Source: Cyclobacterium sp. SYSU L10401 (GTDB lineage: Bacteria; Bacteroidota; Bacteroidia; Cytophagales; Cyclobacteriaceae). From it: 64,000 nt of DNA. Positions 1 through 64,000 of this stretch are shown piece after piece (within the stretch, counting starts at the first letter, position 1; each line of letters starts with the position of its first letter). Location of the stretch: positions 48,112 to 112,111 of the forward strand of contig NZ_WOFO01000008.1 of assembly GCF_010993705.1 (NCBI RefSeq), read 5' to 3'. Position numbers and translations under genes: made by a program. The notes beneath the pieces are model-generated. The model was not told where the DNA came from and did no database searches. It saw nothing but the letters and a program-made list of their open reading frames with translations.

Positions 1-415
1 TCAACCGAGGTGGTTAAGGGTGCCTTCGACTCCGCTCAGGCACCGGAAGCAACCATCAACACATCACCACATCCTCAAATCATCCCTTTGCGTCCTTCGA
101 GGCTCTCTGTGTTCTCCGTGACTAAAAACTTCAGTACGAACTCTCTTCGTCTCCCCCTCTCTTCGTCTCAATCTGAAAGTTAAGGGTTAAAGAAATTCGG
201 AGCTGGCTTGACTTTATACTCCGGCCTTGAGGCAGGTTTGCTTGTTTGTGGATTCAACCGAGGTGGTTAAGGGTGCCTTCGACTCCGCTCAGGCACCGGA
301 AGCAACCATCAACACATCACCACATCCTCAAATCATCCCTTTGCGTCCTTCGAGCCTCTCTGTGTTCTCCGTGACTAAAAACTTCAGTACGAACTCTCTT
401 CGTCTCCCCCTCTCT
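1..415. repeat. Two direct copies of a 162-bp non-coding repeat
   Basis: Positions 1-162 and 254-415 are the same sequence with one visible substitution (near 112 versus 365), offset by 253 bp. Each copy contains a hairpin with arms GGTGCCT and AGGCACC (19-25/38-44 and 272-278/291-297) around a TCGACTCCGCTC loop. The same loop type, TCGACAGGCTC with a different stem, occurs at 34535-34553. The stretch up to 741 holds no convincing gene. An 88-codon open frame at 227-493 merely reads through the second copy and is low-complexity. The window starts inside copy 1, so more copies may lie upstream. Confidence 0.8.
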
Positions 416-692
416 AAGTCACCCTCTCCCTTAGTCCCTCCGTCCCCAATTTCATTTGTGACTAAAAATAGCTGTATGGCATTTCTTTCCTAAAAGCCAT
501 TTCCTGAAACGAAAAATTTCAATTCAATTAAGCTGGTATAATTCAGACTTTTATTTATCTTTAGCCGTCTTATGATCAGGAATATACACTTTAAATAAAG
601 GCTGTTGGTTTATGTGGAGGAGAAAGATTTTAGCTTATGGTATAATTCAAAAAATAACGTACCAAATACTTTTTAATGTAAGTGAAATCAGA

Positions 693-700
693 TAAATTTG
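693..700 (+). promoter_or_regulatory. Candidate Bacteroidetes -7 promoter box
   Basis: TAAATTTG fits the Bacteroidetes primary-sigma -7 consensus TAnnTTTG and lies 41 bp before the start codon at 742. No clear TTG -33 element is visible at the usual distance, so this is only a candidate. Confidence 0.35.
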
Positions 701-741
701 TTTCAATTGTTTTCATGTCTGAATAGACCAACCTTTTTTTC

Positions 742-2667
742 ATGATCGATTTTAAGAAAAAAATCAACATCGTTCCCCGATGGATCATAGCCTCCTTAGA
801 TGGTTTGATCATGTTCCAATCCGCCCTGTTGGCATTTTGGCTCCGGGTAAATTTTGACTGGTCCGATATGGAACATTTTAATGTGTTCAGAGGGGCTTTG
901 GTTTATTTTCTGGCGGGCTTGCTGGCCATGTTTTTTACCAAAAGTTATGTGGGCATTGTCCGGCATACCTCCATGAGGGATGGGTTGATATTGCTGCGCA
1001 CCATTGCCATTACTGCTGGCATCATTACCATCCTGAACCTTATTCTGGCCAATTTTCTGGAAGGCAGGAGTCATATTGTACCTTTTTCTGTGCTGATCAT
1101 TGCGGCTGTACTGACTTCTTTTTCCCTGATGTTGTACCGGCTGATTGTCAAGGATATTTTCAGGCTGCTCAGGAGTAATGCTGAACCCAATTTACCCAGG
1201 AGAAAAGTAGTCATTTACGGGGCAGGAGAAGCCGGTATTTTGACCCATCAGGCCATAGCCAAGGACAGCCAGTATAAATTTGTCACCTATGGATTTCTGG
1301 ATGATGATCCATCCAAGAAAGGAATGAAAATCGAGGGCAGGTCGGTTCACGGTAGTTTGGAAGTACTGGAGGATTTGGTAAAACGGAAGGGAATCAATGA
1401 ACTGATCATTTCAATCCTGGAATTACCTGCGGAGAGAAAGCGGGAAATAATAGACCAATGCATTGCCCTTGGCATTCACGTGATGACCATTACCCCGGTA
1501 AATCAGTGGGTGGATGGAGGGAAGCAGCCGGGGAGTTTGCGGGAAGTCAACATTGAAGATTTGCTGGGCAGGGATGCCATTATTTTGAATAATAAAAGGG
1601 TGATTAATTACCTGAATGGTAAAACCATATTGGTCACCGGCGCTGCCGGCTCCATAGGCAGTGAATTGTGCCGGCAAATTGCCCGAGCCAGCCCTGGGTT
1701 CCTGATCATGCTCGACATTGCGGAGTCCCCCTTGCATGACCATGAAATCCGCATGGAAAGGGAGTTCAAAGACCTGAGGCTCCATTCGGTTTTGGGAGAT
1801 GTTACGGATATTAAATCTTTGCGCCGCATCATGGAGAATTACCAGCCTGAAGTGATTTTTCATGCCGCAGCTTACAAGCATGTACCCATGATGGAGAAAT
1901 ACCCGGAGGCTTCAGTTCGCTGCAACGTGCTGGGAACGAAGAATATGGCTGATCTGGCAGTGGCCTACGGGGTGGAGAAATTTGTACTGGTCAGTACGGA
2001 TAAGGCAGTGAATCCCACCAATGTGATGGGTGCCAGCAAAAGGATTGCCGAAATGTATGTGCAATGCAAAAACAGCATGCGTATCAATACCAGCAATGAA
2101 CCCACCAGGTTCATTACTACCCGATTTGGAAATGTACTGGGCTCCAATGGGTCAGTCATTCCCTTATTCCGCGAACAGATAAAAAATGGAGAACCAGTCA
2201 CAGTGACAGACTCCCGGATCACCCGGTATTTCATGACGATTCCTGAAGCCTGCGACCTGGTACTTGAAGCCGGCGTGATGGGAAACGGGGGAGAAATTTT
2301 TGTATTTGACATGGGCAACCCGGTTAAAATCATAGATTTGGCCAGAAAAATGATTCACCTCAGCGGGAAAATTCCGGATGTAGATGTGCCCATCAGAATT
2401 ACCGGCCTGCGGCCAGGGGAGAAATTGTATGAAGAGGTGCTCAATGATGCGGAAAAAGCCCTTGAAACCCACCACAAAAAAATCAAGATTGCCCAGGTAA
2501 ACCCTGGCTCCTATGCGCAGGTCAACAGGGAAGTAGACTTGCTGATGAACCTGGTAGAGCGGGAAAATGAGATGGACCTGGTAGCTCAAATGAAAAAAAT
2601 GGTGCCCGAGTACATCAGCAAAATGTCCCGCTTTGAAGTCCTGGATGGACAGAAAGTGGAGAAATAG
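742..2667 (+). CDS. Membrane-anchored nucleoside-diphosphate-sugar 4,6-dehydratase, CapD/WbpM/FlaA1 family
   Basis: 641 aa, the normal length for the long membrane-bound branch of this family. Four hydrophobic segments lie at about residues 13-33, 50-66, 82-104 and 112-133. They are followed by a first Rossmann-like domain with GAGEAG at 160-165, and then the catalytic extended-SDR domain with TGAAGSIGSE near 300. The motif STDKAVNPTNVMGASKR near 417-433 shows Met in place of the usual SDR Tyr, the S-M-K arrangement known from WbpM-type UDP-GlcNAc dehydratases. The expected role is conversion of UDP-GlcNAc (or a similar sugar) to a 4-keto-6-deoxy intermediate for capsule, O-antigen or exopolysaccharide. 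It stands alone here; partner genes may lie upstream of the window. Confidence 0.9.
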   Translation: MIDFKKKINIVPRWIIASLDGLIMFQSALLAFWLRVNFDWSDMEHFNVFRGALVYFLAGLLAMFFTKSYVGIVRHTSMRDGLILLRTIAITAGIITILNLILANFLEGRSHIVPFSVLIIAAVLTSFSLMLYRLIVKDIFRLLRSNAEPNLPRRKVVIYGAGEAGILTHQAIAKDSQYKFVTYGFLDDDPSKKGMKIEGRSVHGSLEVLEDLVKRKGINELIISILELPAERKREIIDQCIALGIHVMTITPVNQWVDGGKQPGSLREVNIEDLLGRDAIILNNKRVINYLNGKTILVTGAAGSIGSELCRQIARASPGFLIMLDIAESPLHDHEIRMEREFKDLRLHSVLGDVTDIKSLRRIMENYQPEVIFHAAAYKHVPMMEKYPEASVRCNVLGTKNMADLAVAYGVEKFVLVSTDKAVNPTNVMGASKRIAEMYVQCKNSMRINTSNEPTRFITTRFGNVLGSNGSVIPLFREQIKNGEPVTVTDSRITRYFMTIPEACDLVLEAGVMGNGGEIFVFDMGNPVKIIDLARKMIHLSGKIPDVDVPIRITGLRPGEKLYEEVLNDAEKALETHHKKIKIAQVNPGSYAQVNREVDLLMNLVERENEMDLVAQMKKMVPEYISKMSRFEVLDGQKVEK

Positions 2668-2697
2668 TATTTTTTTTCTTCCCACTCCGCCCCGTAC

Positions 2698-3115
2698 CTC
2701 TCCTCGGGATTTGCAATCCCGAGGACAGACCTGGGGATTTGTAATCCCCAATACGTCCCCTAAAATCAGGACCGTAACCATCAAACATCCCCTGCTCCTT
2801 GAGATTTATAACCCCCGGATGCGCACGAAGGCAGGATTACAAATCCTGCTCATCTGTGGTTCGACATGGCAAATGTCGAACAGCACACCGCTCGCTCCTT
2901 GGGATTTGCAATCCCGAGGACAGACCCGGGGATTTGTAATCCCCAATACGTCCTCGTAAATCAGGATCGTAACTATCAAACATCCCTTGCCCCTTGAGAT
3001 TTATAACCCCCGGACGTGCACGTAATGCAGGATTACAAATCCTGCTCATCTGTGGTTCGACATTGCAAATGTCGCACAGCATGCGCTCCTTGGGATTTAT
3101 AACCACCCCGGTTCT
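2698..3115. repeat. Tandem 195-bp array of REP-like hairpins
   Basis: Two tandem units (about 2700-2894 and 2895-3089) and a partial third unit. GGGATTTGCAATCCC recurs at 2706 and 2901, giving a 195-bp period. Each unit contains several short hairpins: GGGATT-TGC-AATCCC, GGGGATT-TGT-AATCCCC, CAGGATT-ACA-AATCCTG and CGACATT-GCA-AATGTCG (GGCA variant in unit 1). The inner ATT/AAT and three-base loop are kept while the outer stems vary on both sides. Related blocks lie at 12014-12352, 17440-17515 and 37600-38080. Open frames through this stretch are translations of the repeat and are not called. From 3116 to 3294 I see nothing recognisable. Confidence 0.85.
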
Positions 3116-3294
3116 ACCTGGAACAAGGTTTGTTGCCAAAAGCAAGCCTGAAAACTTTCATCCTATTTCCGGCCAAATTAACCCTTAACATCCACGATCC
3201 TACATAATTTAAGCCTAATTGCTAAAGGTAGCCTCCCTACCACCAAATCACCTGCCGAACCCATTAACCCTTTACAAACAACCAGGCTAAAAAT

Positions 3295-4215
3295 TTAAGG
3301 CTTATTGGGATCCTCCGGCAAGCCATGCTTTTTGAAAAAGGTGGCCGGATCTTCCGGAACTTCTACCGTTTGGTCATAGGCCCTGCCGGTTTTTTCAAAC
3401 AGCTCCCTTCTGCCTTTGGTATCATCCACCAGCTCCATATAGGCAATCTGCCCCACCCGGACAGCCACCCTGCGGGGAACGACTACTACCCCATCAGAAT
3501 CAGCCACTATCACATCCCCCGGGTAGACCGTACATCCTCCCACCACCACGGGCCTCTGTACATCGATCACCTCATTTCTTCCGATGCGTTCTCCTCTTCC
3601 CCTTTTGGTATAATCGGTGTATACCGGATTTTTCTGCCGGATGACTTCATCAATGTCCCGGACACCACCTGCGGAGACCAGCCCTACGGCTCCTTTCTCC
3701 TGCCAATCCATGATATTCTTGGATCCGGTGGATCCGGTGTCATTGTCATCCCTGTTGTCCATCACCACTACCGTACCTGCTTTGATAAACTCTCCAAAAG
3801 GCTCAGCAGATAATTGGGAGTACCACATGCCCCGCCATTGGCGGTAAACTTCATAATTTTCCGGTTGGGTAAGGTCTGCTCCAGGATGCATGGGCCTGTT
3901 GGTCGGGCCATAGCGGACGGTGACGGCTATTCCGGAAAACCGGTGTTCCATGGTTTCCACATCCCGCCACAAAGGGGCAATGCTTGGATCCATTACCCCC
4001 ACATCCATATAACCTACCGTGACCAGGCCATCGACCACATCCGTGACGCGGGCTCCTTGGTATAACTCGAGCAGCACCTCATCCGATACGCCGGCGGCTT
4101 CCTGAGCGTAAGTTGCGGTACCAAAATCAATGAATACGGCTACCAATAATCCCATCAAGTAGGATATAGGCTGGTTGGGGAGAAGTATCCGGACAGGAAA
4201 GGATGGGTAATTCAT
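3295..4215 (-). CDS. RraA-like / HMG-aldolase family protein with signal peptide
   Basis: 306 aa. The core matches the RraA/MenG-like fold, which includes ribonuclease-E inhibitor RraA and the 4-hydroxy-4-methyl-2-oxoglutarate/oxaloacetate aldolases. Visible motifs are GSTGSKNIMDWQEKGAVGLV, SAGGVRDIDEV (the conserved G-x-R-D signature) and a C-terminal YPGDVIVADSDGVVVVP. The first 37 residues include a hydrophobic run (LMGLLVAVFIDFGTATYAQ) resembling a Sec signal, so an exported enzyme is likely, unlike cytoplasmic E. coli RraA. It lies 43 bp downstream of fabG on the same strand and may be cotranscribed. An internal Met at 4155 is an alternative start but would shorten the signal. Aldolase activity is more plausible than RNase regulation for an exported protein, but this is not shown. 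Confidence 0.75.
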   Translation of the reverse strand: MNYPSFPVRILLPNQPISYLMGLLVAVFIDFGTATYAQEAAGVSDEVLLELYQGARVTDVVDGLVTVGYMDVGVMDPSIAPLWRDVETMEHRFSGIAVTVRYGPTNRPMHPGADLTQPENYEVYRQWRGMWYSQLSAEPFGEFIKAGTVVVMDNRDDNDTGSTGSKNIMDWQEKGAVGLVSAGGVRDIDEVIRQKNPVYTDYTKRGRGERIGRNEVIDVQRPVVVGGCTVYPGDVIVADSDGVVVVPRRVAVRVGQIAYMELVDDTKGRRELFEKTGRAYDQTVEVPEDPATFFKKHGLPEDPNKP

Positions 4216-4258
4216 GGTTATTTTGGGTTTAATGGTTATACATCAGCTTTTGAGTTCA

Positions 4259-5005
4259 TCAGGTATGCATGGCGCCATTGACCTGCAGGGTTTGTCCCGA
4301 AATGTAGGCACTCATGTCAGAGCCCAGGAAGACGCAGGCATCGGCGACCTCTTCCGGCTTGCCTCCCCGTTTCATGGGTATGGCCTCCCGCCAGGATTGA
4401 ACGGTCTTTTCGTCCAGCACTTCGGTCATTTCTGTTTCGATAAAGCCCGGAGCTATGGCATTGCAGCGAATATTTCGGGATCCCAGTTCCAGGGCCACCG
4501 ACTTGGTAAAGCCAATAATGCCGGCTTTGGAGGCCGCATAGTTGGCTTGACCGGCATTTCCTTTTATCCCTACGACAGAAGTGATATTGATGATGGAGCC
4601 TGCTTTGGCCTTCATCATGGTGCGGGTTACCGCTTTGACCGTATTGAAGCAGGACTTCAGGTTTACATTGATCACCTCATCCCAGTTTTCTTCGCTCATG
4701 CGCATCAGCAAATTGTCCCGTGTAATGCCTGCATTGTTGACCAGTATATCCAGTCCTCCCAAAGCAGCGACCACATCGCTGATCAGTTGTTCGGCGGCTT
4801 TAAAATCGGAGGCATCAGAGCGAAACCCTTTGGCATTGACCCCGAAAGCGGCCAGTTCCTTTTCCAGTGCTTCTCCTTTTTCCACGCTGGACAAAAAAGT
4901 AAAGGCCACATCAGCGCCTTCCTGAGCAAAGCGGAGGGCGATGGCCCTGCCAATACCTTTGGAAGCCCCTGTTACCAGGGCTTTTTTACCTGTAAGTAAT
5001 CCCAT
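4259..5005 (-). CDS. fabG: 3-oxoacyl-[acyl-carrier-protein] reductase FabG
   Basis: 248 aa, the usual FabG length. The N-terminus reads GKKALVTGASKGIGRAIA, the NADPH-binding TGxxxGxG motif. NNAG follows near residue 89, then the catalytic Ser in ITSVVG and the Tyr/Lys pair in YAASKAG. The C-terminus ends in a standard SDR tail (ISGQTLQVNGAMHT). The expected reaction is NADPH-dependent reduction of beta-ketoacyl-ACP in type II fatty-acid synthesis, in the cytoplasm. A box TATTTTTG on the minus strand (complement of 5035-5042) precedes the start and may be its promoter. The rraA-like gene follows on the same strand. Confidence 0.9.
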   Translation of the reverse strand: MGLLTGKKALVTGASKGIGRAIALRFAQEGADVAFTFLSSVEKGEALEKELAAFGVNAKGFRSDASDFKAAEQLISDVVAALGGLDILVNNAGITRDNLLMRMSEENWDEVINVNLKSCFNTVKAVTRTMMKAKAGSIINITSVVGIKGNAGQANYAASKAGIIGFTKSVALELGSRNIRCNAIAPGFIETEMTEVLDEKTVQSWREAIPMKRGGKPEEVADACVFLGSDMSAYISGQTLQVNGAMHT

Positions 5006-5184
5006 ATTGAAAATTTTTATTGTTTTTTCCTGGCCAAAAATAGGTATTTATTCCAAAACTTAGGGTATGCGATTTAATTTTCTGCTTGTTCCTTCTTTCG
5101 CCATTTGATCTGCTTTTGGGTATTCATTGGGTTTAGGTCCCATTTGATTATCAAAACCAAATTTTTTTCTGAACATTATTATTA

Positions 5185-5192
5185 TAAATTTG
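5185..5192 (+). promoter_or_regulatory. Candidate -7 promoter box for lpdA
   Basis: TAAATTTG matches TAnnTTTG and lies 33 bp before the lpdA start, in an A/T-rich leader. The -33 element is not clear. Confidence 0.45.
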
Positions 5193-5224
5193 CATAGCAA
5201 AAAAGTAATCAAAAATATAAAAAT

Positions 5225-6622
5225 ATGTCTACAACAAAATTCGATGTCATTGTTCTGGGCAGTGGTCCAGGTGGTTATGTAGCTGCAATCCGGGCCTCTC
5301 AGCTTGGATTGAAAGTGGCCGTAGTGGAAGCTGAAGAACTGGGAGGCATTTGCCTCAACTGGGGTTGTATTCCTACCAAAGCGCTGATCAAGAGTGCACA
5401 GGTTTTTGAATACATCAACCATGCAGGGGATTATGGCATTTCCGTAGACAAGGCCAGTGTCAATTTTGAAGACATGATCAAGCGGAGCCGGGAGGTAGCC
5501 GATGGCATGAGCAAGGGCGTGCAATTTTTGATGAAGAAAAATAAGATCGAAAAACTGATGGGCTGGGGCAAAGTAAAGCCCGGCAAGAAGGTAGAAGTTG
5601 AAGACAAGGAGGGTAAGAAAACCGAATACAACGCAGACCATATCATCATCGCCACAGGAGGCAGGTCCAAGGAGCTTCCTGCGCTGAAGATCGACAACAA
5701 AAAGATTGTGGGATACCGCAAAGCCATGACCCTGGACAAAATGCCCAAAAAGATGGTAGTGGTGGGATCAGGTGCCATAGGCGTTGAATTTGCCTATGTG
5801 TACAGTTCCATAGGCGTGGAAGTGACCATTGTGGAGTTCCTGGACCGGATCGTGCCCAATGAAGACGAAGAGGTATCCAAGGCCCTGGAAAAGATCTACA
5901 AGAAGAAAGGCATCAACATCATGACCAGTGCCGAAGTCACCGAGGTAGATACCAAGGGGGCCGGCTGTAAGGTCACCGTCAAGACCAAAGAGGGTGAAGA
6001 GAAGATCGACTGTGATGTGGTACTTTCTGCCGTAGGTGTGGTTTCCAATGTGGAAAACTGTGGCCTGGAAGATGTGGGCATATTGGTAGATAAGGGTAAA
6101 ATCAAGGTAGACGAATTCTACCATACCAACATGCCGGGTTATTATGCCATAGGAGATGTGGTAGCAGGACCAGCCCTGGCCCATGTGGCCTCCGCAGAGG
6201 GCATCATCTGTGTGGAAAAAATTGCCGGAGAGGATCCCGAACCCCTGGATTACAACAACATTCCGGGCTGTACCTATTGCCTGCCTGAAATTTCCTCTGT
6301 GGGCTATACAGAAGCCAAGGCCAAAGAGGCCGGCTATGAGTTGAAAATTGGTAAATTCCCCTTTTCTGCGTCGGGCAAAGCCGCAGCAGCCGGTGCCAAG
6401 GATGGTTTTGTGAAACTGATCTTTGACGCCAAATACGGAGAACTGCTGGGGGCACACATGATCGGCTACAATGTGACCGAAATGATTGCCGAAATCGTGG
6501 CCATCCGCAAGCTGGAAACCACCGGCCATGAGCTGATCAAAACCGTACATCCGCATCCGACCATGTCAGAAGCTGTGATGGAAGCCGCCGCAGCAGCCTA
6601 TGGGGAAGTGATACACCTTTGA
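5225..6622 (+). CDS. lpdA: Dihydrolipoyl dehydrogenase (E3)
   Basis: 465 aa, typical E3 length. The FAD-binding motif GSGPGG is at about 12-17. The redox-active disulfide sits in GGICLNWGCIPTKAL, with Cys43 and Cys48. A second nucleotide motif for NAD, VVVGSGAIGVEFA, is near 178-190. The C-terminal dimer-interface His-Glu pair is in HPHPTMSEAVMEAA. The protein reoxidises dihydrolipoamide on the pyruvate, 2-oxoglutarate and branched-chain dehydrogenase complexes and on glycine cleavage, reducing NAD+. No E1/E2 genes are adjacent, so it is a stand-alone E3. A -7-like box lies 33 bp upstream. It is followed by an ECF sigma gene after 56 bp. Confidence 0.95.
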   Translation: MSTTKFDVIVLGSGPGGYVAAIRASQLGLKVAVVEAEELGGICLNWGCIPTKALIKSAQVFEYINHAGDYGISVDKASVNFEDMIKRSREVADGMSKGVQFLMKKNKIEKLMGWGKVKPGKKVEVEDKEGKKTEYNADHIIIATGGRSKELPALKIDNKKIVGYRKAMTLDKMPKKMVVVGSGAIGVEFAYVYSSIGVEVTIVEFLDRIVPNEDEEVSKALEKIYKKKGINIMTSAEVTEVDTKGAGCKVTVKTKEGEEKIDCDVVLSAVGVVSNVENCGLEDVGILVDKGKIKVDEFYHTNMPGYYAIGDVVAGPALAHVASAEGIICVEKIAGEDPEPLDYNNIPGCTYCLPEISSVGYTEAKAKEAGYELKIGKFPFSASGKAAAAGAKDGFVKLIFDAKYGELLGAHMIGYNVTEMIAEIVAIRKLETTGHELIKTVHPHPTMSEAVMEAAAAAYGEVIHL

Positions 6623-6678
6623 GATGACCTTTAGCTGATCCGGAAATTGTAAATACCACCTACTGACCAACAGGTTTT

Positions 6679-7212
6679 TTGGAAGAACAAACATTGATAC
6701 AGGGGCTTAGGGCCAGAGACAGACAAGTTCAGGAATATTTGTACGAAAAATATTCCAGGGCCTTGTTTGGTGTGATCAGCCGGATCATTTATGACCCGGA
6801 CCTGGCCGAGGAAGTGTTTCATGATGCCTTTGTCAAGATCAACCAGAAGATAGACAGGTATGATGCCTCCAAAGGTCGCCTGTACACCTGGATGGCCAAT
6901 ATATGCCGGAATGCGGCGATCGATAAAACACGCTCCAAAGAATTTTCCAAGAGCAGTAAGACCAATACCATCGATGACTACGTATATGGCATGGAGAGCG
7001 AGTCCGGCACCGCAGCAGCTGTGGATGGAATCGGTGTCAGGGAATTGATGGCGGAACTGAACGAGGAGCAACGATTTGTCATGGAATGCATTTATTTTAA
7101 AGGCTATACCCATACGGAAGTAGCCGAAAATTATGACATTCCGCTGGGAACGGTGAAGTCCAGGGTACGGTCTGCGATCAATGTGTTGAAAAAGAAAGCT
7201 GATATAATCTAG
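6679..7212 (+). CDS. ECF-type RNA polymerase sigma-70 factor
   Basis: 177 aa. Region 2 is visible as a helix-rich block containing DPDLAEEVFHDAFVKI and LYTWMANICRNAAIDKTRS, the typical ECF region 2.2-2.4 pattern. Region 4 with its helix-turn-helix is at YFKGYTHTEVAENYDIPLG followed by TVKSRVRSAINVLKKK. The start used is TTG at 6679; no ATG is available early in the frame. The stop TAG at 7210-7212 overlaps by one base the GTG start of the next gene, an anti-sigma factor, giving the usual cotranscribed sigma/anti-sigma pair. The stimulus is unknown. Confidence 0.9.
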   Translation: MEEQTLIQGLRARDRQVQEYLYEKYSRALFGVISRIIYDPDLAEEVFHDAFVKINQKIDRYDASKGRLYTWMANICRNAAIDKTRSKEFSKSSKTNTIDDYVYGMESESGTAAAVDGIGVRELMAELNEEQRFVMECIYFKGYTHTEVAENYDIPLGTVKSRVRSAINVLKKKADII

Positions 7213-8048
7213 TGGATATCCAAAACTACATATCGTCCGGTAAATTGGAGCTTTTCGTTTTGGGTGACCTCAACGAAACAGAGCAGCAGGAAGTCCTGTC
7301 CATGGCCAGAAAGTATCCTGAAATACAGCAGGAAATTGATGCCATTGAAGCGGCCATGTTTGCCTTTGACAAGGCATCCGGAAAAAACCCTTCTCCTGCG
7401 GTGAAAGATAAAATTTTCGCCAGCCTGGAAGCGGCAGGACCAGTCATGGAACAAGAAGATTCTCCCGCTCAGGCAGAGCCTGTTGAAAAGGAAGTGAATT
7501 TGTATCCCGGGATCAATCCCTGGAAACCTTTTGCCGTGGCAGCCTCCCTTACTGCTTTATTGGCCATCGGTGCTGCAGCTTATTTTGCCTACAGCTACTT
7601 TGATGCAGAAGAAAGGTATGCCATCGCCCTGCAGCAAAATGCCATCCTGGCAGATGATATCCAAAGCAATCAGGTAAAACTCAATGAATTGGATCAAAGC
7701 ATGGAAAGGCTGCTTTCCGGAAATTTTGAGAGGGTTCCCATGAAAGGGGAAGGCTTGCCCATGCAGGAAGATGCCCTGGTAGATGTGTTCTGGGACAGGG
7801 AAAGCCGGGAAGTATTGCTTTCGGTAAACCAGCTGGCGGACCTGGATGAGAACAGTGATTACCAACTTTGGGCCATTGGAGCCGATGGGCCGGTAGGTAT
7901 CGGACTGGTCAATGCGGCAGAAAAGCTGAACCTGCAGGCCATGCAGGAAGCTGTTGAGGCACAGGCCTTTGCCATTACCATAGAGCCCAAAGGGGGCAGT
8001 GAAAGCCCCACCCTGGAAAAGCTGGTAGTCCTGGGAGAAATTTCCTAG
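7212..8048 (+). CDS. Anti-sigma factor, RskA-like, single-pass membrane protein
   Basis: 278 aa, GTG start overlapping the sigma stop by one base. The N-terminal about 75 residues are a helical cytoplasmic anti-sigma domain (LELFVLGDLNETEQQEVLSM). One transmembrane helix lies at about 105-128. A coiled region (ILADDIQSNQVKLNELDQSM) follows. The C-terminal extracytoplasmic domain, with motifs such as VDVFWDRESREVLLSVNQL, YQLWAIGADGPVGIG and FAITIEPKGGSESPT, is characteristic of the RskA anti-sigma-K C-terminal family. It should hold the partner ECF sigma factor at the membrane until the signal arrives. No zinc-finger HxxxCxxC motif is seen. Confidence 0.88.
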   Translation: MDIQNYISSGKLELFVLGDLNETEQQEVLSMARKYPEIQQEIDAIEAAMFAFDKASGKNPSPAVKDKIFASLEAAGPVMEQEDSPAQAEPVEKEVNLYPGINPWKPFAVAASLTALLAIGAAAYFAYSYFDAEERYAIALQQNAILADDIQSNQVKLNELDQSMERLLSGNFERVPMKGEGLPMQEDALVDVFWDRESREVLLSVNQLADLDENSDYQLWAIGADGPVGIGLVNAAEKLNLQAMQEAVEAQAFAITIEPKGGSESPTLEKLVVLGEIS

Positions 8049-8095
8049 TTTTGAAATTGGTTTAATTGACATCCGGAACATGCCCCTACTCCTCC

Positions 8096-8545
8096 ATGGA
8101 ACTACAACTTTCTACTCCAGCCCTGCTTTTTTCAGCCATCACCCTGATGATGCTGGCCTATACCAACCGTTTTCTGGCCATGGCCAACCTGATCCGGGGC
8201 CTGCACAAGAAATACCTGGAAAACAGCGGACAGGAAAAGGTACTTATCGGGCAAATAAATAACCTGAGAAAACGCCTGAACATGATCAAAAACATGCAGA
8301 TTTTCGGAGTATTGAGTTTCCTGCTTTGCGTGATTTGCATGTTTCTTTTGTACCAGGAATTCATTACGGCCGCCAACTGGGTCTTTATGGGCAGCATGCT
8401 TTGCCTGCTGATTTCCCTGGCCATTTCCTTAATGGAATTACAAATATCCACCAATGCGCTGAACCTGGAACTCCTGGACATGGAAGATGTGCTCAACCGG
8501 CAGGGCAGTAAAGGACTGGATCAATTCTTCACCAAAAAAGACTAA
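8096..8545 (+). CDS. Small membrane protein, DUF2721-like
   Basis: 149 aa from ATG 8096 (MELQLSTPALLFSAITLMML). An in-frame TTG at 8066 would add ten residues of unlikely sequence, so the ATG is preferred. There is one N-terminal hydrophobic segment, then a basic stretch (RGLHKKYLENSG) and two central transmembrane helices at roughly residues 74-118. The C-terminus resembles the conserved tail of DUF2721 proteins, with an EL-rich helix ending in LLDMEDVLNRQ. Function unknown. It sits between the anti-sigma gene (47 bp) and threonine aldolase (5 bp), all in one direction, so it is probably cotranscribed with one or both. Confidence 0.75.
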   Translation: MELQLSTPALLFSAITLMMLAYTNRFLAMANLIRGLHKKYLENSGQEKVLIGQINNLRKRLNMIKNMQIFGVLSFLLCVICMFLLYQEFITAANWVFMGSMLCLLISLAISLMELQISTNALNLELLDMEDVLNRQGSKGLDQFFTKKD

Positions 8546-8550
8546 AGCCA

Positions 8551-9591
8551 ATGCCTCAGGAAGATGAGATCATAGACCTGCGCAGCGATACCCTTACCCA
8601 ACCTACCCGGGAGATGAAGGAAGCCATGATGATGGCCAGCCTGGGAGATGATGTGTTTGGAGAGGATCCTACCGTGCGGCAGCTCGAAGGCAAGCTGGCC
8701 GGAATTTTTGGCATGGAAGCCGGGATGTTTTGCCCTTCCGGTACCATGACCAATCAAATTGCTATCCGCCTGCATACCCGACCGCAAACGGAAGTGATCT
8801 GCCATAAAAACTCCCACATTTACCTGTACGAAGGCGGTGGCATCATGTCCAACAGCCATGCTTCTGTGAAGCTGCTGGAAGGAGACCTGGGAAAACTCGA
8901 TGCAGAAGCCATCCGGCAGGCGATCAACCCGGACGATGACCATGCCCCGGAAACAGCACTGGTATCTTTGGAAAATACCATGAATAAGGGAGGGGGAAGC
9001 GTCTACCAGCTGGAGGAAGTGCGACCCATCCGGCAGCTCTGCAAGGAGACCGGTTTGAAATTGCACCTGGATGGGGCAAGGATATTCAATGCCCTGATCC
9101 ATTCCGGAGAGCGGGCACACGACTGGGGCAGGATGTTTGATACCATATCCATCTGCCTGAGCAAAGGCCTGGGATGTCCCGTGGGTTCGGTATTGCTGGG
9201 AAGCCAGGCCGGGATCAGGCAAGCCCGGAAAATCAGAAAAGCACTGGGCGGAGGCATGCGGCAGGCAGGAATGCTGGCAGCAGCAGGGATCTATGCCCTG
9301 GATCACCATGTGAGCCGCCTGGAGGAAGATCATGAGCGGGCCCGTGCCATCGCAGCAATCATGGGCAAACTCCCCCATGTCAAAGCGACCCTGCCAGTAA
9401 GTACCAATATTGTGATTGCCCGGTTGGATAAGATCAGTCCGGAATCCTTTTTGGAGAAATTGGCCGAAAAGCAAATCAAGGCAGTGAAGTTTGGACCGGA
9501 TCAAATCCGCATGGTGACCCACCTGGATATAGAAGACCGGCATTTGGAAGCCCTGGAAGAGCGGCTGGCCAATTGGAAAATGACCCTGTAA
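8551..9591 (+). CDS. ltaE: Low-specificity L-threonine aldolase
   Basis: 346 aa, fold-type I PLP enzyme. The N-terminus [13 protein letters not shown] and the GDDVFGEDP segment are hallmarks of the threonine aldolase family. The central [11 protein letters not shown] carries the PLP-pyridine Asp. [16 protein letters not shown] near 198-213 carries the Schiff-base Lys. The enzyme cleaves L-threonine or L-allo-threonine to glycine and acetaldehyde. The start lies 5 bp after the preceding small membrane gene, suggesting an operon. A second-strand open frame of similar length opposite this gene is a shadow. Confidence 0.92.
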
Positions 9592-9621
9592 ATACCGTCG
9601 GAAAAAGAAAATACTGTAGCC

Positions 9622-10887
9622 ATGATGGATCAAACCCCGCTGGCAGAAAGGATGCGGCCGGTTAGGCTGGAAGAGCTGATCGGCCAGGAACACCTTTCTG
9701 AACCCCAAACCTTTCTCTATAAAGCCATTCGCTCGGGATCTGTGCCCTCCCTGATTTTATGGGGACCTCCGGGGGTAGGTAAGACCACCATTGCCAATAT
9801 CATCGCCAATGAAGTGAAAGCCCCCTTTTATACCCTCAGTGCCATCAGTTCAGGAGTAAAAGATATCCGGGAGGTGATCCAAAAGGCCCGGTTTCAGCAG
9901 GGAGTAGTACTTTTTATCGATGAGATCCACCGCTTCAACAAATCCCAGCAAGATGCTTTGCTGGGGGCGGTAGAAAAAGGCACCATTCGTTTGATAGGGG
10001 CCACTACAGAAAACCCCTCCTTTGAGGTCAACGCTGCCCTGCTTTCCCGTTGTCAGATTTTTACTTTAAATCCCCTGGGCAGGAAGGAATTGGAGGCCAT
10101 GATGCTGCAAGCCCTGGAAAAAGATGAGGTCCTCAAAAATAAAAAAGTGACCTTAAAAGAAACCGATGCCTTGTTGCGGATCTCCGGAGGGGATGGCAGG
10201 AAGCTGTTGAATCTCCTGGAAATTGTCATCGATAGCTACAAGGGAGAAGAAATAATCATCGAAAATGAGCGGGTCATGCAGGTTGCCCAGCAAAAGGTGG
10301 CCCTGTATGATAAATCCGGTGAGCAACATTACGATATCATTTCTGCCTTTATCAAGTCTATTAGAGGCTCTGATCCCAATGCGGCAGTTTACTGGCTGGC
10401 CAGAATGATTGAAGGCGGGGAGGACGTCAAATTTATTGCCCGCAGACTGCTGATCCTTGCCTCTGAAGACATTGGTAATGCCAATCCCAATGCCCTGCTT
10501 TTGGCTACCAATTGTTTTCAGGCCGTCAATATCATAGGCTATCCTGAAGCCAGGATCATTTTATCGCAGTGTGTGACCTATCTGGCCGCTTCCCCCAAGA
10601 GCAATGCCAGCTACACAGCCATCAACCAGGCCCAGGCCCTGGTAAGGCAGGAGGGTGATTTGCCGGTACCCTTGCACCTGCGCAATGCGCCTACCAAATT
10701 GATGAAGGACCTGAATTATGGCAAAGCCTATCAGTATGCCCATGATTTCGAGAATAATTTTGTCTGGCAGGAATACCTGCCGGACAAAATCAAACATACC
10801 AAACTCTATGATCCCGGCAACAATGCCCGTGAAAATGACCTGAGAAAGCAGTTGCAGAAGTTGTGGGGGAAGAAGTACGGCTATTAA
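9622..10887 (+). CDS. rarA: Replication-associated recombination protein A (RarA/MgsA AAA+ ATPase)
   Basis: 421 aa. Walker [10 protein letters not shown] is at 48-56 and Walker B/sensor [18 protein letters not shown] is near 96-113. Arginine-finger region [19 protein letters not shown] follows. The C-terminal tetramerisation domain is recognisable from [20 protein letters not shown] and the [12 protein letters not shown] segment. RarA acts at stalled replication forks and is related to the clamp-loader ATPases. The start ATG 9622 gives [14 protein letters not shown]; the second Met is equally possible. The final codons overlap by 4 bp the end of the convergent gene. Confidence 0.93.
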
Positions 10888-11324
10888 TCCTCCTTGCTAA
10901 ACGTATAGCGCAGACCAATCAAAGCCCGGAAAGTGAAATCAAAGGCATACATCGGGGTGCCCTCCAGTACCACTGCAAATTGCCGGTGGGCAGCGATGGG
11001 TTTGATGCTCAGCCCTACAGGTAACCCAAACCTGCCATCATCAAATTCTGTGTACCCCACCATCAATCCGGCATGGGCATTGTACCAATCGGTTCGTTTC
11101 AGGTTATAATGCCCCAGGGCTTCCAGACCCATGTAAGCATAGAACACGTCACCGGCCATGATACGGGCTTCTCCAAAAAATTGTTTTTCCGGATTGGTGC
11201 CCAGCCCAATGTGGTTCATGATCCCTCCCTGATATACCCCTACATGCACCTGGGCCTGCAGGCCAGCTGTTCCCGTAAAAAAAAGTATCAAAAGCAGACC
11301 AAATAATAAAGTGTAATTTTTCAT
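10884..11324 (-). CDS. Small outer-membrane beta-barrel-like protein, function unknown
   Basis: 146 aa from ATG 11324; an upstream ATG at 11342 adds MLKKTL before the natural signal-peptide start MKNYTLLFGLLLILFFTG. A Sec signal with cleavage after LQA is clear. The mature part alternates hydrophobic and polar residues with many Tyr/Gly/Phe and ends in [15 protein letters not shown], like a small outer-membrane barrel. No family recognised. It converges with rarA, overlapping by 4 bp. Confidence 0.65.
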   Translation of the reverse strand: MKNYTLLFGLLLILFFTGTAGLQAQVHVGVYQGGIMNHIGLGTNPEKQFFGEARIMAGDVFYAYMGLEALGHYNLKRTDWYNAHAGLMVGYTEFDDGRFGLPVGLSIKPIAAHRQFAVVLEGTPMYAFDFTFRALIGLRYTFSKED

Positions 11325-11410
11325 GAGCGTTTTTTTTAACAAAATTAAAGAAATCTTTCGTTATTCACAGGTTTGTGTGAAAAGTCACCGGGGCTTATCT
11401 GAAAAAAAAG

Positions 11411-11418
11411 TAGTTTTG
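11411..11418 (+). promoter_or_regulatory. Candidate -7 promoter box for the TlpA-like gene
   Basis: TAGTTTTG matches TAnnTTTG and lies 18 bp before the ATG at 11436, close enough for a very short leader. The -33 element is not obvious. Confidence 0.4.
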
Positions 11419-11435
11419 TAAAAAATTAGCGGACT

Positions 11436-12008
11436 ATGAACTGGAAAAAGGAAATAAAAAGTTGGGGCATCATGCTGGGTTTTTTTGCTTTTTTGTATTT
11501 TACCGGGCTGATCACACCTATAGTTGGGGGGCTGCAATCTGTCATGCTTTCTACCGGTTTGATCCAGCCCAAGGTGCTTTTAGACAACAAGGAAAAGGAG
11601 GCCTTTGATTATTCCGGGCAATTTCTGGATGAATACGGTGACCGTGTAGGCTTGTCTCAATACAGGGGTAAAACCCTGTTTATTAACCTTTGGGCTACAT
11701 GGTGTCCTCCTTGCAGGGCAGAAATGCCCCATATTTCAGATTTGTATGACAAGGTAAAAGATGAAGGCAAGGTGGAATTCCTCATGATTGCCCTGGATGA
11801 TGATTTCAGCAAAAGCATCAAGTTCGTGGAGGACAAGGAGTTTTCTTTTCCTGTGATCCATGCCGCCTACGGGCTGAATCCTTCCCTTCAAAGCCAGGCC
11901 ATCCCTACCACCCTGGTAGTGAGTCCGGAAGGAGAAATTGTTTTTTACCAGGAAGGCATGAGCAATTTCAATAACCAGGAGTTTCAGGATTTTCTTTTAA
12001 ATCTTTAA
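11436..12008 (+). CDS. TlpA-family membrane-anchored thiol-disulfide oxidoreductase
   Basis: 190 aa. One N-terminal hydrophobic segment (about 12-28) anchors the protein, leaving the thioredoxin-like domain in the periplasm. The active site is W-C-P-P-C with Cys90 and Cys93 (LWATWCPPCRAEMPHI), the TlpA/ResA-type motif, and a cis-Pro loop is seen in QAIPTTLVVSPEG. Proteins of this type reduce periplasmic disulfides, for example in cytochrome c maturation, or act in redox homeostasis. No cytochrome-assembly gene is adjacent, so the partner is unknown. It is a single-gene unit facing repeats downstream. Confidence 0.88.
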   Translation: MNWKKEIKSWGIMLGFFAFLYFTGLITPIVGGLQSVMLSTGLIQPKVLLDNKEKEAFDYSGQFLDEYGDRVGLSQYRGKTLFINLWATWCPPCRAEMPHISDLYDKVKDEGKVEFLMIALDDDFSKSIKFVEDKEFSFPVIHAAYGLNPSLQSQAIPTTLVVSPEGEIVFYQEGMSNFNNQEFQDFLLNL

Positions 12009-12013
12009 TAAAT

Positions 12014-12352
12014 ATGCCCGCTCCTTGGGATTTGCAATCCCGAGGACAGATCTGGGGATTTGTAATCCCCGGTAGGTACACGTAAATCAGGATTACAAAT
12101 CCTGCTCACCTGTGGTTCGACATTGCAAATGTCGAAAAGCCCGTGCACCTCGGGATTTGCAATCCCGTGGTGCAGATCTGGGGATTTGCAATCCCCGGAT
12201 GGGTGCGAAATAAATCCCCCTCCCCCCTTTTTTAAGGGGAATTTCGTTCGTACTGGATTTTTTATTTGCCTTTTCGATTTACTTTTCCATCAGCCGGATG
12301 AAATTTAAGCTACCAACAGTATTATCTGTATCACTCCTTGGGATTTGCAATC
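12014..12352. repeat. REP-like hairpin cluster
   Basis: Same family as the 2698-3115 array: GGGATTTGCAATCCC with flanking GAGGACAG, GGGGATT-TGT-AATCCCC, CAGGATT-ACA-AATCCTG, CGACATT-GCA-AATGTCG and a second GGGATTTGCAATCCC between 12017 and 12200. A last isolated copy lies at 12339-12355. At 12211-12246 sits a different C-rich/G-rich sequence (AAATCCCCC...AAGGGGAATTT), related to repeats at 34224-34273 and 37834-37867. No gene is visible between 12009 and 12428. Confidence 0.8.
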
Positions 12353-12428
12353 CCCGGTACGTGCACATTAAAAAAAACGGACTTTCCTGCTGTTTCAATC
12401 CTTATTTTCCACCTTTTTTCTGTCTGGT

Positions 12429-13679
12429 TTATGGCCGGACCTGGCCATTTCCACGAATCAGCCATTTGTAGGAACACATTTCTTCCAGGGCCATGGGGCC
12501 GCGGGCATGCAGTTTTTGGGTGCTGATACCAATTTCGGCTCCCAGCCCAAACTGTGCCCCATCCGTAAATGCCGTAGAAGCATTGGCATAAACGGCTGCT
12601 GCATCTACTGCCTGGAGGAACTTATCTATGGTTTTTTCATCCGTAGCCAGGATGGCTTCACTGTGTTTGCTGCTGTATCGGGCAATATGCTCCAGGGCTT
12701 CTTCCAACCCGCTTACGGTCTTTATCGCCAGGCTAAGGGAGAGGAATTCTGTGCCAAAATGCGCCTCTTCGGCCGGAAAAAGCAAAGCCTCGGGATATTT
12801 TCCTGACAACGCATCATAGGCGGCTTTATCGGCATAGATTTTTACCTCCTTTTTTGCCAGCGGCCTGCTGATGGCCTCCAGATCAGGCAGGCGGCTTTGG
12901 TGGATCAGCAGGCAATCCAGGGCATTGCATACACTGACTCTCCTGGTCTTGGCATTGAAAATGATCTGACTGCCTTTTTCCAGGTCTGCCGACTGGTCAA
13001 AGTAAGTATGGACGATACCCGCACCGGTTTCAATCACAGGAACTTTAGCATTGTCCCTGACAAAATCTATCAATCCCTGACTGCCCCTGGGGATGATGAC
13101 ATCTACAAAACCCACTGCTTCCAGCAGAGCTCCGGTCGCTTCTCTACCAGCAGGAAGCAGGTGGACGATATTTGTATCAACTTTATTTTTTTTCAAAACC
13201 TTGTGGATGACTTCCACGATCAGGGCATTGGAAGCATAGGCATCTGAACCGCCTTTCAGGATCAGGGCATTCCCGGTTTTGAGGCAAAGACTGAATACGT
13301 CAAAGGTTACATTGGGGCGGGATTCGTAAATGATCCCGATAACCCCAATGGGCACCCTGGTTTTTTTTAGTTCCAATCCGTTGGGAAGGCGTTTTTCTGC
13401 CAGCACTGTTCCCAGTGGAGAGTCCAGTTTGGCTACATTGATGAGGTCTTCTGCAATATTTTCTATGCGTTCTTCGGTGAGTTTCAGCCGGTCATATTTG
13501 GGATCAGCAGGGTCCATCCGGTCCAGATCTTCCTGATTGGCATCCAGGATTTCCGGGGTATATTTGATGGCCGCCATGGCCAGGTCATCCAGTATTTTGT
13601 TGATTTTCTCCTCAGGCAGCAAGGACAGTTTTCTACTGGCAGCCTGCACTTGTTGAAAGATGTGTTCGAGGTTTTTCAT
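12429..13679 (-). CDS. proA: Glutamate-5-semialdehyde dehydrogenase (gamma-glutamyl phosphate reductase)
   Basis: 416 aa from ATG 13679 ([18 protein letters not shown]); an in-frame upstream start at 13703 would add eight residues and is less likely. The aldehyde dehydrogenase fold is shown by [14 protein letters not shown], the NADPH-binding segment [14 protein letters not shown], and the catalytic Cys in [13 protein letters not shown]. It reduces gamma-glutamyl phosphate to glutamate-5-semialdehyde, the second step of proline synthesis. It lies directly downstream of proB on the minus strand, so the two are a proBA operon. Confidence 0.95.
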
Positions 13680-13706
13680 AAGAAGCATTTGGTCTCCGGC
13701 CAATTT

Positions 13707-14792
13707 TCAATTCAATTCTGATATGTAAAGGTAATCATAATGCACCAATGGTCTTTGTCCTCCCAGGCCAATTTTGTCTCTGGCCGTAGCAGCACCATAT
13801 TCGGCTTTACCCAGTCCAATTCTTTTCCCAGAAGTATCCATGATGCGCACAATATCTCCTTTGAGGAAATCTCCTTTAATGGCATGAATGCCTACAGGCA
13901 GCAGGCTGGTGATTTTATCAGAAAGCAAAGCCTGTTTTGCCCCTTCATTGATGATGATTTCTCCCTTGGAATAATTGTCACTGTGGGCGATCCATTTTTT
14001 ATGGTTGTGTTTGGATTTTCCAGGTTCAAAATAGGTGCATTGCAATTCTTTGTTGTAATAGTCGATCAGCACATGGTCTTTTTTCCCATTGGCGATCAGT
14101 ACTTCAATGCCCAGGTCAGCGGATTTTTTGGCCATGGTCATCTTAGTCAGCATTCCCCCTCTGCCGAAGGAGGACTTATGGGTGGAGATGTATTGGCTGA
14201 GGTCAGGCATTTTTTGTCCCACATGAGGAATCAGCTCTGAAGCCGGGTCAGAAGGATGCCCCTTGAAAATGCCATCCACATTGGTAAGTAATATCAGGCT
14301 GTCTGCATCTACCATGGCGGCCACCAATCCTGCCAGCTCATCGTTATCGGTAAACATCAGCTCGGTGACCGCTACCGCATCGTTTTCATTGATTACCGGC
14401 ACAATATGGTTTTTGAGCAGGCCCTCCAGGCAGTTTTTCATGTTCAGGTAGTGGGTGCGGTCCCTGAAATCCTCCCTGGTTACCATCAATTGGGCTATGG
14501 GATGCCCCTTAGCTGAAAACAATTCCTTATAGGCCCTGATCAGGTCAATCTGCCCAATGGCTGCCCATACCTGCTTTCTCGAAACGGCGTCGGTTTTGGA
14601 GGATAGCGGCTGGGATTTTCTACCGAAAGCTACCGCCCCGGAGGTCACCAATACCACCTTCAACCCTTTTTCCAGCAAAAACACCATCTGCTCCACCAGG
14701 CTGCGCATCCGTTGAATGTCGGGGCTGCCATCGGCCATGGTCAGGACATTGGAACCGATTTTAATGACCAGGGTACGTGGGGGAAAGGGCAT
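13707..14792 (-). CDS. proB: Glutamate 5-kinase with C-terminal PUA domain
   Basis: 361 aa. The amino-acid-kinase domain starts with TLVIKIGSNVLT and contains VLVTSGAVAFGRK, INENDAVAV and LLTNVDGIFKG, with the FGRGGMLTKM glycine-rich segment. The C-terminal part from about residue 275 is a PUA domain (LPVGIHAIKGDFLKGDIVRI), as in the long E. coli-type enzyme. It phosphorylates glutamate, the first committed and usually proline-inhibited step. proA follows 27 bp downstream of the stop. Confidence 0.95.
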   Translation of the reverse strand: MPFPPRTLVIKIGSNVLTMADGSPDIQRMRSLVEQMVFLLEKGLKVVLVTSGAVAFGRKSQPLSSKTDAVSRKQVWAAIGQIDLIRAYKELFSAKGHPIAQLMVTREDFRDRTHYLNMKNCLEGLLKNHIVPVINENDAVAVTELMFTDNDELAGLVAAMVDADSLILLTNVDGIFKGHPSDPASELIPHVGQKMPDLSQYISTHKSSFGRGGMLTKMTMAKKSADLGIEVLIANGKKDHVLIDYYNKELQCTYFEPGKSKHNHKKWIAHSDNYSKGEIIINEGAKQALLSDKITSLLPVGIHAIKGDFLKGDIVRIMDTSGKRIGLGKAEYGAATARDKIGLGGQRPLVHYDYLYISELN

Positions 14793-14954
14793 AAGTGTTG
14801 AATTAAGGCGTTTTTCTGCAAAAATAACAAGCTTTGGGCAAATAGACTATTTTGTAAAGCCCATTTATCAAAGGGGCCGAGGGTATTTTCAGATTTAATC
14901 ATTACTTTGTGCCGCATACGATCATTAAAATTGCAAGCCTAAAAAAATTACACC

Positions 14955-16313
14955 TTGGGAGATTTAATCATTGATTTCAGTAATTGGATATGGGGCACCC
15001 CCTTGTTGGTCCTTTTGATGGGCGGAGGTTTTTTCATGTTGCTGTATTCCCGCTTTATCCCTTTCAGAGGCTTAAAGCATGCCATGAAGGTAGTAGGAGG
15101 TAAGTACGATGACCCCAATGCGTCAGGAGACATCAGCTCTCTGCAGGCTTTGTCTTCTGCCATAGCGGCTACAGTAGGGCTGGGGAATATCAGTGGGGTG
15201 GCCCTGGCCATAGGTACCGGTGGACCGGGAGCAATTTTCTGGATGTGGGTATCTGCTTTCGTAGGTATGGCAACAAAGTTTTTTACCTGTACCCTGGCCA
15301 TCATGTACCGCGGTAAAGATTCATCCGGCCATGTGCAAGGTGGTCCCATGTACGTAATAGAGGAGGGGATGGGTAAAAATTGGCGTTTCCTCTCTGTCAT
15401 TTTCTGTGTGGCAGGGATCATGGGGCTGCTGGCCATCTTTCAGGCCAACCAGCTCACCGAGGTGCTGCGCGTGGTGATGCTGAGGCCTTTTGGGCTGGAT
15501 TGGGGACAAACGTCCAAGTGGATCATTGGCATTACGGTGATGCTGCTGGTGGCACTGGTAATCCTCGGAGGTATCAAACGCATCGCCAAAGTGGCTTCTT
15601 TCCTGGTTCCTTTTATGGTGATCATGTATTTTATCTCTGTTTTTATCATCCTTTTCAAAAACCTGGGAATGGTACCGGAAATGTTTCTGGTCATCATAGA
15701 AGATGCCTTTACCGGTAAAGCAGTGCTGGGTGGGGCAGTAGGGCAGGTGATCATCATCGGTGCCAGAAGGGCCGCATTCTCCAATGAGGCAGGGATCGGT
15801 ACCGCACCCATGGTCCATGGGGCTTCCAAGACCAGCGAACCGGTAAGGGAGGGATTGATTGCCATGCTGGGTCCTTTTATCGATACCATCGTGGTTTGTA
15901 CCCTGACAGCCCTGGTGATCATGGTCACTGGGGTATGGAAATCCGGAGAGAGGGATGGGGTACTTTTGACCTTGTCTGCCTTTGAACAGGGTTTGCCGGG
16001 AATTGGCAAATACCTGCTGATGGCTGCCGTGCTGATCTTTGCCCTCTCCACCATGTTTACCTATTCCTACTATGGACACAAGTGCTTCAACTATTTGTTT
16101 GGAGCAGACAAGGCCAATTATTACAATTATTTTTACCTGATTACCATTGTGGCCGGAGCGGTAACCTCCCTGAGCGTGGTCATGAGTTTTGTGGATGGCA
16201 TGTATGCAGTCATGGCCTTTCCAACCATGATTTCGGCCATTTACCTGTCTCCAAAGGTGGTGGCAGCGACCAAAGACTATTTTGAAAGGATGAAAATCAT
16301 GGATAAAAAATGA
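14955..16313 (+). CDS. Sodium:alanine/glycine symporter (AGCS family)
   Basis: 452 aa, about ten hydrophobic segments. The N-terminal IWGTPLLVLLMGGGFF and the signature region GDISSLQALSSAIAATVGLG-NISGVALAIGTGGPGA are diagnostic of AGCS carriers (DagA/AlsT). GARRAAFSNEAGIGTAPMVH is another conserved block. It imports alanine or glycine with Na+. The start must be TTG 14955: an in-frame stop lies at 14940-14942 and no ATG or GTG occurs between it and the conserved first helix. The stop overlaps the next start (ATGA), coupling it to glycerate kinase. Confidence 0.92.
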   Translation: MGDLIIDFSNWIWGTPLLVLLMGGGFFMLLYSRFIPFRGLKHAMKVVGGKYDDPNASGDISSLQALSSAIAATVGLGNISGVALAIGTGGPGAIFWMWVSAFVGMATKFFTCTLAIMYRGKDSSGHVQGGPMYVIEEGMGKNWRFLSVIFCVAGIMGLLAIFQANQLTEVLRVVMLRPFGLDWGQTSKWIIGITVMLLVALVILGGIKRIAKVASFLVPFMVIMYFISVFIILFKNLGMVPEMFLVIIEDAFTGKAVLGGAVGQVIIIGARRAAFSNEAGIGTAPMVHGASKTSEPVREGLIAMLGPFIDTIVVCTLTALVIMVTGVWKSGERDGVLLTLSAFEQGLPGIGKYLLMAAVLIFALSTMFTYSYYGHKCFNYLFGADKANYYNYFYLITIVAGAVTSLSVVMSFVDGMYAVMAFPTMISAIYLSPKVVAATKDYFERMKIMDKK

Positions 16314-17410
16314 AATGGCTGGTAGCACCCAATGCCTTTAAGGGAACACTGTTGGCAGAAGAGGCTGCTGCCATCATCGAAAGGGAGATTTTGAAAATGA
16401 GCCCTGAAGATCAGGTGGATACCTGTCCCATTGCTGATGGGGGAGATGGTACCTGCTTTTTGCTGACGGAACAATTGGGCTTGGAAAAAATCCCTGCCAT
16501 GGTCTGTGGTCCGTTGGGAAGGCCTATAGAAGGTTTTTTTGGTTATGACAGGGATACCCAAACAGCCTACCTGGATGTGTCTACCGTTTCGGGGATCAAA
16601 TGGCTGTCTGAAAATGAAAAAGACCCCTGGATAGCCAGTACCTATGGCACAGGAGAGCTCATCCAAAAGGCCGTCACCAAAGGAGCAAAAAACATCATTC
16701 TGGGATTGGGGGGAAGTGCCAGCATCGATATGGGTACAGGTATTCTTCATGCCCTGGGAGTTCAATTTCTGGATAAAAAAGGCCGGGAATTGACCCTGTT
16801 CAGTCCCGGATTTCTGGAAAAAATCGGACACATTCAATTGAATGGAAAGCTTCCTGAACTGTCATTCACCTGTTTGTGTGATGTAAGCAATACTTTTTTC
16901 GGCCCTGCGGGCGCCATCCCGGTATTTGGTCCCCAAAAGGGCTTGCTGCCCGGTGACCACCAGAAATTTTTGGAAGCCGGTCAGCATCTGTTTACTTTAT
17001 TGCAAAAGAAATGTAAGTGGAAGCTGGATGACCAAGCCTGTTTCGGAGCGGCAGGAGGAATAGCCTTGGGTTTAAGTGCCTTTTTTCCTACCGAAATGGT
17101 GCAGGGGGCCAGGTATTTTTTTGAAAAGACCCGCCTGGAAGAGCGGATGTCAACAGCCGATAGGGTCATTACGGGGGAAGGGAAGTTTGATACCCAATCT
17201 GCCCAAGGCAAAGGAAGTTTTGAATTGTTGCAACTGGCTAAAAAAATGGGAAAACCGGTTTGGCTGATCTCATCGGGCAAGGAAGGAGAGCAGGTAGGTT
17301 TTGAGAAGGTACTGCAATTGCCGGACCTGGATTTCCATTCACCGGACCTGGTTGATCGGGCTGAAGAAAACCTAAAGGCCACTATTTTGAAAGGATTAAC
17401 AGGATCTTAG
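16310..17410 (+). CDS. Glycerate kinase (GarK/GlxK family)
   Basis: 366 aa. The N-terminal MKWLVAPNAFKGTLLAEEAA matches the APDSFKG block of class II glycerate kinases. The DGGDGT motif, GTGELIQKA, and the glycine-rich GLGGSASIDMGTGILHALG segment are also typical. GAAGGIALGLSAF and ADRVITGEGKFDTQSAQGKG mark the C-terminal half. It phosphorylates D-glycerate, probably to 2-phosphoglycerate. Translation is coupled to the symporter by a 4-bp ATGA overlap, which is an unusual pairing; the symporter may bring an amino acid whose catabolism yields glycerate, but this is speculation. Confidence 0.92.
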   Translation: MKWLVAPNAFKGTLLAEEAAAIIEREILKMSPEDQVDTCPIADGGDGTCFLLTEQLGLEKIPAMVCGPLGRPIEGFFGYDRDTQTAYLDVSTVSGIKWLSENEKDPWIASTYGTGELIQKAVTKGAKNIILGLGGSASIDMGTGILHALGVQFLDKKGRELTLFSPGFLEKIGHIQLNGKLPELSFTCLCDVSNTFFGPAGAIPVFGPQKGLLPGDHQKFLEAGQHLFTLLQKKCKWKLDDQACFGAAGGIALGLSAFFPTEMVQGARYFFEKTRLEERMSTADRVITGEGKFDTQSAQGKGSFELLQLAKKMGKPVWLISSGKEGEQVGFEKVLQLPDLDFHSPDLVDRAEENLKATILKGLTGS

Positions 17411-17439
17411 GGTAGGTGCTGTTTGACATTTGGCATATA

Positions 17440-17515
17440 ACAGGATTTGCCATCCTGCTTATGTACGCAATAGGGGATTACAAATCCTCCGGTCTGCCGT
17501 AAGGGGTACAAATCC
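17440..17515. repeat. Short REP-like hairpin cluster
   Basis: Contains CAGGATTTGCCATCCTG, GGGGATTACAAATCC and GGGTACAAATCCTGAGG, degenerate members of the GGATT-NNN-AATCC hairpin family found elsewhere in the window. It lies between the convergent ends of the glycerate kinase and LytTR regulator genes. Confidence 0.7.
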
Positions 17516-17528
17516 TGAGGAGCGGATG

Positions 17529-18242
17529 CTAGAGGGTATTGATTTTTCTTAATAGATCCTGTTTAAATGGCTTACTGATGGGCAAGGTTTTCTTATTGAT
17601 TTCAAGAAAGCTGTCCCCCACGGCTTCAATTTTAGCGATATTGACCAGAAAAGACCGGTGGATCCGGATAAACCGATGGGTAGGAAGTTTGTTGGCCAGT
17701 ACTTTCAGGGGACAGACTACCAGGACCGTATGCTCTTTGGTATAGATTTTTGCATAGTTTCTTTCCGCCTCCATGTAGAAGATATCATCGTAGAAAATTT
17801 TCACGAGTTTATTTTGATTCCTTATAAAAATACTGTCTTCATTGAAAGTGGGAGGCTGTACCTGCTCCTTTTTCAGTTGAATCTGGTCGATGAGCAGTGC
17901 CAGCGTCCTTTCCAGTTCCTGGAAGCGAAAAGGCTTTGAAATAAAAGCAAAGGGATGGGTTTTTTTTGCCAGATCAAAGTAATCCTCGGCATCGTTGCCG
18001 GTAAGAAAGATCGTTTTCACCTCATGGTTTTCCTGTATCTTTTCTACCGTTTCAATACCATTCATTTCTCCTCTCAGACCGATATCTACCAGTAAAATTT
18101 CTGGTAGAAATTTCTGAAAATGAAGAATGGCTTCTGCACCATTATTTTTTATCCCGGTTACTTCATAACCCGACTTTTGGAGTCTCTGGGCCAAATCGCT
18201 GGCCAGGACCATATCGTCTTCAATGATCATTAATTTTGTCAT
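17529..18242 (-). CDS. LytTR-family response regulator
   Basis: 237 aa. An N-terminal receiver domain has acidic residues EDD near 8-10, phosphoacceptor Asp in LLVDIGLRGEMNGIE and the conserved Lys in AFISKPF. The C-terminal LytTR DNA-binding domain (about 135-237) is recognised by IFYMEAERNYAKIYTKEHT and FIRIHRSFLVNIAKIEAV. It is the cognate output of the upstream histidine kinase; the two genes overlap by 4 bp. LytTR proteins bind pairs of short direct repeats about two helix turns apart, and such repeats are present upstream of the kinase gene (20264-20336). Confidence 0.93.
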   Translation of the reverse strand: MTKLMIIEDDMVLASDLAQRLQKSGYEVTGIKNNGAEAILHFQKFLPEILLVDIGLRGEMNGIETVEKIQENHEVKTIFLTGNDAEDYFDLAKKTHPFAFISKPFRFQELERTLALLIDQIQLKKEQVQPPTFNEDSIFIRNQNKLVKIFYDDIFYMEAERNYAKIYTKEHTVLVVCPLKVLANKLPTHRFIRIHRSFLVNIAKIEAVGDSFLEINKKTLPISKPFKQDLLRKINTL

Positions 18243-20185
18243 GAGAAAACCGGTTGGTTGACGTTTTGGAAGTTTAGCAGATAGTAGGTGCCTTCATGGT
18301 TTAATTTTCTTATTTGCCCATCAAGTTGAGCTGTAAGCAATTGTATCAACTGCGCGCCAAATCCTGTAGGGGTATCAGGATTCTTTTCCTCGAATCCTAT
18401 GCCATTGTCCATGTAATGCAGGGTCAACGTAGGATCGGTTCTCTCTAAATATATGGTAATCTGACCTGATGACAAGTTCGGAAAAGCATATTTAAGAGAA
18501 TTGGTGATCAATTCATTGATGATCAAACCTATGGGAATGGCTGTAATGATATCTAATTCTATGGGCTCCATGTCACATTTCAGGGTTACTTTTTCCAGGG
18601 CACCAAAACTAAAGATAATGTCCTCCCCTAATTTGGAAAAATAATCCCTCATTTCAATACAAGCCAGGTTTTTTCCCTGATAGAGTTTTTGATGAACCAA
18701 ACCCATACTTTGCACCCTGTTCTGGCTCTCAATCATAATTTGCTGCATTTCGGGATCTGTAATGCGTTCTGATTGAAGAGATAGCAGACTACTCACCACT
18801 TGGAGGTTGTTTTTTATGCGGTGATGGGTCTCTCTGACTAAAAAAGTTTTTTCCTTATTTTGAATTTCTAATAAATTATTTTTCTTTTTGATGATTCTAT
18901 AGCCACGAAAAAGCAATAAAAAGAATACCAGCAGGAGTATACTTCCCACAAACCAATAGGTGGACCTTTTTTTCTGCTGGGCCAGGTTAAAGGCTTGCTG
19001 TTTAATGGTGTTTTCTTTTTGCGCCAGGTCAAGGGCAGACATCAAGGCAGCGGTCTTCTGTTCGGTTTCCTGATTGAAAATGGTTTGATTTAACCTATGG
19101 TAGGTTTTAAAAGCAGTCAATGCCTTATCTGCGGCTCCTGTTTTTTCATAAACCTCACTTAAATTTTCGTAAGCCTGGCTTAAGAAATAGTGGTCGCCAA
19201 AATCTTCTCCTGCCACCTCAATACTCGACAACAAATGATTTTCTGCCTCCTTAAAATTTCCTCTGGCTATGGCTACCTCTCCCAGTCCCAACAGGGACCT
19301 CATCTGCATGAATTTGTTGTCCAGTAAGGTGGCATAGTTCAGGGCTTTGCTACCTGCTTTTTTTGCAGCGGTGAAATCTTTTTTGAGGATATAAAGGCTT
19401 ACAAGCGATATGTACGCATCACTGAGGTTGTTATAAAAACCAAACCTTTCGCCCATGGCGATGCTTTGCAGGAAGTGGCTTTCAGCCTGGTCCAGTTGGG
19501 ATAGGGCCAGGTAATTGTTACCCACTACATAATGGGTAAAATCAAAGTCCAAATCATCAACTCCTCGGTTTCGAAACAATTCCAGGGATTTGAGCCCATA
19601 GTTTAACCCCGTTTCAAATTTACCTTGTTTCCAGAACAAATAACTGATGTCGCTGTAAGCCATTGCCTGGGCTTTCAGGTCTGCAGTGGCCAGACCCAGG
19701 TCCAGGGTTTTTTTGGCCCATTCAAAGGCCATGCTGATATCTCCTCTTCTTTCATACACATAACCCAGGTTGGTGTATAATAACCACAGGTCACTGTTGT
19801 TGACTTTGTTCTGGGCGGAGCGCAGGTAAAGCTCCGCCTGATCCGGTTCATCCATTCTCAGCAGAATAGCCCCCTTTATCAGCTGAAACCTGCCTTCCCA
19901 AAGGCTGTTTTTTTCTGATTTCGCTTCCTCCAGCCCCATATCGGCAAAAGTAAGTGCGCGTGTAAGGTTTCTGGTGTGCGTATAATAGCTCAGGTCCCAT
20001 AATATCTCCCAGCGCAGGCTGTCCGGCTGTTGCGCCTGTTGGACCAACTCAGACAAATCATTCAGGTATTCCTGTTCAAAATCGGGAGGATAAGAAAATA
20101 CCGGTTGGTAAGTAGGTACTTGATATACAAAACCGGAGAAGAAATAACACGGTATAAACCCGATTAAGATAAGCAAAAATTTCAT
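18239..20185 (-). CDS. TPR-containing sensor histidine kinase (HisKA_2 type)
   Basis: 648 aa. An N-terminal signal or membrane segment (MKFLLILIGFIPCYFFSGFV) is followed by about 370 residues of helical tetratricopeptide-like repeats (for example AMAYSDISYLFWKQGKFETG, LLGLGEVAIARGNFKEAENH). A coiled stretch, one transmembrane helix (STYWFVGSILLLVFFLLLF, about 405-425) and then the kinase core follow. Phospho-acceptor motif THHRIKNNLQVVSSLLSLQS is of the HisKA_2 type. ATP-binding boxes are NELITNSLKYAFPN, MDNGIGF and TGFGAQLIQLL. The TPR region is presumably periplasmic and senses a ligand or protein partner. Forms a two-gene operon with the LytTR regulator. Confidence 0.92.
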   Translation of the reverse strand: MKFLLILIGFIPCYFFSGFVYQVPTYQPVFSYPPDFEQEYLNDLSELVQQAQQPDSLRWEILWDLSYYTHTRNLTRALTFADMGLEEAKSEKNSLWEGRFQLIKGAILLRMDEPDQAELYLRSAQNKVNNSDLWLLYTNLGYVYERRGDISMAFEWAKKTLDLGLATADLKAQAMAYSDISYLFWKQGKFETGLNYGLKSLELFRNRGVDDLDFDFTHYVVGNNYLALSQLDQAESHFLQSIAMGERFGFYNNLSDAYISLVSLYILKKDFTAAKKAGSKALNYATLLDNKFMQMRSLLGLGEVAIARGNFKEAENHLLSSIEVAGEDFGDHYFLSQAYENLSEVYEKTGAADKALTAFKTYHRLNQTIFNQETEQKTAALMSALDLAQKENTIKQQAFNLAQQKKRSTYWFVGSILLLVFFLLLFRGYRIIKKKNNLLEIQNKEKTFLVRETHHRIKNNLQVVSSLLSLQSERITDPEMQQIMIESQNRVQSMGLVHQKLYQGKNLACIEMRDYFSKLGEDIIFSFGALEKVTLKCDMEPIELDIITAIPIGLIINELITNSLKYAFPNLSSGQITIYLERTDPTLTLHYMDNGIGFEEKNPDTPTGFGAQLIQLLTAQLDGQIRKLNHEGTYYLLNFQNVNQPVFS

Positions 20186-20263
20186 ATACTAAATATAGTA
20201 AAAAACCAATAGAATTGGATCATGCCTAAATTATTGATTGTTGTTATCCAAGGGATTCAGACT

Positions 20264-20336
20264 AATTTGGGAAAATAAAACTGGTCATTTGGACAAAAAA
20301 TACGCCATTTGGGAATAATTTCCTTGTTTTGGGGGA
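20264..20336. promoter_or_regulatory. Candidate LytTR-regulator binding array (four direct repeats)
   Basis: Four repeats with core (A/T)TTTGG at 20265, 20287, 20307 and 20327, so spaced 22, 20 and 20 bp, about two helical turns. Extended copies: AATTTGGGAAAA, CATTTGGACAAA, CATTTGGGAATA and GTTTTGGGGGAA. LytTR domains bind pairs of about 9-bp direct repeats at this phasing. The array lies about 80-140 bp upstream of the kinase-LytTR operon, and between it and the divergent hybrid kinase gene. Assignment to this regulator is inference from spacing and position. Confidence 0.45.
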
Positions 20337-20405
20337 AGATTATGGTTTCCTTTAAATCAGGAAAAAATCCTACAAAATAATAAAGATTAAGGTTTTTAAC
20401 AATAT

Positions 20406-20435
20406 AAAAGCAGCCTCTCCTGGAGGCTGTTTTTA
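20406..20435 (+). terminator. Rho-independent terminator-like hairpin with no upstream gene
   Basis: CAGCCTC-TCCTG-GAGGCTG followed by TTTTTATTTAT. On the plus strand it has the full form of an intrinsic terminator, but the nearest upstream gene (start 20185) runs on the minus strand. It may end a small RNA, or attenuate transcription towards the hybrid kinase gene at 20609. The rest of 20186-20608 holds the repeat array above and A/T-rich DNA. Confidence 0.6.
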
Positions 20436-20608
20436 TTTATATTACCCTATGGATAAACTACTTTTTAATTGGGTTGAATTTCTTTTTGTTTATGATAAAA
20501 TTTATAAAAAATTAATTCACATATACCTATCAGGTAAATAATTATTATAAAAGTACCAATTATGTTTTAATTCTTTTATCTTACTTTTTAATTGGTAGTT
20601 TTTTGATC

Positions 20609-23239
20609 ATGCTTTCGTTTTCCGGATATCCCTTTTTGTTGATTTTGATGGTGGCAGTAGCTATCGTGCCCCTACTCTTTCCCCTTTTTGTCAGAAAAAG
20701 GGATCAGGAATCGGTGTATACCTACTTCATTTGGATCATGGTAGCTTGTTTTACCTATTCCTTTACCTATGTTTTGGAATTGGCTCTGACTACTGTTTCT
20801 TTAAAAATCCTGATGATCAAAGCACAATACCTGGGAGCGGTATTTTTTGCGCCGCTGGTCATTTTGTTTACCCTGGCTTATACTGAGAGGAACAGGTGGA
20901 TCACAAGAAGATTGATGTATGCTTTGTTTTTCCTTCCCCTGCTAAATTTATTAGGGGTGTGGACCAATGAGTGGCACCATTTGTTTTATACTTCTTTTAG
21001 TACCACGGGCAATGGTCTTTTTCAGGTGATGCACACAGGGAAGGGAATCGGTTATTGGCTCCACCAGGGCTATACCTTGATTTTATTGTTTGTCAGCCTT
21101 TGGTTTCTGGTCAAGAGAGTAAGGGAAATTCCACCTGCTGATTCCAGGCAGGTGATCATGGTGATACTGGGTTTGTGCAGCCCCTTGCTGTTGTATGTTT
21201 TGTATTTGGCGGACATGATCCCTTCACTCCTGGATCCCATGCCCTTTGGTTTCCTGGGGACGGGTCTTTTTTTTTATCTGGGACTAAAAAAATTCAACCT
21301 TTTCAAGATGGTACCCATTGCCTACCGTACCCTGTTTGACAACATGCAGGAAGGGGTACTGGTCCTGGATACCAAGGGAGATCTGGTTACTTTAAATTTA
21401 TCTGCAGCCAGTTTAATTGGTGTCAGCAGTGTTCAGGAAAAAATAGCCGTTCAGGAAATCAAAAAGTGCTGGCCCGAAATCCATCAACTATTTTCAGACA
21501 GGAATAGCTATCAGATTCATGAATTGAAAAGACAGGTAGATGGTTTTTCCCATTGGTACCTGATTACCAAATCCCTGGTGCGGGACGAGAACCAAAGGAT
21601 TGCCGGGAGTTTGCTCGTCATAAGGGATATTACCCAGCAAAAGAATTTCCAGATAGAAATAGAAAGATCCAGGGAGCTGGCTGAGGAGGCCAATCAGGCA
21701 AAGAGTGAGTTCCTGGCCAATATGAGCCACGAAATCAGGACTCCCCTAAACGGCGTCATAGGCTTCACAGAATTGCTAACCAAAACCAATTTGAATGAAC
21801 AGCAGCTGAGGTATGCCCAGACTGCCTTAAATTCGGCCAATGTGCTTTTAGGGCTTATCAATGATGTATTGGACCTGGCAAAGATCGAGTCGGGCAAGGC
21901 CGAGCTTCACCCGGAAAATATCTCGCTCCATACACTCCTCGAAAATATTCTGGATGTATTGAGTTTCCTGGCACATCAAAAGGGATTGGAGTTGATTTTG
22001 GATCTGGACGCCAATGTGCCGGGAAATATTGAGACGGATGAACTCAAGCTCAGGCAGGTATTGATCAATTTACTGAACAATGCATTAAAGTTTACCGAAT
22101 CAGGTGAGGTAATCCTGAAAGTGGAATGGGAGGCAATTGCTGGTAATAGCAATAAGGGACAAGTCAGGTTTTCGGTAATCGATTCTGGTATCGGAATAGC
22201 GAAGGAAAAACAAGAATTGATTTTTGAAGCTTTTTCTCAGGCCGATTCTTCTACAACCAAGAAATTTGGTGGAACAGGCCTTGGATTGACAATCTCCAAT
22301 AAACTGCTCCAGCTGATGCAGAGTAAGTTACAAATAAGGAGCGAGGAAGGAATTGGCAGCTGTTTTTATTTTGAGCTGGAAGTGAATTTTCAAAATTATA
22401 AGCAACGGCTAATAAAAGGGTTTTCTCAGGTATTGATAGTAGATGGGAATGAACCCTCCGGCATGGCTATTAAAAAATATTGCACCCTTTTTGGCTTGGA
22501 AGCCCTACTCGTTACTTCAGTAAACGATTCATTTCTGGTTCTGGAAAAAAACAAAGACATATCCCTGGTCCTACTGAACCACAAGATAATGGGTAAAAAT
22601 AGCATGGCAGCCATGGAGCAGATGATGCGCATTGTCCGCCAATCGGGTCAAAAAGTTGATTTTGTGGCCTTGGTAGGTAGCCATGATAAGGAGGAAACCA
22701 TTGAGTCCTATGAAAAAATCGGATGTCACTGGATAATAGACAAGCCTGTGACACCAGGTAAATTGGAATCATTACTTGTCAAAATCCTGGATAAAGGCAA
22801 CAAGCCAAAACCATCCTCCGTAGCAGCCGAAATGCCTGCACAAAAACTGCAAAAGCATTTCAAATTTTTGCTGGCGGAAGACAATGCTGTCAACCGCATG
22901 TTGGTAAAAATATACTTTGAGAAAATGTATCCCGGAGCGCAGGTACTGGAAGCTGAAGACGGAAAACAGGCATTGGAAGTTTTTCTGAAAGAAAAGCCCG
23001 ACTTGGTCATCACCGACATCCACATGCCTGAAATGAATGGGTATGAATTGTTACGGGCCATCAGGACATCAGCTTTTGGTAAAAAAGTCCCTATAATAGG
23101 ATTTACTGCCAATGCCATAAACAGGGAAATGCCAGCCCGTCCGGAGTATGATTTTAACGCCTACCTGACCAAGCCAGTCAAACAGGATAAATTCAGAAAG
23201 GTGGTGGGTGACTTGCTATCCCATAAAACAGTACCATAG
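20609..23239 (+). CDS. Hybrid sensor histidine kinase with 7TM sensor, PAS, kinase and two receiver domains
   Basis: 876 aa from ATG 20609; a TTG two codons earlier is possible. The N-terminal about 225 residues form a seven-helix membrane region resembling the histidine-kinase 7TM domain. A PAS domain follows (about 240-345; LFDNMQEGVLVLDTKGDLVT). HisKA has FLANMSHEIRTPLNG; HATPase boxes are LLNNALKFTESGEV, DSGIGI and GGTGLGLTIS. The first receiver is degenerate: the phosphoacceptor position reads LVLLNHKIMG (Asn for Asp). The second receiver is complete (LLAEDNAVNRM, LVITDIHMPEMNG, LTKPVK). No Hpt domain is present. Ends at a bidirectional terminator. Confidence 0.92.
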   Translation: MLSFSGYPFLLILMVAVAIVPLLFPLFVRKRDQESVYTYFIWIMVACFTYSFTYVLELALTTVSLKILMIKAQYLGAVFFAPLVILFTLAYTERNRWITRRLMYALFFLPLLNLLGVWTNEWHHLFYTSFSTTGNGLFQVMHTGKGIGYWLHQGYTLILLFVSLWFLVKRVREIPPADSRQVIMVILGLCSPLLLYVLYLADMIPSLLDPMPFGFLGTGLFFYLGLKKFNLFKMVPIAYRTLFDNMQEGVLVLDTKGDLVTLNLSAASLIGVSSVQEKIAVQEIKKCWPEIHQLFSDRNSYQIHELKRQVDGFSHWYLITKSLVRDENQRIAGSLLVIRDITQQKNFQIEIERSRELAEEANQAKSEFLANMSHEIRTPLNGVIGFTELLTKTNLNEQQLRYAQTALNSANVLLGLINDVLDLAKIESGKAELHPENISLHTLLENILDVLSFLAHQKGLELILDLDANVPGNIETDELKLRQVLINLLNNALKFTESGEVILKVEWEAIAGNSNKGQVRFSVIDSGIGIAKEKQELIFEAFSQADSSTTKKFGGTGLGLTISNKLLQLMQSKLQIRSEEGIGSCFYFELEVNFQNYKQRLIKGFSQVLIVDGNEPSGMAIKKYCTLFGLEALLVTSVNDSFLVLEKNKDISLVLLNHKIMGKNSMAAMEQMMRIVRQSGQKVDFVALVGSHDKEETIESYEKIGCHWIIDKPVTPGKLESLLVKILDKGNKPKPSSVAAEMPAQKLQKHFKFLLAEDNAVNRMLVKIYFEKMYPGAQVLEAEDGKQALEVFLKEKPDLVITDIHMPEMNGYELLRAIRTSAFGKKVPIIGFTANAINREMPARPEYDFNAYLTKPVKQDKFRKVVGDLLSHKTVP

Positions 23240-23240
23240 A

Positions 23241-23275
23241 AAAGGGAGACAGAATATCTCCTGTCTCCCTTTTTA
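23241..23275. terminator. Bidirectional intrinsic terminator
   Basis: AAAGGGAGACAG and its complement CTGTCTCCCTTT enclose a 7-8 base loop, followed by TTTTTAG on plus and preceded by A residues for minus. It separates the convergent hybrid kinase and ferredoxin genes. Confidence 0.85.
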
Positions 23276-23282
23276 GTAAAGT

Positions 23283-23603
23283 TTAGTTGTCTTCTCCTCT
23301 CAGTTTGATGACAGCACCCTCCAACTCTTCACTGATCCTGATCTGACAGGCCAACCTGCTGGTAGGGTAAAACTCCGGTAGTGCTTCCAATTGATCCAAC
23401 TCCACATCGGTGGCTTCCCCCAGGCTTGCTTTTCCGGCCAAAATCTCTACGTGACAGGTGGCACAAAGTGCCATGCCACCACAAGTGGCCAATACGGGAT
23501 ACTCAGAGGCTTTTAAAACTTCCATCAAACTGAGCCCCATATCATCGGGTGCTTCAATGTCCTGACGATTACCTTCCAGATCTTCTACAGTGAATGTTAC
23601 CAT
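23283..23603 (-). CDS. 2Fe-2S ferredoxin (adrenodoxin/ISC type)
   Basis: 106 aa. The four cluster ligands are Cys41, Cys47, Cys50 and Cys86 in the C-x5-C-x2-C...C pattern (ATCGGMALCATCHVEI and LACQIRI), typical of adrenodoxin-like rather than plant-like ferredoxins. The rest of the fold matches in length. It lies 15 bp downstream of a ferredoxin-NADP reductase on the same strand, so the two are very probably an electron-transfer pair: NADPH to flavoprotein to ferredoxin. The client enzyme is not in this window. Confidence 0.9.
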   Translation of the reverse strand: MVTFTVEDLEGNRQDIEAPDDMGLSLMEVLKASEYPVLATCGGMALCATCHVEILAGKASLGEATDVELDQLEALPEFYPTSRLACQIRISEELEGAVIKLRGEDN

Positions 23604-23618
23604 TTGCTAAAAATACGA

Positions 23619-24623
23619 TTAAAATGAATTGACTCCGTTTACAGTGGTATATTTAAAACTCAGTTTTTTGTCAGGATACACGTATTTAAAGGCAGACTGC
23701 ATCATGATGGCTGCTTCGTGAAATCCACACAAAATCAGCTTCAGTTTGCCGGGGTACGTATTGATGTCACCAATGGCGTAAATCCTTTCCACACCGGTGG
23801 AATAATCTCTGGTATCCACTTCAATGGCATTGCGATCTACGGTCAGCCCCCAGTCGGCAATCGGTCCAAGTTTGGGGCTAAGGCCAAAGAGCGGGATTAA
23901 ATAATCGGTGTCAATCTTTATTTTAGCTTTGGCTTTGTCCTCCAGAAGAACAGATGCCAGGTGGCCGTTTCCACCCAATTCTTTCAGATTGGCAGATAAA
24001 ATCAAGTCAATTTTCCCCTCGTTAGCCAGGTTAAATACCTTTGAAGCGGAATCTGGTGCACCCCTGAAGGTTTCGTTTCTGTGTACCAGGGTGACCCGCT
24101 GTGCTATATCGGAAAGGTAGATGGCCCAATCCAGGGCTGAATCACCGCCTCCGGCAAGAATGACCCGCTTGTCCCGAAACTGCTCAGGATTTTTTACCAT
24201 GTAAGATACTCCCTTGCCCTCAAAAGTTTCCAAATTTTCAAGTACCGGTTTTCTGGGTTCAAAACAACCCAGACCTCCTGCGATGACCACTACCTGCGCA
24301 TGGATCTGCGTTTTGTCATTGGTGGTAAGGATGTAAGAGCCATCGGCCTGTTTGCTAAGGTGATCTACCCGTTCTCCCAGTGAGAATGTTGGGGTAAAGG
24401 GTTTGATCTGTTCCATGAGCTTGTCTACCAACTCCTGAGCCTTTACCTCAGGATAGCCGGGAATATCATAAATGGGCTTCTGAGGGTAAATCTCAGAAAG
24501 CTGACCTCCTACCTGAGGCAAGGCATCTATCAAATGGCAACGCATTTTCAATAAACCAGCTTCAAATACGGCAAACAAACCCACCGGGCCTGCTCCTATA
24601 ATACAAATGTCAGTAGTAATCAT
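23619..24623 (-). CDS. Ferredoxin--NADP+ reductase, thioredoxin-reductase-like type
   Basis: 334 aa. FAD motif CIIGAGPVGLFAVFEAGLL is at about 7-25 and the second nucleotide motif VILAGGGDSALDWAIYL is near 153-170. The TrxR-type Cys-x-x-Cys redox site is absent, which with the QVGGQLSEIYPQKPIYDIPG segment is typical of the YumC/type-2 ferredoxin-NADP reductases. The ferredoxin gene follows after 15 bp. A MarR-type gene precedes it by 94 bp on the same strand, with a candidate operator in the gap. Confidence 0.92.
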   Translation of the reverse strand: MITTDICIIGAGPVGLFAVFEAGLLKMRCHLIDALPQVGGQLSEIYPQKPIYDIPGYPEVKAQELVDKLMEQIKPFTPTFSLGERVDHLSKQADGSYILTTNDKTQIHAQVVVIAGGLGCFEPRKPVLENLETFEGKGVSYMVKNPEQFRDKRVILAGGGDSALDWAIYLSDIAQRVTLVHRNETFRGAPDSASKVFNLANEGKIDLILSANLKELGGNGHLASVLLEDKAKAKIKIDTDYLIPLFGLSPKLGPIADWGLTVDRNAIEVDTRDYSTGVERIYAIGDINTYPGKLKLILCGFHEAAIMMQSAFKYVYPDKKLSFKYTTVNGVNSF

Positions 24624-24674
24624 GGTATTATTCGATTTTTATGGTTGAACCCCATGGGGATTCGATTGTTTGTA

Positions 24675-24699
24675 CAAATATAGTTAGTATAACAACTAT
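24675..24699 (-). promoter_or_regulatory. Candidate -7 promoter box with overlapping palindromic MarR operator
   Basis: On minus, TATATTTG (complement of 24675-24682) fits TAnnTTTG and lies 52 bp before the reductase start. Overlapping it is the imperfect palindrome ATAGTTAGTATAACAACTAT at 24680-24699; eight of ten paired positions match. Its 20-bp size suits a MarR dimer, and the marR gene is adjacent. Inference. Confidence 0.45.
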
Positions 24700-24717
24700 T
24701 ATAAATAATTGGCAAAT

Positions 24718-25152
24718 TTATTCTGCCAGGTTGCTGTAAATGGTATTAAGGATCCGCTTAAATTCTTCAAAATCTTTCTCATTTAAATTTTCCCAGGCCT
24801 TCTGCCGGATCAGGGCTATTTGAGGCTTTAGTGCAGCTACCTTGTCTTTCCCCGCTGCTGTCAAATGTAACTGATAGCTTCTCCTGTCCTCCGGATGTTG
24901 AATTCTTTCTACATACCCTTTCTTACAAAGGATATCCACTATCCTGGTCAATGTCGGGTGGTCTTTGAAAACAAGATGAGCCAACTCTGTCTGGCTGAGC
25001 TTCTCTTTCTCATCCAGATTTTTCATGACCAGCCACTGATCTACCGTGATGTCAAATTCCTTAACTTTAAACTTTTGCTGGGCATATTGTTTGACCTTCC
25101 TTGCGGTCCTGTCCAGCAAAAAGGAATACCTGCTAAATTGCTCGTATGTCAT
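24718..25152 (-). CDS. MarR-family transcriptional regulator
   Basis: 144 aa. The winged-helix core is seen in LSQTELAHLVFKDHPTLTRI (HTH) and GYVERIQHPEDRRSYQLHLT (wing with the DxR motif). Flanking helices give the MarR dimer shape. The protein probably represses itself and/or the reductase-ferredoxin genes downstream, where a 20-bp palindrome overlaps the promoter. Ligand unknown; a redox or aromatic signal is usual for this family. Start ATG 25152 is the only sensible one. Confidence 0.9.
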   Translation of the reverse strand: MTYEQFSRYSFLLDRTARKVKQYAQQKFKVKEFDITVDQWLVMKNLDEKEKLSQTELAHLVFKDHPTLTRIVDILCKKGYVERIQHPEDRRSYQLHLTAAGKDKVAALKPQIALIRQKAWENLNEKDFEEFKRILNTIYSNLAE

Positions 25153-25169
25153 GCCAATAATTAGTAGGA

Positions 25170-25177
25170 CAAATATA
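25170..25177 (-). promoter_or_regulatory. Candidate -7 box for marR
   Basis: The minus strand reads TATATTTG, a match to TAnnTTTG, 18 bp before the marR start; a TTG lies 15 bp further upstream, slightly short of the usual spacing. Confidence 0.4.
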
Positions 25178-25200
25178 AATATTATTTTTCAACAACTTCC

Positions 25201-25231
25201 AACAAAGCCTATAAAAATTATAGGCTTTGTT
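25201..25231. repeat. Perfect 14-bp inverted repeat between divergent genes
   Basis: AACAAAGCCTATAA, three bases, then TTATAGGCTTTGTT. It lies between divergent marR and the SDR gene. No T-tract follows on either strand, so it is not a convincing terminator. It could be an operator for a dimeric regulator, or a cruciform. Confidence 0.6.
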
Positions 25232-25321
25232 GATTATTTCCCTTACAATTTGTTCTCCTGGATTTTTGGCCAAGTGAAGGGTATGCTTTATTTTCAGGGA
25301 TCAAAATGAATAGCACCTGCC

Positions 25322-25422
25322 ATGAAATCGACACGATTAAAATCATCATTAAACACACAGGGCAATGATTATTTTAATCGTCAAAGATTCCATCTGACCA
25401 TTAAAAATCAAATTATAAACAG
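25322..25422 (+). repeat. Leader element copy A (dispersed ~100-bp 5' leader)
   Basis: 101 bp, starting ATGAAATCGACACG and ending ATTATAAACAG, followed by ATGAAA. It contains a 16-bp inverted repeat (25335-25350 and 25364-25379; GATTAAAATCATCATT against AATGATTATTTTAATC, one mismatch) around a 13-base loop. Near-identical copies lie at 45689-45812 and 51235-51334. Here the element ends 16 bp before the SDR start codon. In this copy a 34-codon frame runs the full length, and its TGA overlaps the terminal ATG; the other two copies break that frame, so coding is doubtful. Confidence 0.9.
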
Positions 25423-25438
25423 ATGAAAACTTCTACCT

Positions 25439-26224
25439 ATGATTATTGACTTAACAGGCTACCATGCCGTAGTGGGCGGAGCCACCCGGGGATTGGGCCT
25501 GGCCATTGCCCGGCAACTGGCAAAAAGTGGGGCGACCATTACCCTTCTGGCCAGAAACAAGGAAAAGTTGGCAGCGGCCAGAGACTCCCTACCGGTACAG
25601 GCCGGACAAAAGCATCAATACCTGGAAGTTGATTTTTCAGATTTCAATTCCTTCAGGGATCGTACCAGCCAGTATTTTAAGGATAAAAAAGTGGACATCC
25701 TGGTCAACAATACCAATGGTCCCCAGGCGGGAACGGTGGAAGAAAAAAACCTGGAGGCCTATCAGGAAGCTTTTGACCTGCTTTTTAAAACCTACCATCA
25801 CCTCACTCACCTCCTGCTGGAAGGGATGAAAAAGCAGGGCTATGGAAGGATTTTAAATGTTTCTTCCGTGTCTGTTAAGGAGCCCATGCCCAACCTGGTC
25901 CTTTCAAACAGCATTCGGACGGCAGTAGTGAGCTGGGCCAAATCCCTGGCAACAGCAGTGACTCCATTTGGCTTGACTGTAAATTCCATCCTTACCGGGG
26001 CATTCGAAACGGAAAGGATCCGGGAGCTGACGGAAAAGCAGGTGCCAGGCAGTGGAAAATCCCTGGAAGAACTGATGGAAGCCAGAAAGGCAGCCATTCC
26101 CGCAGGCAGGTTTGGAAAACCTGAAGAATACGGGTATTTGCTTGCTTTTCTGGCCTCCCCACAAGCAGCCTATATCAATGGAGCCAGTATTCCCATAGAC
26201 GGAGGGGCATCCAGGGGCTTATGA
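25439..26224 (+). CDS. Short-chain dehydrogenase/reductase, FabG-like with altered active site
   Basis: 261 aa. The NAD(P) motif GGATRGLGLAIA is intact. The NNAG motif is changed to NNTNGPQAG, and the catalytic Tyr-x3-Lys region reads VLSNSIRTAVVSWAK, where Arg stands for Lys and no Tyr is present. It ends in SIPIDGGASRGL, a normal SDR tail. This pattern belongs, from memory, to a BKR-like SDR subgroup that lacks the standard tetrad; substrate unknown. Start ATG 25439 gives MIIDLTGYHAVVGG. An ATG at 25423 is out of frame. It is preceded by leader element A and converges with the cytochrome gene, overlapping 6 bp. Confidence 0.85.
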   Translation: MIIDLTGYHAVVGGATRGLGLAIARQLAKSGATITLLARNKEKLAAARDSLPVQAGQKHQYLEVDFSDFNSFRDRTSQYFKDKKVDILVNNTNGPQAGTVEEKNLEAYQEAFDLLFKTYHHLTHLLLEGMKKQGYGRILNVSSVSVKEPMPNLVLSNSIRTAVVSWAKSLATAVTPFGLTVNSILTGAFETERIRELTEKQVPGSGKSLEELMEARKAAIPAGRFGKPEEYGYLLAFLASPQAAYINGASIPIDGGASRGL

Positions 26225-27199
26225 ATGCTCACTGGCGATAAATTTCGTAACGGCGTTCTCTACCGGCTCCAGGCTTTGCAGGTAGTCGTAGATGGCTCCC
26301 AGGTCTTCCCGGCTCATGCCGGCATACATGGCCCAAGGCATGATGGTCTGCATTTCTCCGGGATTCAATTTCCTGATATGCTGGCTGTTTTCGTAGGCTT
26401 TGAATTGTTCAATAAATTGAGATTTGCTCCAGTTTTTTAGTCCTGTTTCATGAGGGGTAAGATTGGCGGAGCTCAGGACACTACCATCAGGAAACATAAA
26501 CTTCCGCCCTCCGGCAAGGGGCTCACCGGTGTAGGCTCCGTTTTCAAATTGGGTATGGCAGTCTGCACAGGCGGATGCAGTGGTAAGGTATTTGCCATAA
26601 GCGATGGCGTCCTCAGGAGAGGGTTTTTTCGATAATTCAGCTTTTACAGGCATGGTGCGCATGATCAGATTTACCGGAAAGTCTGCTTTGGATACCTGCT
26701 TTTCAGAGGGCTTGGGCTCCAGGCTGCGGATGTAGGCAATGACGGCTTCTATATCTTCTGCATCCATCTTGCCATAACTGGCATAAGGCATGACCGGAAA
26801 AATGGGATTTCCGTCTTTTTTGACACCTGTGGTAATCAGTCTAAACAACTCTCCATCAGTATAATCCCCTATACCTGCCGGGGTAATGTTGGGCGAGATA
26901 AATACACCCGGGAAGCCCATGCTATGGTCAAACCGTTCGCCTCCTTTGGCTTCCGTCCCGGGTATGGGGGGCGCACTAAACAAGCTGAAGTCCCTTTGGG
27001 AATGACAATCGATACAAAGCATGACATGATTGGCCAGGTACTTGCCCCGTTCAATTTTTTCCGGACTGACCGTCACCTTGAGATTTTCAGGTGCAGGTCC
27101 CACATCAGGCAAAGCTGTAGACACATAGACCAGGCCGCTAATCAGTAATAACACAATGAAGGATACTGAAATGAGGATAATTTTTACTAATCTGGACAT
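26219..27199 (-). CDS. Membrane-anchored diheme cytochrome c
   Basis: 326 aa. An N-terminal hydrophobic anchor (about 6-28) leads to two class I cytochrome c domains. Heme-binding CIDCH is at 62-66 and CADCH near residue 210. Likely axial Met residues are in FPVMPYASYGKMDAEDIEAV and MPWAMYAGMSREDLGAI. The domain pair resembles cytochrome subunits of membrane-bound dehydrogenases, which pass electrons to the respiratory chain. No dehydrogenase subunit is adjacent. The last codons overlap the convergent SDR gene by 6 bp. The 220 bp upstream (27200-27419) contains only A/T-rich DNA that I cannot assign. Confidence 0.9.
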   Translation of the reverse strand: MSRLVKIILISVSFIVLLLISGLVYVSTALPDVGPAPENLKVTVSPEKIERGKYLANHVMLCIDCHSQRDFSLFSAPPIPGTEAKGGERFDHSMGFPGVFISPNITPAGIGDYTDGELFRLITTGVKKDGNPIFPVMPYASYGKMDAEDIEAVIAYIRSLEPKPSEKQVSKADFPVNLIMRTMPVKAELSKKPSPEDAIAYGKYLTTASACADCHTQFENGAYTGEPLAGGRKFMFPDGSVLSSANLTPHETGLKNWSKSQFIEQFKAYENSQHIRKLNPGEMQTIMPWAMYAGMSREDLGAIYDYLQSLEPVENAVTKFIASEHS

Positions 27200-27419
27200 T
27201 TTACTGGGTTTTTTTGGGTATTGTATAATTTAACTTCATTCAGGCACAGCGCAATCGCCGTCATAATATTCAGTCCAATCAATATTGATTAAAAGACTGA
27301 AAATTCGAGATCAATGGAATTAAATATAGGTGGTGTTGTTTTCTAACGAATGATAAATTGAGAATAAATGTAATAAAAAAATTTATTATTTTTGAAAGTG
27401 ATCCCTATTTTTACAGCCT

Positions 27420-28427
27420 TCACTGCTGCAAAAACCTGATCATTTCAGCAATACCATTGAGCTCTTCTGTTCGATCCGCAAAAAAAAGACGGATACCGAA
27501 AGGCTGATCCCTTACCACAATTCTTTCAGGCCGGGTCAATTCAGGATTTTTTCTAAAAACATTCCTGATCCAATGGCTCAAATGAATCGGTCCCTCTATC
27601 TGAGGGAGATTTGGGGGGTCTTTAAGCCTGATTTTGCCCGATTCCGGGTCTATCTGCCACTTGTCGCCCGGCAACAGGCTTTGGATACCTCCCTGTATCA
27701 TGAGGTCCTCGGGACTTCCTTGCTGCAGGGCTTTGCCGGCTTCCATCAACCAAAGGGTATCTGCTGTTTCCATGGCCACTTCCAAATCATGGGTGACCAC
27801 CAGGATGGCCTTGCCGGCTTTTTTGGCCAGGTCCCGCAGTAAATACATGATTTCAAAGCGGTTAGTCAGGTCCAGGTGGGCGGTAGGTTCGTCCAGGATC
27901 AGGATGGGACTATCCTGGGCCAGGGCCCGGGCAATCAGTGCTGTCTGCCTTTGGCCATCACTGAGGGCAGCCAGTTTTTTACCGGCCAGCTGGGTGATTC
28001 TGGTAATGTCCATGACTCGTTTTACCACGGACCGATCCTGTGGACTGAGCTGTCCCCACCAACCGGTATGCGGCACCCTGCCTAAAGCCACCAGTTCATG
28101 GACGGTCATGGCACCGGCAGGGATCTTTTCTGTAAGCACCACAGCCACCTTTCTGGCGCGCTCCCTGTCGCTCAGCTGCCTCACCTCTTCATTTTCCAGA
28201 AAAATACTCCCTTTTAAGGGTGGGTGCTGGTGGAGGATGGCTTTTAGCAAGGTGGACTTACCGACCCCATTGGGTCCCATCAGGCAGGTAAGTTCCCCCC
28301 GATGCAGGTCAAAGGAAACACCGGAGGCCAGCAGATTAAGGCCTTGTGCAGAACGGTAACCCAATTCCAGCTCTTCGGCATGGATAGCGGGGAAATTGGC
28401 TGCAGTCATTTTATCTTTTCCATCCAT
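27420..28427 (-). CDS. btuD: ABC transporter ATP-binding protein, BtuD/FecE type
   Basis: 335 aa. Walker A GPNGVGKST, Q-loop region, signature LSDGQRQTALIARAL, Walker B PILILDEPTAHLD and the H-loop VVTHDLEVAM are all present in the first about 250 residues. A further ~80 residues follow (IHLSHWIRNVFRKNPEL..., RIVVRDQPFGIRLFFADR), longer than E. coli BtuD/FecE; this tail is unexplained. The gene is last in a minus-strand binding protein-permease-ATPase unit. Cobalamin is the likely substrate because the divergent partner operon has a B12 riboswitch and BtuB; a siderophore cannot be excluded. Alternative start MTAANFP at 28409. Confidence 0.85.
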   Translation of the reverse strand: MDGKDKMTAANFPAIHAEELELGYRSAQGLNLLASGVSFDLHRGELTCLMGPNGVGKSTLLKAILHQHPPLKGSIFLENEEVRQLSDRERARKVAVVLTEKIPAGAMTVHELVALGRVPHTGWWGQLSPQDRSVVKRVMDITRITQLAGKKLAALSDGQRQTALIARALAQDSPILILDEPTAHLDLTNRFEIMYLLRDLAKKAGKAILVVTHDLEVAMETADTLWLMEAGKALQQGSPEDLMIQGGIQSLLPGDKWQIDPESGKIRLKDPPNLPQIEGPIHLSHWIRNVFRKNPELTRPERIVVRDQPFGIRLFFADRTEELNGIAEMIRFLQQ

Positions 28428-28438
28428 CGCCAGTAAAA

Positions 28439-29467
28439 TTAAAACTCCTCGCTAAAATTCCTTCTCATGATCAGCCAGATGATGAGAGGAGCACCAAAAG
28501 CCGTGGTCACCGCATTGATAGGCAGGCTGGTGGCCATACCGGGCAACTGGCTGATGCTGTCACAAACCAGCAATACCAATATTCCCAAAAGGGCTGCTGC
28601 CGGGAAAAGCAAGGTATGGTTGTTGGTTTTGAACAACAACCTGGTCAAATGGGGAACTGCTATTCCAATAAATGCTATGGGACCACAAAAGGCTGTGATG
28701 CTTCCCGTTAAGATCCCTGTACTCACGATCATGGACCAACGCAATCGTTGAAAATTGATGCCCATGCTGACCGCATAGTTTTCTCCCAGAAGCATGGCAT
28801 TGTAGGCCTTAACAGAAGCCAGGGCAGGTACCAGCCCCAGCAGTACCGCTCCGGAAAGCAAGCCCAATTTCTCCCAACCGGTATTTCCCAAATTGCCCAT
28901 GGACCAGATGGTAAACATTTTTAATTCTTCGGCCGCACTGAAATAAGCCAGCAAAGTGATCAGGGAAGAGGCCGCACTGCCAAACATCAGGCCTACAATC
29001 AGTAAAGTCATGCTGTCCCGCACTTTCCATGCTGCCAGCCCCATCATCACCAGAACGGCGATGGAACCCAGGCTGGCTGCTATGATGGCCGACCAGTAAT
29101 TTCCGGATCCGGCCAGAAATTGCCAGCCAAATGCCGAACCTGCCATGGATAGCAGGGCCACCCCTAATCCGGCCCCTGAACTGATACCCAGCACATAGGG
29201 CCCGGCAAGGGGGTTTCTGAAGAAAGTTTGCATTTGCAAGCCACTGATGGTTAGCCCTATCCCGGCCAATATGGCCGTAAGGGATTTGGGAAGGCGGTAT
29301 TCCATGACGATGATTTCCCAACTGTCCGAAGGAAAGGGGATCCCTAAGAGTCTTTGCAGCAGGTGGTCCACCGGAATGGATACCGATCCCAGGCTCAGGT
29401 TGATCAGCCATAAAATCATGCAAAGTAGCAGGCTGAGCAGTAGCTTGTATGACTTGAGTTTATTCAT
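28439..29467 (-). CDS. btuC: FecCD-family ABC transporter permease (BtuC-like)
   Basis: 342 aa from ATG 29467 (MNKLKSYKLLLSLLLCMILW). The longer frame from 29494 lies inside the upstream gene and is less likely. About ten transmembrane helices are visible. Conserved FecCD segments include GIGLTISGLQMQTFFRNPLAGPYVLG (family signature, split here) and AFCGPIAFIGIAVPHLTRLL, the ATPase-contact loop region. The start overlaps the end of the binding-protein gene by 8 bp, giving translational coupling. It forms the inner-membrane channel for cobalamin or a related chelate. Confidence 0.88.
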   Translation of the reverse strand: MNKLKSYKLLLSLLLCMILWLINLSLGSVSIPVDHLLQRLLGIPFPSDSWEIIVMEYRLPKSLTAILAGIGLTISGLQMQTFFRNPLAGPYVLGISSGAGLGVALLSMAGSAFGWQFLAGSGNYWSAIIAASLGSIAVLVMMGLAAWKVRDSMTLLIVGLMFGSAASSLITLLAYFSAAEELKMFTIWSMGNLGNTGWEKLGLLSGAVLLGLVPALASVKAYNAMLLGENYAVSMGINFQRLRWSMIVSTGILTGSITAFCGPIAFIGIAVPHLTRLLFKTNNHTLLFPAAALLGILVLLVCDSISQLPGMATSLPINAVTTAFGAPLIIWLIMRRNFSEEF

Positions 29468-30614
29468 CCAATGGCTGGAAATATTGAAAGTCATGGGTCG
29501 CCGCCTTTGAGGGGTGCAGGATTTTGATCATGTCCAGCAGTACCCAGTCCGGCCGAAGGTAGCCCTCTTCAAAGTACATCAGCCCTCCGGTTTCCCCTTG
29601 CTTTAGTGTATAGGTATAAACCTGTTTATTTTTCAAAGCTGCAAAATTGCCGTATTTGGGATTTTCAGCCAGCATATGGTCCAGACTTCGAAAATCAGCA
29701 GCTCCAATCCAGTAATTCGCATCCCGTGCATTTTCCAACACGAATTCATAGTTCAGGGTCAGACTCCCGGTCCCATCCTGTTCATCAAAGAGGTAATGCC
29801 CTCCCGCATCCTGAATAATCCGGGCCGCCCAGCTGTCTTTGGCAGGAGCATACCAGACATCCTTATAAAGCGTTCCTGAAAGTACGGATGGTCGTTCCCC
29901 TGCCGGAATATCTCTGGTTTTGGCCAGGGCGGCCAGGTAATTTTGTTCAATTTGAGCAAAAACACTATCTGCCAGCGCCGTTTTGCCCAAAAGTACCCCG
30001 CTCAGTTTGATCCATTCGCTCCTGCCCAGGGGATGTTTTTCCAGGAACTCACCATTGACAATGACGGGAATATTTGCCGCCTGCAGGCGCTCCTCCAATT
30101 GGGCGGCTGAACCGAAGTCCGAAACCATGAGCCAATCGGGATCCAGGGAAACGATTTTTTCCAGATCAGGGGAGGCTCCCTTTCCCAGGTCCGCAATTTT
30201 CTTTCCGTCAATGCTTTCCCTGATTTCCGGGGAGGATACCAGGTCCAGATTGGGGAAGGCTACCAGGTGCTCTACGGCCTTCAGGTAGGTCAGGTGAGGG
30301 AGTTGTGGGGTAGCTGTAAGGATGACTTTCCGGCCACCTTCGGGGATGTATCCGTCGATTTCGCCGGCAAATGCCATGTTTTCCTTCCCCGATTTATGGA
30401 CCAGAAAGCGGCTTTTGTTTGGCCGGTTGGGTCCGATTTCCAACAGGTAAAAACCTGATCCCTTGTAGATGGCAAATCCCTCCGCATAAGCCATTGGGAT
30501 TTTTTCCAGGGAGGAGAGATCGGTTGCAGCCTGCTTTTCGTTACAGGCAGCAAACATTGCCCAGAGCAAGATAATGAAAGGGTTGAAAACGGATCCTGGT
30601 TTGAAAGGGGACAT
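29460..30614 (-). CDS. btuF: ABC transporter substrate-binding lipoprotein (BtuF-like)
   Basis: 384 aa from ATG 30614. The frame extends upstream to 30752, but only this start gives a signal peptide ending in a lipobox (LLWAMFAAC, lipid-modified Cys). The periplasmic-binding fold of the iron-siderophore/B12 class is shown by DLGKGASPDLEKIVSLDPDW followed by LMVSDFGSAAQLEERL and IPVIVNGEFLEKHPLGRSEW. It is first in the minus-strand binding protein-permease-ATPase operon. Its start lies about 120 bp from the divergent B12 riboswitch, which reads only in the plus direction, so control of this operon is not obvious. Confidence 0.85.
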   Translation of the reverse strand: MSPFKPGSVFNPFIILLWAMFAACNEKQAATDLSSLEKIPMAYAEGFAIYKGSGFYLLEIGPNRPNKSRFLVHKSGKENMAFAGEIDGYIPEGGRKVILTATPQLPHLTYLKAVEHLVAFPNLDLVSSPEIRESIDGKKIADLGKGASPDLEKIVSLDPDWLMVSDFGSAAQLEERLQAANIPVIVNGEFLEKHPLGRSEWIKLSGVLLGKTALADSVFAQIEQNYLAALAKTRDIPAGERPSVLSGTLYKDVWYAPAKDSWAARIIQDAGGHYLFDEQDGTGSLTLNYEFVLENARDANYWIGAADFRSLDHMLAENPKYGNFAALKNKQVYTYTLKQGETGGLMYFEEGYLRPDWVLLDMIKILHPSKAATHDFQYFQPLDE

Positions 30615-30734
30615 CTGTGACCTTAATTTGAATCCAAAGTAAACCATTGTGTTTCCCAAATCCAACACCTTATTTTTTTGCATAAATTTTTTGATTGGGG
30701 ATTTTACAGTATGTTTGTATCGAATTGTGGTTCC

Positions 30735-30910
30735 TGAACCTGTACCAGGCACTCAGGATTAATAGGGAATTCGGTGAGAATCCGGAACTGTCCCCGCAAC
30801 TGTAACCCCTGCCTCCCTTTTGTGGAGGAGCGTTTGTCCATCCTTTGCCATTGTCCCCGGAGAGGGGATGAGAAGGCGGATCAACGAAGGGAAGTCAGGA
30901 GACCTGCCAT
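30735..30910 (+). promoter_or_regulatory. Cobalamin (adenosylcobalamin-type) riboswitch
   Basis: The conserved core is easy to see: GGGAATTCGGTGAGAATCCG near 30765-30784, GGAACTGTCCCCGCAACTGT at 30784-30803, and GGAAGTCAGGAGACCTGCC at 30890-30908 (the B12-box region). A variable hairpin with GTCCCCGGAGAGGGGAT lies between. Ends are approximate. It lies about 185 bp upstream of the BtuB-like receptor, so that excess cobalamin should reduce expression of the receptor and the coupled BtuG-like lipoprotein. Confidence 0.95.
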
Positions 30911-31094
30911 TATTCTTTACATTCAAGGCTTTCGGGTGAAAGGCGGAGAAGAAGGGTTTTTTCCAATTGGATGGTCAGGTTTCTGCAGCGCTCAGGCTGG
31001 AGTGACTTTGCTTTAATCTTTGGAAGCAAGCCGTTTCTCTCTTTAATTTCCGATGCATGCCTCGAATAAATAAGACTTTATTATTTGGTTCAGG

Positions 31095-32975
31095 ATGCTA
31101 TACTACTTTGGGTTCGTATTTACTTTGTTTTCCGGAATTTCCCTGGCAGCGTCACCGGTAAAATTTTTGCAGGACACGGTAGATCTTGAGCCTGTGGAAA
31201 TTCGTGCCGAACAGCTGCAAAAATATGCCTACGGGCAGTGGGTCAGAACCCTGGACAAGGCGCAGCTGGCCCAAATGTCTGGAATGAGCCTGGGTGAGGC
31301 CTTACAGCAAAATACAGGTTTATTTGTCCGGCAATACGGCCCTGGCATGCTCGCTTCTGTCAGCATGAGGGGTACTTCAGCAGGTCATAATGCCCTTTTC
31401 TGGAATGGTTTGCCGGTAAATAGTCCCTCCCTCGGCCAAGCCGATTATTCGATCTTCTCTCTGTCCGGATTTGACCAGGTGTCCGTCCATTACGGTAGTT
31501 CAGGTGCCCTCTATGGCACAGATGCTATCGGTGGAGCCATCCACCTGAGCAACAGTCCTTCATTCGAAAAAGGCCATGAAACCACCATCAATACCCGTCT
31601 GGGGAGTTTTGGCCGCTGGGATCAGGAGCTGAGCCACAGGTATGGGGGAGATGCTTTTTCCTTCAAAACAAGGGTTTACAGAAATTTTGCAGCCAACCGC
31701 TTTCCCTACAGGGACTGGGCCAGCGCAGGCACGCCCGAAAGGGTGCAGGACCATGCCGAAGTCACCCAAACGGGCTGGGCACAGGATCTGGCAGTCAAAC
31801 TGAACCCGGAGCAGTCCATAGAAGCCTCTTTCTGGCTCAATGAGATCAATAGGGAGATCCAACCCCTGCTCGGCTCTCCGGAGCGGGATCAGCAGCTGGA
31901 TTGGAATATCAGGGGAGTGGTGGATTATTACAGGCGGGGAGAAAAAGCCAGCTGGAACATGAAAGCCGGTTTGGTAAGGGATTTTATGAAGTTCAACCAG
32001 GAGGAAAACCAAACCCTTCTGGCCCTGCTGGGTGCAGAAGTGGATTGGGAGCATTCCGCCAAATGGCAGAGCCGGACCGGGATCCGTCTGACCCATATCG
32101 ATGGAAAGCTGGCCAGCTACCGCCAGGAGGAACAACGGTTGGAATTGTATCAGGCCACAAATTACAAGCCCCTGCCCCAGCTGGGTTTTTCCTTGCAGGT
32201 TCGGCAGTTGATCCATGATGGCGAACGGGTTCCCTTTACTCCAGGTCTGGGTGCCTCCTGGGGCTTTTTTGAAAATCAGAACCATGAATGGGAATTGACA
32301 GCAAACCTGTCCCGGAGCTTTAAGGTGCCCACTTTAAACGACCGGTATTGGGTACCCAGTGGCAATCCGGACCTGCTACCCGAGCAAAGCTGGAGCCGGG
32401 AAGCAGGCCTGAACCATTCGCTGAGCCACTCTGGCATTCATATCAAAAACAGGCTTGCCTATTTTCACATGGCGGTGGACCAATGGATCATCTGGCTGCC
32501 AAAGGGTACGATCTGGACTCCTGAAAATGTCCGCAAGGTAGTCAATCAGGGACTGGAATATTTCTTTGAAAGCGAATGGGAAAGAGGAAATTGGAAATGG
32601 GGCCTGGATCTGGAGTATGCGTTTACACGCCCTGTCATCCAATATGATGAGCAGGTACAAAATATAGGCAAACGTTTGCCCTATGTGCCTGAGCACAAGG
32701 TTCAGCTGCAATTGGATGCCGGAAATGGTCCCCTTTCGCTTTTTATACGGGGACAGCAAACCGGTGAAAGGTATGTAACTACGGACAACCGCAGCTCCCT
32801 GCCGGCATTTACCTTATGGGGAGCTGGGGTACACTACGATTTCAAGTTTTCTACCTGGTTAATGGGGAATATGGGTCTTGATGCTCACAATATTTTTGAC
32901 CAGGCCTATCAGATTTTGCGTTTAAGGCCCATGCCGGGCCGGAATTTTCAATTTAATATAAACCTAGTTATATGA
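31095..32975 (+). CDS. btuB: TonB-dependent outer-membrane cobalamin receptor, BtuB-like
   Basis: 626 aa. A signal peptide (FTLFSGISLAAS) is followed by a TonB-box-like start (DTVDLEPVEIRA). The plug domain contains VSMRGTSAGHNALFWNGLPV and VSVHYGSSGALYGTDAIGGAI, typical of BtuB/vitamin B12 receptors. The remainder is a 22-strand-like barrel with aromatic-rich ends, closing with NFQFNINLVI. No N-terminal carboxypeptidase-like extension is present, unlike SusC proteins. The B12 riboswitch upstream supports cobalamin as the substrate. The stop overlaps the next start by 4 bp (ATGA). Confidence 0.93.
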   Translation: MLYYFGFVFTLFSGISLAASPVKFLQDTVDLEPVEIRAEQLQKYAYGQWVRTLDKAQLAQMSGMSLGEALQQNTGLFVRQYGPGMLASVSMRGTSAGHNALFWNGLPVNSPSLGQADYSIFSLSGFDQVSVHYGSSGALYGTDAIGGAIHLSNSPSFEKGHETTINTRLGSFGRWDQELSHRYGGDAFSFKTRVYRNFAANRFPYRDWASAGTPERVQDHAEVTQTGWAQDLAVKLNPEQSIEASFWLNEINREIQPLLGSPERDQQLDWNIRGVVDYYRRGEKASWNMKAGLVRDFMKFNQEENQTLLALLGAEVDWEHSAKWQSRTGIRLTHIDGKLASYRQEEQRLELYQATNYKPLPQLGFSLQVRQLIHDGERVPFTPGLGASWGFFENQNHEWELTANLSRSFKVPTLNDRYWVPSGNPDLLPEQSWSREAGLNHSLSHSGIHIKNRLAYFHMAVDQWIIWLPKGTIWTPENVRKVVNQGLEYFFESEWERGNWKWGLDLEYAFTRPVIQYDEQVQNIGKRLPYVPEHKVQLQLDAGNGPLSLFIRGQQTGERYVTTDNRSSLPAFTLWGAGVHYDFKFSTWLMGNMGLDAHNIFDQAYQILRLRPMPGRNFQFNINLVI

Positions 32976-34018
32976 AAAAGCTACACCTTGCCAGTTATTT
33001 ATTGTCGATTTTCCTGTTGTTTTCCTGCGGGACAGATCCTGTAGAACTCCCTCAAGGGGCCTATGAGGAAGGGGTGTTGGTCATCAATGAAGGGGCTTTT
33101 GGAGCCAATGATGGAGAGATCTTTCATTTTGATGAAGATTCCGGGGAGTTGGAGGAAAATATATTCGAAAAAGCCAATGGCAGGCCCTTTGCCGGTTTGA
33201 TCCAAAACATGCATGTATTCGATGGGTACAGCTACCTGGTGGCCAATACCGGGAAGGTGGAAATCGTCCGATCATCTGATTTTATGAGCGTGGGAGCGAT
33301 AGAAGGAGAGCTGCTCAACTCCCGTACCCTGGTGGCTACGGATGGAAAGTTATTTATCAGCGATTGGGGTGCCTACGACGAAGCCTGGAACAATCCGGAT
33401 TCGTTTATCGCCGTGGTCAATGACCTGCAGGGCGGATCAGTCGCCAATAAAATCGCTATTTCCTCCAGACCGGAAGGAATGACACTCCTTGGGAACCGGA
33501 TTTTGGTAGCCTCCCAGCAGGAGCAGCTGATTTCGGTATTAAACCCTGAAACTGAAACCGTGGAAAAGACGGTACCGGTAAGCGGCACGCCTTTTTATTT
33601 CTTCAATTACGCCAACCAAACCTATCTGTATGCCAACGATGCCGAAAACGTTTATGTGCACCGGCTAGATCCGGTAAGTTTTGAGGTGGAGGAAACAACA
33701 ACCTTTGGGGTTGAGAACAGCATTTATAATGGCAATTTTGCCCTTACCGATAGCGGCGAACTATTTGTCATTAGCAACCAGGCCAATGAAGATGTGGTGG
33801 TCAGGCTGTCCCTGAGTACCGGTGCGGTTTTGGAGGAGCATTTTTATTCAGGAAATAATTTTTATGGATTGGGATACGATGCGGCAACGCAAAACCTTTT
33901 TATAGGAGAGCATGCCGGCTGGCAGGGAAACGGATCGGTACTGCGTGTCGATGCAGCCGGAGAGCTGATAGACCAAATGCCGGTGGGAAGGGGGCCCAGT
34001 GGTTTTTATTTTCCTTGA
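32972..34018 (+). CDS. BtuG-like surface lipoprotein, beta-propeller (DUF5074/YncE-like)
   Basis: 348 aa. Signal with lipobox LLFSCGTDP (Cys19). The mature protein has a repeated beta-propeller pattern, for example GYSYLVANTGKVEIVRSSDF, EGMTLLGNRILVASQQEQLI and GLGYDAATQNLFIGEHAG. In Bacteroides, BtuG is a surface lipoprotein of this architecture that captures B12 for BtuB. The ATGA overlap with the BtuB-like gene, under the same riboswitch, supports the same role here. Propellers of this size are diverse, so the exact family needs a profile search. Confidence 0.85.
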   Translation: MKKLHLASYLLSIFLLFSCGTDPVELPQGAYEEGVLVINEGAFGANDGEIFHFDEDSGELEENIFEKANGRPFAGLIQNMHVFDGYSYLVANTGKVEIVRSSDFMSVGAIEGELLNSRTLVATDGKLFISDWGAYDEAWNNPDSFIAVVNDLQGGSVANKIAISSRPEGMTLLGNRILVASQQEQLISVLNPETETVEKTVPVSGTPFYFFNYANQTYLYANDAENVYVHRLDPVSFEVEETTTFGVENSIYNGNFALTDSGELFVISNQANEDVVVRLSLSTGAVLEEHFYSGNNFYGLGYDAATQNLFIGEHAGWQGNGSVLRVDAAGELIDQMPVGRGPSGFYFP

Positions 34019-34055
34019 AATTCATAGGCTGATGTGGTGATGTGATGATGTCTCG

Positions 34056-34533
34056 TCACTGCGAGGGTGCGTTTTAGGATAAAAAATGATCGTATCACTC
34101 GTCGCACCCGTGGCAGTCTGTGGGTGAAGGTTTGCGCCACTCGTTTTCTATTTGCCTTCTACGGATGACTTTCGTTCCCGCTCCGGATCAGATTGCTTCG
34201 CGGGCTACCGATGACGTATTTTTACCACCCCCTGTCTCCCCCTCCTGAAAACAGGAGGGGGTTGGGGGGAGGTGATTTGATATCACTCTTTATTTTTATA
34301 ACATTTTGATTTTTAGATAGGTAAAAATAAATACCGTCATCCCGATTTCTACATTTAATAAAAGTTAATTCTCGCAATGACGGGTTCTGGCATCACTGCG
34401 AGGGTGCGTTTTAGGATAAAAAATGATGGTATCACTCGTCGCACCTGCGGCAGGCTGTGGGTGAAGGTTTGCGTTACTCGTTTTCTATTTGCTATCTACG
34501 GAGGATTGGCCTTTCCGCTCCGGATCAGATTGC
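34056..34533. repeat. Intergenic pair of ~140-bp direct repeats around a G-rich hairpin
   Basis: 34056-34197 and 34393-34533 are diverged direct copies, both starting TCACTGCGAGGGTGCG and ending near CTCCGGATCAGATTGC. Between them, 34224-34273 forms a long hairpin (CCCCCTCCTG, AAAA, CAGGAGGGGG, extended by ACC/GGT ends). At 34535-34553 is CCCT-TCGACAGGCTC-AGGG, sharing its loop with the hairpins at positions 19 and 272. Open frames of about 65-76 codons here consist of repeat sequence and are not called. No gene is seen from 34019 to 34738. Confidence 0.75.
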
Positions 34534-34738
34534 TCCCTTCGACAGGCTCAGGGACCGATGCCGGTTATGGATGATTTGGTGGTTTGTGGATTTGTTAAAA
34601 AATGTTAATTTCTTGGTTGGGGTCTTGTGTAAATTCTGCTTCTCTCATAAAATTGTTACCGCAATTCTTGAAGTTATCTCAAGGTAAATAGGGTATGATT
34701 TTACGTTAGTAGTTTAATTCATAATTTCACTTATTTAT

Positions 34739-35599
34739 ATGAACACAGTAGGTAATTTTAGCAAAAAGAGCTCCAAGCAGGGGTTGGATTGTTTGTTTAC
34801 ATTATTAGTTATTGTTTTTGTATCCCTGCTTCCTTTAAAAGCCCTGGCGCAGGATCCCGGGGATGGATCTTCGTTTTCCGCAAGTCTCCTCAATATCGAA
34901 GCCCCGGTCAATGAAACCTTCCGCTACCAGGCCACCCTGAAAAATAGTTCTGCACAAGCCCAAAAATACGAACTAAGGGCAGAGGGTCCTGACGGCTGGA
35001 GGGTCGCCTTCAAGGCCAGGGGCAGTCAGGTCACTTCGCTAAACGTAGAGCCTGGGAAAACGGAAAATCTCACCATCGAAATTCGACCGGCCTATGGGGC
35101 AGAACCATCTAAATATGTTCTCCCCGTTCATGCCGAAGCGGATAATAAGAAACTTTCTCTTGAGCTGGAAGCGGTGGTGGAAGGATCCTATGAACTGGAA
35201 CTTACCACTCCTACGGGGCGCCTGAGTGGTGAAATAACCGAAGGAGAAAAGGCCGAAATCCTCCTCCAGGTCAAAAACACCGGTTCGCTTGCCCTGAATG
35301 AAATTACCTTTTCTTCACAGAACCCACCCAATTGGCAGGCCACCTTTTCTCCTTCCGAAATCCAGCAGCTGGATCCCGGAAAGAGCGTGGATGTGATTGC
35401 AACCCTATCCGTCCCCGATAAAACCCTGGCAGGGGATTATGTCAGTAAGTTTACTGCCAAGAATGCCTCAAGTACCAGTACCGCTACCTACAGAATGACG
35501 GTCAAAACCTCCATGTTGTCAGGCTGGGTGGGTATACTGGTGATTTTGCTGGCGATCGGTTTCGTTTTTTACCTCATCCGAAAATTTGGTAGAAGATAA
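34739..35599 (+). CDS. NEW3-domain membrane-anchored protein (partner of ABC transporter)
   Basis: 286 aa. A signal peptide ends near residue 39 (LPLKALAQDPG). Two consecutive Ig-like NEW3 domains follow (about 45-140 and 145-255), with the typical YELRAEGPDGWRVAF / LNVEPGKTENLTIEIRPA and NWQATFSPSEIQQLDPGKSV pattern. A C-terminal transmembrane helix (VGILVILLAIGFVFYLI) anchors it with most of the protein outside the inner membrane. It is first in a three-gene unit with an ABC ATPase (8 bp on) and permease, so it is probably an extracytoplasmic accessory of that transporter. Its substrate is unknown. Confidence 0.82.
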   Translation: MNTVGNFSKKSSKQGLDCLFTLLVIVFVSLLPLKALAQDPGDGSSFSASLLNIEAPVNETFRYQATLKNSSAQAQKYELRAEGPDGWRVAFKARGSQVTSLNVEPGKTENLTIEIRPAYGAEPSKYVLPVHAEADNKKLSLELEAVVEGSYELELTTPTGRLSGEITEGEKAEILLQVKNTGSLALNEITFSSQNPPNWQATFSPSEIQQLDPGKSVDVIATLSVPDKTLAGDYVSKFTAKNASSTSTATYRMTVKTSMLSGWVGILVILLAIGFVFYLIRKFGRR

Positions 35600-35607
35600 T
35601 CAACGTT

Positions 35608-36555
35608 ATGACTAACCCAATCATAGAGTTGAAGCGCCTGACAAAGACGTATGGCGGCTTCAAAGCAGTGAATGAATTGGATCTTACGGTAAACAAGGGC
35701 GAGATATTTGGATTACTGGGTCCCAATGGAGCCGGAAAGACGACGACCATCCTTATGATGATGGGGCTGACGGAGCCCAGTTCCGGCACGGCGCATGTTT
35801 GCGGATTTAATGCCACCAAGGATCCCCTATCTGTCAAGCGGCTTGTAGGGTATATGCCGGATAGTGTCGGCTTTTACGATACAATGACGGCCCTCGAAAA
35901 CCTGATGTACGTGGGAGAACTGAATGGAATCCCAGGTTCCGAAGTGGAGGGCCGAGCCCTTGCTACCCTGGATTTGGTAGGGCTGTCCGGAGATGCCATC
36001 CACAAAAAGACAGGGGCCTATTCCAGGGGAATGAAGCAGCGCCTGGGCCTGGCAGAAGTGCTGATCAAAGATCCGGAGGTCATTATTTTGGATGAACCCA
36101 CCTTGGGAATCGATCCAAGCGGGGTGAAGGAATTCCTGACGCTCATTTTGCGCCTGAGCCGTGAGAAGGGGCTTACTGTATTGCTTTCGTCCCACCACCT
36201 CCATCAGGTGCAGCAGGTTTGTGACCGGGTAGGCATCTTTGTCAAGGGAGAACTGCTGGCTGAAGGCACCATCGATACGCTTTCAAACCGGATTTTTGCT
36301 GAAAAATCGTACGAGGTCCATGTCAGCCTGGCAAATGTCGTCGACCTTCCCTGGAAGGATGAGGCGGAGATGCTTCAACTGGAGGCTGTTCAAAGTGTCA
36401 GGGTACAAGATCAACTTATCGGGATAACGAGCAGTAAAGACCTGACCCCCGATATCGTTCGGTTCTTTGTTCACAAAGGCTATGAGGTTTCCGGTGTCCA
36501 AAAGAAGGAGTATGGATTGGAGGAAATTTACGAAAGGTATTTTGAGAGAAATTAA
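35608..36555 (+). CDS. ABC transporter ATP-binding protein, CcmA/NosF type
   Basis: 315 aa. Walker A GLLGPNGAGKTTTI is at about 35-48, signature YSRGMKQRLGLAEVL, Walker B VIILDEPTLGIDPSG and switch His in LLSSHHLHQVQQV. A ~90-residue C-terminal extension after the ATPase core is typical of ABC-2 exporters such as NosF, DrrA and CcmA. Paired with the ABC-2-like permease 18 bp downstream and the NEW3 protein upstream. NosF-like function in copper-enzyme assembly is possible, but no nos genes are here. Confidence 0.9.
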   Translation: MTNPIIELKRLTKTYGGFKAVNELDLTVNKGEIFGLLGPNGAGKTTTILMMMGLTEPSSGTAHVCGFNATKDPLSVKRLVGYMPDSVGFYDTMTALENLMYVGELNGIPGSEVEGRALATLDLVGLSGDAIHKKTGAYSRGMKQRLGLAEVLIKDPEVIILDEPTLGIDPSGVKEFLTLILRLSREKGLTVLLSSHHLHQVQQVCDRVGIFVKGELLAEGTIDTLSNRIFAEKSYEVHVSLANVVDLPWKDEAEMLQLEAVQSVRVQDQLIGITSSKDLTPDIVRFFVHKGYEVSGVQKKEYGLEEIYERYFERN

Positions 36556-36572
36556 ACTTAAAATAGCAGTCA

Positions 36573-37565
36573 ATGAAAGCAATCAGGGATCTATTTGAAA
36601 GTCATTCTTCTACATCTACAGAAACTCGTCCCCATCCCTTTTGGGTGATGGTACGAAAAGAAATAGCCGGTCATATTCGTAGCTGGCGGTTTTTGGTACT
36701 GCTGCTGCTCATTCTCCTGACATTCTGGGGCAGCATATCGGTGGCTCTGGGTAATATCCGCGAGGTGGTGAACAATGTAAAGGACCCGGACCGGTTTTTC
36801 CTGTACCTGAAGTTGCTTACCACCACCGAAGGCACCCTGCCACCGTTCCATGTGTTTCTGAATTTCCTCGGCCCCATTGTGGGTATCAGCCTTGGTTTTG
36901 ATGCGATCAACTCCGAGCAGCAAAATGGAACCTTGACACGCATCATGGCGCAGCCCGTGTACCGGGATAATTTGCTCTTGTCGAAATTTGTCAGTGCGGT
37001 GACACTGGTTGGGAGCTTATTGTTGACGCTCTCGCTACTGATGATCGGTGGGGGCATCCTGATCACCGGTGTGCTCATCGAAGCAGAGGAGGTGTTTCGA
37101 ATCGTTGGTTTTACGATCCTTTGCACGGTTTATGTGGGATTTTGGCTGGGGCTTTCCATTTTATTGTCGATCATTTTCAAACAGGCTTCCACCTCCGCAC
37201 TGACAGCGATCGGTATTTGGCTGTTTTTTACCGTATTCTACCAAATCATCATCGACTTGATTGTTCCGGCCGCCAATGAATTTTCAGAAACGGATGTGAT
37301 CCGTTACAACCGGCAGGTTTTAAATCTGTTGCGCCTCTCGCCCAGTCAGCTTTTTACCGATGCGACCACCACCTTGTTGATGCCTTCGGTAAGGAGCCTG
37401 GGGCCGATTACGATGGAACAGATGGCCGGTGCCATCCCTTCACCGCTTCCGTTGCGGGACAGTCTGATGATCGTATGGCCGCAGCTCAGTGGACTGATCG
37501 CTGCTACTACGATGTGCTTTGCAGCTTCGTATTACCTGTTTATGCGAAGGGAAATAAGGGGGTAG
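36573..37565 (+). CDS. ABC-2-type permease, NosY-like
   Basis: 330 aa. A cytoplasmic N-terminal stretch of about 45 residues precedes a first helix (FLVLLLLILLTFWGSISVAL). A large extracytoplasmic segment is followed by GISLGFDAINSEQQNGTLTR, the hallmark of NosY/ABC-2 permeases (E-x3-GT-x2). Five more helices follow. It completes the NEW3-ATPase-permease unit. Ends before an intergenic repeat region; a C/G-rich hairpin with a T-run lies about 270 bp downstream. Confidence 0.88.
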   Translation: MKAIRDLFESHSSTSTETRPHPFWVMVRKEIAGHIRSWRFLVLLLLILLTFWGSISVALGNIREVVNNVKDPDRFFLYLKLLTTTEGTLPPFHVFLNFLGPIVGISLGFDAINSEQQNGTLTRIMAQPVYRDNLLLSKFVSAVTLVGSLLLTLSLLMIGGGILITGVLIEAEEVFRIVGFTILCTVYVGFWLGLSILLSIIFKQASTSALTAIGIWLFFTVFYQIIIDLIVPAANEFSETDVIRYNRQVLNLLRLSPSQLFTDATTTLLMPSVRSLGPITMEQMAGAIPSPLPLRDSLMIVWPQLSGLIAATTMCFAASYYLFMRREIRG

Positions 37566-37599
37566 GTTAGTGCAAAAGCCGCGGGTGAACAGGATTTGA

Positions 37600-38080
37600 G
37601 ATTATGAAACAGTGTCTTTCAGCGGATTATTAATTCCCTTTCGCTGAACCATGGAATTACAAATTCCGGGGGAGCGGGTTGGAGAGAACACTAAGCAACT
37701 ACAAGCAAAAAGGTTTTTTGGAGAATGGTAATTTGTAAAGATCATGCGGGCATTTCAAATGCCTCAGGTAGGGTGATACCCTGGCATGGAAGGTGTCAAT
37801 CAGGAGCGCAGACATAAAAGCCGACATGAGCGAAATCCCCCTTTAAAGGGGTCAGGGGGATTTTTTCAAGTCATTGTTAATTGGATGCATTATTCCTTGT
37901 GTTTTTGAGATTTGAAATCCCGAACCCAGAGATGATCAGGAATGGGCATGCTGATAACGAAGCTTTCCGGGGATTGCAAATCCCCTTTATCTGAACCAAG
38001 GAATTACAAATTCCGAGGAGCTCCGCTGTTCGACATTTGCAATGTCGAACTCCAGATATCCAGGATTTGCAATCCTGTTT
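37600..38080. repeat. Scattered REP-like hairpins and a C/G-rich hairpin
   Basis: Members of the window-wide hairpin family: GGAATT-ACA-AATTCC (near 37652 and 38004), GGGGATT-GCA-AATCCCC (near 37970), CGACATT-TGC-AATGTCG (near 38031) and CAGGATT-TGC-AATCCTG (near 38061). A second type, AAATCCCCCT...AGGGGGATTT with inner CCCCTTTAAAGGGG, lies at 37834-37867 and ends in a T-run, so it could also terminate transcription. No gene is visible between 37566 and 38101. Confidence 0.75.
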
Positions 38081-38101
38081 TTGTGACCAAAATTCAATTT
38101 T

Positions 38102-38698
38102 TCAAAACCAATACCCCAACCGGTACACCACATTATTAAAGGTGATTTTGTCTTTGGCGTAGTAGCTCCAGTCTTCCGGACGATTCGGGTCAGGGGAGGG
38201 TTCCCGCGGATTTCCGGTGGTCAGGTGGTATACCTGTCGTTTGTAGGCCAAACTGAGGGTCCAGAAATTGGACCTTTTCGTTTTTAGCCGTAGCCCTATG
38301 CTGCCCTGTCCCATAAAGCCGCCTTCCTGCCAGCGGTGTTCGTTCCACTCGGTGACTACTGTGGGCTCCAGCACGGTGGAGCCGAATCCCAGATCCAAAC
38401 CCCCATAAAGCTGCCAGGTGTCTTCCGGGTTTAAAACCGCCCGCCAACCCATGGCCACGGGCACCACGGACAGGCTGCCGTATTGGTCCAGTCCGGTTAC
38501 AAAGCCAAAAGCATGCTGGTCAGAAAGTTGAAATCCGTTGAAGGTTTGGAAGGTAAAATTGGTCCGGGTGCCAAACTCATCCCTACCGCTGAGTACGCCC
38601 ATTTCCGAATGATGGGTAAAAGGTAAGGCCTGTCCCCAGCTGTTAGAAGGACAGGCCAAATATAGGGTTGCTGCAAAAATGGTATAAATGACCTTCAT
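38102..38698 (-). CDS. Outer-membrane beta-barrel-like protein, function unknown
   Basis: 198 aa. Signal peptide MKVIYTIFAATLYLACPSNS with cleavage near WGQ. The mature sequence alternates in the manner of a small barrel (GWRAVLNPEDTWQLYGGLDLGFGS, SNFWTLSLAYKRQVYHL) and ends in NVVYRLGYWF, a C-terminal aromatic typical of outer-membrane proteins. Its start abuts the stop of the LVIVD-repeat lipoprotein gene upstream (no gap), so the two are cotranscribed. No family name can be given. Confidence 0.7.
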   Translation of the reverse strand: MKVIYTIFAATLYLACPSNSWGQALPFTHHSEMGVLSGRDEFGTRTNFTFQTFNGFQLSDQHAFGFVTGLDQYGSLSVVPVAMGWRAVLNPEDTWQLYGGLDLGFGSTVLEPTVVTEWNEHRWQEGGFMGQGSIGLRLKTKRSNFWTLSLAYKRQVYHLTTGNPREPSPDPNRPEDWSYYAKDKITFNNVVYRLGYWF

Positions 38699-39988
38699 CT
38701 ATCGAAAAGATACACTGATACAGCTTAATTCTTTTAGTTTTTCCGGATCGGAGTAGTCAAATTGACAAACGCCTTCCGGTCCAATAACAATCAGTGATTT
38801 TGGACCCGGTATGATATCAATGGAGGCATAATCCTTTAGATGTTCGATCTGGTTATTGCTAATCTCCAATACGTCTGCCACGTTGAAACTCTTCAATCCG
38901 TGCTCACCTTCTGCAAGGTACAAATAATCTCCGGAAAGACCTAGTCCATGAGGGTTATCCATGGGATAGGATTTGATTAATTTAGGGTTGTAAAGGTCTT
39001 TGATGTCCAGCACGTGTAGCTCGTCGGCACCCAGGCGGCAAAGCGCACCACTTCTCAGGGTAACGAAAGCGTAATCGTCGTTTACCACCACCGGATCGCA
39101 GGAGGTAATGTGCTCGTACACGGCCATCTTCTGGGGCTCAGCCGGGTTACTGGCATCGTAAATGTGCATGCCGGTCATGGAACCGATAAACAATTTTCCT
39201 TTGAAGGGAAAAATGGTCTCTATGCCCCAGCCCAGGTTGATGTTTTTCAGGTACTGGGGGTCGGTTGGTTCTTCCACATTGAATACCCGCAGGTCATAAT
39301 CGTCCACCGTATACAGGTGTCCTCCGAGTAGGGTAAATCGCGCCATGGAACCACCCTGGCCATAACTTTGTCCGCCGCTGCCTCTTCCGGCATCACTGGA
39401 AAAGGCCGCAGATTCCATGGCCATAAAATCCGATCTGAATGCAGGGCGGCCCCAGCTGGACCAGGCCATATTGGGGTCGGTAGAGGTTATCAGCGTGTCT
39501 TTGTAGGTGACGATGGTTCCGGTTTCTTCATTGGAATACAGGTTGGGGAAAACATCTTCTTCCCTATTGACCATTTCGATGTTTTGAGGATCGGAGATGT
39601 CAAAAGCCAGTAAGTCTACATAATTGTCTGCATAAAGTATACTTTGATTGATGGCCAGATCACCTGTTCCGGGAATATTGATAAAATTAAGGTTGCGGGG
39701 ACTGGAAGGATCGGTATTGTCCAGTATATGGATGCCTTTACCGGGTTCGGAAATAAAAAGGTAATCCCCGTAAATATAGATTTTGCCCGGATCATCCAGG
39801 GGTTTGCCCGGTTCGATGATGATGTCGGCTTCCCTGAAGGTATTGACCTGCAAAAAGACGGGCACCTGAGTTTGGTAGGTATAGGTGGTTTCCATTTGGT
39901 CTTCGCAGGAGCTAACTACCAGCAATAGCATCAGGGACAATACCAACTGCATGGTCCACTGGAAAGGTTTCTGTATACTTGTTTTCAT
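38699..39988 (-). CDS. LVIVD-repeat lipoprotein (beta-propeller)
   Basis: 429 aa. Signal with lipobox LLLVVSSCED (Cys28). The mature part contains repeated LVIVD-type blades: YGDYLFISEPGKGIHILDNT, NYVDLLAFDISDPQNIEMV, GKLFIGSMTGMHIYDASNPA and DELHVLDIKDLYNPKLI. Such proteins form propellers on the cell surface; biochemical role not established. Followed with no gap by the small outer-membrane protein, suggesting a surface complex. It lies about 4 kb from the BtuG-like propeller lipoprotein but shares only the fold. Confidence 0.85.
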   Translation of the reverse strand: MKTSIQKPFQWTMQLVLSLMLLLVVSSCEDQMETTYTYQTQVPVFLQVNTFREADIIIEPGKPLDDPGKIYIYGDYLFISEPGKGIHILDNTDPSSPRNLNFINIPGTGDLAINQSILYADNYVDLLAFDISDPQNIEMVNREEDVFPNLYSNEETGTIVTYKDTLITSTDPNMAWSSWGRPAFRSDFMAMESAAFSSDAGRGSGGQSYGQGGSMARFTLLGGHLYTVDDYDLRVFNVEEPTDPQYLKNINLGWGIETIFPFKGKLFIGSMTGMHIYDASNPAEPQKMAVYEHITSCDPVVVNDDYAFVTLRSGALCRLGADELHVLDIKDLYNPKLIKSYPMDNPHGLGLSGDYLYLAEGEHGLKSFNVADVLEISNNQIEHLKDYASIDIIPGPKSLIVIGPEGVCQFDYSDPEKLKELSCISVSFR

Positions 39989-40089
39989 GGCAAAGCGGGA
40001 TAAATGAACACTATTTATTACCAGGACGAAGTGTCAGTCAAAAACGCTACAAGCTCCCCCAAAAAATGTGAAATATTTTTATGCATTGG

Positions 40090-40506
40090 TTACAGGTCCA
40101 GGTTTTTACCCATGTTTCTTTCAAAGTCTTCGAGAAAATGAATGTATTTTTTCGCAATATTTTCGGATAAGGATCCCAGGTAGTCTCCGGGATAAAGGGG
40201 ATTGTATTTGATCCTGCAGATGATCATGTCCAGCCAGCCCTGCCCGTCATCGATAAGGTCTGCATGAAAAGCCTCAACGGTAGCATCCCTGGATCCGGAG
40301 AAGGGGGGCTTTCCCTGCGTTCTGAAATAGGAGGCTATGGTTTCCAATGCCGCATCGTGGGTTTTTTCAAAAAGCTTTACCAGATTGCTCCTGGTATTAT
40401 CGTCCATGCCATGACTTTTTCCCTCCTGGATCAAATCCCTCAAATCATTCAGGTGATTTACAAATTCCGCATAGCAATTCTCGCAGTCCAATTCTACTTT
40501 TTTCAT
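40090..40506 (-). CDS. HI0074/HEPN-like nucleotidyltransferase substrate-binding protein, orphan
   Basis: 138 aa from ATG 40506 (MKKVELDCENC); a longer frame from 40545 is possible. The pattern NLVKLFEKTHDAALETIASY, SGSRDATVEAFHADLI and DDGQGWLDMI matches the HI0074-like family, normally the small partner of an MNT nucleotidyltransferase in toxin-antitoxin pairs. Two deviations are visible: no nucleotidyltransferase gene is adjacent, and the usual R-N-x3-H motif after the Trp-Leu-Asp-Met block reads CRIKYNPLY, lacking both Asn and His. The 167 bp on its upstream side is A/T-rich without a gene. Confidence 0.65.
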   Translation of the reverse strand: MKKVELDCENCYAEFVNHLNDLRDLIQEGKSHGMDDNTRSNLVKLFEKTHDAALETIASYFRTQGKPPFSGSRDATVEAFHADLIDDGQGWLDMIICRIKYNPLYPGDYLGSLSENIAKKYIHFLEDFERNMGKNLDL

Positions 40507-40712
40507 GGATAAGCTGTTTTTAAAGATGTTGATATAATTTACCAAATTACCGGTAAAATTGAAACAATAAACTTAATAATTATTTAGAATCTGCAAACCT
40601 GTCAGGTTTTGATGATTTTCAACCCACAATAATCTTTGGGGAGATTAAACCTGACTGGTTTTTACACCCTCTTAGTCAGTTAAATATGGAATTGTGTTGC
40701 GGATTTCTGAAA

Positions 40713-41288
40713 TTATTTTTTGATGCGGCCGGGGTTTTCATTGACAAAAGATTTCCAGCCACCGCTCCTTCCCCTGGTTTGGAGCCTGCCCTCATGGAAA
40801 TGGTGGCAAAGGGCTACGGCCAATGCATCGGTGGCATCCAATAGCAAGGGGATTTCTTTGATGTTTAGCAGCGTTTTGAGCATCTCAGCTACCTGCTCCT
40901 TAGAAGCGTTGCCATTGCCGGTTACCGATTGTTTTACCTTCTTGGGGGAATATTCCGTGATGGCAATTTCCTTTGCCAGTGCCGCTGCCATGGCCACCCC
41001 CTGGGCCCTTCCCAGTTTGAGCATGGACTGTACGTTCTGACCAAAGAATGGGGCTTCCAAGGCTACAGCATCTGGAGCAAACTCCTCCAGAATCTGGCTT
41101 ATTTTTTCAAAAATCTTTTTCAGCTTCAGTGCGTGATCACTGTATTTTTTCAGGTGGATCACCCCAAACTGCAGCAGGGAATATTTGCTGCCCTTTACCA
41201 AAATCAAACCAAATCCCATAACGTTCGTTCCGGGATCTATCCCCAGAATGATTTTTTCTTTTGTTTGAATTTTCGGTTCTTTATCCAT
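40713..41288 (-). CDS. ruvC: Crossover junction endodeoxyribonuclease RuvC
   Basis: 191 aa. First catalytic Asp18 is in [16 protein letters not shown]. The second acidic residue is in [21 protein letters not shown], and the C-terminal pair is in [15 protein letters not shown]. RuvC cleaves Holliday junctions resolved with RuvAB. The upstream divergent glycosyltransferase starts 36 bp away. ruvA and ruvB are not in the window, as is common in Bacteroidetes. A basic C-terminal tail ([18 protein letters not shown]) extends slightly beyond E. coli RuvC. Confidence 0.95.
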
Positions 41289-41323
41289 TGGTGCAATTTA
41301 CCACAAATCCTGCAAAGCGCGAT

Positions 41324-42445
41324 ATGGTTCTTCTGATTGCTTGGGTATACTTTTTAGTTTTAGGTGCTTACCTGGCCATTTTGTTGCTCCTCGGGCAAGA
41401 ATGGAAAAATATTCCCACCGGCCAATACCCGGTCGTATCCCCGAGGCTGCCCGTTACTGTATTATTGCCCTTTAGGAATGAGGCGAAGCATATGGTCGAT
41501 TTATTGCCTCATTTACTCCTTCAGCTTCCTGCGGATGTCCCTCTTATTCTCATTGATGACCACAGTGAAGATGATGGTGGCCGGATAGTCACCAGTTTTA
41601 TCCTAACCCATCAGCTAAAACACTGGCAATACCTAAAAAGTGAAGGCATGGGAAAAAAAGCCGCTCTGAGTACCGGGATTAGGGCCGCTTCCACCGAAAT
41701 CCTATTGACTACCGATGCGGATGTACAACTTCCTGAGGGCTGGGTGGATAAAATGACGGACCCTTTCAACCTACCCAACGTACAAATGGTGGCCGGACCG
41801 GTGATATCGGGCGGAGGTTCCGGTTTATTTGCCAGGTTCCAGCAGATCGAATGGGCCAGTATCATTTTGTTGACGGGCATTTCCTTTCACCGGAAAAATC
41901 CATTGATGTGCAGCGGGGCAAACCTGGCCTTCCGAAGGGAGGCATTTTTTAAAGTAAATGGCTATGAGGGGAATGCGCACCTGCTATCCGGTGACGATGA
42001 GTTTTTGATGAAAAAATTCAATCAAACCTTTGGTGCAGCGGCTTTGGTGTACCTTCCTGAACTTTCTGCCTTGGTAGAAACCCTTCCTCTGGAAAATCCC
42101 AGGGCCTGGATCCGGCAAAGGAGCAGGTGGGCCAGCAAGTGGAATGCGCATCAGGGGAACGCCCATTGGCTAAGCGCAGGCGGACTGGCCCTGATCTCCT
42201 TGTGTCAGGTATTTTCTTTGTTTGTGGCCCTGATTTCCTGGGATTTTTTTTGCCTGGTGCTACTCTTCTGGATAGGGAAATTGGTGGTGGAAAGGGCCGT
42301 TTTGGCTCAGGTTTTACATCGGTTCGACAAAAAGGCGAAGCTTGTCGATTACCTCCTTTCCGGTTGGCTGTACCCCCTTCTGGTCCTGGCAGCCCTTCCT
42401 TTGGCGATTTCAGGAAAATATTCCTGGAAAGGAAGGAAAAACTAA
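41324..42445 (+). CDS. Family 2 glycosyltransferase, membrane-bound
   Basis: 373 aa from ATG 41324; the open frame extends back into ruvC to 41261 but only this start gives an N-terminal helix (VLLIAWVYFLVLGAYLAILL). GT-A motifs: LIDDHSEDDGG, TTDADVQLPEGW (D-x-D), and the processive-type QRSRW after GDDEFLMKKF. Two or three C-terminal helices follow. It is first of five codirectional genes (small protein, PP2C phosphatase, deacetylase, second GT2). The product is probably an envelope glycan or glycolipid; donor unknown. Confidence 0.88.
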   Translation: MVLLIAWVYFLVLGAYLAILLLLGQEWKNIPTGQYPVVSPRLPVTVLLPFRNEAKHMVDLLPHLLLQLPADVPLILIDDHSEDDGGRIVTSFILTHQLKHWQYLKSEGMGKKAALSTGIRAASTEILLTTDADVQLPEGWVDKMTDPFNLPNVQMVAGPVISGGGSGLFARFQQIEWASIILLTGISFHRKNPLMCSGANLAFRREAFFKVNGYEGNAHLLSGDDEFLMKKFNQTFGAAALVYLPELSALVETLPLENPRAWIRQRSRWASKWNAHQGNAHWLSAGGLALISLCQVFSLFVALISWDFFCLVLLFWIGKLVVERAVLAQVLHRFDKKAKLVDYLLSGWLYPLLVLAALPLAISGKYSWKGRKN

Positions 42446-42488
42446 TCTATCCCTTATTTTTGTCATTCCACCTAACCCATGGGCTGAA

Positions 42489-42740
42489 ATGACTGATGAT
42501 GAATTTGACTTGTTGGATGAATTGTATTTTCTGCAACCCTATGCTTACCTTCAGGACAGTTTAAGTTGGGAGGATGAAAGACTGCTCCTCAATCTGGAAG
42601 CATTATATAAGAAAGGCTGGATAAAATGTTATGCAGGGCCCGAGGAAGAGCTTTTTGACGATCCCCCTATACAGAACATAGGCAGGGAGCTCTATTACCT
42701 GGCCACAAAGAAAGGCCTTCTTCAACACAATACACGTTAA
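42489..42740 (+). CDS. Small acidic protein, function unknown
   Basis: 83 aa, ATG 42489 (MTDDEFDLLDELYFLQPYAY). A longer in-frame start at 42342 would overlap the glycosyltransferase gene and is unlikely. It reads as a helical, winged-helix-like small domain (DERLLLNLEALYKKGWIKCY, NIGRELYYLATKKGLLQHN), but I do not recognise a family. It lies 1 bp before the PP2C phosphatase gene, so the two are surely cotranscribed and may interact. Confidence 0.7.
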   Translation: MTDDEFDLLDELYFLQPYAYLQDSLSWEDERLLLNLEALYKKGWIKCYAGPEEELFDDPPIQNIGRELYYLATKKGLLQHNTR

Positions 42741-42741
42741 A

Positions 42742-43959
42742 ATGACCACAGAAACTGTAAAATACCAAAGGAAGGAATTAGAGTTAAAGGCACTTTTGGA
42801 AATCACGCAAGCCATTAATGAAAACAAGACGGAAAATGTGTTGCTGAATATTTTTAAATTTACCTGTTTGGTGCACCTGAATATAAAATCCCTGTTGCTG
42901 TATGTATTCAATGAGCAGGAACAGTATTTTGACCGAAAGATATCCCATCAGGTAAAGGGAAATTTACCGGACCACATCCAAAAGGAAGATGTGCAGGAAA
43001 ACAAAACCCAGGGTAAGCTGAGCCTGACCCTTTCCGGTGAGTATTCCTTTTCAGAGGTAAACATTTATGTTCCCGTTTATCACAAGGATAAAATGCTGGC
43101 AATCTTGTTCCTGAGTACCAAGGATAAGGAAAAAGGCCTGGACCTGGATTTTACCCAGGCCCTGGCGAATATCCTGGTAGTGGCCCTGGAAAACAAGCGT
43201 TTTGCCAGGAAGCAATTGGAACAGGAGCGCCTGAGGAAAGAATTGGAAATTGCCAGCAATGTGCAAAGGATGCTGTTTCCAGCGACGCTCCCTTCTCATG
43301 ATCAACTAAAGGCAAAGGTTACTTATTTTCCCCACAGCACTGTGGGAGGGGACTACTATGATTTGATTCAGCCTTCCGAAAATGAGGTGTATTTTTGTGT
43401 AGCCGATGTGTCTGGAAAGGGGATGCCCGCCTCCTTATTGATGTCTAATTTTCAGGCAGCCCTGCGGACCTTGCTCCGCAGTGGTTCCAATTTGAAATTT
43501 ATCGTCGAACAGTTAAACTTTACTACTTTTGAAAACACCAAAGGGGAGCGTTTCATTACTTTTTTTCTGGGACACTATAATTACAAAGAGGAAAAACTCA
43601 GCTATATCAATGCCGGGCACAATCCTCCTGTGATTTGCCTGAACCAGGACAAAAGCCTGGAATTACTGGAGGCAGGTACCACCATTCTGGGGGCTTTCGA
43701 ATCCCTTCCCTTTTTGGAACAGGGGGAACGGAAGAACCTTAAAAATTTCATGTTGCACCTCTATACGGATGGACTTACCGAGACTTTTAACCCTCAAGAG
43801 GAGGAGTATGGTGCAGACCGCTTTTTGGATTATATCAAAACCCATCCCTGCGAGGACCCGGAGGCCTTTCATGCCGGCTTCTTTCAGGAATTACATGCAT
43901 TTGGAGCAGGAGTTTCCAAAAGGGACGACATTACCCTGTTGAGTCTTCAGTTTAATTGA
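42742..43959 (+). CDS. PP2C-type serine phosphatase with N-terminal GAF-like domain (RsbU-like)
   Basis: 405 aa. Residues about 10-155 resemble a GAF sensor (LLNIFKFTCLVHLNIKSLLL, KMLAILFLSTKDK). A coiled linker (KQLEQERLRKELEIASNVQR) joins a SpoIIE/PP2C domain with metal-binding motifs VGGDYYDLI, FCVADVSGKGMPASLLM, YINAGHNPPVI, LHLYTDGLTETF and RDDITLLSL. Such enzymes dephosphorylate anti-sigma antagonists. Its location inside a glycosyltransferase/deacetylase cluster suggests control of envelope polymer synthesis, but no STAS or anti-sigma partner is adjacent. Confidence 0.9.
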   Translation: MTTETVKYQRKELELKALLEITQAINENKTENVLLNIFKFTCLVHLNIKSLLLYVFNEQEQYFDRKISHQVKGNLPDHIQKEDVQENKTQGKLSLTLSGEYSFSEVNIYVPVYHKDKMLAILFLSTKDKEKGLDLDFTQALANILVVALENKRFARKQLEQERLRKELEIASNVQRMLFPATLPSHDQLKAKVTYFPHSTVGGDYYDLIQPSENEVYFCVADVSGKGMPASLLMSNFQAALRTLLRSGSNLKFIVEQLNFTTFENTKGERFITFFLGHYNYKEEKLSYINAGHNPPVICLNQDKSLELLEAGTTILGAFESLPFLEQGERKNLKNFMLHLYTDGLTETFNPQEEEYGADRFLDYIKTHPCEDPEAFHAGFFQELHAFGAGVSKRDDITLLSLQFN

Positions 43960-43960
43960 G

Positions 43961-44587
43961 ATGAGACCATTCAAGGTACCTGACATAGCACAGCATCTTC
44001 TCGGGGGATTCACCTGGCACAAGGAAAGAAACCACCAATCCATATACCTGACTTTTGATGATGGTCCGGTTTCGGGAGTCACCGATTTTGTTTTGAATGA
44101 ACTGGGCCGCAGGAACATGAAGGCTACGTTTTTTATGGTAGGCAGTAACGTACAAAAATCCGGCAGCCTGGCCCTGGAGGTTTGCAAGGCAGGGCATGGC
44201 ATAGGAAACCATACCTACCATCACCTCAATGGCGCAAAAACGGCGGAGCACAGCTACCTGGAGGATATCGAAAAGTGCCAGCAGGAGATCATGGGAAAAA
44301 CAGGTGTCAATACCCGCTTATTCCGGCCGCCTTATGGCCGTTTGACTTGTTCCCAAAAGAGGAGCATTCAATCCCAGCACGAGATCGTATTGTGGGAGCT
44401 CATTTCCTGGGATTTCCGGAAGGAAATGTCACCAGGCAGGTCCCTGCAACAGCTGAAGCGGAAGACAACCAATGGTTCTATTGTCCTGTTTCATGACCAA
44501 AAGAAAAGTGAGGGTTTTCTGAGAGCCATGTTGCCGGACTATCTGGATTTCCTGGCAGGGGAAGGATATGCTACCCAACCACTGTAA
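43961..44587 (+). CDS. Polysaccharide deacetylase (NodB/CE4 family)
   Basis: 208 aa. CE4 motifs: MT1 YLTFDDGPVSG, MT2 GIGNHTYHH (metal His residues), MT3 RLFRPPYGRLT, and MT5-like IVLFHDQKKS. No obvious signal peptide is visible, so it may act in the cytoplasm or be membrane-associated through its neighbours. It removes N- or O-acetyl groups from a sugar polymer or glycolipid. Starts 1 bp after the PP2C stop and overlaps the next glycosyltransferase start by 20 bp. Confidence 0.9.
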   Translation: MRPFKVPDIAQHLLGGFTWHKERNHQSIYLTFDDGPVSGVTDFVLNELGRRNMKATFFMVGSNVQKSGSLALEVCKAGHGIGNHTYHHLNGAKTAEHSYLEDIEKCQQEIMGKTGVNTRLFRPPYGRLTCSQKRSIQSQHEIVLWELISWDFRKEMSPGRSLQQLKRKTTNGSIVLFHDQKKSEGFLRAMLPDYLDFLAGEGYATQPL

Positions 44588-45692
44588 GCTGATGTTGGCC
44601 ACTATCGCAATGGGTATCCTGGTTTTGGTTGGCATTCAATATTTTATATTGTGGTGGCTGATCAGCAATAACTTTAAAAAACATGAGGGGGGTACGGCTG
44701 CATTGCCAGTGGTAAATGTACTTCTGCCTTGCCGCAATGAAGCCCATAACCTGCCGGCCTGTTTACAGTCGCTTGAAAACCTGAATTACCCCGGGGATAG
44801 GATCCGTTTTTATGTGGCAGATGACCACAGTGAAGATCAAACCGGGACCATGCTGGCCCAATGGGTATCCGCTGGAAAAAACAGGCAGCTGGTGCAGCTG
44901 GACCAAAAGCCCGGGGCGCAGGAAAATGGCAAAGCGGTAGCTCTTGCTGCCATGGTGCTATCGGTAAAGGAAGGCCTCCTGTTATTTACAGATGCAGATT
45001 GCGTGGTTCCTTCCGGATGGGCTGAAAAAATGGCGAGGGCTTATCAGGAGGAGTTTGGCATGCTTACCGGCATCACCATGATTTCCGGGAAGACGATTTT
45101 CGATCAAATGCAGGCCATGGATTGGTGGCTGACCCTGGGAAAAGTGAAGGCGGTGTCTGATCTGGGGTATTCACTTACGGCCATGGGCAACAACATGCTG
45201 ATCGGGCGGAATGCCTACCAGATAGCGGGAGGGTTTTCTGCCGTAAAGGAGCAGGTAACGGAGGATCTGGCGCTTTCCAAAATTATGTTTCAAAAAGGGT
45301 ACAGGCCGGCCCATCTGGTGAATAAGGAAGTTTTGGTCAGGACCCGGCCGGAAAAAAACTTTACTTCCCTGATGGAGCAGCGGAAAAGATGGGCCAGAGG
45401 CGCTTTTTTGCTCCCCTGGTACTGGCAATTGCTTTTGGGGCTTCAGGTGGCTTTTTATTTGACACTGCTTGTGGGCCTGGTCCATTCTTTTTGGTTGGCA
45501 GCAGGTATTTGGGGAGTTAAAATTTGCTTTCAATCCTTATTCATTAGCACTTTTGCAGGCAAAACGGAAACTAAAATTGGTCTTTTGCCATTATTAGGAT
45601 TTGAAATTTACAATTGGCTGGTTAGCTGGTCTACCGTATTGTATTATTTCTGGCCATCAGGTATCAAATGGAAAAACCGAACGTACCAATGA
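44568..45692 (+). CDS. Family 2 glycosyltransferase, membrane-bound
   Basis: 374 aa from ATG 44568; ATG 44592 (MLATIAMGILVL) is an equally good start directly at the membrane helix. GT-A motifs: VADDHSEDQTG, FTDADCVVPSGW and the acceptor motif EDLALSK with QRKRWARGAF. Three hydrophobic segments at the C-terminus. Related to the other glycosyltransferase of this cluster in length and order, suggesting two sequential transfers flanking deacetylation. The stop TGA at 45690-45692 overlaps the first ATG of leader element B by the ATGA pattern. Confidence 0.88.
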   Translation: MLPNHCKLMLATIAMGILVLVGIQYFILWWLISNNFKKHEGGTAALPVVNVLLPCRNEAHNLPACLQSLENLNYPGDRIRFYVADDHSEDQTGTMLAQWVSAGKNRQLVQLDQKPGAQENGKAVALAAMVLSVKEGLLLFTDADCVVPSGWAEKMARAYQEEFGMLTGITMISGKTIFDQMQAMDWWLTLGKVKAVSDLGYSLTAMGNNMLIGRNAYQIAGGFSAVKEQVTEDLALSKIMFQKGYRPAHLVNKEVLVRTRPEKNFTSLMEQRKRWARGAFLLPWYWQLLLGLQVAFYLTLLVGLVHSFWLAAGIWGVKICFQSLFISTFAGKTETKIGLLPLLGFEIYNWLVSWSTVLYYFWPSGIKWKNRTYQ

Positions 45693-45812
45693 AATCGACA
45701 CGATTAAAATCATCATTAAACACACAGGGCAATGATTATTTTAATCGTCGAAGATTCTCCCGATTTAGTATCGGGACAGGCATCTGACCATTAAAAATCA
45801 AATTATAAACAG
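45689..45812 (+). repeat. Leader element copy B (dispersed ~100-bp 5' leader) with 23-bp insertion
   Basis: Same element as at 25322, with one substitution and a 23-bp insertion at about 45756-45778 that itself contains a small hairpin (TCCCGAT-TTAGT-ATCGGGA). The inverted-repeat arms lie at 45702-45717 and 45731-45746. Its tail ATTATAAACAG runs directly into the TatD start codon. The insertion shifts the reading frame seen in copy A, so a peptide is not conserved. Confidence 0.9.
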
Positions 45813-46595
45813 ATGAAATTCATAGAGACTCACGCCCATATATACAGTAAGAAATTTGATCAGGACCGGAATCAGGTTATCCAAAATGCCATTGAAGCAG
45901 GTATTGAGAAGATTTTTATGCCCAATATTGACCTGGAATCCATTGAGGGGATGCTGGCCGTAGAAAGGGATTTTCCCGGCGTTTGTTATCCCATGCTCGG
46001 GCTGCATCCCTGCGATGTAGGTGAAGACTTTGAAGCGCAGCTTGCGCAGATAGAGAGCTGGTGGAACAAACATGCTTTTTGTGCAGTTGGGGAAACCGGT
46101 ATTGACCTTTACTGGGACAAGACCTACTTCGAGCAGCAGCAGGAATCGCTGAGAAGACACATCACCTGGGCAAAGGAAAAGCGGCTGCCCCTGATCCTGC
46201 ATTGCAGGGAATCCATGGATGAAACCATAGCATTGGTCCAATCCATGAATGATGAGCGGCTGACGGGAATTTTCCACTGTTTTTCAGGAAGCCTGGAGCA
46301 GGCGAGAAGCATCACGGAGATGGGTTTCTATCTGGGTATTGGAGGCACGCTTACTTATAAGAACAGTGGGGTAGGGGAGGTCATTGCGGAGATGGGGCTG
46401 GGTCGGCTGGTTTTAGAAACCGATAGTCCCTACCTGGCTCCGGTTCCCTTCCGGGGAAAGCGCAATTCACCCGAATATATTCCTCATATTGCAGAAAAAA
46501 TGGCTCATTTCACCGGTAAGTCTCTGGAGGAGGTAGCTGAAGTAACGAGAAGCAACGCCCTGCAGGTGTTCAAACAACATGCTCATGAATTATAA
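45813..46595 (+). CDS. TatD-family metal-dependent hydrolase/deoxyribonuclease
   Basis: 260 aa. Metal-binding motifs of the amidohydrolase barrel: FIETHAHIY, VGETGIDLYW, LILHCRES, GIFHCFSGS and LVLETDSPYLAP. The family includes 3'-5' exodeoxyribonucleases involved in DNA repair. The first codon is the terminal ATG of leader element B, so the ribosome entry region for this gene is supplied by that element. The following asparaginase gene overlaps its end by 17 bp. Confidence 0.93.
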   Translation: MKFIETHAHIYSKKFDQDRNQVIQNAIEAGIEKIFMPNIDLESIEGMLAVERDFPGVCYPMLGLHPCDVGEDFEAQLAQIESWWNKHAFCAVGETGIDLYWDKTYFEQQQESLRRHITWAKEKRLPLILHCRESMDETIALVQSMNDERLTGIFHCFSGSLEQARSITEMGFYLGIGGTLTYKNSGVGEVIAEMGLGRLVLETDSPYLAPVPFRGKRNSPEYIPHIAEKMAHFTGKSLEEVAEVTRSNALQVFKQHAHEL

Positions 46596-47661
46596 AATTG
46601 TCAGGTTAAATACAGCAGCCAAACAGGAAATTGAGCATGCGGTGCTGATCATTTACACAGGGGGTACGTTGGGGATGGCCTATGATGAGCAAGGTGCGCT
46701 GGTGCCTTTTAATTTCGGCAAGATTCTGGAAAAAATCCCCAACCTCAATAACCTTAACATAAGCATTACGGTCATTTCCTTTCCTGAGCCGATAGATTCC
46801 TCCAATATCAACCTGCAGCACTGGGTGGATATGGCTTATATCATCTATGAAAACTACGACACCTATGATGGTTTTGTGGTGCTGCATGGGACAGACACCA
46901 TGGCCTACAGTGCTTCCATGCTCAGCTTTATGCTCAGGGGACTGAATAAACCGGTTATTTTTACCGGGGCACAACTCCCCATCAGTGCCATGCGCTCGGA
47001 CGCCAGAGAGAACCTGATGACCTCTCTGGAAATTGCCATTTCCAAGGTGAATGGCAAACCGGTAGTACCTGAGGTCTGCATTTTTTTCAACCACATGCTG
47101 TTGCGGGGAAACCGGGCCAAGAAGGTACAGAGTGTACATTTTGATGCTTTTGAGTCTGAAAATTATCCGGCCCTGGCAGAATCAGGTATTGTCATCGATT
47201 ACAATTATGCTTCCATACGACCGTATGAAGAGGGAAAAAAGCTCAAATACCTGAATAAATTGGATAACCATGTGATGGTATTGAAGTTATTTCCCGGAAT
47301 CACCAAAAATGTGGTACAGCATTGTTTGCAAATAAAGGGATTGAAAGGGATGGTACTGGAAACTTACGGTTCTGGTAACAGCCCCAGTGAGGACTGGTTT
47401 ATTCAAGCCATGGAAGCGGCGGTTGAAAAGGGGATGTTGATCCTGAATGTTTCGCAGTGCAATGGTGGAAGAGTGATTCAGGGCAGGTACCAGACCAGCA
47501 AAGACCTCAAAAGGGTGGGGGTTTTGAGCGGAGGGGACATTACTACTGAGGCGGCCGTCACCAAAATGATGTTTATTCTGGCCAATGAGACAGATGAAAC
47601 CGAAATAAAGCGGAAGATGATGATGCCCCTGGCAGGAGAAATGTCGGTTTTGAGCCAGTGA
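46579..47661 (+). CDS. ansA: Type I (cytoplasmic) L-asparaginase
   Basis: 360 aa. The two catalytic threonine regions are visible: VLIIYTGGTLGM and FVVLHGTDTMAYSASMLSFM. GAQLPISAMRSDARENLM is another conserved block. No signal peptide is visible, which suits a cytoplasmic type I enzyme. It hydrolyses asparagine to aspartate and ammonia. The start overlaps tatD by 17 bp; an ATG six bases later (46585) is also usable. Somewhat longer than E. coli AnsA. Confidence 0.92.
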   Translation: MLMNYKIVRLNTAAKQEIEHAVLIIYTGGTLGMAYDEQGALVPFNFGKILEKIPNLNNLNISITVISFPEPIDSSNINLQHWVDMAYIIYENYDTYDGFVVLHGTDTMAYSASMLSFMLRGLNKPVIFTGAQLPISAMRSDARENLMTSLEIAISKVNGKPVVPEVCIFFNHMLLRGNRAKKVQSVHFDAFESENYPALAESGIVIDYNYASIRPYEEGKKLKYLNKLDNHVMVLKLFPGITKNVVQHCLQIKGLKGMVLETYGSGNSPSEDWFIQAMEAAVEKGMLILNVSQCNGGRVIQGRYQTSKDLKRVGVLSGGDITTEAAVTKMMFILANETDETEIKRKMMMPLAGEMSVLSQ

Positions 47662-47823
47662 ATCCTTTCCGATCAAGGCTTTGACCATCAATCCCCTAGC
47701 TTTCATAGCCAAAAAGAATACTTTTAAACCATGTTTTTTTTCAATAATAAAGCGGGGAATTATTTGCATGGGCTGATTTTTATAATTTTATTTGTCGCTG
47801 CAAGAATGTTAAAAAAAACAATT

Positions 47824-47911
47824 AGAGAGGTGTCCGAGCGGTCGAAGGAGCACGCCTGGAAAGCGTGTATACCCCTAAAGGGTATCGAGGGTTCGAATCC
47901 CTTCCTCTCTA
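47824..47911 (+). tRNA. tRNA-Ser (anticodon GGA)
   Basis: Acceptor AGAGAGG (47824-47830) pairs with CCTCTCT (47904-47910). The D-arm has TCCGAGCGGTCGAAGGA. Anticodon stem CACGC/GCGTG surrounds CTGGAAA with anticodon GGA. A long variable arm (TACCCCTAAAGGGTA), as expected for tRNA-Ser, and a T-arm GAGGGTTCGAATCCCTT follow. 3' CCA is not encoded. The flanks 47662-47823 and 47912-48210 hold no gene; the downstream part is A/T-rich and presumably contains the exbB promoter. Confidence 0.97.
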
Positions 47912-48210
47912 CAGATTTCAGTAAGAAGCAATGGAAGATTGCTTTTATTAAATGGGATAAAGATAGTAATTACAATAAAAAGTTTGTTTTTATCCACTCA
48001 AATAGTGCGATTTCCATTTAAGTAAATTAAATTACATGTTCCATTCCATTAAAATACCTTGAAATCCTGTTTGATCAGCCAGGCTGGGAAGGATTTCTCA
48101 GAAATTATAATGGAATCATTTGCAATTTGAGTTGAAAAAATTATAACTTTAAAAACTTAATTCGAATTTAGAAACCGTTCAACCTTTAAAAGTCTATTAA
48201 AAACTACATT

Positions 48211-49032
48211 ATGAAAAAGTTAATCGCTTTGTTCATGCTTTTCGGAATTTTATTCTCTCCGATGATCACAAAAGCACAAGAAGAAACAGAAGAAGCAGAA
48301 GCTGACACCACTGAAGAGGCTGCTGCCCCAGAACAAACAGCTCCGGAACCAGATCCAACACCAGCCATGACTGATGATGAAATTGTTGCCGAGGAGCAAT
48401 CTTTTCATCAGGTTATAAAAGACAAATTCATTGAAGGAGATCCTACTTATATGACTCCTGTTTTGTTGTGTTTGATTTTAGGCTTAGCCGTTGCACTGGA
48501 AAGAATCATTACCCTGAATCTTTCTACTACCAATACCAAAAAGCTTTTGGCTAAGGTAGAGAGTGCATTGGAAGAAGGAGGAATTGAAGCTGCAAAGGAT
48601 GTAACCAAAAGCACCAGAGGACCAGTAGCTTCTATCTTTACACAAGGTCTGATGCGGTACTCTGAAGGTATCGACATGGTGGAGAAATCCATTATTGCCT
48701 ACGGATCAGTAGAAATGGGCCGCCTGGAAAAAGGTTTGGTATGGATTTCCCTGTTTATCTCCCTGGCTCCTATGTTGGGTTTCATGGGTACGGTAATTGG
48801 TATGATTGGTGCCTTTGACTCGATTGAAGCAGCTGGAGATATTTCTCCTTCATTGGTTGCTGGTGGTATTAAGATTGCCCTTTTGACTACGGTTGCCGGT
48901 TTGATCGTTGCCATTATCCTTCAGTTGTTTTACAACTATTGCGTAGCGAAAATCGATTCTATCGTAAACGATATGGAAGATGCGTCTATCAGCTTAGTAG
49001 ACATTTTGGTAAGGCATAAATTGACCAGGTAA
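48211..49032 (+). CDS. exbB: MotA/TolQ/ExbB proton-channel family protein
   Basis: 273 aa. An N-terminal signal (MKKLIALFMLFGILFSPMIT) is followed by an acidic, Glu/Pro/Ala-rich stretch (about 24-66). The first transmembrane helix is near 85-105 (VLLCLILGLAVALERIITL). The conserved pair of helices near the end contains SLAPMLGFMGTVIGMIGAFD and VAGGIKIALLTTVAGLIVAI. It forms the pentameric proton channel that energises TonB or Tol-type outer-membrane transport. It is first in a four-gene operon with two ExbD proteins. Confidence 0.93.
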   Translation: MKKLIALFMLFGILFSPMITKAQEETEEAEADTTEEAAAPEQTAPEPDPTPAMTDDEIVAEEQSFHQVIKDKFIEGDPTYMTPVLLCLILGLAVALERIITLNLSTTNTKKLLAKVESALEEGGIEAAKDVTKSTRGPVASIFTQGLMRYSEGIDMVEKSIIAYGSVEMGRLEKGLVWISLFISLAPMLGFMGTVIGMIGAFDSIEAAGDISPSLVAGGIKIALLTTVAGLIVAIILQLFYNYCVAKIDSIVNDMEDASISLVDILVRHKLTR

Positions 49033-49091
49033 TACTGGTCATTTTGTTTTTACTGTTAAAATGATTTATTTCACTTAAGAATTAAGATAAA

Positions 49092-49421
49092 ATGGATACT
49101 ACTGATATATTTTTATATGCAGGGTACTTGCTGATCATCGTTGGAGCGATATTTGCCATACTTATGCCTTTGATCAAGTCTTTTGGTGACCCCAAGAGTT
49201 TATTGAAAACCGTTATAGGTGTGGTGGTGATCGGTGCCTTGTTTGGCATCGCCTATTCCTCAGCAAGCGGTGAAGTTGCAGCCAAATACGCTGCAGACCC
49301 TTTTAATATTACAACAGAGGGTGCAAAGATGGTAGGTGGCGTACTGATTACAGTATATGCACTTGCTATACTTGCAATCTTTGGGATTGTAGTTACAGAA
49401 ATCACTAAAATAGTTAAATAA
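49092..49421 (+). CDS. Small three-helix membrane protein between exbB and exbD
   Basis: 109 aa, three predicted helices (LYAGYLLIIVGAIFAILM, VIGVVVIGALFGIAYSSA, GGVLITVYALAILAIFGIVV). No known motif recognised. It lies 59 bp after exbB and 2 bp before the first exbD, a position kept in Bacteroidetes as far as I recall. It may be a structural or regulatory partner of the ExbB-ExbD motor. Confidence 0.75.
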   Translation: MDTTDIFLYAGYLLIIVGAIFAILMPLIKSFGDPKSLLKTVIGVVVIGALFGIAYSSASGEVAAKYAADPFNITTEGAKMVGGVLITVYALAILAIFGIVVTEITKIVK

Positions 49422-49423
49422 TT

Positions 49424-50059
49424 ATGGGCAAGAGAGGTAGAATGAGTCAGGAGGTAAATGCAGGGTCGATGGCGGACATCGCCTTTTTGCTTCTTATCTT
49501 CTTTCTCGTAACCACGACAATCGCTTCGGATAAGGGTATCATGAATATCCTTCCTCCCAAGCAGGATCCGAACCAACCACCTCCTGAGGTGGAGTTGAAT
49601 GAGCGGAATATTTTCAATATTCTGATTAATGCCAATGATGACCTATTGATTGAAGGAGAGTTTCGTAACAGTTCTGACGGTCTTTCCGAGGAGATCAAGT
49701 CTTTCGTTATGAATTTTGGCAACCCCGATGAAGATGCGGTGGAATTGTTTAATAGCCTTCCCCCTTCCCTAAGGGGCTTGGCCAATCAAGATCCGGAATC
49801 CTCAGATCATCCCATGTCCGGTGGTGCTGTAATTTCAATCAAAACCAATAGGGGTACTGGTTATGAAAAGTATTTGGAGGTTTTGGATGAAGTAAAAAAA
49901 GCCTATTTCGAAATCTACGGTGAGCGGGTTGGGCTATCTGGTGAAGAATACCGGGCACTTACCGGTCAATCTGCTGCTGAAAGGGAGCTGATGGACAGGG
50001 GTAAGGAGAATCTTCCCATGGCCATATCTATTGCGGAACCTGATAAAATCGGAAGCTAA
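49424..50059 (+). CDS. exbD: ExbD/TolR biopolymer transport protein, long form
   Basis: 211 aa. N-terminal transmembrane anchor (MADIAFLLLIFFLVTTTIAS) with the conserved Asp in SMADIAFLL, which carries protons in ExbD/TolR. The periplasmic part contains an extra ~100-residue middle region compared with E. coli ExbD (141 aa), and a C-terminal IKTNRGTGYEKYLEVLDEV typical of ExbD. Two bases after the small membrane protein and two bases before the second exbD. Confidence 0.9.
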   Translation: MGKRGRMSQEVNAGSMADIAFLLLIFFLVTTTIASDKGIMNILPPKQDPNQPPPEVELNERNIFNILINANDDLLIEGEFRNSSDGLSEEIKSFVMNFGNPDEDAVELFNSLPPSLRGLANQDPESSDHPMSGGAVISIKTNRGTGYEKYLEVLDEVKKAYFEIYGERVGLSGEEYRALTGQSAAERELMDRGKENLPMAISIAEPDKIGS

Positions 50060-50061
50060 TT

Positions 50062-50526
50062 ATGTCAAAGTTTAAAAAGAAAACCAAAGCGGAAACCAAT
50101 ATTCCTACCTCTGCCTTGCCGGATATCATTTTCATGTTGTTGTTCTTCTTTATGGTTACAACAGTATTGAGAGAGCAGGAAATATTGGTTGAGCAGAAGA
50201 TTCCTCAGGCTACCCAACTTCAGAAAATTCAAAAGAAAACCTTGATTTCTTATCTGTATGTGGGGCAACCAAAGAATACTTCTTTGTATGGTACGGAGCC
50301 AAGAATTCAGGCAAACGATGTGCTGATCAATACCTCGGATATTGTACTCTGGGTAAATCAGGAAAAAGATAACCTCTCTGAAGCTGAAAGAGACCAGATC
50401 TGGATTTCTCTCAAGGCTGATAGGGATGTGAAGATGGGCCCCATTAGTGATATTCAATTTGAATTAAGAGAAGCAGATGCCAGAAAACTGATGTATGCCT
50501 CTGTAGGAAGAGTTGAAAATAATTGA
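50062..50526 (+). CDS. exbD: ExbD/TolR biopolymer transport protein, second copy
   Basis: 154 aa. N-terminal helix with conserved Asp: ALPDIIFMLLFFFMVTTVL. The periplasmic domain (LISYLYVGQPKNTSLYG, FELREADARKLMYASVGR) has an ExbD/TolR-like layout, without the long insert of the first copy. Paired with the preceding exbD; Bacteroidetes often use two different ExbD proteins in one motor. Followed by an intrinsic terminator. Confidence 0.9.
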   Translation: MSKFKKKTKAETNIPTSALPDIIFMLLFFFMVTTVLREQEILVEQKIPQATQLQKIQKKTLISYLYVGQPKNTSLYGTEPRIQANDVLINTSDIVLWVNQEKDNLSEAERDQIWISLKADRDVKMGPISDIQFELREADARKLMYASVGRVENN

Positions 50527-50555
50527 TCCACATCTAACCTGACATGATCATTTAC

Positions 50556-50583
50556 AGCTGTCCGTATGGGCAGCTTTTTTTTT
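50556..50583 (+). terminator. Intrinsic terminator of the exbB-exbD operon
   Basis: Stem AGCTG-CC/GG-CAGCT (50556-50575, loop GTAT-like) followed by about nine T residues. Confidence 0.88.
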
Positions 50584-50634
50584 GCCTTAATGGCTAATGT
50601 GATAAAAATTACTTTTTCTGCTGCTTTCTTCCCC

Positions 50635-50642
50635 TACTTTTG
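50635..50642 (+). promoter_or_regulatory. Candidate -7 promoter box for the rhodanese gene
   Basis: TACTTTTG fits TAnnTTTG and lies 26 bp before the start codon at 50668, just after the exbD terminator. Confidence 0.5.
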
Positions 50643-50667
50643 TTGTGTCACTTAACAAAAGAAGAAA

Positions 50668-50994
50668 ATGTTTAATCTATTTCATAAACAAACAAAGCAG
50701 TATTCAGATCTCAATGCTGAAGAGTTTCACCAGGGTATGCAGGATAAGGATGCCGTTGTCATCGATGTGAGAACGACAGGTGAATTTAACGGAGGAAAGT
50801 TACCCAAAGCCAGGAACCTGGATATGATGTCACCTAACTTCAAACAGCAAATTCAAAACCTGCCCAAAGACAAAGCCTACTACCTGTATTGCAGGAGCGG
50901 AAACAGAAGTGGTCATGCCTGTGCGATGATGGCAGATTTAGGGTTTAAAGAAGTTTATAACCTGGCAGGTGGAATCATTTCCTGGCCCTACTGA
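50668..50994 (+). CDS. Single-domain rhodanese-like sulfurtransferase
   Basis: 108 aa. The domain reads VVIDVRTTGEFNGGKLPKAR in its first half and has an active-site Cys in the loop YYLYCRSGNRSGHACAMM. The Cys loop of six residues (CRSGNR) is typical of rhodaneses using sulfur, not of Cdc25-like enzymes. It may transfer sulfane sulfur in the adjacent persulfide module. Its own promoter and upstream terminator make it a monocistronic unit or the start of a longer run. Confidence 0.9.
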   Translation: MFNLFHKQTKQYSDLNAEEFHQGMQDKDAVVIDVRTTGEFNGGKLPKARNLDMMSPNFKQQIQNLPKDKAYYLYCRSGNRSGHACAMMADLGFKEVYNLAGGIISWPY

Positions 50995-51059
50995 TGGTCT
51001 TATGTGACCAAAGTCCTATAAATCAGGGATAAAATGGTTTTATTTTGTGTTAATTATTA

Positions 51060-51200
51060 CCAACGATTAAAGGCCATGAAGTCAGGCATTAGGGAGGCAG
51101 TACAAAGGGATGCCCTGCCAGTCCCGTTGATCCTGAGGGCATAAGTAGGCTCTCAGGAATTCAGTCAGGGAAAGGCTATGCATCCTTTGGGTGCACGACA
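51060..51200 (+). other. Unassigned structured intergenic region
   Basis: Three adjacent possible hairpins: AGGCAT/ATGCCT-like arms at 51084-51114 with an alternative GGCAG/CTGCC pairing (51096-51100/51115-51119); CCTGAG/CTCAGG at 51132-51137/51152-51157; and GCATCC-TTT-GGGTGC at 51180-51194 (pairing in RNA with one G-U). They lie in a 340-bp gene-free stretch (50995-51334) upstream of leader element C and the MBL/rhodanese gene. The arrangement resembles a structured leader RNA, but I match it to no known riboswitch. Confidence 0.4.
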
Positions 51201-51234
51201 ATGTATGACCAAAAAAACAAAAAATTATAAGCAA

Positions 51235-51334
51235 ATGAAATCGACACGATTAAAATCATCATTAAACACACAGGGCAATGATTATTTTAATCGTCAAAGA
51301 TTCCATCTGACCAATAAAAAAAAATTATAAACAG
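51235..51334 (+). repeat. Leader element copy C (dispersed ~100-bp 5' leader), flanked by 20-bp repeats
   Basis: 100 bp, identical to copy A for the first 79 bases; inverted-repeat arms at 51248-51263 and 51277-51292. It ends directly at the start codon of the MBL/rhodanese gene. AAAATTATAAGCAAATGAAA (51221-51240) and AAAATTATAAACAGATGAAA (51321-51340) lie exactly 100 bp apart and agree in 18 of 20 bases, so this copy looks inserted by recombination at a start-codon region. Confidence 0.9.
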
Positions 51335-52756
51335 ATGAAAATAGAACAAATTTATACCGGTTGTCTGGCTCAGGGAGCCTATTACATTGAATCCAACGGA
51401 GAAGCGGCTATTGTGGATCCCCTAAGGGAGGTACAGCCTTATATCGAAAAAGCAGAACGGAATGGAGCTACCATCAAATACATATTTGAAACCCATTTTC
51501 ATGCCGATTTCGTATCAGGTCACCAGGATTTATCCGCCAAAACAGGCGCTAAAATAGTATTCGGTCCTACAGAAATGGCCATGGGTTTTGATGCGATTGT
51601 TGCCAAGGATAATCAGATTTTCAAATTGGGAGGTGCTTCCATCAAAGTGATCCATACCCCAGGTCATACCATGGAAAGTTCGGTGTTTTTATTGACAGAT
51701 GAGGAGGGAAAAGATGTCGCCTTATTTACTGGAGACACTTTATTTATCGGGGATGTGGGTAGACCTGACCTGGCTCAGAAAGTAATCAAAGACCTGACAC
51801 AGGAAAAGCTGGCAGCCCATTTATACGATTCCCTGCGGGAGAAGATCATGCCACTGCCCGATCACCTGATCGTCTATCCCGCCCATGGAGCAGGAAGTGC
51901 TTGTGGGAAAAACATGAGTAAAGAGACCAGTGATACCTTGGGAAATCAAAAGAAGACGAACTATGCATTGCAGGAAATGTCGAAGGAAGCATTTATTCAA
52001 GAGGTCCTTACTGGCCTCACCCCTCCGCCGGCTTATTTCCCTCAAAATGTGTTGATGAATATTCAGGGATATGACAGCATTGATTCGGTGTTGGACAGGG
52101 GCCAACAGGCGTTATCACCTGCTGCTTTTGAAGCGGCGGCCAATGAGACAGGTGCTGTGGTGTTGGATACCCGGGCGCCGGAGCAATTTGCCAAAGGCTT
52201 TATTCCCAATGCCATCAATATAGGGATCGATGGAAGTTTTGCCGTTTGGGTCGGTACTTTAATTCCTGATGTAAAGCAAGAAATTCTGGTGGTAGCGGAT
52301 GAAGGCAGGGAGGAAGAAGTCATCACCCGCCTGGCAAGGGTAGGATATGACCATGCCCTGGGATACCTGAAAGGGGGGGTAGATGCCTGGAAAAAGTCCG
52401 GAAAAGATTTGGACCATATTTCAGTTGTTTCAGTTGAGGAATTGGCTGCTCTGACTGATAAAGTGAAAGATATCAAAATTTTGGATGTCAGAAAGGCCAG
52501 CGAACACCAAAGCGAACACCTGATAGGTGCAGAAAATTTACCGCTGGATTATATCAACGAAAATATGGCCGAGATCGACAAGGAGAAACCTTATTACGTG
52601 CACTGTGCCGGAGGTTATCGGTCCATGATCTTCAATTCGGTATTGAGAGCAAGAGGATATGAGAATCTGGTAGACATTCAGGGTGGATTTGATGCCATAA
52701 AAGCATCAGGTAAGTTTCCGGTGAGTGATTACGTTTGTCCTACTACCTTATTATAG
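51335..52756 (+). CDS. Persulfide-dioxygenase-like MBL-fold hydrolase fused to two rhodanese domains
   Basis: 473 aa. The metallo-beta-lactamase domain (about 1-250) has the metal ligands in FETHFHADFVSGHQD, HTPGHTMES and LFTGDTLFIGDVGRPD, as in ETHE1/persulfide dioxygenases. Two rhodanese domains follow: the first (VVLDTRAPEQFAKGFIPNAI) lacks a catalytic Cys (loop VVADEGRE), and the second has an active Cys in YVHCAGGYRSM. It probably oxidises glutathione- or protein-bound persulfide to sulfite. It starts at the terminal ATG of leader element C. Followed by a terminator, then a porin and YeeE genes. Confidence 0.92.
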   Translation: MKIEQIYTGCLAQGAYYIESNGEAAIVDPLREVQPYIEKAERNGATIKYIFETHFHADFVSGHQDLSAKTGAKIVFGPTEMAMGFDAIVAKDNQIFKLGGASIKVIHTPGHTMESSVFLLTDEEGKDVALFTGDTLFIGDVGRPDLAQKVIKDLTQEKLAAHLYDSLREKIMPLPDHLIVYPAHGAGSACGKNMSKETSDTLGNQKKTNYALQEMSKEAFIQEVLTGLTPPPAYFPQNVLMNIQGYDSIDSVLDRGQQALSPAAFEAAANETGAVVLDTRAPEQFAKGFIPNAINIGIDGSFAVWVGTLIPDVKQEILVVADEGREEEVITRLARVGYDHALGYLKGGVDAWKKSGKDLDHISVVSVEELAALTDKVKDIKILDVRKASEHQSEHLIGAENLPLDYINENMAEIDKEKPYYVHCAGGYRSMIFNSVLRARGYENLVDIQGGFDAIKASGKFPVSDYVCPTTLL

Positions 52757-52782
52757 GCGCATTTTTGGTTGATGTGTTGGTT

Positions 52783-52813
52783 AATGGCAGGACCTGGTTT
52801 CCTGCCATTTTTA
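52783..52813 (+). terminator. Intrinsic terminator after the MBL/rhodanese gene
   Basis: Arms AATGGCAGG and CCTGCCATT (52783-52809), followed by TTTATAA; about five T residues are in the run. Confidence 0.8.
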
Positions 52814-52858
52814 TAACCTTCATCCTGAGGTGACAATTATCACAATAATAAGCAAAAA

Positions 52859-54268
52859 ATGAAAGGTTATATCCACTGTTTTCCGGCCTGCTTGCTATTT
52901 GGATGGTTACTTTCATTCGGATTTTCTGTACAAGCACAAGAGGGAAGTTATGATTCAGCGATTCATTTTGAGAATGGGAATCTGGCCTCTTTCGTAAAGA
53001 GTGGTGAATTTGATTTCCACATGCGTAGCTTTTTCATGCAAACCCTGAATAAAGGAGAATTGGTTGATTATGCTACCTGGGGTTTAGGCGGAGGTATGGG
53101 ATATTACAGTCCTTCTTTTAAGGGTTTCCATGTGGGTTTTAGTGGGTTCTTTGTCTTTCAGCTTTATGAGCAAAACCTGAGGAAAATTGATCCCACTACG
53201 GGATCTAATAACCGGTATGAAATCCTGCTTTATGACATGAACGATTTTGAAAACAGCAAGGATTTGGATCGCCTGGAAGAACTTTACTTAAGTTATTTGA
53301 AAGGGGGGTTTAAGGCAACCTACGGAAGGCAAAAAATCAATACACCTTTGCTCAATGAGCAGGATAACAGGATGCGGCCCAATTTATTCAGTGGCTTAAC
53401 CTTACGATACAGAGCCTCTGATTGGAAATATACCCTTGGCTGGTATGATCATGTGACCATGAGGGGTACCGTTGATTGGTATGGAGTTGGGGAGTCTTTT
53501 GGTGTATATCCATTTGGTAGAAATGTTTCCGGAGCAGCGTCTGCTTATAAAGGTAATATTCATTCGAAAGGAATCGGACTGGCCGGTATTTCGAATAACC
53601 ACGAGAAGCTGGGGCATTTTCAGTATTGGAGTTATCTTGCCGAGAATGTTTTCCAATTGCAGTTTGGACAATGGGATAAACATTTTTCCCGCGGGAAGCT
53701 AACCTTTAATGTTGGTTTGCAGGGTTTCTACCAGGGAGCCCTGGGTTTTGGAGGAAATCAGGATCCCGACAAAACCTATATGCTTGCCGGGGAAAAAAGT
53801 CAGGGTTTTGGAATGAAGCTTGGATTGACTGATAGCCAACAAAGTATTTCTTTTAATCTGCTTCGCATTGCCGACAATGGGAGGTTTTTATTCCCGCGGG
53901 AATGGGGCCGGGAGCAGTTTTTTGCCAGCCTTCCAAGGGAAAGATTTGAAGGAAACGGTGATCTTACTGCTTTAGCAGTTAAGTATAACTGGACACCCAG
54001 TGATCGATTGCTCCGTGGAAACCTGGGCATGAGCCTGGTGTCTGCTTCGGATACAGACAATTACCGGTTGAATAAATATGGCGTACCTTCATACTTTCAT
54101 TTCTCCGGAGGGCTTGATTTACCTTTGGAAGGGTATTTGGAAGGAATGGATTTAAAATTCCTGTTGGTAAACAAAACGGCAAGTTCTCCTAAAAAAATCA
54201 CAGAATTGAGCCGTATCAACAGGGTGGATTTATGGAACATTAATTTTATCGTTGATTATAGATTTTAA
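52859..54268 (+). CDS. OprD-like outer-membrane porin
   Basis: 469 aa. Signal peptide (CFPACLLFGWLLSFGFSVQA) then a mature region resembling OprD-family porins: YATWGLGGGMGYYSPSFKGF, LYLSYLKGGFKATYGRQKIN and a KINTPLLNEQDNRMRPNLFS segment. The C-terminus NINFIVDYRF ends in the aromatic expected of an outer-membrane barrel. It probably lets small anions or sulfur compounds in for the YeeE/YedE transporters encoded next; this is inferred from position. An intrinsic terminator separates it from the upstream MBL gene. Confidence 0.75.
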   Translation: MKGYIHCFPACLLFGWLLSFGFSVQAQEGSYDSAIHFENGNLASFVKSGEFDFHMRSFFMQTLNKGELVDYATWGLGGGMGYYSPSFKGFHVGFSGFFVFQLYEQNLRKIDPTTGSNNRYEILLYDMNDFENSKDLDRLEELYLSYLKGGFKATYGRQKINTPLLNEQDNRMRPNLFSGLTLRYRASDWKYTLGWYDHVTMRGTVDWYGVGESFGVYPFGRNVSGAASAYKGNIHSKGIGLAGISNNHEKLGHFQYWSYLAENVFQLQFGQWDKHFSRGKLTFNVGLQGFYQGALGFGGNQDPDKTYMLAGEKSQGFGMKLGLTDSQQSISFNLLRIADNGRFLFPREWGREQFFASLPRERFEGNGDLTALAVKYNWTPSDRLLRGNLGMSLVSASDTDNYRLNKYGVPSYFHFSGGLDLPLEGYLEGMDLKFLLVNKTASSPKKITELSRINRVDLWNINFIVDYRF

Positions 54269-54292
54269 AAAAACAATTAAAAAAGAAAAAAA

Positions 54293-54874
54293 ATGGAACA
54301 ATTAATAGAATGGATCAAGCAGCCCTGGCCATGGTATATAGCCGGGCCCCTGATAGGATTGACCGTACCTGCATTATTGATCATAGGGAATAAATCCTTT
54401 GGTATTTCCTCTTCCCTGAGGCATGCCTGTGCCGCTTGTATCCCAGCCAAGATTCCCTTTTTCCAATACGATTGGAAGAAGGAAACCTGGAATATGCTGT
54501 TTGTTTTGGGTATATTTTTGGGTGGAATAATTGCAGCTGTATTTCTTTCCAATCCAGACGCAATAGTGGTGGCAGAAAGCACCCAGGAGGATCTGGCCCA
54601 ATTGGGAATTACGGATTTCAGAAACCTGCTTCCGGCAGATATCTTTAGCTGGAGCAACCTATTTACGTTAAAGGGCTTATTCTTTTTCGTTATTGGCGGT
54701 TTTCTGGTGGGATTTGGAACCCGGTATGCCGGCGGTTGTACTTCGGGGCATGCGATCATGGGGATCAGTAACCTTCAATGGCCTTCATTGCTGGCCACAA
54801 CATTCTTTATGTTGGGAGGTTTTGCCATGACTCACCTGATTCTTCCCTACATCATGCAGTGGGTTGGTTTTTAA
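54293..54874 (+). CDS. YeeE/YedE sulfur-transport protein, first half
   Basis: 193 aa, about five helices. The YeeE/YedE signature [20 protein letters not shown] (with conserved Cys in GGCTSGH) and a second motif [12 protein letters not shown] are present. Family members import thiosulfate or related sulfur compounds. The second half-type protein follows at 55061. Lies 24 bp downstream of the porin gene. Confidence 0.88.
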
Positions 54875-55060
54875 TCAAGGACCAGGGATCAGGGATAGAA
54901 AGTTAAGGAATGAAGGCCTCAAAGGTAATTTAACAGTGGGACAGGTTTCCAAACGGTCCTGGTGGCCATTAATAAAATGCTGCCATCCGAATTTGGGCCG
55001 GGCCATAAGGAAGCATACTTCATATAATTCATTAAACAAAAGATTTCAATTCAATATAAA

Positions 55061-55549
55061 ATGAAAGTAAAGGAAAAAATCGAAACCAATCCGCAGGAAT
55101 GCGAAGCACCCAATATGAGGAAATCCGGTGAGTCCGGATGGAATCTCCTGAGGTACCTGATCGTAGGTGTTTTGTTTGGGATAATATTTGTCAAAGCTGA
55201 GGTCATTTCCTGGTTTCGGATTCAGGAAATGTTCAGGCTACAGTCGTTCTTTATGTATGGTGTAATTGGTTCCGCCATCCTGGTAGGGATCATCTCCATA
55301 CAAATCATCAAAAGGTTTGGCATCAAAACATTAAGCGGAGAGCCCATCAAGATTGCAGATAAGGAATTCAGGAAAGGACAGGTGATAGGAGGCTTTATCT
55401 TTGGCCTGGGTTGGGCACTGACAGGTGCATGCCCCGGACCATTATTTGCGCAAATCGGGTCGGGTTTCTCAGTAGTACTCGTGACCTTACTTAGTGCCAT
55501 AGCCGGAACCTGGGTATATGGTAGGTTTGCCGATAAATTACCAAACTAA
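55061..55549 (+). CDS. YeeE/YedE-family / DUF6691 sulfur-transport protein, second half
   Basis: 162 aa, four helices. The motif GFIFGLGWALTGACPGPLFA, with Cys in TGACPGP, is the counterpart of the GGCTSGH motif in the first gene. Two small YeeE/YedE-like proteins encoded together are a known arrangement. The start ATG 55061 is clear. The 186 bp between the two genes contains no obvious gene. Ends at an intrinsic terminator. Confidence 0.85.
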   Translation: MKVKEKIETNPQECEAPNMRKSGESGWNLLRYLIVGVLFGIIFVKAEVISWFRIQEMFRLQSFFMYGVIGSAILVGIISIQIIKRFGIKTLSGEPIKIADKEFRKGQVIGGFIFGLGWALTGACPGPLFAQIGSGFSVVLVTLLSAIAGTWVYGRFADKLPN

Positions 55550-55559
55550 AGGGACTAAG

Positions 55560-55593
55560 GCCGGACAAGCTGTAAAAGCGGTCCGGCTTTTTT
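55560..55593 (+). terminator. Intrinsic terminator after the sulfur-transport genes
   Basis: Arms GCCGGAC (55560-55566) and GTCCGGC (55581-55587) followed by six T residues; overlaps the end of the convergent smc gene by a few bases. Confidence 0.85.
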
Positions 55594-58500
55594 ATATTTC
55601 CTCCCCGTCATTTTCCACCAATTCCCGAAGGTCTACAGGGACCACCCTTGAAATACCTGCTTCTATCATGGTAATACCATAGATGATGTCTGTGCTGGCC
55701 ATGGTTCTTTTATTGTGGGTGACGATAATGAATTGGGATTCATTGGAAAATTTCTGAATGATCTGATTGAATTTATCAATATTGGCATCATCCAATGGCG
55801 CATCCACTTCATCAAAAATACAAAAAGGAGCAGGTTTCAACAGGTAGATGGAGAATAGCAGCGAGGTGGCCGTCAGGGTCTTTTCTCCTCCGGAAAGCTG
55901 ATTGATAGACAAGGGCCTTTTTCCCTTGGGTTTGGCAATGATTTCAATGCTGCTTTCCAGGGGTTGGTCGGGGTCGGCCAGTTTCAGGTCACAATCATCT
56001 TCTTCCGTAAAAAGGGAGCGGAAGACCTTGACAAAATTGGCTTTAATTTTTTCAAAGGCATCCAGGAAAGTCTCCCTGGCCACCTGGTCGATTTCATTGA
56101 TGGTAGTGACTAGCGATGCCTTGGCTTCCTGCAGATCATCTCTTTGTTCGGTGATAAAGGTGTGCCTTTCTTTGATTTCATCATAAGCTTCCATGGCCAT
56201 GGGATTTACCGGGCCCATTTTTTCAAGTTTTTGCCTGGCTTTGCCGACCTCCTCTTTGATAAATGCCTCCTCTTTACCTTCAAATTGGGCATCCAGTTCC
56301 GGCTCCTCTTTCATCATTTGGTCCAGGTCAATTTCAAACTCCACACTTAACCTCTCCTTTAGGCCATTGAGCTTGAGGTTGATCTCATTGGCCGCCTGTT
56401 GTAATTCCATTACCAGGTTATCCACTTGTTCTTTGCGTTTCTGGATTTCCCGTATGGCCTTTTCTGCCTCGTCTATTTCACCCCGGACGGCATAATAATC
56501 TTTTTCAGCTTCATTGACGCCCTTCTCTATGTCTTCTTTTTCACCATAAAGTTCAATGAGCTCATCATCTTTGACCTCATTGTTGTCAATCAGGGATTTG
56601 ATCTCCTGGTCTGTGCGACTCATTTCCAGTTGGGCCGTTTCAATCCGTTCCTTGCTGTTTTCGAAGGTGCTTTGTTTGAAACCTATTTCCTGCTCTATGC
56701 TTTGCAGCTTGTTCAGGTGTTGGTGGTATTGAATATTTTCTTCGTTGTATTGTGAAGAGCGAAGGGAAAGATCTTCTGCCGCCTCCTGTAAGGTCAGGTT
56801 AATTTCATTGATTTCCTCCTCCAGATTGGCAAAATCTTCCTTTTCACTGGCCAGCTGTGGTACCAGTGCCTCCAACTCTTCGGTTAGCTGGAACAGTCTT
56901 TCCTGTATGTCTTCCTTTTTATTGGCATTGGAGGAAAGCATTTCCGCCAATTGCTCTTTTTTAGTTTTCAGTGAAATGTATTCCTGATTCAGCTCATTGA
57001 CTATTTTTTGTTTTTCCTCCAGTGGCTGCTTGAAATTAATCGCTTTTAATTTGGAAACCTCTGCGTTCTTTTTATCAAGATTGGTTCGGACTTCACTGAT
57101 CTTTTTCTGCAGGGACTTGATGTCTTTGTCGAGTTTTTCCAGGTTCTTAGCCCTGCCTATCCTTTTTCCTTCAAACAAGCCGACAGAGCCTCCTGAGATG
57201 GTGAATTGGCGGTCAATAAATTTACCGCTTTCTGTAATAAAAATGGCTTCCTGAGACTTAGGGACCTGGTGTATGTCACCATTGAAAATGTATACATCGT
57301 CCAACAGGTAGGCTATAAGGGGCGCATATTTGGAATCGTATTCAATAATTTCGGTAGCTGCCACGGCATCAGAAAACAGTTTGTTCTGAGAGGGCCGGAA
57401 TTTTTCAAACCTGTCTAAAACGAAAAAATGTGCCTTACCTTTTCCTGCATCACTCAATAATTTCACTGCTTCAATGGCTTCCTTATCCGTTTCAACCACA
57501 TAATAGTTCATGTAGTTTTCCAGAAAATTTTCTATGGTGACCCTGTATTTTTCATCTGTGGTCAGTATATCGGAAAGCAGCGGTTTGTTTTTTCCCCAAC
57601 TGCTGTTTTTCTTTAAAAATTTAATGGCCTCCGGAAAGCCTTCCAGGTTATCCACCAGAGATTTGGTAAGCTGATATTCGTTACTTTTGGCATCCAGCTT
57701 CCGGTTGATCTGGGTCAATTCCTCACGGATAAGATCCAGGGTACGGCTCGCATCCTCCTGTTTCAGTTGATGGCTTTCTTCTTCCGACTTAATCTGCTGT
57801 AATTCCTTGTTTTCTCCCTCTAATTGATGTTGTATGGATTTTAAACTTTCAGTAAATCCGGCCAGATTTTCCACCTGGCTGCTGTCATCTGTTGCCGTTT
57901 TTTCCAGCTCTTGCCTGAGGCTATTCAATTGAATCTGTTTTATCTCCTGGCTTTTTGTGAGCTGATACATCTCGTCCCTTTTTCGGGAAAAGGTGCTTTG
58001 GAGGACTTTTTGTTGCTCTTGCTGGGTATTGTGCTGTATCTTTTTTTCCTCGTAGATCGCTTTTAGCTCCTGGACAAGTTGCTCTTTTTCTGCAATCAGT
58101 TTTTCAGCAACTTGTTTTTCCTGTTCCAAAGACTTTATACTGAACCCTGCTCTTTCATTGCTTTTTTTATCCTGTTCGATCTGGGTCCTGAGTTGTTCGG
58201 ATTTATCCTGAAGAAAGCGCAACCGCTCGTTTTTAATTTTTTTGTCACTTTCAAACTGACGGATTTTCAGGACATGTTCATTAAGTGCCTTTTGTCGGGA
58301 ACCCAGGAGCTTCTCCTTATTCACCATTCCTGACTTCAGTGCTTCCAGAGCAGCTTCCTTTGCAGCAATGCCTGAATTAAGTTGTATTTTTTGATCACTT
58401 TCTGCTTCCAGCTTCTGGTTGATGCTGATCAGGGCATCACTTTGGTCTTTTACGCTTTTTTTGGCCAGCGCGATGCTTAATGACTTGTATTCTTGTTTAA

Positions 58501-59152
58501 GTTCGAAATAGCGTACTGCTTGCCTGGCCTGCTTTTCCAGGGATTTCAGGTTTTTTTCTATTTCAAACAAGAGGTCCTCAACCCGGTCCAGATCGGCATC
58601 GGTATCCTCAAGTTTCCTTAAGGTCTCTTTTTTTCTGGTTTTAAATTTGGAGATTCCGGCCGCCTCTTCGAACAGGTCTCTTCTCGAATTGTTTTTATCG
58701 TTGAGCAACTCATCGATCATTTTCAATTCAATGATTGCATAGCTGTTTGAATTGATGCCGGTATCTAAAAATAAGTTGGTGATGTCTTTAAGCCGACAGG
58801 TTACCCCATTCAGCAGGTATTCGCTTTCTCCGGAACGGTAGTACCTCCTGGTGATGGTCACATGGGTGTATTCGGTCGGCAGCAGGTTTTTGGTGTTTTC
58901 AAAAGTCAGGGAGACCTCTGCCATGTTGAGTGGTTTACGGTTTTTAGTCCCATTAAAAATGACATTCTCCATCTTGTCCGAGCGCAGCATCCTGGTTTTT
59001 TGCTCGCCCAGTACCCATCGGATAGCATCTACCACATTGGATTTCCCACAGCCATTGGGCCCTACAATACCAGTGATACCTTTATCAAAATGGATCAATA
59101 CTTTATCACCGAAACTTTTAAAGCCTCTTATCTCAAGTTTGGAAAGCTGCAT
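55592..59152 (-). CDS. smc: Chromosome segregation protein SMC
   Basis: 1186 aa, the usual SMC length. Head: FKSFGDKVLIHFDKGITGIV and Walker A VGPNGCGKSNVVDAIRWVLG. Two long coiled-coil arms flank a hinge near residues 520-640 (LSDILTTDEKYRVTIENFLE, SGGSVGLFEGKRIGRAKNLE). C-terminal signature LSGGEKTLTATSLLFSIYLL and Walker B CIFDEVDAPLDD are intact. It compacts and segregates the chromosome with ScpA and ScpB, which are not in the window. Its end converges with the sulfur-transport genes. Confidence 0.96.
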   Translation of the reverse strand: MQLSKLEIRGFKSFGDKVLIHFDKGITGIVGPNGCGKSNVVDAIRWVLGEQKTRMLRSDKMENVIFNGTKNRKPLNMAEVSLTFENTKNLLPTEYTHVTITRRYYRSGESEYLLNGVTCRLKDITNLFLDTGINSNSYAIIELKMIDELLNDKNNSRRDLFEEAAGISKFKTRKKETLRKLEDTDADLDRVEDLLFEIEKNLKSLEKQARQAVRYFELKQEYKSLSIALAKKSVKDQSDALISINQKLEAESDQKIQLNSGIAAKEAALEALKSGMVNKEKLLGSRQKALNEHVLKIRQFESDKKIKNERLRFLQDKSEQLRTQIEQDKKSNERAGFSIKSLEQEKQVAEKLIAEKEQLVQELKAIYEEKKIQHNTQQEQQKVLQSTFSRKRDEMYQLTKSQEIKQIQLNSLRQELEKTATDDSSQVENLAGFTESLKSIQHQLEGENKELQQIKSEEESHQLKQEDASRTLDLIREELTQINRKLDAKSNEYQLTKSLVDNLEGFPEAIKFLKKNSSWGKNKPLLSDILTTDEKYRVTIENFLENYMNYYVVETDKEAIEAVKLLSDAGKGKAHFFVLDRFEKFRPSQNKLFSDAVAATEIIEYDSKYAPLIAYLLDDVYIFNGDIHQVPKSQEAIFITESGKFIDRQFTISGGSVGLFEGKRIGRAKNLEKLDKDIKSLQKKISEVRTNLDKKNAEVSKLKAINFKQPLEEKQKIVNELNQEYISLKTKKEQLAEMLSSNANKKEDIQERLFQLTEELEALVPQLASEKEDFANLEEEINEINLTLQEAAEDLSLRSSQYNEENIQYHQHLNKLQSIEQEIGFKQSTFENSKERIETAQLEMSRTDQEIKSLIDNNEVKDDELIELYGEKEDIEKGVNEAEKDYYAVRGEIDEAEKAIREIQKRKEQVDNLVMELQQAANEINLKLNGLKERLSVEFEIDLDQMMKEEPELDAQFEGKEEAFIKEEVGKARQKLEKMGPVNPMAMEAYDEIKERHTFITEQRDDLQEAKASLVTTINEIDQVARETFLDAFEKIKANFVKVFRSLFTEEDDCDLKLADPDQPLESSIEIIAKPKGKRPLSINQLSGGEKTLTATSLLFSIYLLKPAPFCIFDEVDAPLDDANIDKFNQIIQKFSNESQFIIVTHNKRTMASTDIIYGITMIEAGISRVVPVDLRELVENDGEEI

Positions 59153-59281
59153 GCAGGTTCATTTAGTGCCAAACAAATTTAACCCAATCCGGTCAATTTG
59201 CAAGAAAGGAGGAAGGCAGATATCAAATAAAAATTAGCCTGAAACCATGGCCCTGGAGATGGTATAGCTGTTGGGTCTCTC

Positions 59282-59710
59282 TCAGTTGATGGTGTCTTTG
59301 TTTTTGGTAATGACGATATTTTTATCAAAGAGATTATAAATCTCCGTAAATACCTGTGGATAGACTGGTTTTTCAAGATAACCGATTACCTGGGGGTATT
59401 TGTTGGATTTCGCTTTATCTGCAGGATCAGTAGATGAGGTTACCATTACTACCTGGATCTTATTTTTATAGGTTTTTTCTTGTAGCAATTCCAAAAAAGA
59501 CCATCCATCCATGACCGGCATATTGATATCCAGAAATACCAAAATGGTATCAAAATCATCTTTCCTGTTTTCCAAAATCTGAAAGGCCAGTTTACCATTT
59601 TCAGAGGTATGTATCGGACCATCAATGGGAGATGTTTTGACTATTTTTTTAATATAATGAAGGGTCAAAATATCATCATCTACTATTATGGTTTCAAGTT
59701 TCTGTTTCAT
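59282..59710 (-). CDS. Stand-alone response-regulator receiver protein
   Basis: 142 aa, receiver domain only. Acidic pocket VDDD near 11-14, phosphoacceptor Asp in VFLDINMPVMDGWSFLE, conserved Thr/Ser in VVMVTSSTDP and Lys in IGYLEKPVYP. No output domain and no kinase gene adjacent, so it works as a shuttle or inhibitory receiver. It follows smc in direction, separated by 129 bp. Confidence 0.9.
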   Translation of the reverse strand: MKQKLETIIVDDDILTLHYIKKIVKTSPIDGPIHTSENGKLAFQILENRKDDFDTILVFLDINMPVMDGWSFLELLQEKTYKNKIQVVMVTSSTDPADKAKSNKYPQVIGYLEKPVYPQVFTEIYNLFDKNIVITKNKDTIN

Positions 59711-60367
59711 GCTGCAAATTTATTTAACCCGGAAATCCCAGCTTTTAAAATTAAATCTTCTGTCTTTCGAATTTATGACTTAATACAAGATAAACAAAAC
59801 CGAATTTAAAAAAATAAGGTTGAAATTCAAAAAAATAACCTGAATGCAGATATATATAATTCTTGAAATAATAAGTATAATTTAATACGGTTTTGAAGAA
59901 ATGAAATGAACCCCCTTATTCCAAATGTTTCCAATAAAATGTGGTTTATAGGTGGAGAATATTCACTGGTGATTTTTTTAAACTAACAGGGTAAATTCAA
60001 TAATATTTTTGGGGTCAGAATAATCTTTTCAATAAAATGCATTTAAAAAGGGCATTAGTGGGCTTCATATTCGTCTCTTTTAATCAGTCAAATTAAATCT
60101 TAGAAAAAGTATAAAAGTAATTAGCCCTATTTTGTTTATTGTTTTCCTATTGCCACTTTATTAGTTTATAACAGCAATGAAAAAGTAATATTCAAAAATA
60201 TATACGGTAAAAATTATTTAAATTACTTGAAAATGCTTTGTAAAAATATTTCTTGGACCTGATTTTTTAATCGGTTATATTTAAAATATAATTAGAGAAT
60301 ATTGGATTATTTAAACTATATACTTTATTCACTTAAAAGCAGTTTTTAACTAAAAAAAGAAAAAATC
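59711..60367. other. A/T-rich gene-free region
   Basis: 657 bp, strongly A/T-rich, between divergent response-regulator and bactofilin genes. No open frame with coding character, no tRNA and no clear hairpin is seen. It presumably holds promoters for both genes. The low GC contrasts with the window average. Confidence 0.6.
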
Positions 60368-60835
60368 ATGTGGACCTCAGAAAAAAAATCTAACCCTGCT
60401 ATGGATGGACCAAGTTCAACCTCCTTTTTTGCTCCAGGGTTCAGGATGATTGGAGACATCGATTCCAGCAACGATATCCGCGTCGAAGGAATCATTCAGG
60501 GAAACCTAACTACTACAAAAAGGGTGATCGTAGGAACGACGGGTCAGATCATTGGAAATGTCAAGGCCAGTCACATTTCAATATTAGGTGAAGTGGTAGG
60601 TGAGGTGATGGCCACAGATATTACCATCATCGGCGAAACAGGAGTCGTTCATGGTACCGTCATTACCAATAAGATTAAAGTTGAAACAGGTGCGGAAGTG
60701 GAGGCTTGTATCAAGAAATACAGTGATAAAAAAGAATCGAATAAGGGTGAAAAAGAGGAAAGTAAAAGTAAAGTCGGTAAAATAACAGAAAACAGCTTAC
60801 AGCCCCAACTGATCAAAGAAGCCCTTGATAATTAA
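60368..60835 (+). CDS. Bactofilin (polymer-forming cytoskeletal protein)
   Basis: 155 aa. The central right-handed beta-helix (about 24-118) shows the repeating pattern GDIDSSNDIRVEGIIQGNL, VIVGTTGQIIGNVKAS and DITIIGETGVVHGTV. N- and C-terminal tails are disordered; the C-terminal one is Lys/Glu/Ser-rich. Bactofilins form filaments at the inner membrane that scaffold peptidoglycan or polysaccharide machinery. No LytM peptidase partner is adjacent. Its terminator overlaps the end of the convergent gene. Confidence 0.92.
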   Translation: MWTSEKKSNPAMDGPSSTSFFAPGFRMIGDIDSSNDIRVEGIIQGNLTTTKRVIVGTTGQIIGNVKASHISILGEVVGEVMATDITIIGETGVVHGTVITNKIKVETGAEVEACIKKYSDKKESNKGEKEESKSKVGKITENSLQPQLIKEALDN

Positions 60836-60849
60836 TGGTGAACGGTAAA

Positions 60850-60884
60850 AGTGCTAAGGGATCAACTTTCCCTTAGCACCTTAT
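60850..60884. terminator. Terminator overlapping the 3' end of the convergent gene
   Basis: Arms GTGCTAAGGG and CCCTTAGCAC (10 bp) followed by TTATTTTT on plus. The last ten codons of the minus-strand gene ending at 60862 read through this hairpin. Confidence 0.8.
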
Positions 60885-61401
60885 TTTTCTGAAAATTTTG
60901 TTCTCTCAAAACCAATTCAGAGGCCAGTTCCGCAATTTTTTCCAGGCTTCGGGCTTCTGGTTGGGTACCATTTAGTATCGCTTGAGTAGTTCCATTTTCA
61001 TCCAGGAAATAGACCGGGTTTTTCAAGTCAATTTTTTCCGGTAAATCCTTTTCCAGACACTCTCTGGGCTCATTTTCCGTTTGGTAAAATATAGGGAAAA
61101 CCAAGTCATCCTTGATATAGGAGTTGAGCCAGTTTACAGATGTCAGGTGCTCTTCGAATGACCTCCTGTTAAACCCAATCAAGTGAAAATTCATGTCTTT
61201 CAACGTTTTCAGTGTCTGTAGAAACTTTTTTTTGTCTGCAGCACCCGCTGGAATCATTTCTGAGGGATTGATGTATACAATCGTCCTTTTATTCCTTATC
61301 ATAGACTTTAAATATACATTTCCGTAATGCGTTTTCACCAGTAGATTTGGGAAATCTATCCGCATCTCAATCAGTGGAGGTATTACTTCTTTCGTTTTCA
61401 T
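60862..61401 (-). CDS. Thioredoxin-fold-like protein without active-site Cys pair
   Basis: 179 aa. The pattern GNVYLKSMIRNKRTIVYINP-SEMIPA, KTLKDMNFHLIGFNRRSFEE and DLKNPVYFLDENGTTQAIL resembles the peroxiredoxin/AhpC-TSA fold. The usual catalytic Cys after the first strand is replaced (YINPSEMIPAGA), and the only Cys is in RECLEKDL. Likely not an active peroxiredoxin, or a diverged member. No signal peptide. It converges with bactofilin. Family assignment is tentative. Confidence 0.55.
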   Translation of the reverse strand: MKTKEVIPPLIEMRIDFPNLLVKTHYGNVYLKSMIRNKRTIVYINPSEMIPAGAADKKKFLQTLKTLKDMNFHLIGFNRRSFEEHLTSVNWLNSYIKDDLVFPIFYQTENEPRECLEKDLPEKIDLKNPVYFLDENGTTQAILNGTQPEARSLEKIAELASELVLREQNFQKNKVLRES

Positions 61402-61651
61402 CTCAGTATAGGGTTAATGTATTCAATTATGATAGCTGGTTTTTGTATTATGAATATAAAAAAAATAAATTGAAATATTATAGGATATTTTCACTTTCCT
61501 ATTGAAAACTGATTTAAATCATATAATTATCTAATTGGTTTGACGATCCTTTGGCTGATTCAGGGTCGCTGTATTTCTCGACTCTGAATCTCGGTAACGC
61601 ACATCTGCATTTAATTTGAATTCATCTCCACAAATGATTGGCATTAATTAC

Positions 61652-61675
61652 CCTTGTAACGATTAATTTTTGTAA
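61652..61675 (+). promoter_or_regulatory. Promoter-like 24-bp element, first copy
   Basis: The 24 bases contain AATTTTTGTAA, 25 bp before the start at 61700. They agree in 20 of 24 positions with 62201-62224, which lies 20 bp before the next gene. Close to a TAnnTTTG-type -7 box. Upstream, 61402-61651 has no gene. Confidence 0.4.
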
Positions 61676-61699
61676 ATTCATTTTTTAATCAAGCGCACC

Positions 61700-62197
61700 A
61701 TGGATTCAGGAACGATATTCTATATCATTGCCATCATCATTTATTTTCTTTACACCACTTTTGCAAAAAAGAAAACACCGGATATGGAGAATGATCCGGA
61801 AGTAACGGAAAAGCCTCCACAGAAAGGCCCATCATTTGAAGAGTTGCTCAGGGAGATCCGGAATGATCAGTCTGAGAGAGAAAGGGACCTGGAGTATGAT
61901 GATGAAGTGATTGTGGAGGAAAAGCCGGTGGTTTCAAAAAAGCCTGCTCCACCTGAGCCTGTGGTACTACCTGAGGAAGAGGGTGCTTACAAGGATCCTT
62001 ACCGGGATATCAGACAACCTATGGTAAAATTGGATGATCAGGTAGACCTGGAAGATGACCAAAAGATTCTCGGGGAAGTGGTGGATGTAGCAGAGGAGTA
62101 TTCAGGAAGAAGCAAATATGCCAGGATTTTGAAAAACACCGAATCTGCCAGAGATGCGGTGATTTTGACCGAAATTTTCAATAGAAGGCATTTCTAA
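61700..62197 (+). CDS. Small single-pass membrane protein, function unknown
   Basis: 165 aa. One N-terminal helix (IFYIIAIIIYFLYTTFA) and a strongly acidic, proline-rich cytoplasmic tail (DDEVIVEEKPVV, PPEPVVLPEEEGA). The C-terminus is more ordered (ILKNTESARDAVILTEIFNR). No family recognised. Upstream of an Nramp-like gene after 46 bp. Confidence 0.75.
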   Translation: MDSGTIFYIIAIIIYFLYTTFAKKKTPDMENDPEVTEKPPQKGPSFEELLREIRNDQSERERDLEYDDEVIVEEKPVVSKKPAPPEPVVLPEEEGAYKDPYRDIRQPMVKLDDQVDLEDDQKILGEVVDVAEEYSGRSKYARILKNTESARDAVILTEIFNRRHF

Positions 62198-62200
62198 AAT

Positions 62201-62224
62201 CCTGTTAACGACCAATTTTTGTAA
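62201..62224 (+). promoter_or_regulatory. Promoter-like 24-bp element, second copy
   Basis: CCTGTTAACGACCAATTTTT continuing GTAA; near-copy of 61652-61675, here 20 bp before the Nramp-like start. The repetition suggests a shared promoter or operator. Confidence 0.4.
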
Positions 62225-62243
62225 TGAATAACTCCTATAACCT

Positions 62244-63440
62244 GTGATCATTCGCTGGATAAAATCCCTGGGTCCCGGATTGATTACTGCTGCGCTGGTA
62301 TTTGGTCCGGGAAGTCTGACCATAACCTCTAAATTGGGCGCTGTCTATGGCTACCAATTGCTGTGGGTGATTCTCGCTGCAGTGGTACTCATGCTGACCT
62401 TTACTGGGATGGGCGCCAGAATAGGGATGGCATCTGATGCATCCCTGATTAGCTTGTTTAGAAAAAAGTGGGGAAATGCTGCGGCATGGATTGCCGGGTT
62501 TGGGCTTTTCTTTGTGACAGCTTCCTTCCAGGCAGGGAATACGGTAGGAGCCGGGCTTGCCCTTTCTGAGTCACTTGGAGGTGCCAATGCCTGGTGGATC
62601 ACTGGTATCTCCCTGTTGGCGATTTCCTTGTTGTTTTTCAAAAGTTTTTACAAGGTATTGGAAAAGGTCATGATTTTGATGGTAGCTGTGATGTTGGTTT
62701 CCTTTCTTCTCACACTTATATTGGCCCCTCCTGATTGGAGACAGGTGTTTTCAGGCCTGGCTCCATCTATTCCGAAAGGTTCCTTTGTTTTGGTCATCGC
62801 CCTGGTAGCATCCAGTTTTTCTATTGCAGGAGCATTCTACCAGTCCTATCTGGTTCAGGAGAAGGGCTGGCATACCTCTCAGAAGCGGGAAGCACTTACC
62901 GAAAGTTTTACCGGGATACTGGTCCTGGGTATCATTTCTTCCATGATCATGTTAAGCGCAGCAACTATTTTGTATCCGAAAGGTGTGGGCGTAAGTTCTG
63001 CAGGAGATATGGGCCTGGCTTTGGCACCGGTTTACGGTCAGTTTTCTTTTCTGGTCTTTATGGTAGGTTTATTTGGTGCTTCCTTTTCCTCCTTACTGGG
63101 TAATGCCAGCATAGGAGGCACCCTCCTGGCCGATGCCCTTTCTTTGGGTAGGGACTTGAATAGCTTTTCCGTTAAATTACTGATTTCCCTGGTCATTGTT
63201 ATTGGAGCAGCTGTGGCGCTTATATTTGGCCGTTTGCCACTGGAACTGATTGTTTTTGCCCAGGGAATCACCATTTTTGCCGTTCCATTTATAGGCCTGG
63301 GCCTGTTTCTGATTGGAAATGATAAGGAAATAATGGGGAAATTGAGGAATAAAAAGCCCTCCAATGTCCTTGGCCTTATCGGTTTACTGGTATTGCTTAC
63401 CCTGGCTGTCAGCAATGCAGTAAATTTGTTTTTCAGCTGA
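62244..63440 (+). CDS. Nramp-family transporter, non-canonical
   Basis: 398 aa, GTG start, about eleven helices. The N-terminal LGPGLITAALVFGPGSLTI aligns with Nramp helix 1, but the metal-binding D-P-G-N motif reads GPGS, so Asp and Asn are replaced by Gly and Ser. The helix-6 region reads ASSFSIAGAFYQSYLVQEKG instead of the M-P-H-N motif. Such changes occur in NRAMP-related transporters with altered metal choice; Mg2+ or another ion is possible. The preceding small membrane gene is 46 bp upstream. Confidence 0.82.
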   Translation: MIIRWIKSLGPGLITAALVFGPGSLTITSKLGAVYGYQLLWVILAAVVLMLTFTGMGARIGMASDASLISLFRKKWGNAAAWIAGFGLFFVTASFQAGNTVGAGLALSESLGGANAWWITGISLLAISLLFFKSFYKVLEKVMILMVAVMLVSFLLTLILAPPDWRQVFSGLAPSIPKGSFVLVIALVASSFSIAGAFYQSYLVQEKGWHTSQKREALTESFTGILVLGIISSMIMLSAATILYPKGVGVSSAGDMGLALAPVYGQFSFLVFMVGLFGASFSSLLGNASIGGTLLADALSLGRDLNSFSVKLLISLVIVIGAAVALIFGRLPLELIVFAQGITIFAVPFIGLGLFLIGNDKEIMGKLRNKKPSNVLGLIGLLVLLTLAVSNAVNLFFS

Positions 63441-63541
63441 GAATAGTAAAAATTGCATTTGTAATAAAATTGAAATATCATGAATCCATGAAATTGAGCC
63501 TGCCTACCGGCAGGAATCTGACCGATGAAAAAAAATAGGAC

Positions 63542-64000
63542 ATGAAATCTGTAGCAGAACTTGAAGAAAAACTCAGCAGGCCATCCTTGGCTCTTATGGA
63601 TGACTTAAGGCGAATGGAGGGGGATATCATCATTTTAGGGGTGGCAGGAAAGATGGGACCCAGCCTGGCAAAACTGATCTTAAGGGCTGTGAAAGCTGCT
63701 AATTTGAATAAAAAGGTGATTGGAGTATCCCGTTTTTCTGACGCTACCACAAAAGCCGATTTACAGGATCATGGACTGCAGTGTATCAGTGCCGACCTGC
63801 TGGATGACGAATCCTTACAAGCCCTCCCGGATGTGAAAAATGTAATTTTTATGGCCGGAAAAAAATTTGGAACTTCCGGAGACGCACACACTACCTGGGC
63901 CATGAATGCCTATCTTCCCGGACGCGTGGCAGAAAAATTTAAAAACTCCCGCATGGTAATTTTCTCCAGTGGAAACATCTATCCGTTTGTTCATTATGCT
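63542..64000 (+). CDS. NAD(P)-dependent epimerase/dehydratase, truncated by window end
   Basis: First 153 codons from ATG 63542; the rest is outside the window. The Rossmann nucleotide motif IIILGVAGKMGPSLAKLILR is at about 29-48. Later segments ISADLLDDESLQAL, VKNVIFMAGKKFGTSG and RMVIFSSGNIYPF match extended SDR enzymes acting on sugar nucleotides or similar substrates. A small inverted repeat CCTGCC-TACC-GGCAGG lies just upstream at 63499-63514. Substrate unknown. Confidence 0.82.
   Translation, partial: MKSVAELEEKLSRPSLALMDDLRRMEGDIIILGVAGKMGPSLAKLILRAVKAANLNKKVIGVSRFSDATTKADLQDHGLQCISADLLDDESLQALPDVKNVIFMAGKKFGTSGDAHTTWAMNAYLPGRVAEKFKNSRMVIFSSGNIYPFVHYA

Follow-up and report, generated by a model that had tools for sequence, protein, structure and literature searches.

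Why should three nearly identical stretches of about 100 bp stand in front of three unrelated genes? The question is raised by a window of 64,000 nt, the whole stretch of DNA analysed here, from Cyclobacterium sp. SYSU L10401 (GCF_010993705.1, contig NZ_WOFO01000008.1, positions 48,112-112,111, forward strand). Our answer, which we consider probable as a whole, is that they are non-autonomous mobile DNA elements that insert after ATGAA(A) at gene starts, the ATG of the element becoming the new start.

Three copies in the window and many beyond it

Re-reading of the sequence confirmed the three repeats named by an earlier sequence-only reading, all on the plus strand: copy A (25322-25422, 101 nt), copy B (45689-45812, 124 nt) and copy C (51235-51334, 100 nt). 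Their near-identity was borne out by alignment, in which B differs from A by a 23-base insertion plus one substitution, and C lacks one base of A and has two substituted ones in its tail. The inverted repeat described for them has the 16-nt arms and the 13-nt loop, but folding showed that the arms are not perfect, with 15 of 16 positions matching. It also holds that B and C end exactly at ORF starts (TatD, 45813; MBL/rhodanese, 51335), while A stops 16 nt before the SDR start.

In copy A, a left ATGAA (25322..25326), which we read from the sequence as the retained target, is followed by the element ATCGA...CAGATGAA (25327..25427), in a model that counts the right ATGAA as the element's own. 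Within it lie hairpin P2 (25335..25379; arms 25335-25350 and 25364-25379, a 13-nt loop and one mismatch) and a core, GATTCCATCTG (25386..25396), whose CATCTG pairs with CAGATG at 25420-25425. The ATG of copy A (25423) opens 8 codons only, and the SDR gene (25439..26224) starts 16 nt downstream of it. In copy B, the ATGA of the left ATGAA (45689..45693) contains the stop codon (45690-45692) with which the glycosyltransferase ORF upstream ends; the element, with the same ends (45694..45817), contains P2 (45702..45746, from fold and sequence) and an extra hairpin, TCCCGATTTAGTATCGGGA (45758..45776), which lies within the 23-base insertion and splits the core. The ATG of the TatD DNase gene (45813..46595) is that of the right end of copy B. 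Copy C is likewise built of a left ATGAA (51235..51239) and an element with these ends (51240..51339) containing P2 (51248..51292, from fold and sequence) and the core GATTCCATCTG (51299..51309), its right end giving the ATG of the MBL/rhodanese gene (51335..52756). The plus-strand stretch just before it (51076..51234), which begins ATGAAGTCAGG and ends ATGACC...AATTATAAGCAA, resembles an element and is probably a decayed one standing in tandem with C.

The sequence-only reading had held that absence from the rest of the genome would count against it; instead, the element is abundant there. The left end ATGAAATCGA has 112 copies in the host genome as against 6 for a reversed control, copy A finds at least 40 strong places (E <= 2e-23) among the 40 of 100 first-look candidates that were scored, and a search with the exact hairpin pattern gave 27 occurrences versus 0 for the reversed pattern; the strong places and the hairpin counts together exclude chance as the origin of the repeats. 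Host copies are spread over 13 contigs and not gathered at one platform, as integron cassettes would be. Elements also tile head to tail, 11/67 and 25/98 right ends leading straight into another element, and other types exist within the same element family (ATGAAATCGAGCATGACG...). A pattern search across the host family matched 77 of 196 genomes, with at least 10 matches in 14 of them and a maximum of 189. Class-wide, the pattern ATGAAATCGAN{35,65}AGATTCCATNTG was found in 4/395 genomes, all four within the host family and none among 386 outside it, and in no stretch of the viral contigs. In the scan of named genomes, 73 of 80 loci among the matches listed came from seven Cyclobacteriaceae genera and the other 7 were MAG contigs. 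The matches L222 and L260, on MAG contigs, look like chance matches.

Comparison of orthologous loci revealed relatives without the element at the tatD, MBL and SDR starts alike. The tatD site is empty in 7 of 11 relatives, elements of other types occupying that position in the remaining 4; the MBL start has a type-1 copy in 0/11 relatives; and ATGAAATCG is found near the SDR start in none of the 10 relatives having contiguous DNA. Although precise loss might in principle also leave an empty site, the empty sites favour mobility over old constraint, and we have little doubt that the elements are mobile.

Target sequence and start codon

The unrelatedness of the genes behind the elements, first remarked on for the three copies, extends to 92 downstream proteins with 110 Pfam families. 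When 3' ends were tabulated, the scorable ones coincided with ORF start codons (minimum ORF length 60 aa) in 42/56 cases in the host and 49/68 in the named genomes, so that they lie mostly at gene starts rather than elsewhere; other ATGAA sites, taken as control, lay at such starts in only 52/517 and 149/1077 cases. Starts were over-represented also against intergenic non-start ATGAA (p = 1e-5 and 0.0014). Against the link, 33 of 124 scorable ends lie away from any ORF start under the same 60-aa minimum; only 3/124 are inside an ORF. The sequence-only reading had left a choice between a portable 5' leader and a start-codon-targeted mobile element, and the start positions, the abundance and the empty sites support the latter.

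The left pentamer is ATGAA in 179/199 elements, the sixth base is A in 124/129 element targets compared with 111/201 control starts, and ATGAAA is present on both sides of elements. We conclude that the actual target is very probably the sequence ATGAA(A). ATGAAA is a usual beginning of a gene (Met-Lys), and insertions that hit gene interiors and were lost may account for much of the preference for start codons. As we picture it, a non-autonomous element of roughly 85-125 bp would insert after this 5-6-base target; insertions inside genes would be lost and, ATGAAA being a common gene beginning, the survivors would sit mainly at start codons, in sense orientation. The old ATGAA of the gene would stay upstream while the ATG of the element takes over as start, leaving the protein unchanged, and the gene would survive the insertion because the element seems to bring a replacement start codon.

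Evidence on which side supplies that codon came from a transposase gene. Seven loci of this gene without the element read CAGGAAATGCCC, while three with it read CAGGAA/ATCGAGC...ATGAA/ATGCCC. In G001, the CAGGAA site is occupied in two copies of a RAYT and in one derivative with an internal deletion; three further derivatives of this sort (L067, L068, L078) and G045 loci have the element there as well, and at G045 and G147 loci one is at CACATGAA. Since the insertion at the AGGAA site carries ATGAA, not AGGAA, on its right, this one gene with its related copies suggests that the element quite probably brings the ATG itself rather than stopping before the gene's own, although at a second site in the transposase gene the right end reads ATTAA, which counts against this.

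Pairings, enzymes and rival explanations

The general layout is the target ATGAA(A), then ATCGA, a variable hairpin, the core GATTCCATNTG, an A-rich leader and CANATGAA, with an element length of ~85-125 bp. The core can form pairs at either boundary, with the left joint or the right end. Covariation is seen in the right-end pairing, which is Watson-Crick in 189/217 elements as against a mean of 84.7 and a maximum of 109 in 10,000 shuffles, which ignore relatedness, and the left stem of core and left joint shows double changes. Against these pairings, the right-end one is broken in 28/217 elements (11 as C-C), and three of four folds of elements from other organisms reached z of only -1.5 to -1.7. 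It is close to an even question, on which we lean slightly to the negative, whether the elements form a new class, a transposable translation-start region that would fold as a single strand, recognise both its target ATGAA and its right end by one internal 11-nt core, insert, and give the gene a new leader, a start codon and a codon-covering hairpin, so that landing even on essential genes would do little harm. With rather more hesitation, we infer that it might move as a folded single strand, the core pairing, as IS200/IS605 guides do, with the target and with the right end of the element itself, and an enzyme acting in trans.

Searches with PF01797 and for RAYT-type homologues found no mobilising enzyme, as neither a Y1 clade nor RAYT numbers follow element number. 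PF01797 gave 89 matches in 21 genomes, including two host genes that each lie among other repeats of their own; in a tree of 30 of the 89 matches (59 fell outside it), no clade was common to element-rich and absent from element-poor genomes, and Y1 transposases were rejected as mobilisers on this ground. Among 50 PF01797 loci scanned for element ends, ATGAAATCGA was present in four (L341, L348, L366, L373), in one case within the gene itself, and no autonomous form, neither an element encoding a Y1 HUH transposase nor a full-length relative with the same ends, was seen at the 50 loci (L341 and L348 by end scan). The RAYT-type search gave 8 matches in the element-poor G001, which has almost no other elements, none in G011, only a C-terminal fragment in the host, and one weak match in G042 versus 189 element matches. 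Elements do sit inside RAYT-type genes and their deletion derivatives (G001, G045), but a RAYT composite as the autonomous form was rejected because RAYT numbers do not fit element numbers, and it is therefore used only as evidence on the joint.

That no Y1 enzyme tracks the elements is in keeping with an unlikely alternative, a target-duplicating site-specific element, either a MITE that a conventional transposase moves or a tyrosine-recombinase cassette with an ATGAA(A) crossover core; the element would then be ATCGA...CAN only, and the ATG would remain that of the gene. ATGAA does flank nearly all copies on both sides, and the head-to-tail arrays recall cassette arrays; however, the ATGAA to the right of the AGGAA insertion speaks against duplication, and no terminal inverted repeats are visible in the sequence. 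Less probable still, though compatible with mobility, is a regulatory RNA leader that was spread by mobility, is kept for its function and may switch translation. The CATNTG/CANATG hairpin is able to mask the new AUG, the core can pair with either AUG, upstream or downstream, though not with the two at once, and the covarying pairings include the start codon; moreover, element-borne leaders of the host are 62% A versus 42% A in the 20 nt before elements, a weak comparison as its 'native' set (30% A) includes spurious ORFs. Yet no common function links the genes, the element is missing at these genes in related genomes, few G-T pairs occur at the covarying right-end position (4/217) and no Rfam family matches. 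Least credible of all is an upstream ORF (MKS...) whose translation would be coupled to that of the gene: as we read it, the frame of copy A does run to a TGA overlapping the right ATG, and likewise in 14/77 leading, terminal copies, but a stop lies inside the element in 55/77, and element lengths are spread over the three frames (19, 33, 25). Stop positions and frames thus contradict a coding upstream ORF as a general explanation.

Significance and comparison with known systems

Mobile elements usually avoid or break genes, and an element that seeks out start codons and restores them would follow a different lifestyle in a compact genome. The elements are found in a family of aquatic Bacteroidota, where many genes without relation to one another have one placed precisely at the start codon. 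Dozens of genes in element-rich genomes would owe their leader and start codon to mobile DNA, which matters for annotation and possibly for translation, and if the pairing of core and target is real, an altered core should shift the target.

The sequence-only reading recognised no named family, and we agree. At gathering score, Rfam has no match at the elements, the window giving a cobalamin riboswitch and tRNA only; over the copy A stretch it has only sub-threshold matches, the best one outside the element. The literature searched (mostly open access, including passages of PMC6006769 and PMC3733652 and the text of PMC10969869) describes no family inserting at start codons. Like prokaryotic MITEs, the elements are short, non-autonomous and present in many near-identical copies, but they are directional, have a fixed target at gene starts and show no terminal inverted repeats, and the term 'start codon' is absent from a MITE review (PMC10969869). 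As for MITEs of DDE transposases, ATCGA... at the left end is no inverted repeat of ...CANATGAA at the right, and the bounding sequence is fixed (179/199 left pentamers) rather than a varying duplication.

REP/REPIN repeats of RAYT (TnpA-REP) HUH transposases are similar as short non-autonomous hairpin repeats with tens to hundreds of copies. In particular, TnpA-Y1 subclass 2.6 (Bacteroidetes) is reported to have 'atypical secondary structures' that recur at other genomic places, and subclass 2.4 to have repeat insertions inside the transposase gene, as is seen here in a RAYT-type gene; the passages on REP/RAYT in that source make no mention of start codons (PMC6006769). Unlike REP/REPIN, the present elements sit at start codons and end in one, and no Y1/RAYT clade tracks them. 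They resemble Rickettsia palindromic elements in being selfish repeats tolerated by genes, but those lie in frame within ORFs, and only 3/124 ends here are inside an ORF. IS200/IS605 elements transpose as single strands and have guides 5' of each hairpin. The likeness to them includes a short target kept on the left, a target-like right end, hairpins and short guide-like pairings with both joints. ATGAA(A) is clear as the target, and one gene suggests that it may not be duplicated. The elements differ from IS200/IS605 in containing no transposase, and in that one core, 3' of the left hairpin, serves both ends.

The element in the window, the host and the family

The sequence-only reading had placed three elements, A, B and C, at 25322-25422, 45689-45812 and 51235-51334, and we found all three at these coordinates and as near to identity as it had claimed: B has 23 bases more than A and one substitution, and C differs from A in its tail only. 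The 16-bp inverted repeat described for them does form a hairpin, with arms that match at 15 of the 16 positions rather than at all. Their placement at genes also held, the start codons of TatD and MBL/rhodanese being the ends of B and C, and A stopping 16 nt short of the SDR start. In the host, a genome of 5.9 Mb in 22 contigs, the element is abundant, copy A having at least 40 strong places on 13 of the contigs, a lower bound with 40 of 100 candidates scored. The exact hairpin pattern occurred 27 times versus none for the reversed pattern. For the left end, ATGAAATCGA, the counts were 112 forward and 6 reversed; AGATTC follows 73 of the 105 distinct ATGAAATCGA in the host stretches examined, at least one of these 73 (C9:357871) resembling plain coding sequence. 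A second type, ATGAAATCGAGCATGACG...CGTCACACA...GGGATGATTAT...GCGAGATTC, exists beside that of the window, and further forms bear additional hairpins. Elements also tile head to tail, another one directly following 11 of 67 right ends in the host and 25 of 98 in loci of named genomes.

Matches were present in 11 of 12 genomes of the genus, with 0 to 3 each in four of the 12. Across the family, the pattern ATGAAATCGAN{35,65}AGATTC matched 77 of 196 genomes, at least 10 times in 14 of them and 189 times (101+88) in the richest, with genomes having one or two matches possibly due to chance, since the reversed control gave 0 to 2 per strand. Among the 80 named loci listed, at least 73 come from seven genera, all Cyclobacteriaceae (Algoriphagus, Cyclobacterium, Lunatibacter, Lunatimonas, Pleomorphovibrio, Aquiflexum and Pararhodonellum), which makes this family the probable origin of the window. 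A stricter pattern matched 0 of 386 genomes of the class outside the family, and viral contigs gave no element match. Element-like loci with the same ends and another hairpin sequence lie on MAG contigs labelled Aureispira (L224), Saprospiraceae (L232) and Cytophagales (L272), which suggests some wider spread; either horizontal transfer or binning error may account for them.

Occupied and empty sites

Orthologous loci without the window's element were found in relatives at the tatD, MBL and SDR starts. In seven related genomes (G001, G004, G006, G007, G008, G010 and G011) the upstream gene directly abuts the tatD start, which reads ATGACA in G008 and ATGAAA in the other six, and in the window ATGAAATCGA...AAACAG is interposed between the two. 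The TGA of the upstream ORF shares bases with this ATGA, and the left ATGA of the element keeps that stop. Other element types occupy the tatD site of G005, G009, G003 and G002, two in tandem in G009. At the MBL start the window's element was present in none of 11 relatives, ten of which had no element at all, and G003 had a different short stretch with ATGAAA on its borders. Upstream of SDR, ten relatives had no ATGAAATCG within ~250 nt, the eleventh, G009, ending there at a contig end. The flanks of relatives' copies matched an element-bearing host locus in 5 of 20 cases and did not in 15, a 21st copy having no recognisable left end. Precise loss rather than gain could explain single sites; the different element types at the one tatD spot favour repeated gain. 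The element family is real and abundant, and its occupied and empty sites indicate that it is mobile.

Start codons and the target sequence

We scored elements with a canonical right end CANATGAA, no further element directly after it and no locus end nearby. Their ATG counted as a start when it opened an ORF 60 codons or longer whose in-frame upstream extension did not exceed 60 codons. The position at gene starts noted for the window copies proved general, 42 of 56 ends in the host and 49 of 68 in loci of named genomes being starts, versus 52 of 517 and 149 of 1077 other ATGAA on the same strands. Left unscored were ends lacking the canonical sequence (6 of 73 and 11 of 109, respectively), followed by another element (11 and 25) or near a locus end (0 and 5). 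With intergenic ATGAA as the non-starts, the start to non-start ratio was 42:13 versus 52:75 in the host (p = 1e-5) and 49:17 versus 149:135 in the named genomes (p = 0.0014), and by crude ORF calling 3 of 124 elements ended within an ORF versus 1183 of 1594 control ATGAA. Sequence targeting and loss of harmful insertions explain most of this bias; an unproven preference for true starts as such may contribute as well. The sixth base was A at 124 of 129 ends versus 111 of 201 control starts, so the target is closer to ATGAAA, and for one of the five exceptions the orthologous copy in G007 shows A. A C immediately 5' of the left ATGAA, found in 57 of 122 non-tandem copies versus 54 of 201 control starts, perhaps indicates a longer target.

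The 92 downstream proteins matched 110 Pfam families (E <= 1e-5), the largest group among the 25 families shown being SusD-like, with 4 members. Signal peptidase LspA and iPGM scored above their NCBIfam cut-offs, as did UMP kinase PyrH, which was not counted among the 92, its element ending TCTTATGAA; an argininosuccinate synthase fragment fell short of its cut-off, the scan having been limited to 300 residues. Several of these genes are generally essential, and the element must therefore permit translation. Other features noted, both at gathering level, were a cobalamin riboswitch (window 30711-30925, + strand, 99.7 bits) upstream of a 626-aa ORF at 31095, and group II intron domains (L206, 3068-3365, near the end of host contig C12) ~0.3 kb past a start-codon element.

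The origin of the right-hand ATG was read from a single RAYT-type transposase gene, in copies that are related. Seven loci without an element at the site have CAGGAAATGCCC (L374-L377, L382, L394 and L395), and those with one have CAGGAA-ATCGAGC...CAGATGAA-ATGCCC (L378 and L396) or CAGGAA-ATCGAGC...CCCATGAA-ATGCCC (L366). Since the left retains AGGAA and the right is ATGAA, the right-hand ATG would be supplied by the element, and the cut would lie after GAA. At a second site in this gene, CACATGAA, the right side is CAGATTAA in three loci, which is not a target copy, mutation being possible. The gene and its derivatives repeatedly carry start-codon elements at the N-terminus (L378, L396, L366, L067, L068, L078 and L087), internally deleted derivatives lacking the gene body from the element to the last codons. 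A deletion remnant without an element (L391, host C12:574704-574880) joins the upstream flank to a C-terminal part that starts ACACATGAA|AACCATGC.

Folding and possible mode of movement

From 5' to 3', the element consists of left ATGAA, ATCGA, the variable hairpin P2, GATTCCATNTG (interrupted by an additional hairpin in some copies), an A-rich stretch and CANATGAA. When folded as ssDNA, the window copies form P2 and a CATCTG/CAGATG pairing (z -4.2, -5.9 and -5.0); four elements of other organisms gave z -4.0, -1.7, -1.7 and -1.5. Among 217 distinct elements, the inner and terminal N of the core CATNTG and right-end CANATG were C-G in 89, G-C in 79, A-T in 21 and otherwise in 28 (including C-C 11, G-T or T-G 4), that is, Watson-Crick in 189 versus a mean of 84.7 and a maximum of 109 in 10,000 shuffles that ignored relatedness. 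In a smaller earlier set 133 of 153 were paired, 12 elements without the inner motif being set aside. The left stem is ATGAAAT-C...G-ATTCCAT in most elements, with double changes in a few (ATGAAAT-GCCC...GGGC-ATTCCAT, -ACCC...GGGT-), and its position 8 is C-G in 196 of the 217, G-C in 5, A-T in 2 and other in 14. For the core CAT, pairing is possible with either ATG, left or right, but with only one at a time.

Elements could also act as regulatory RNA, as the new AUG lies within the right-end pairing, but the genes chosen are unrelated and wobble pairs are rare, which points to mobile DNA as the principal explanation. The data contradict a translated uORF, a stop lying inside the element in 55 of 77 cases and all frames occurring. 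Searches for Y1 and RAYT-type enzymes did not find the mobilising one: Y1 domains (PF01797) gave 89 matches, present in all 21 genomes tested, and no clade in a tree of 30 of them tracks the elements, and the element-containing RAYT is matched 8 times in G001, a genome poor in elements, with the host holding no more than a fragment. The mobilising enzyme could work in trans, be of another class, such as the recombinases, or have been lost. Two Y1 genes of the host (L088, C13:701430; L089, C15:5047) each lie among several copies of their own distinct short repeat.

We conclude that the elements are small non-autonomous mobile repeats with start-codon targeting and apparent start-codon replacement, a combination for which our literature searches returned no description in a mobile repeat. 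The element keeps a short target at its left, has a target-like right end and forms short covarying pairings with both joints, features that recall the guide logic of IS200/IS605 and suggest that it may move as a folded single strand; its core is placed differently from the guides of that family.
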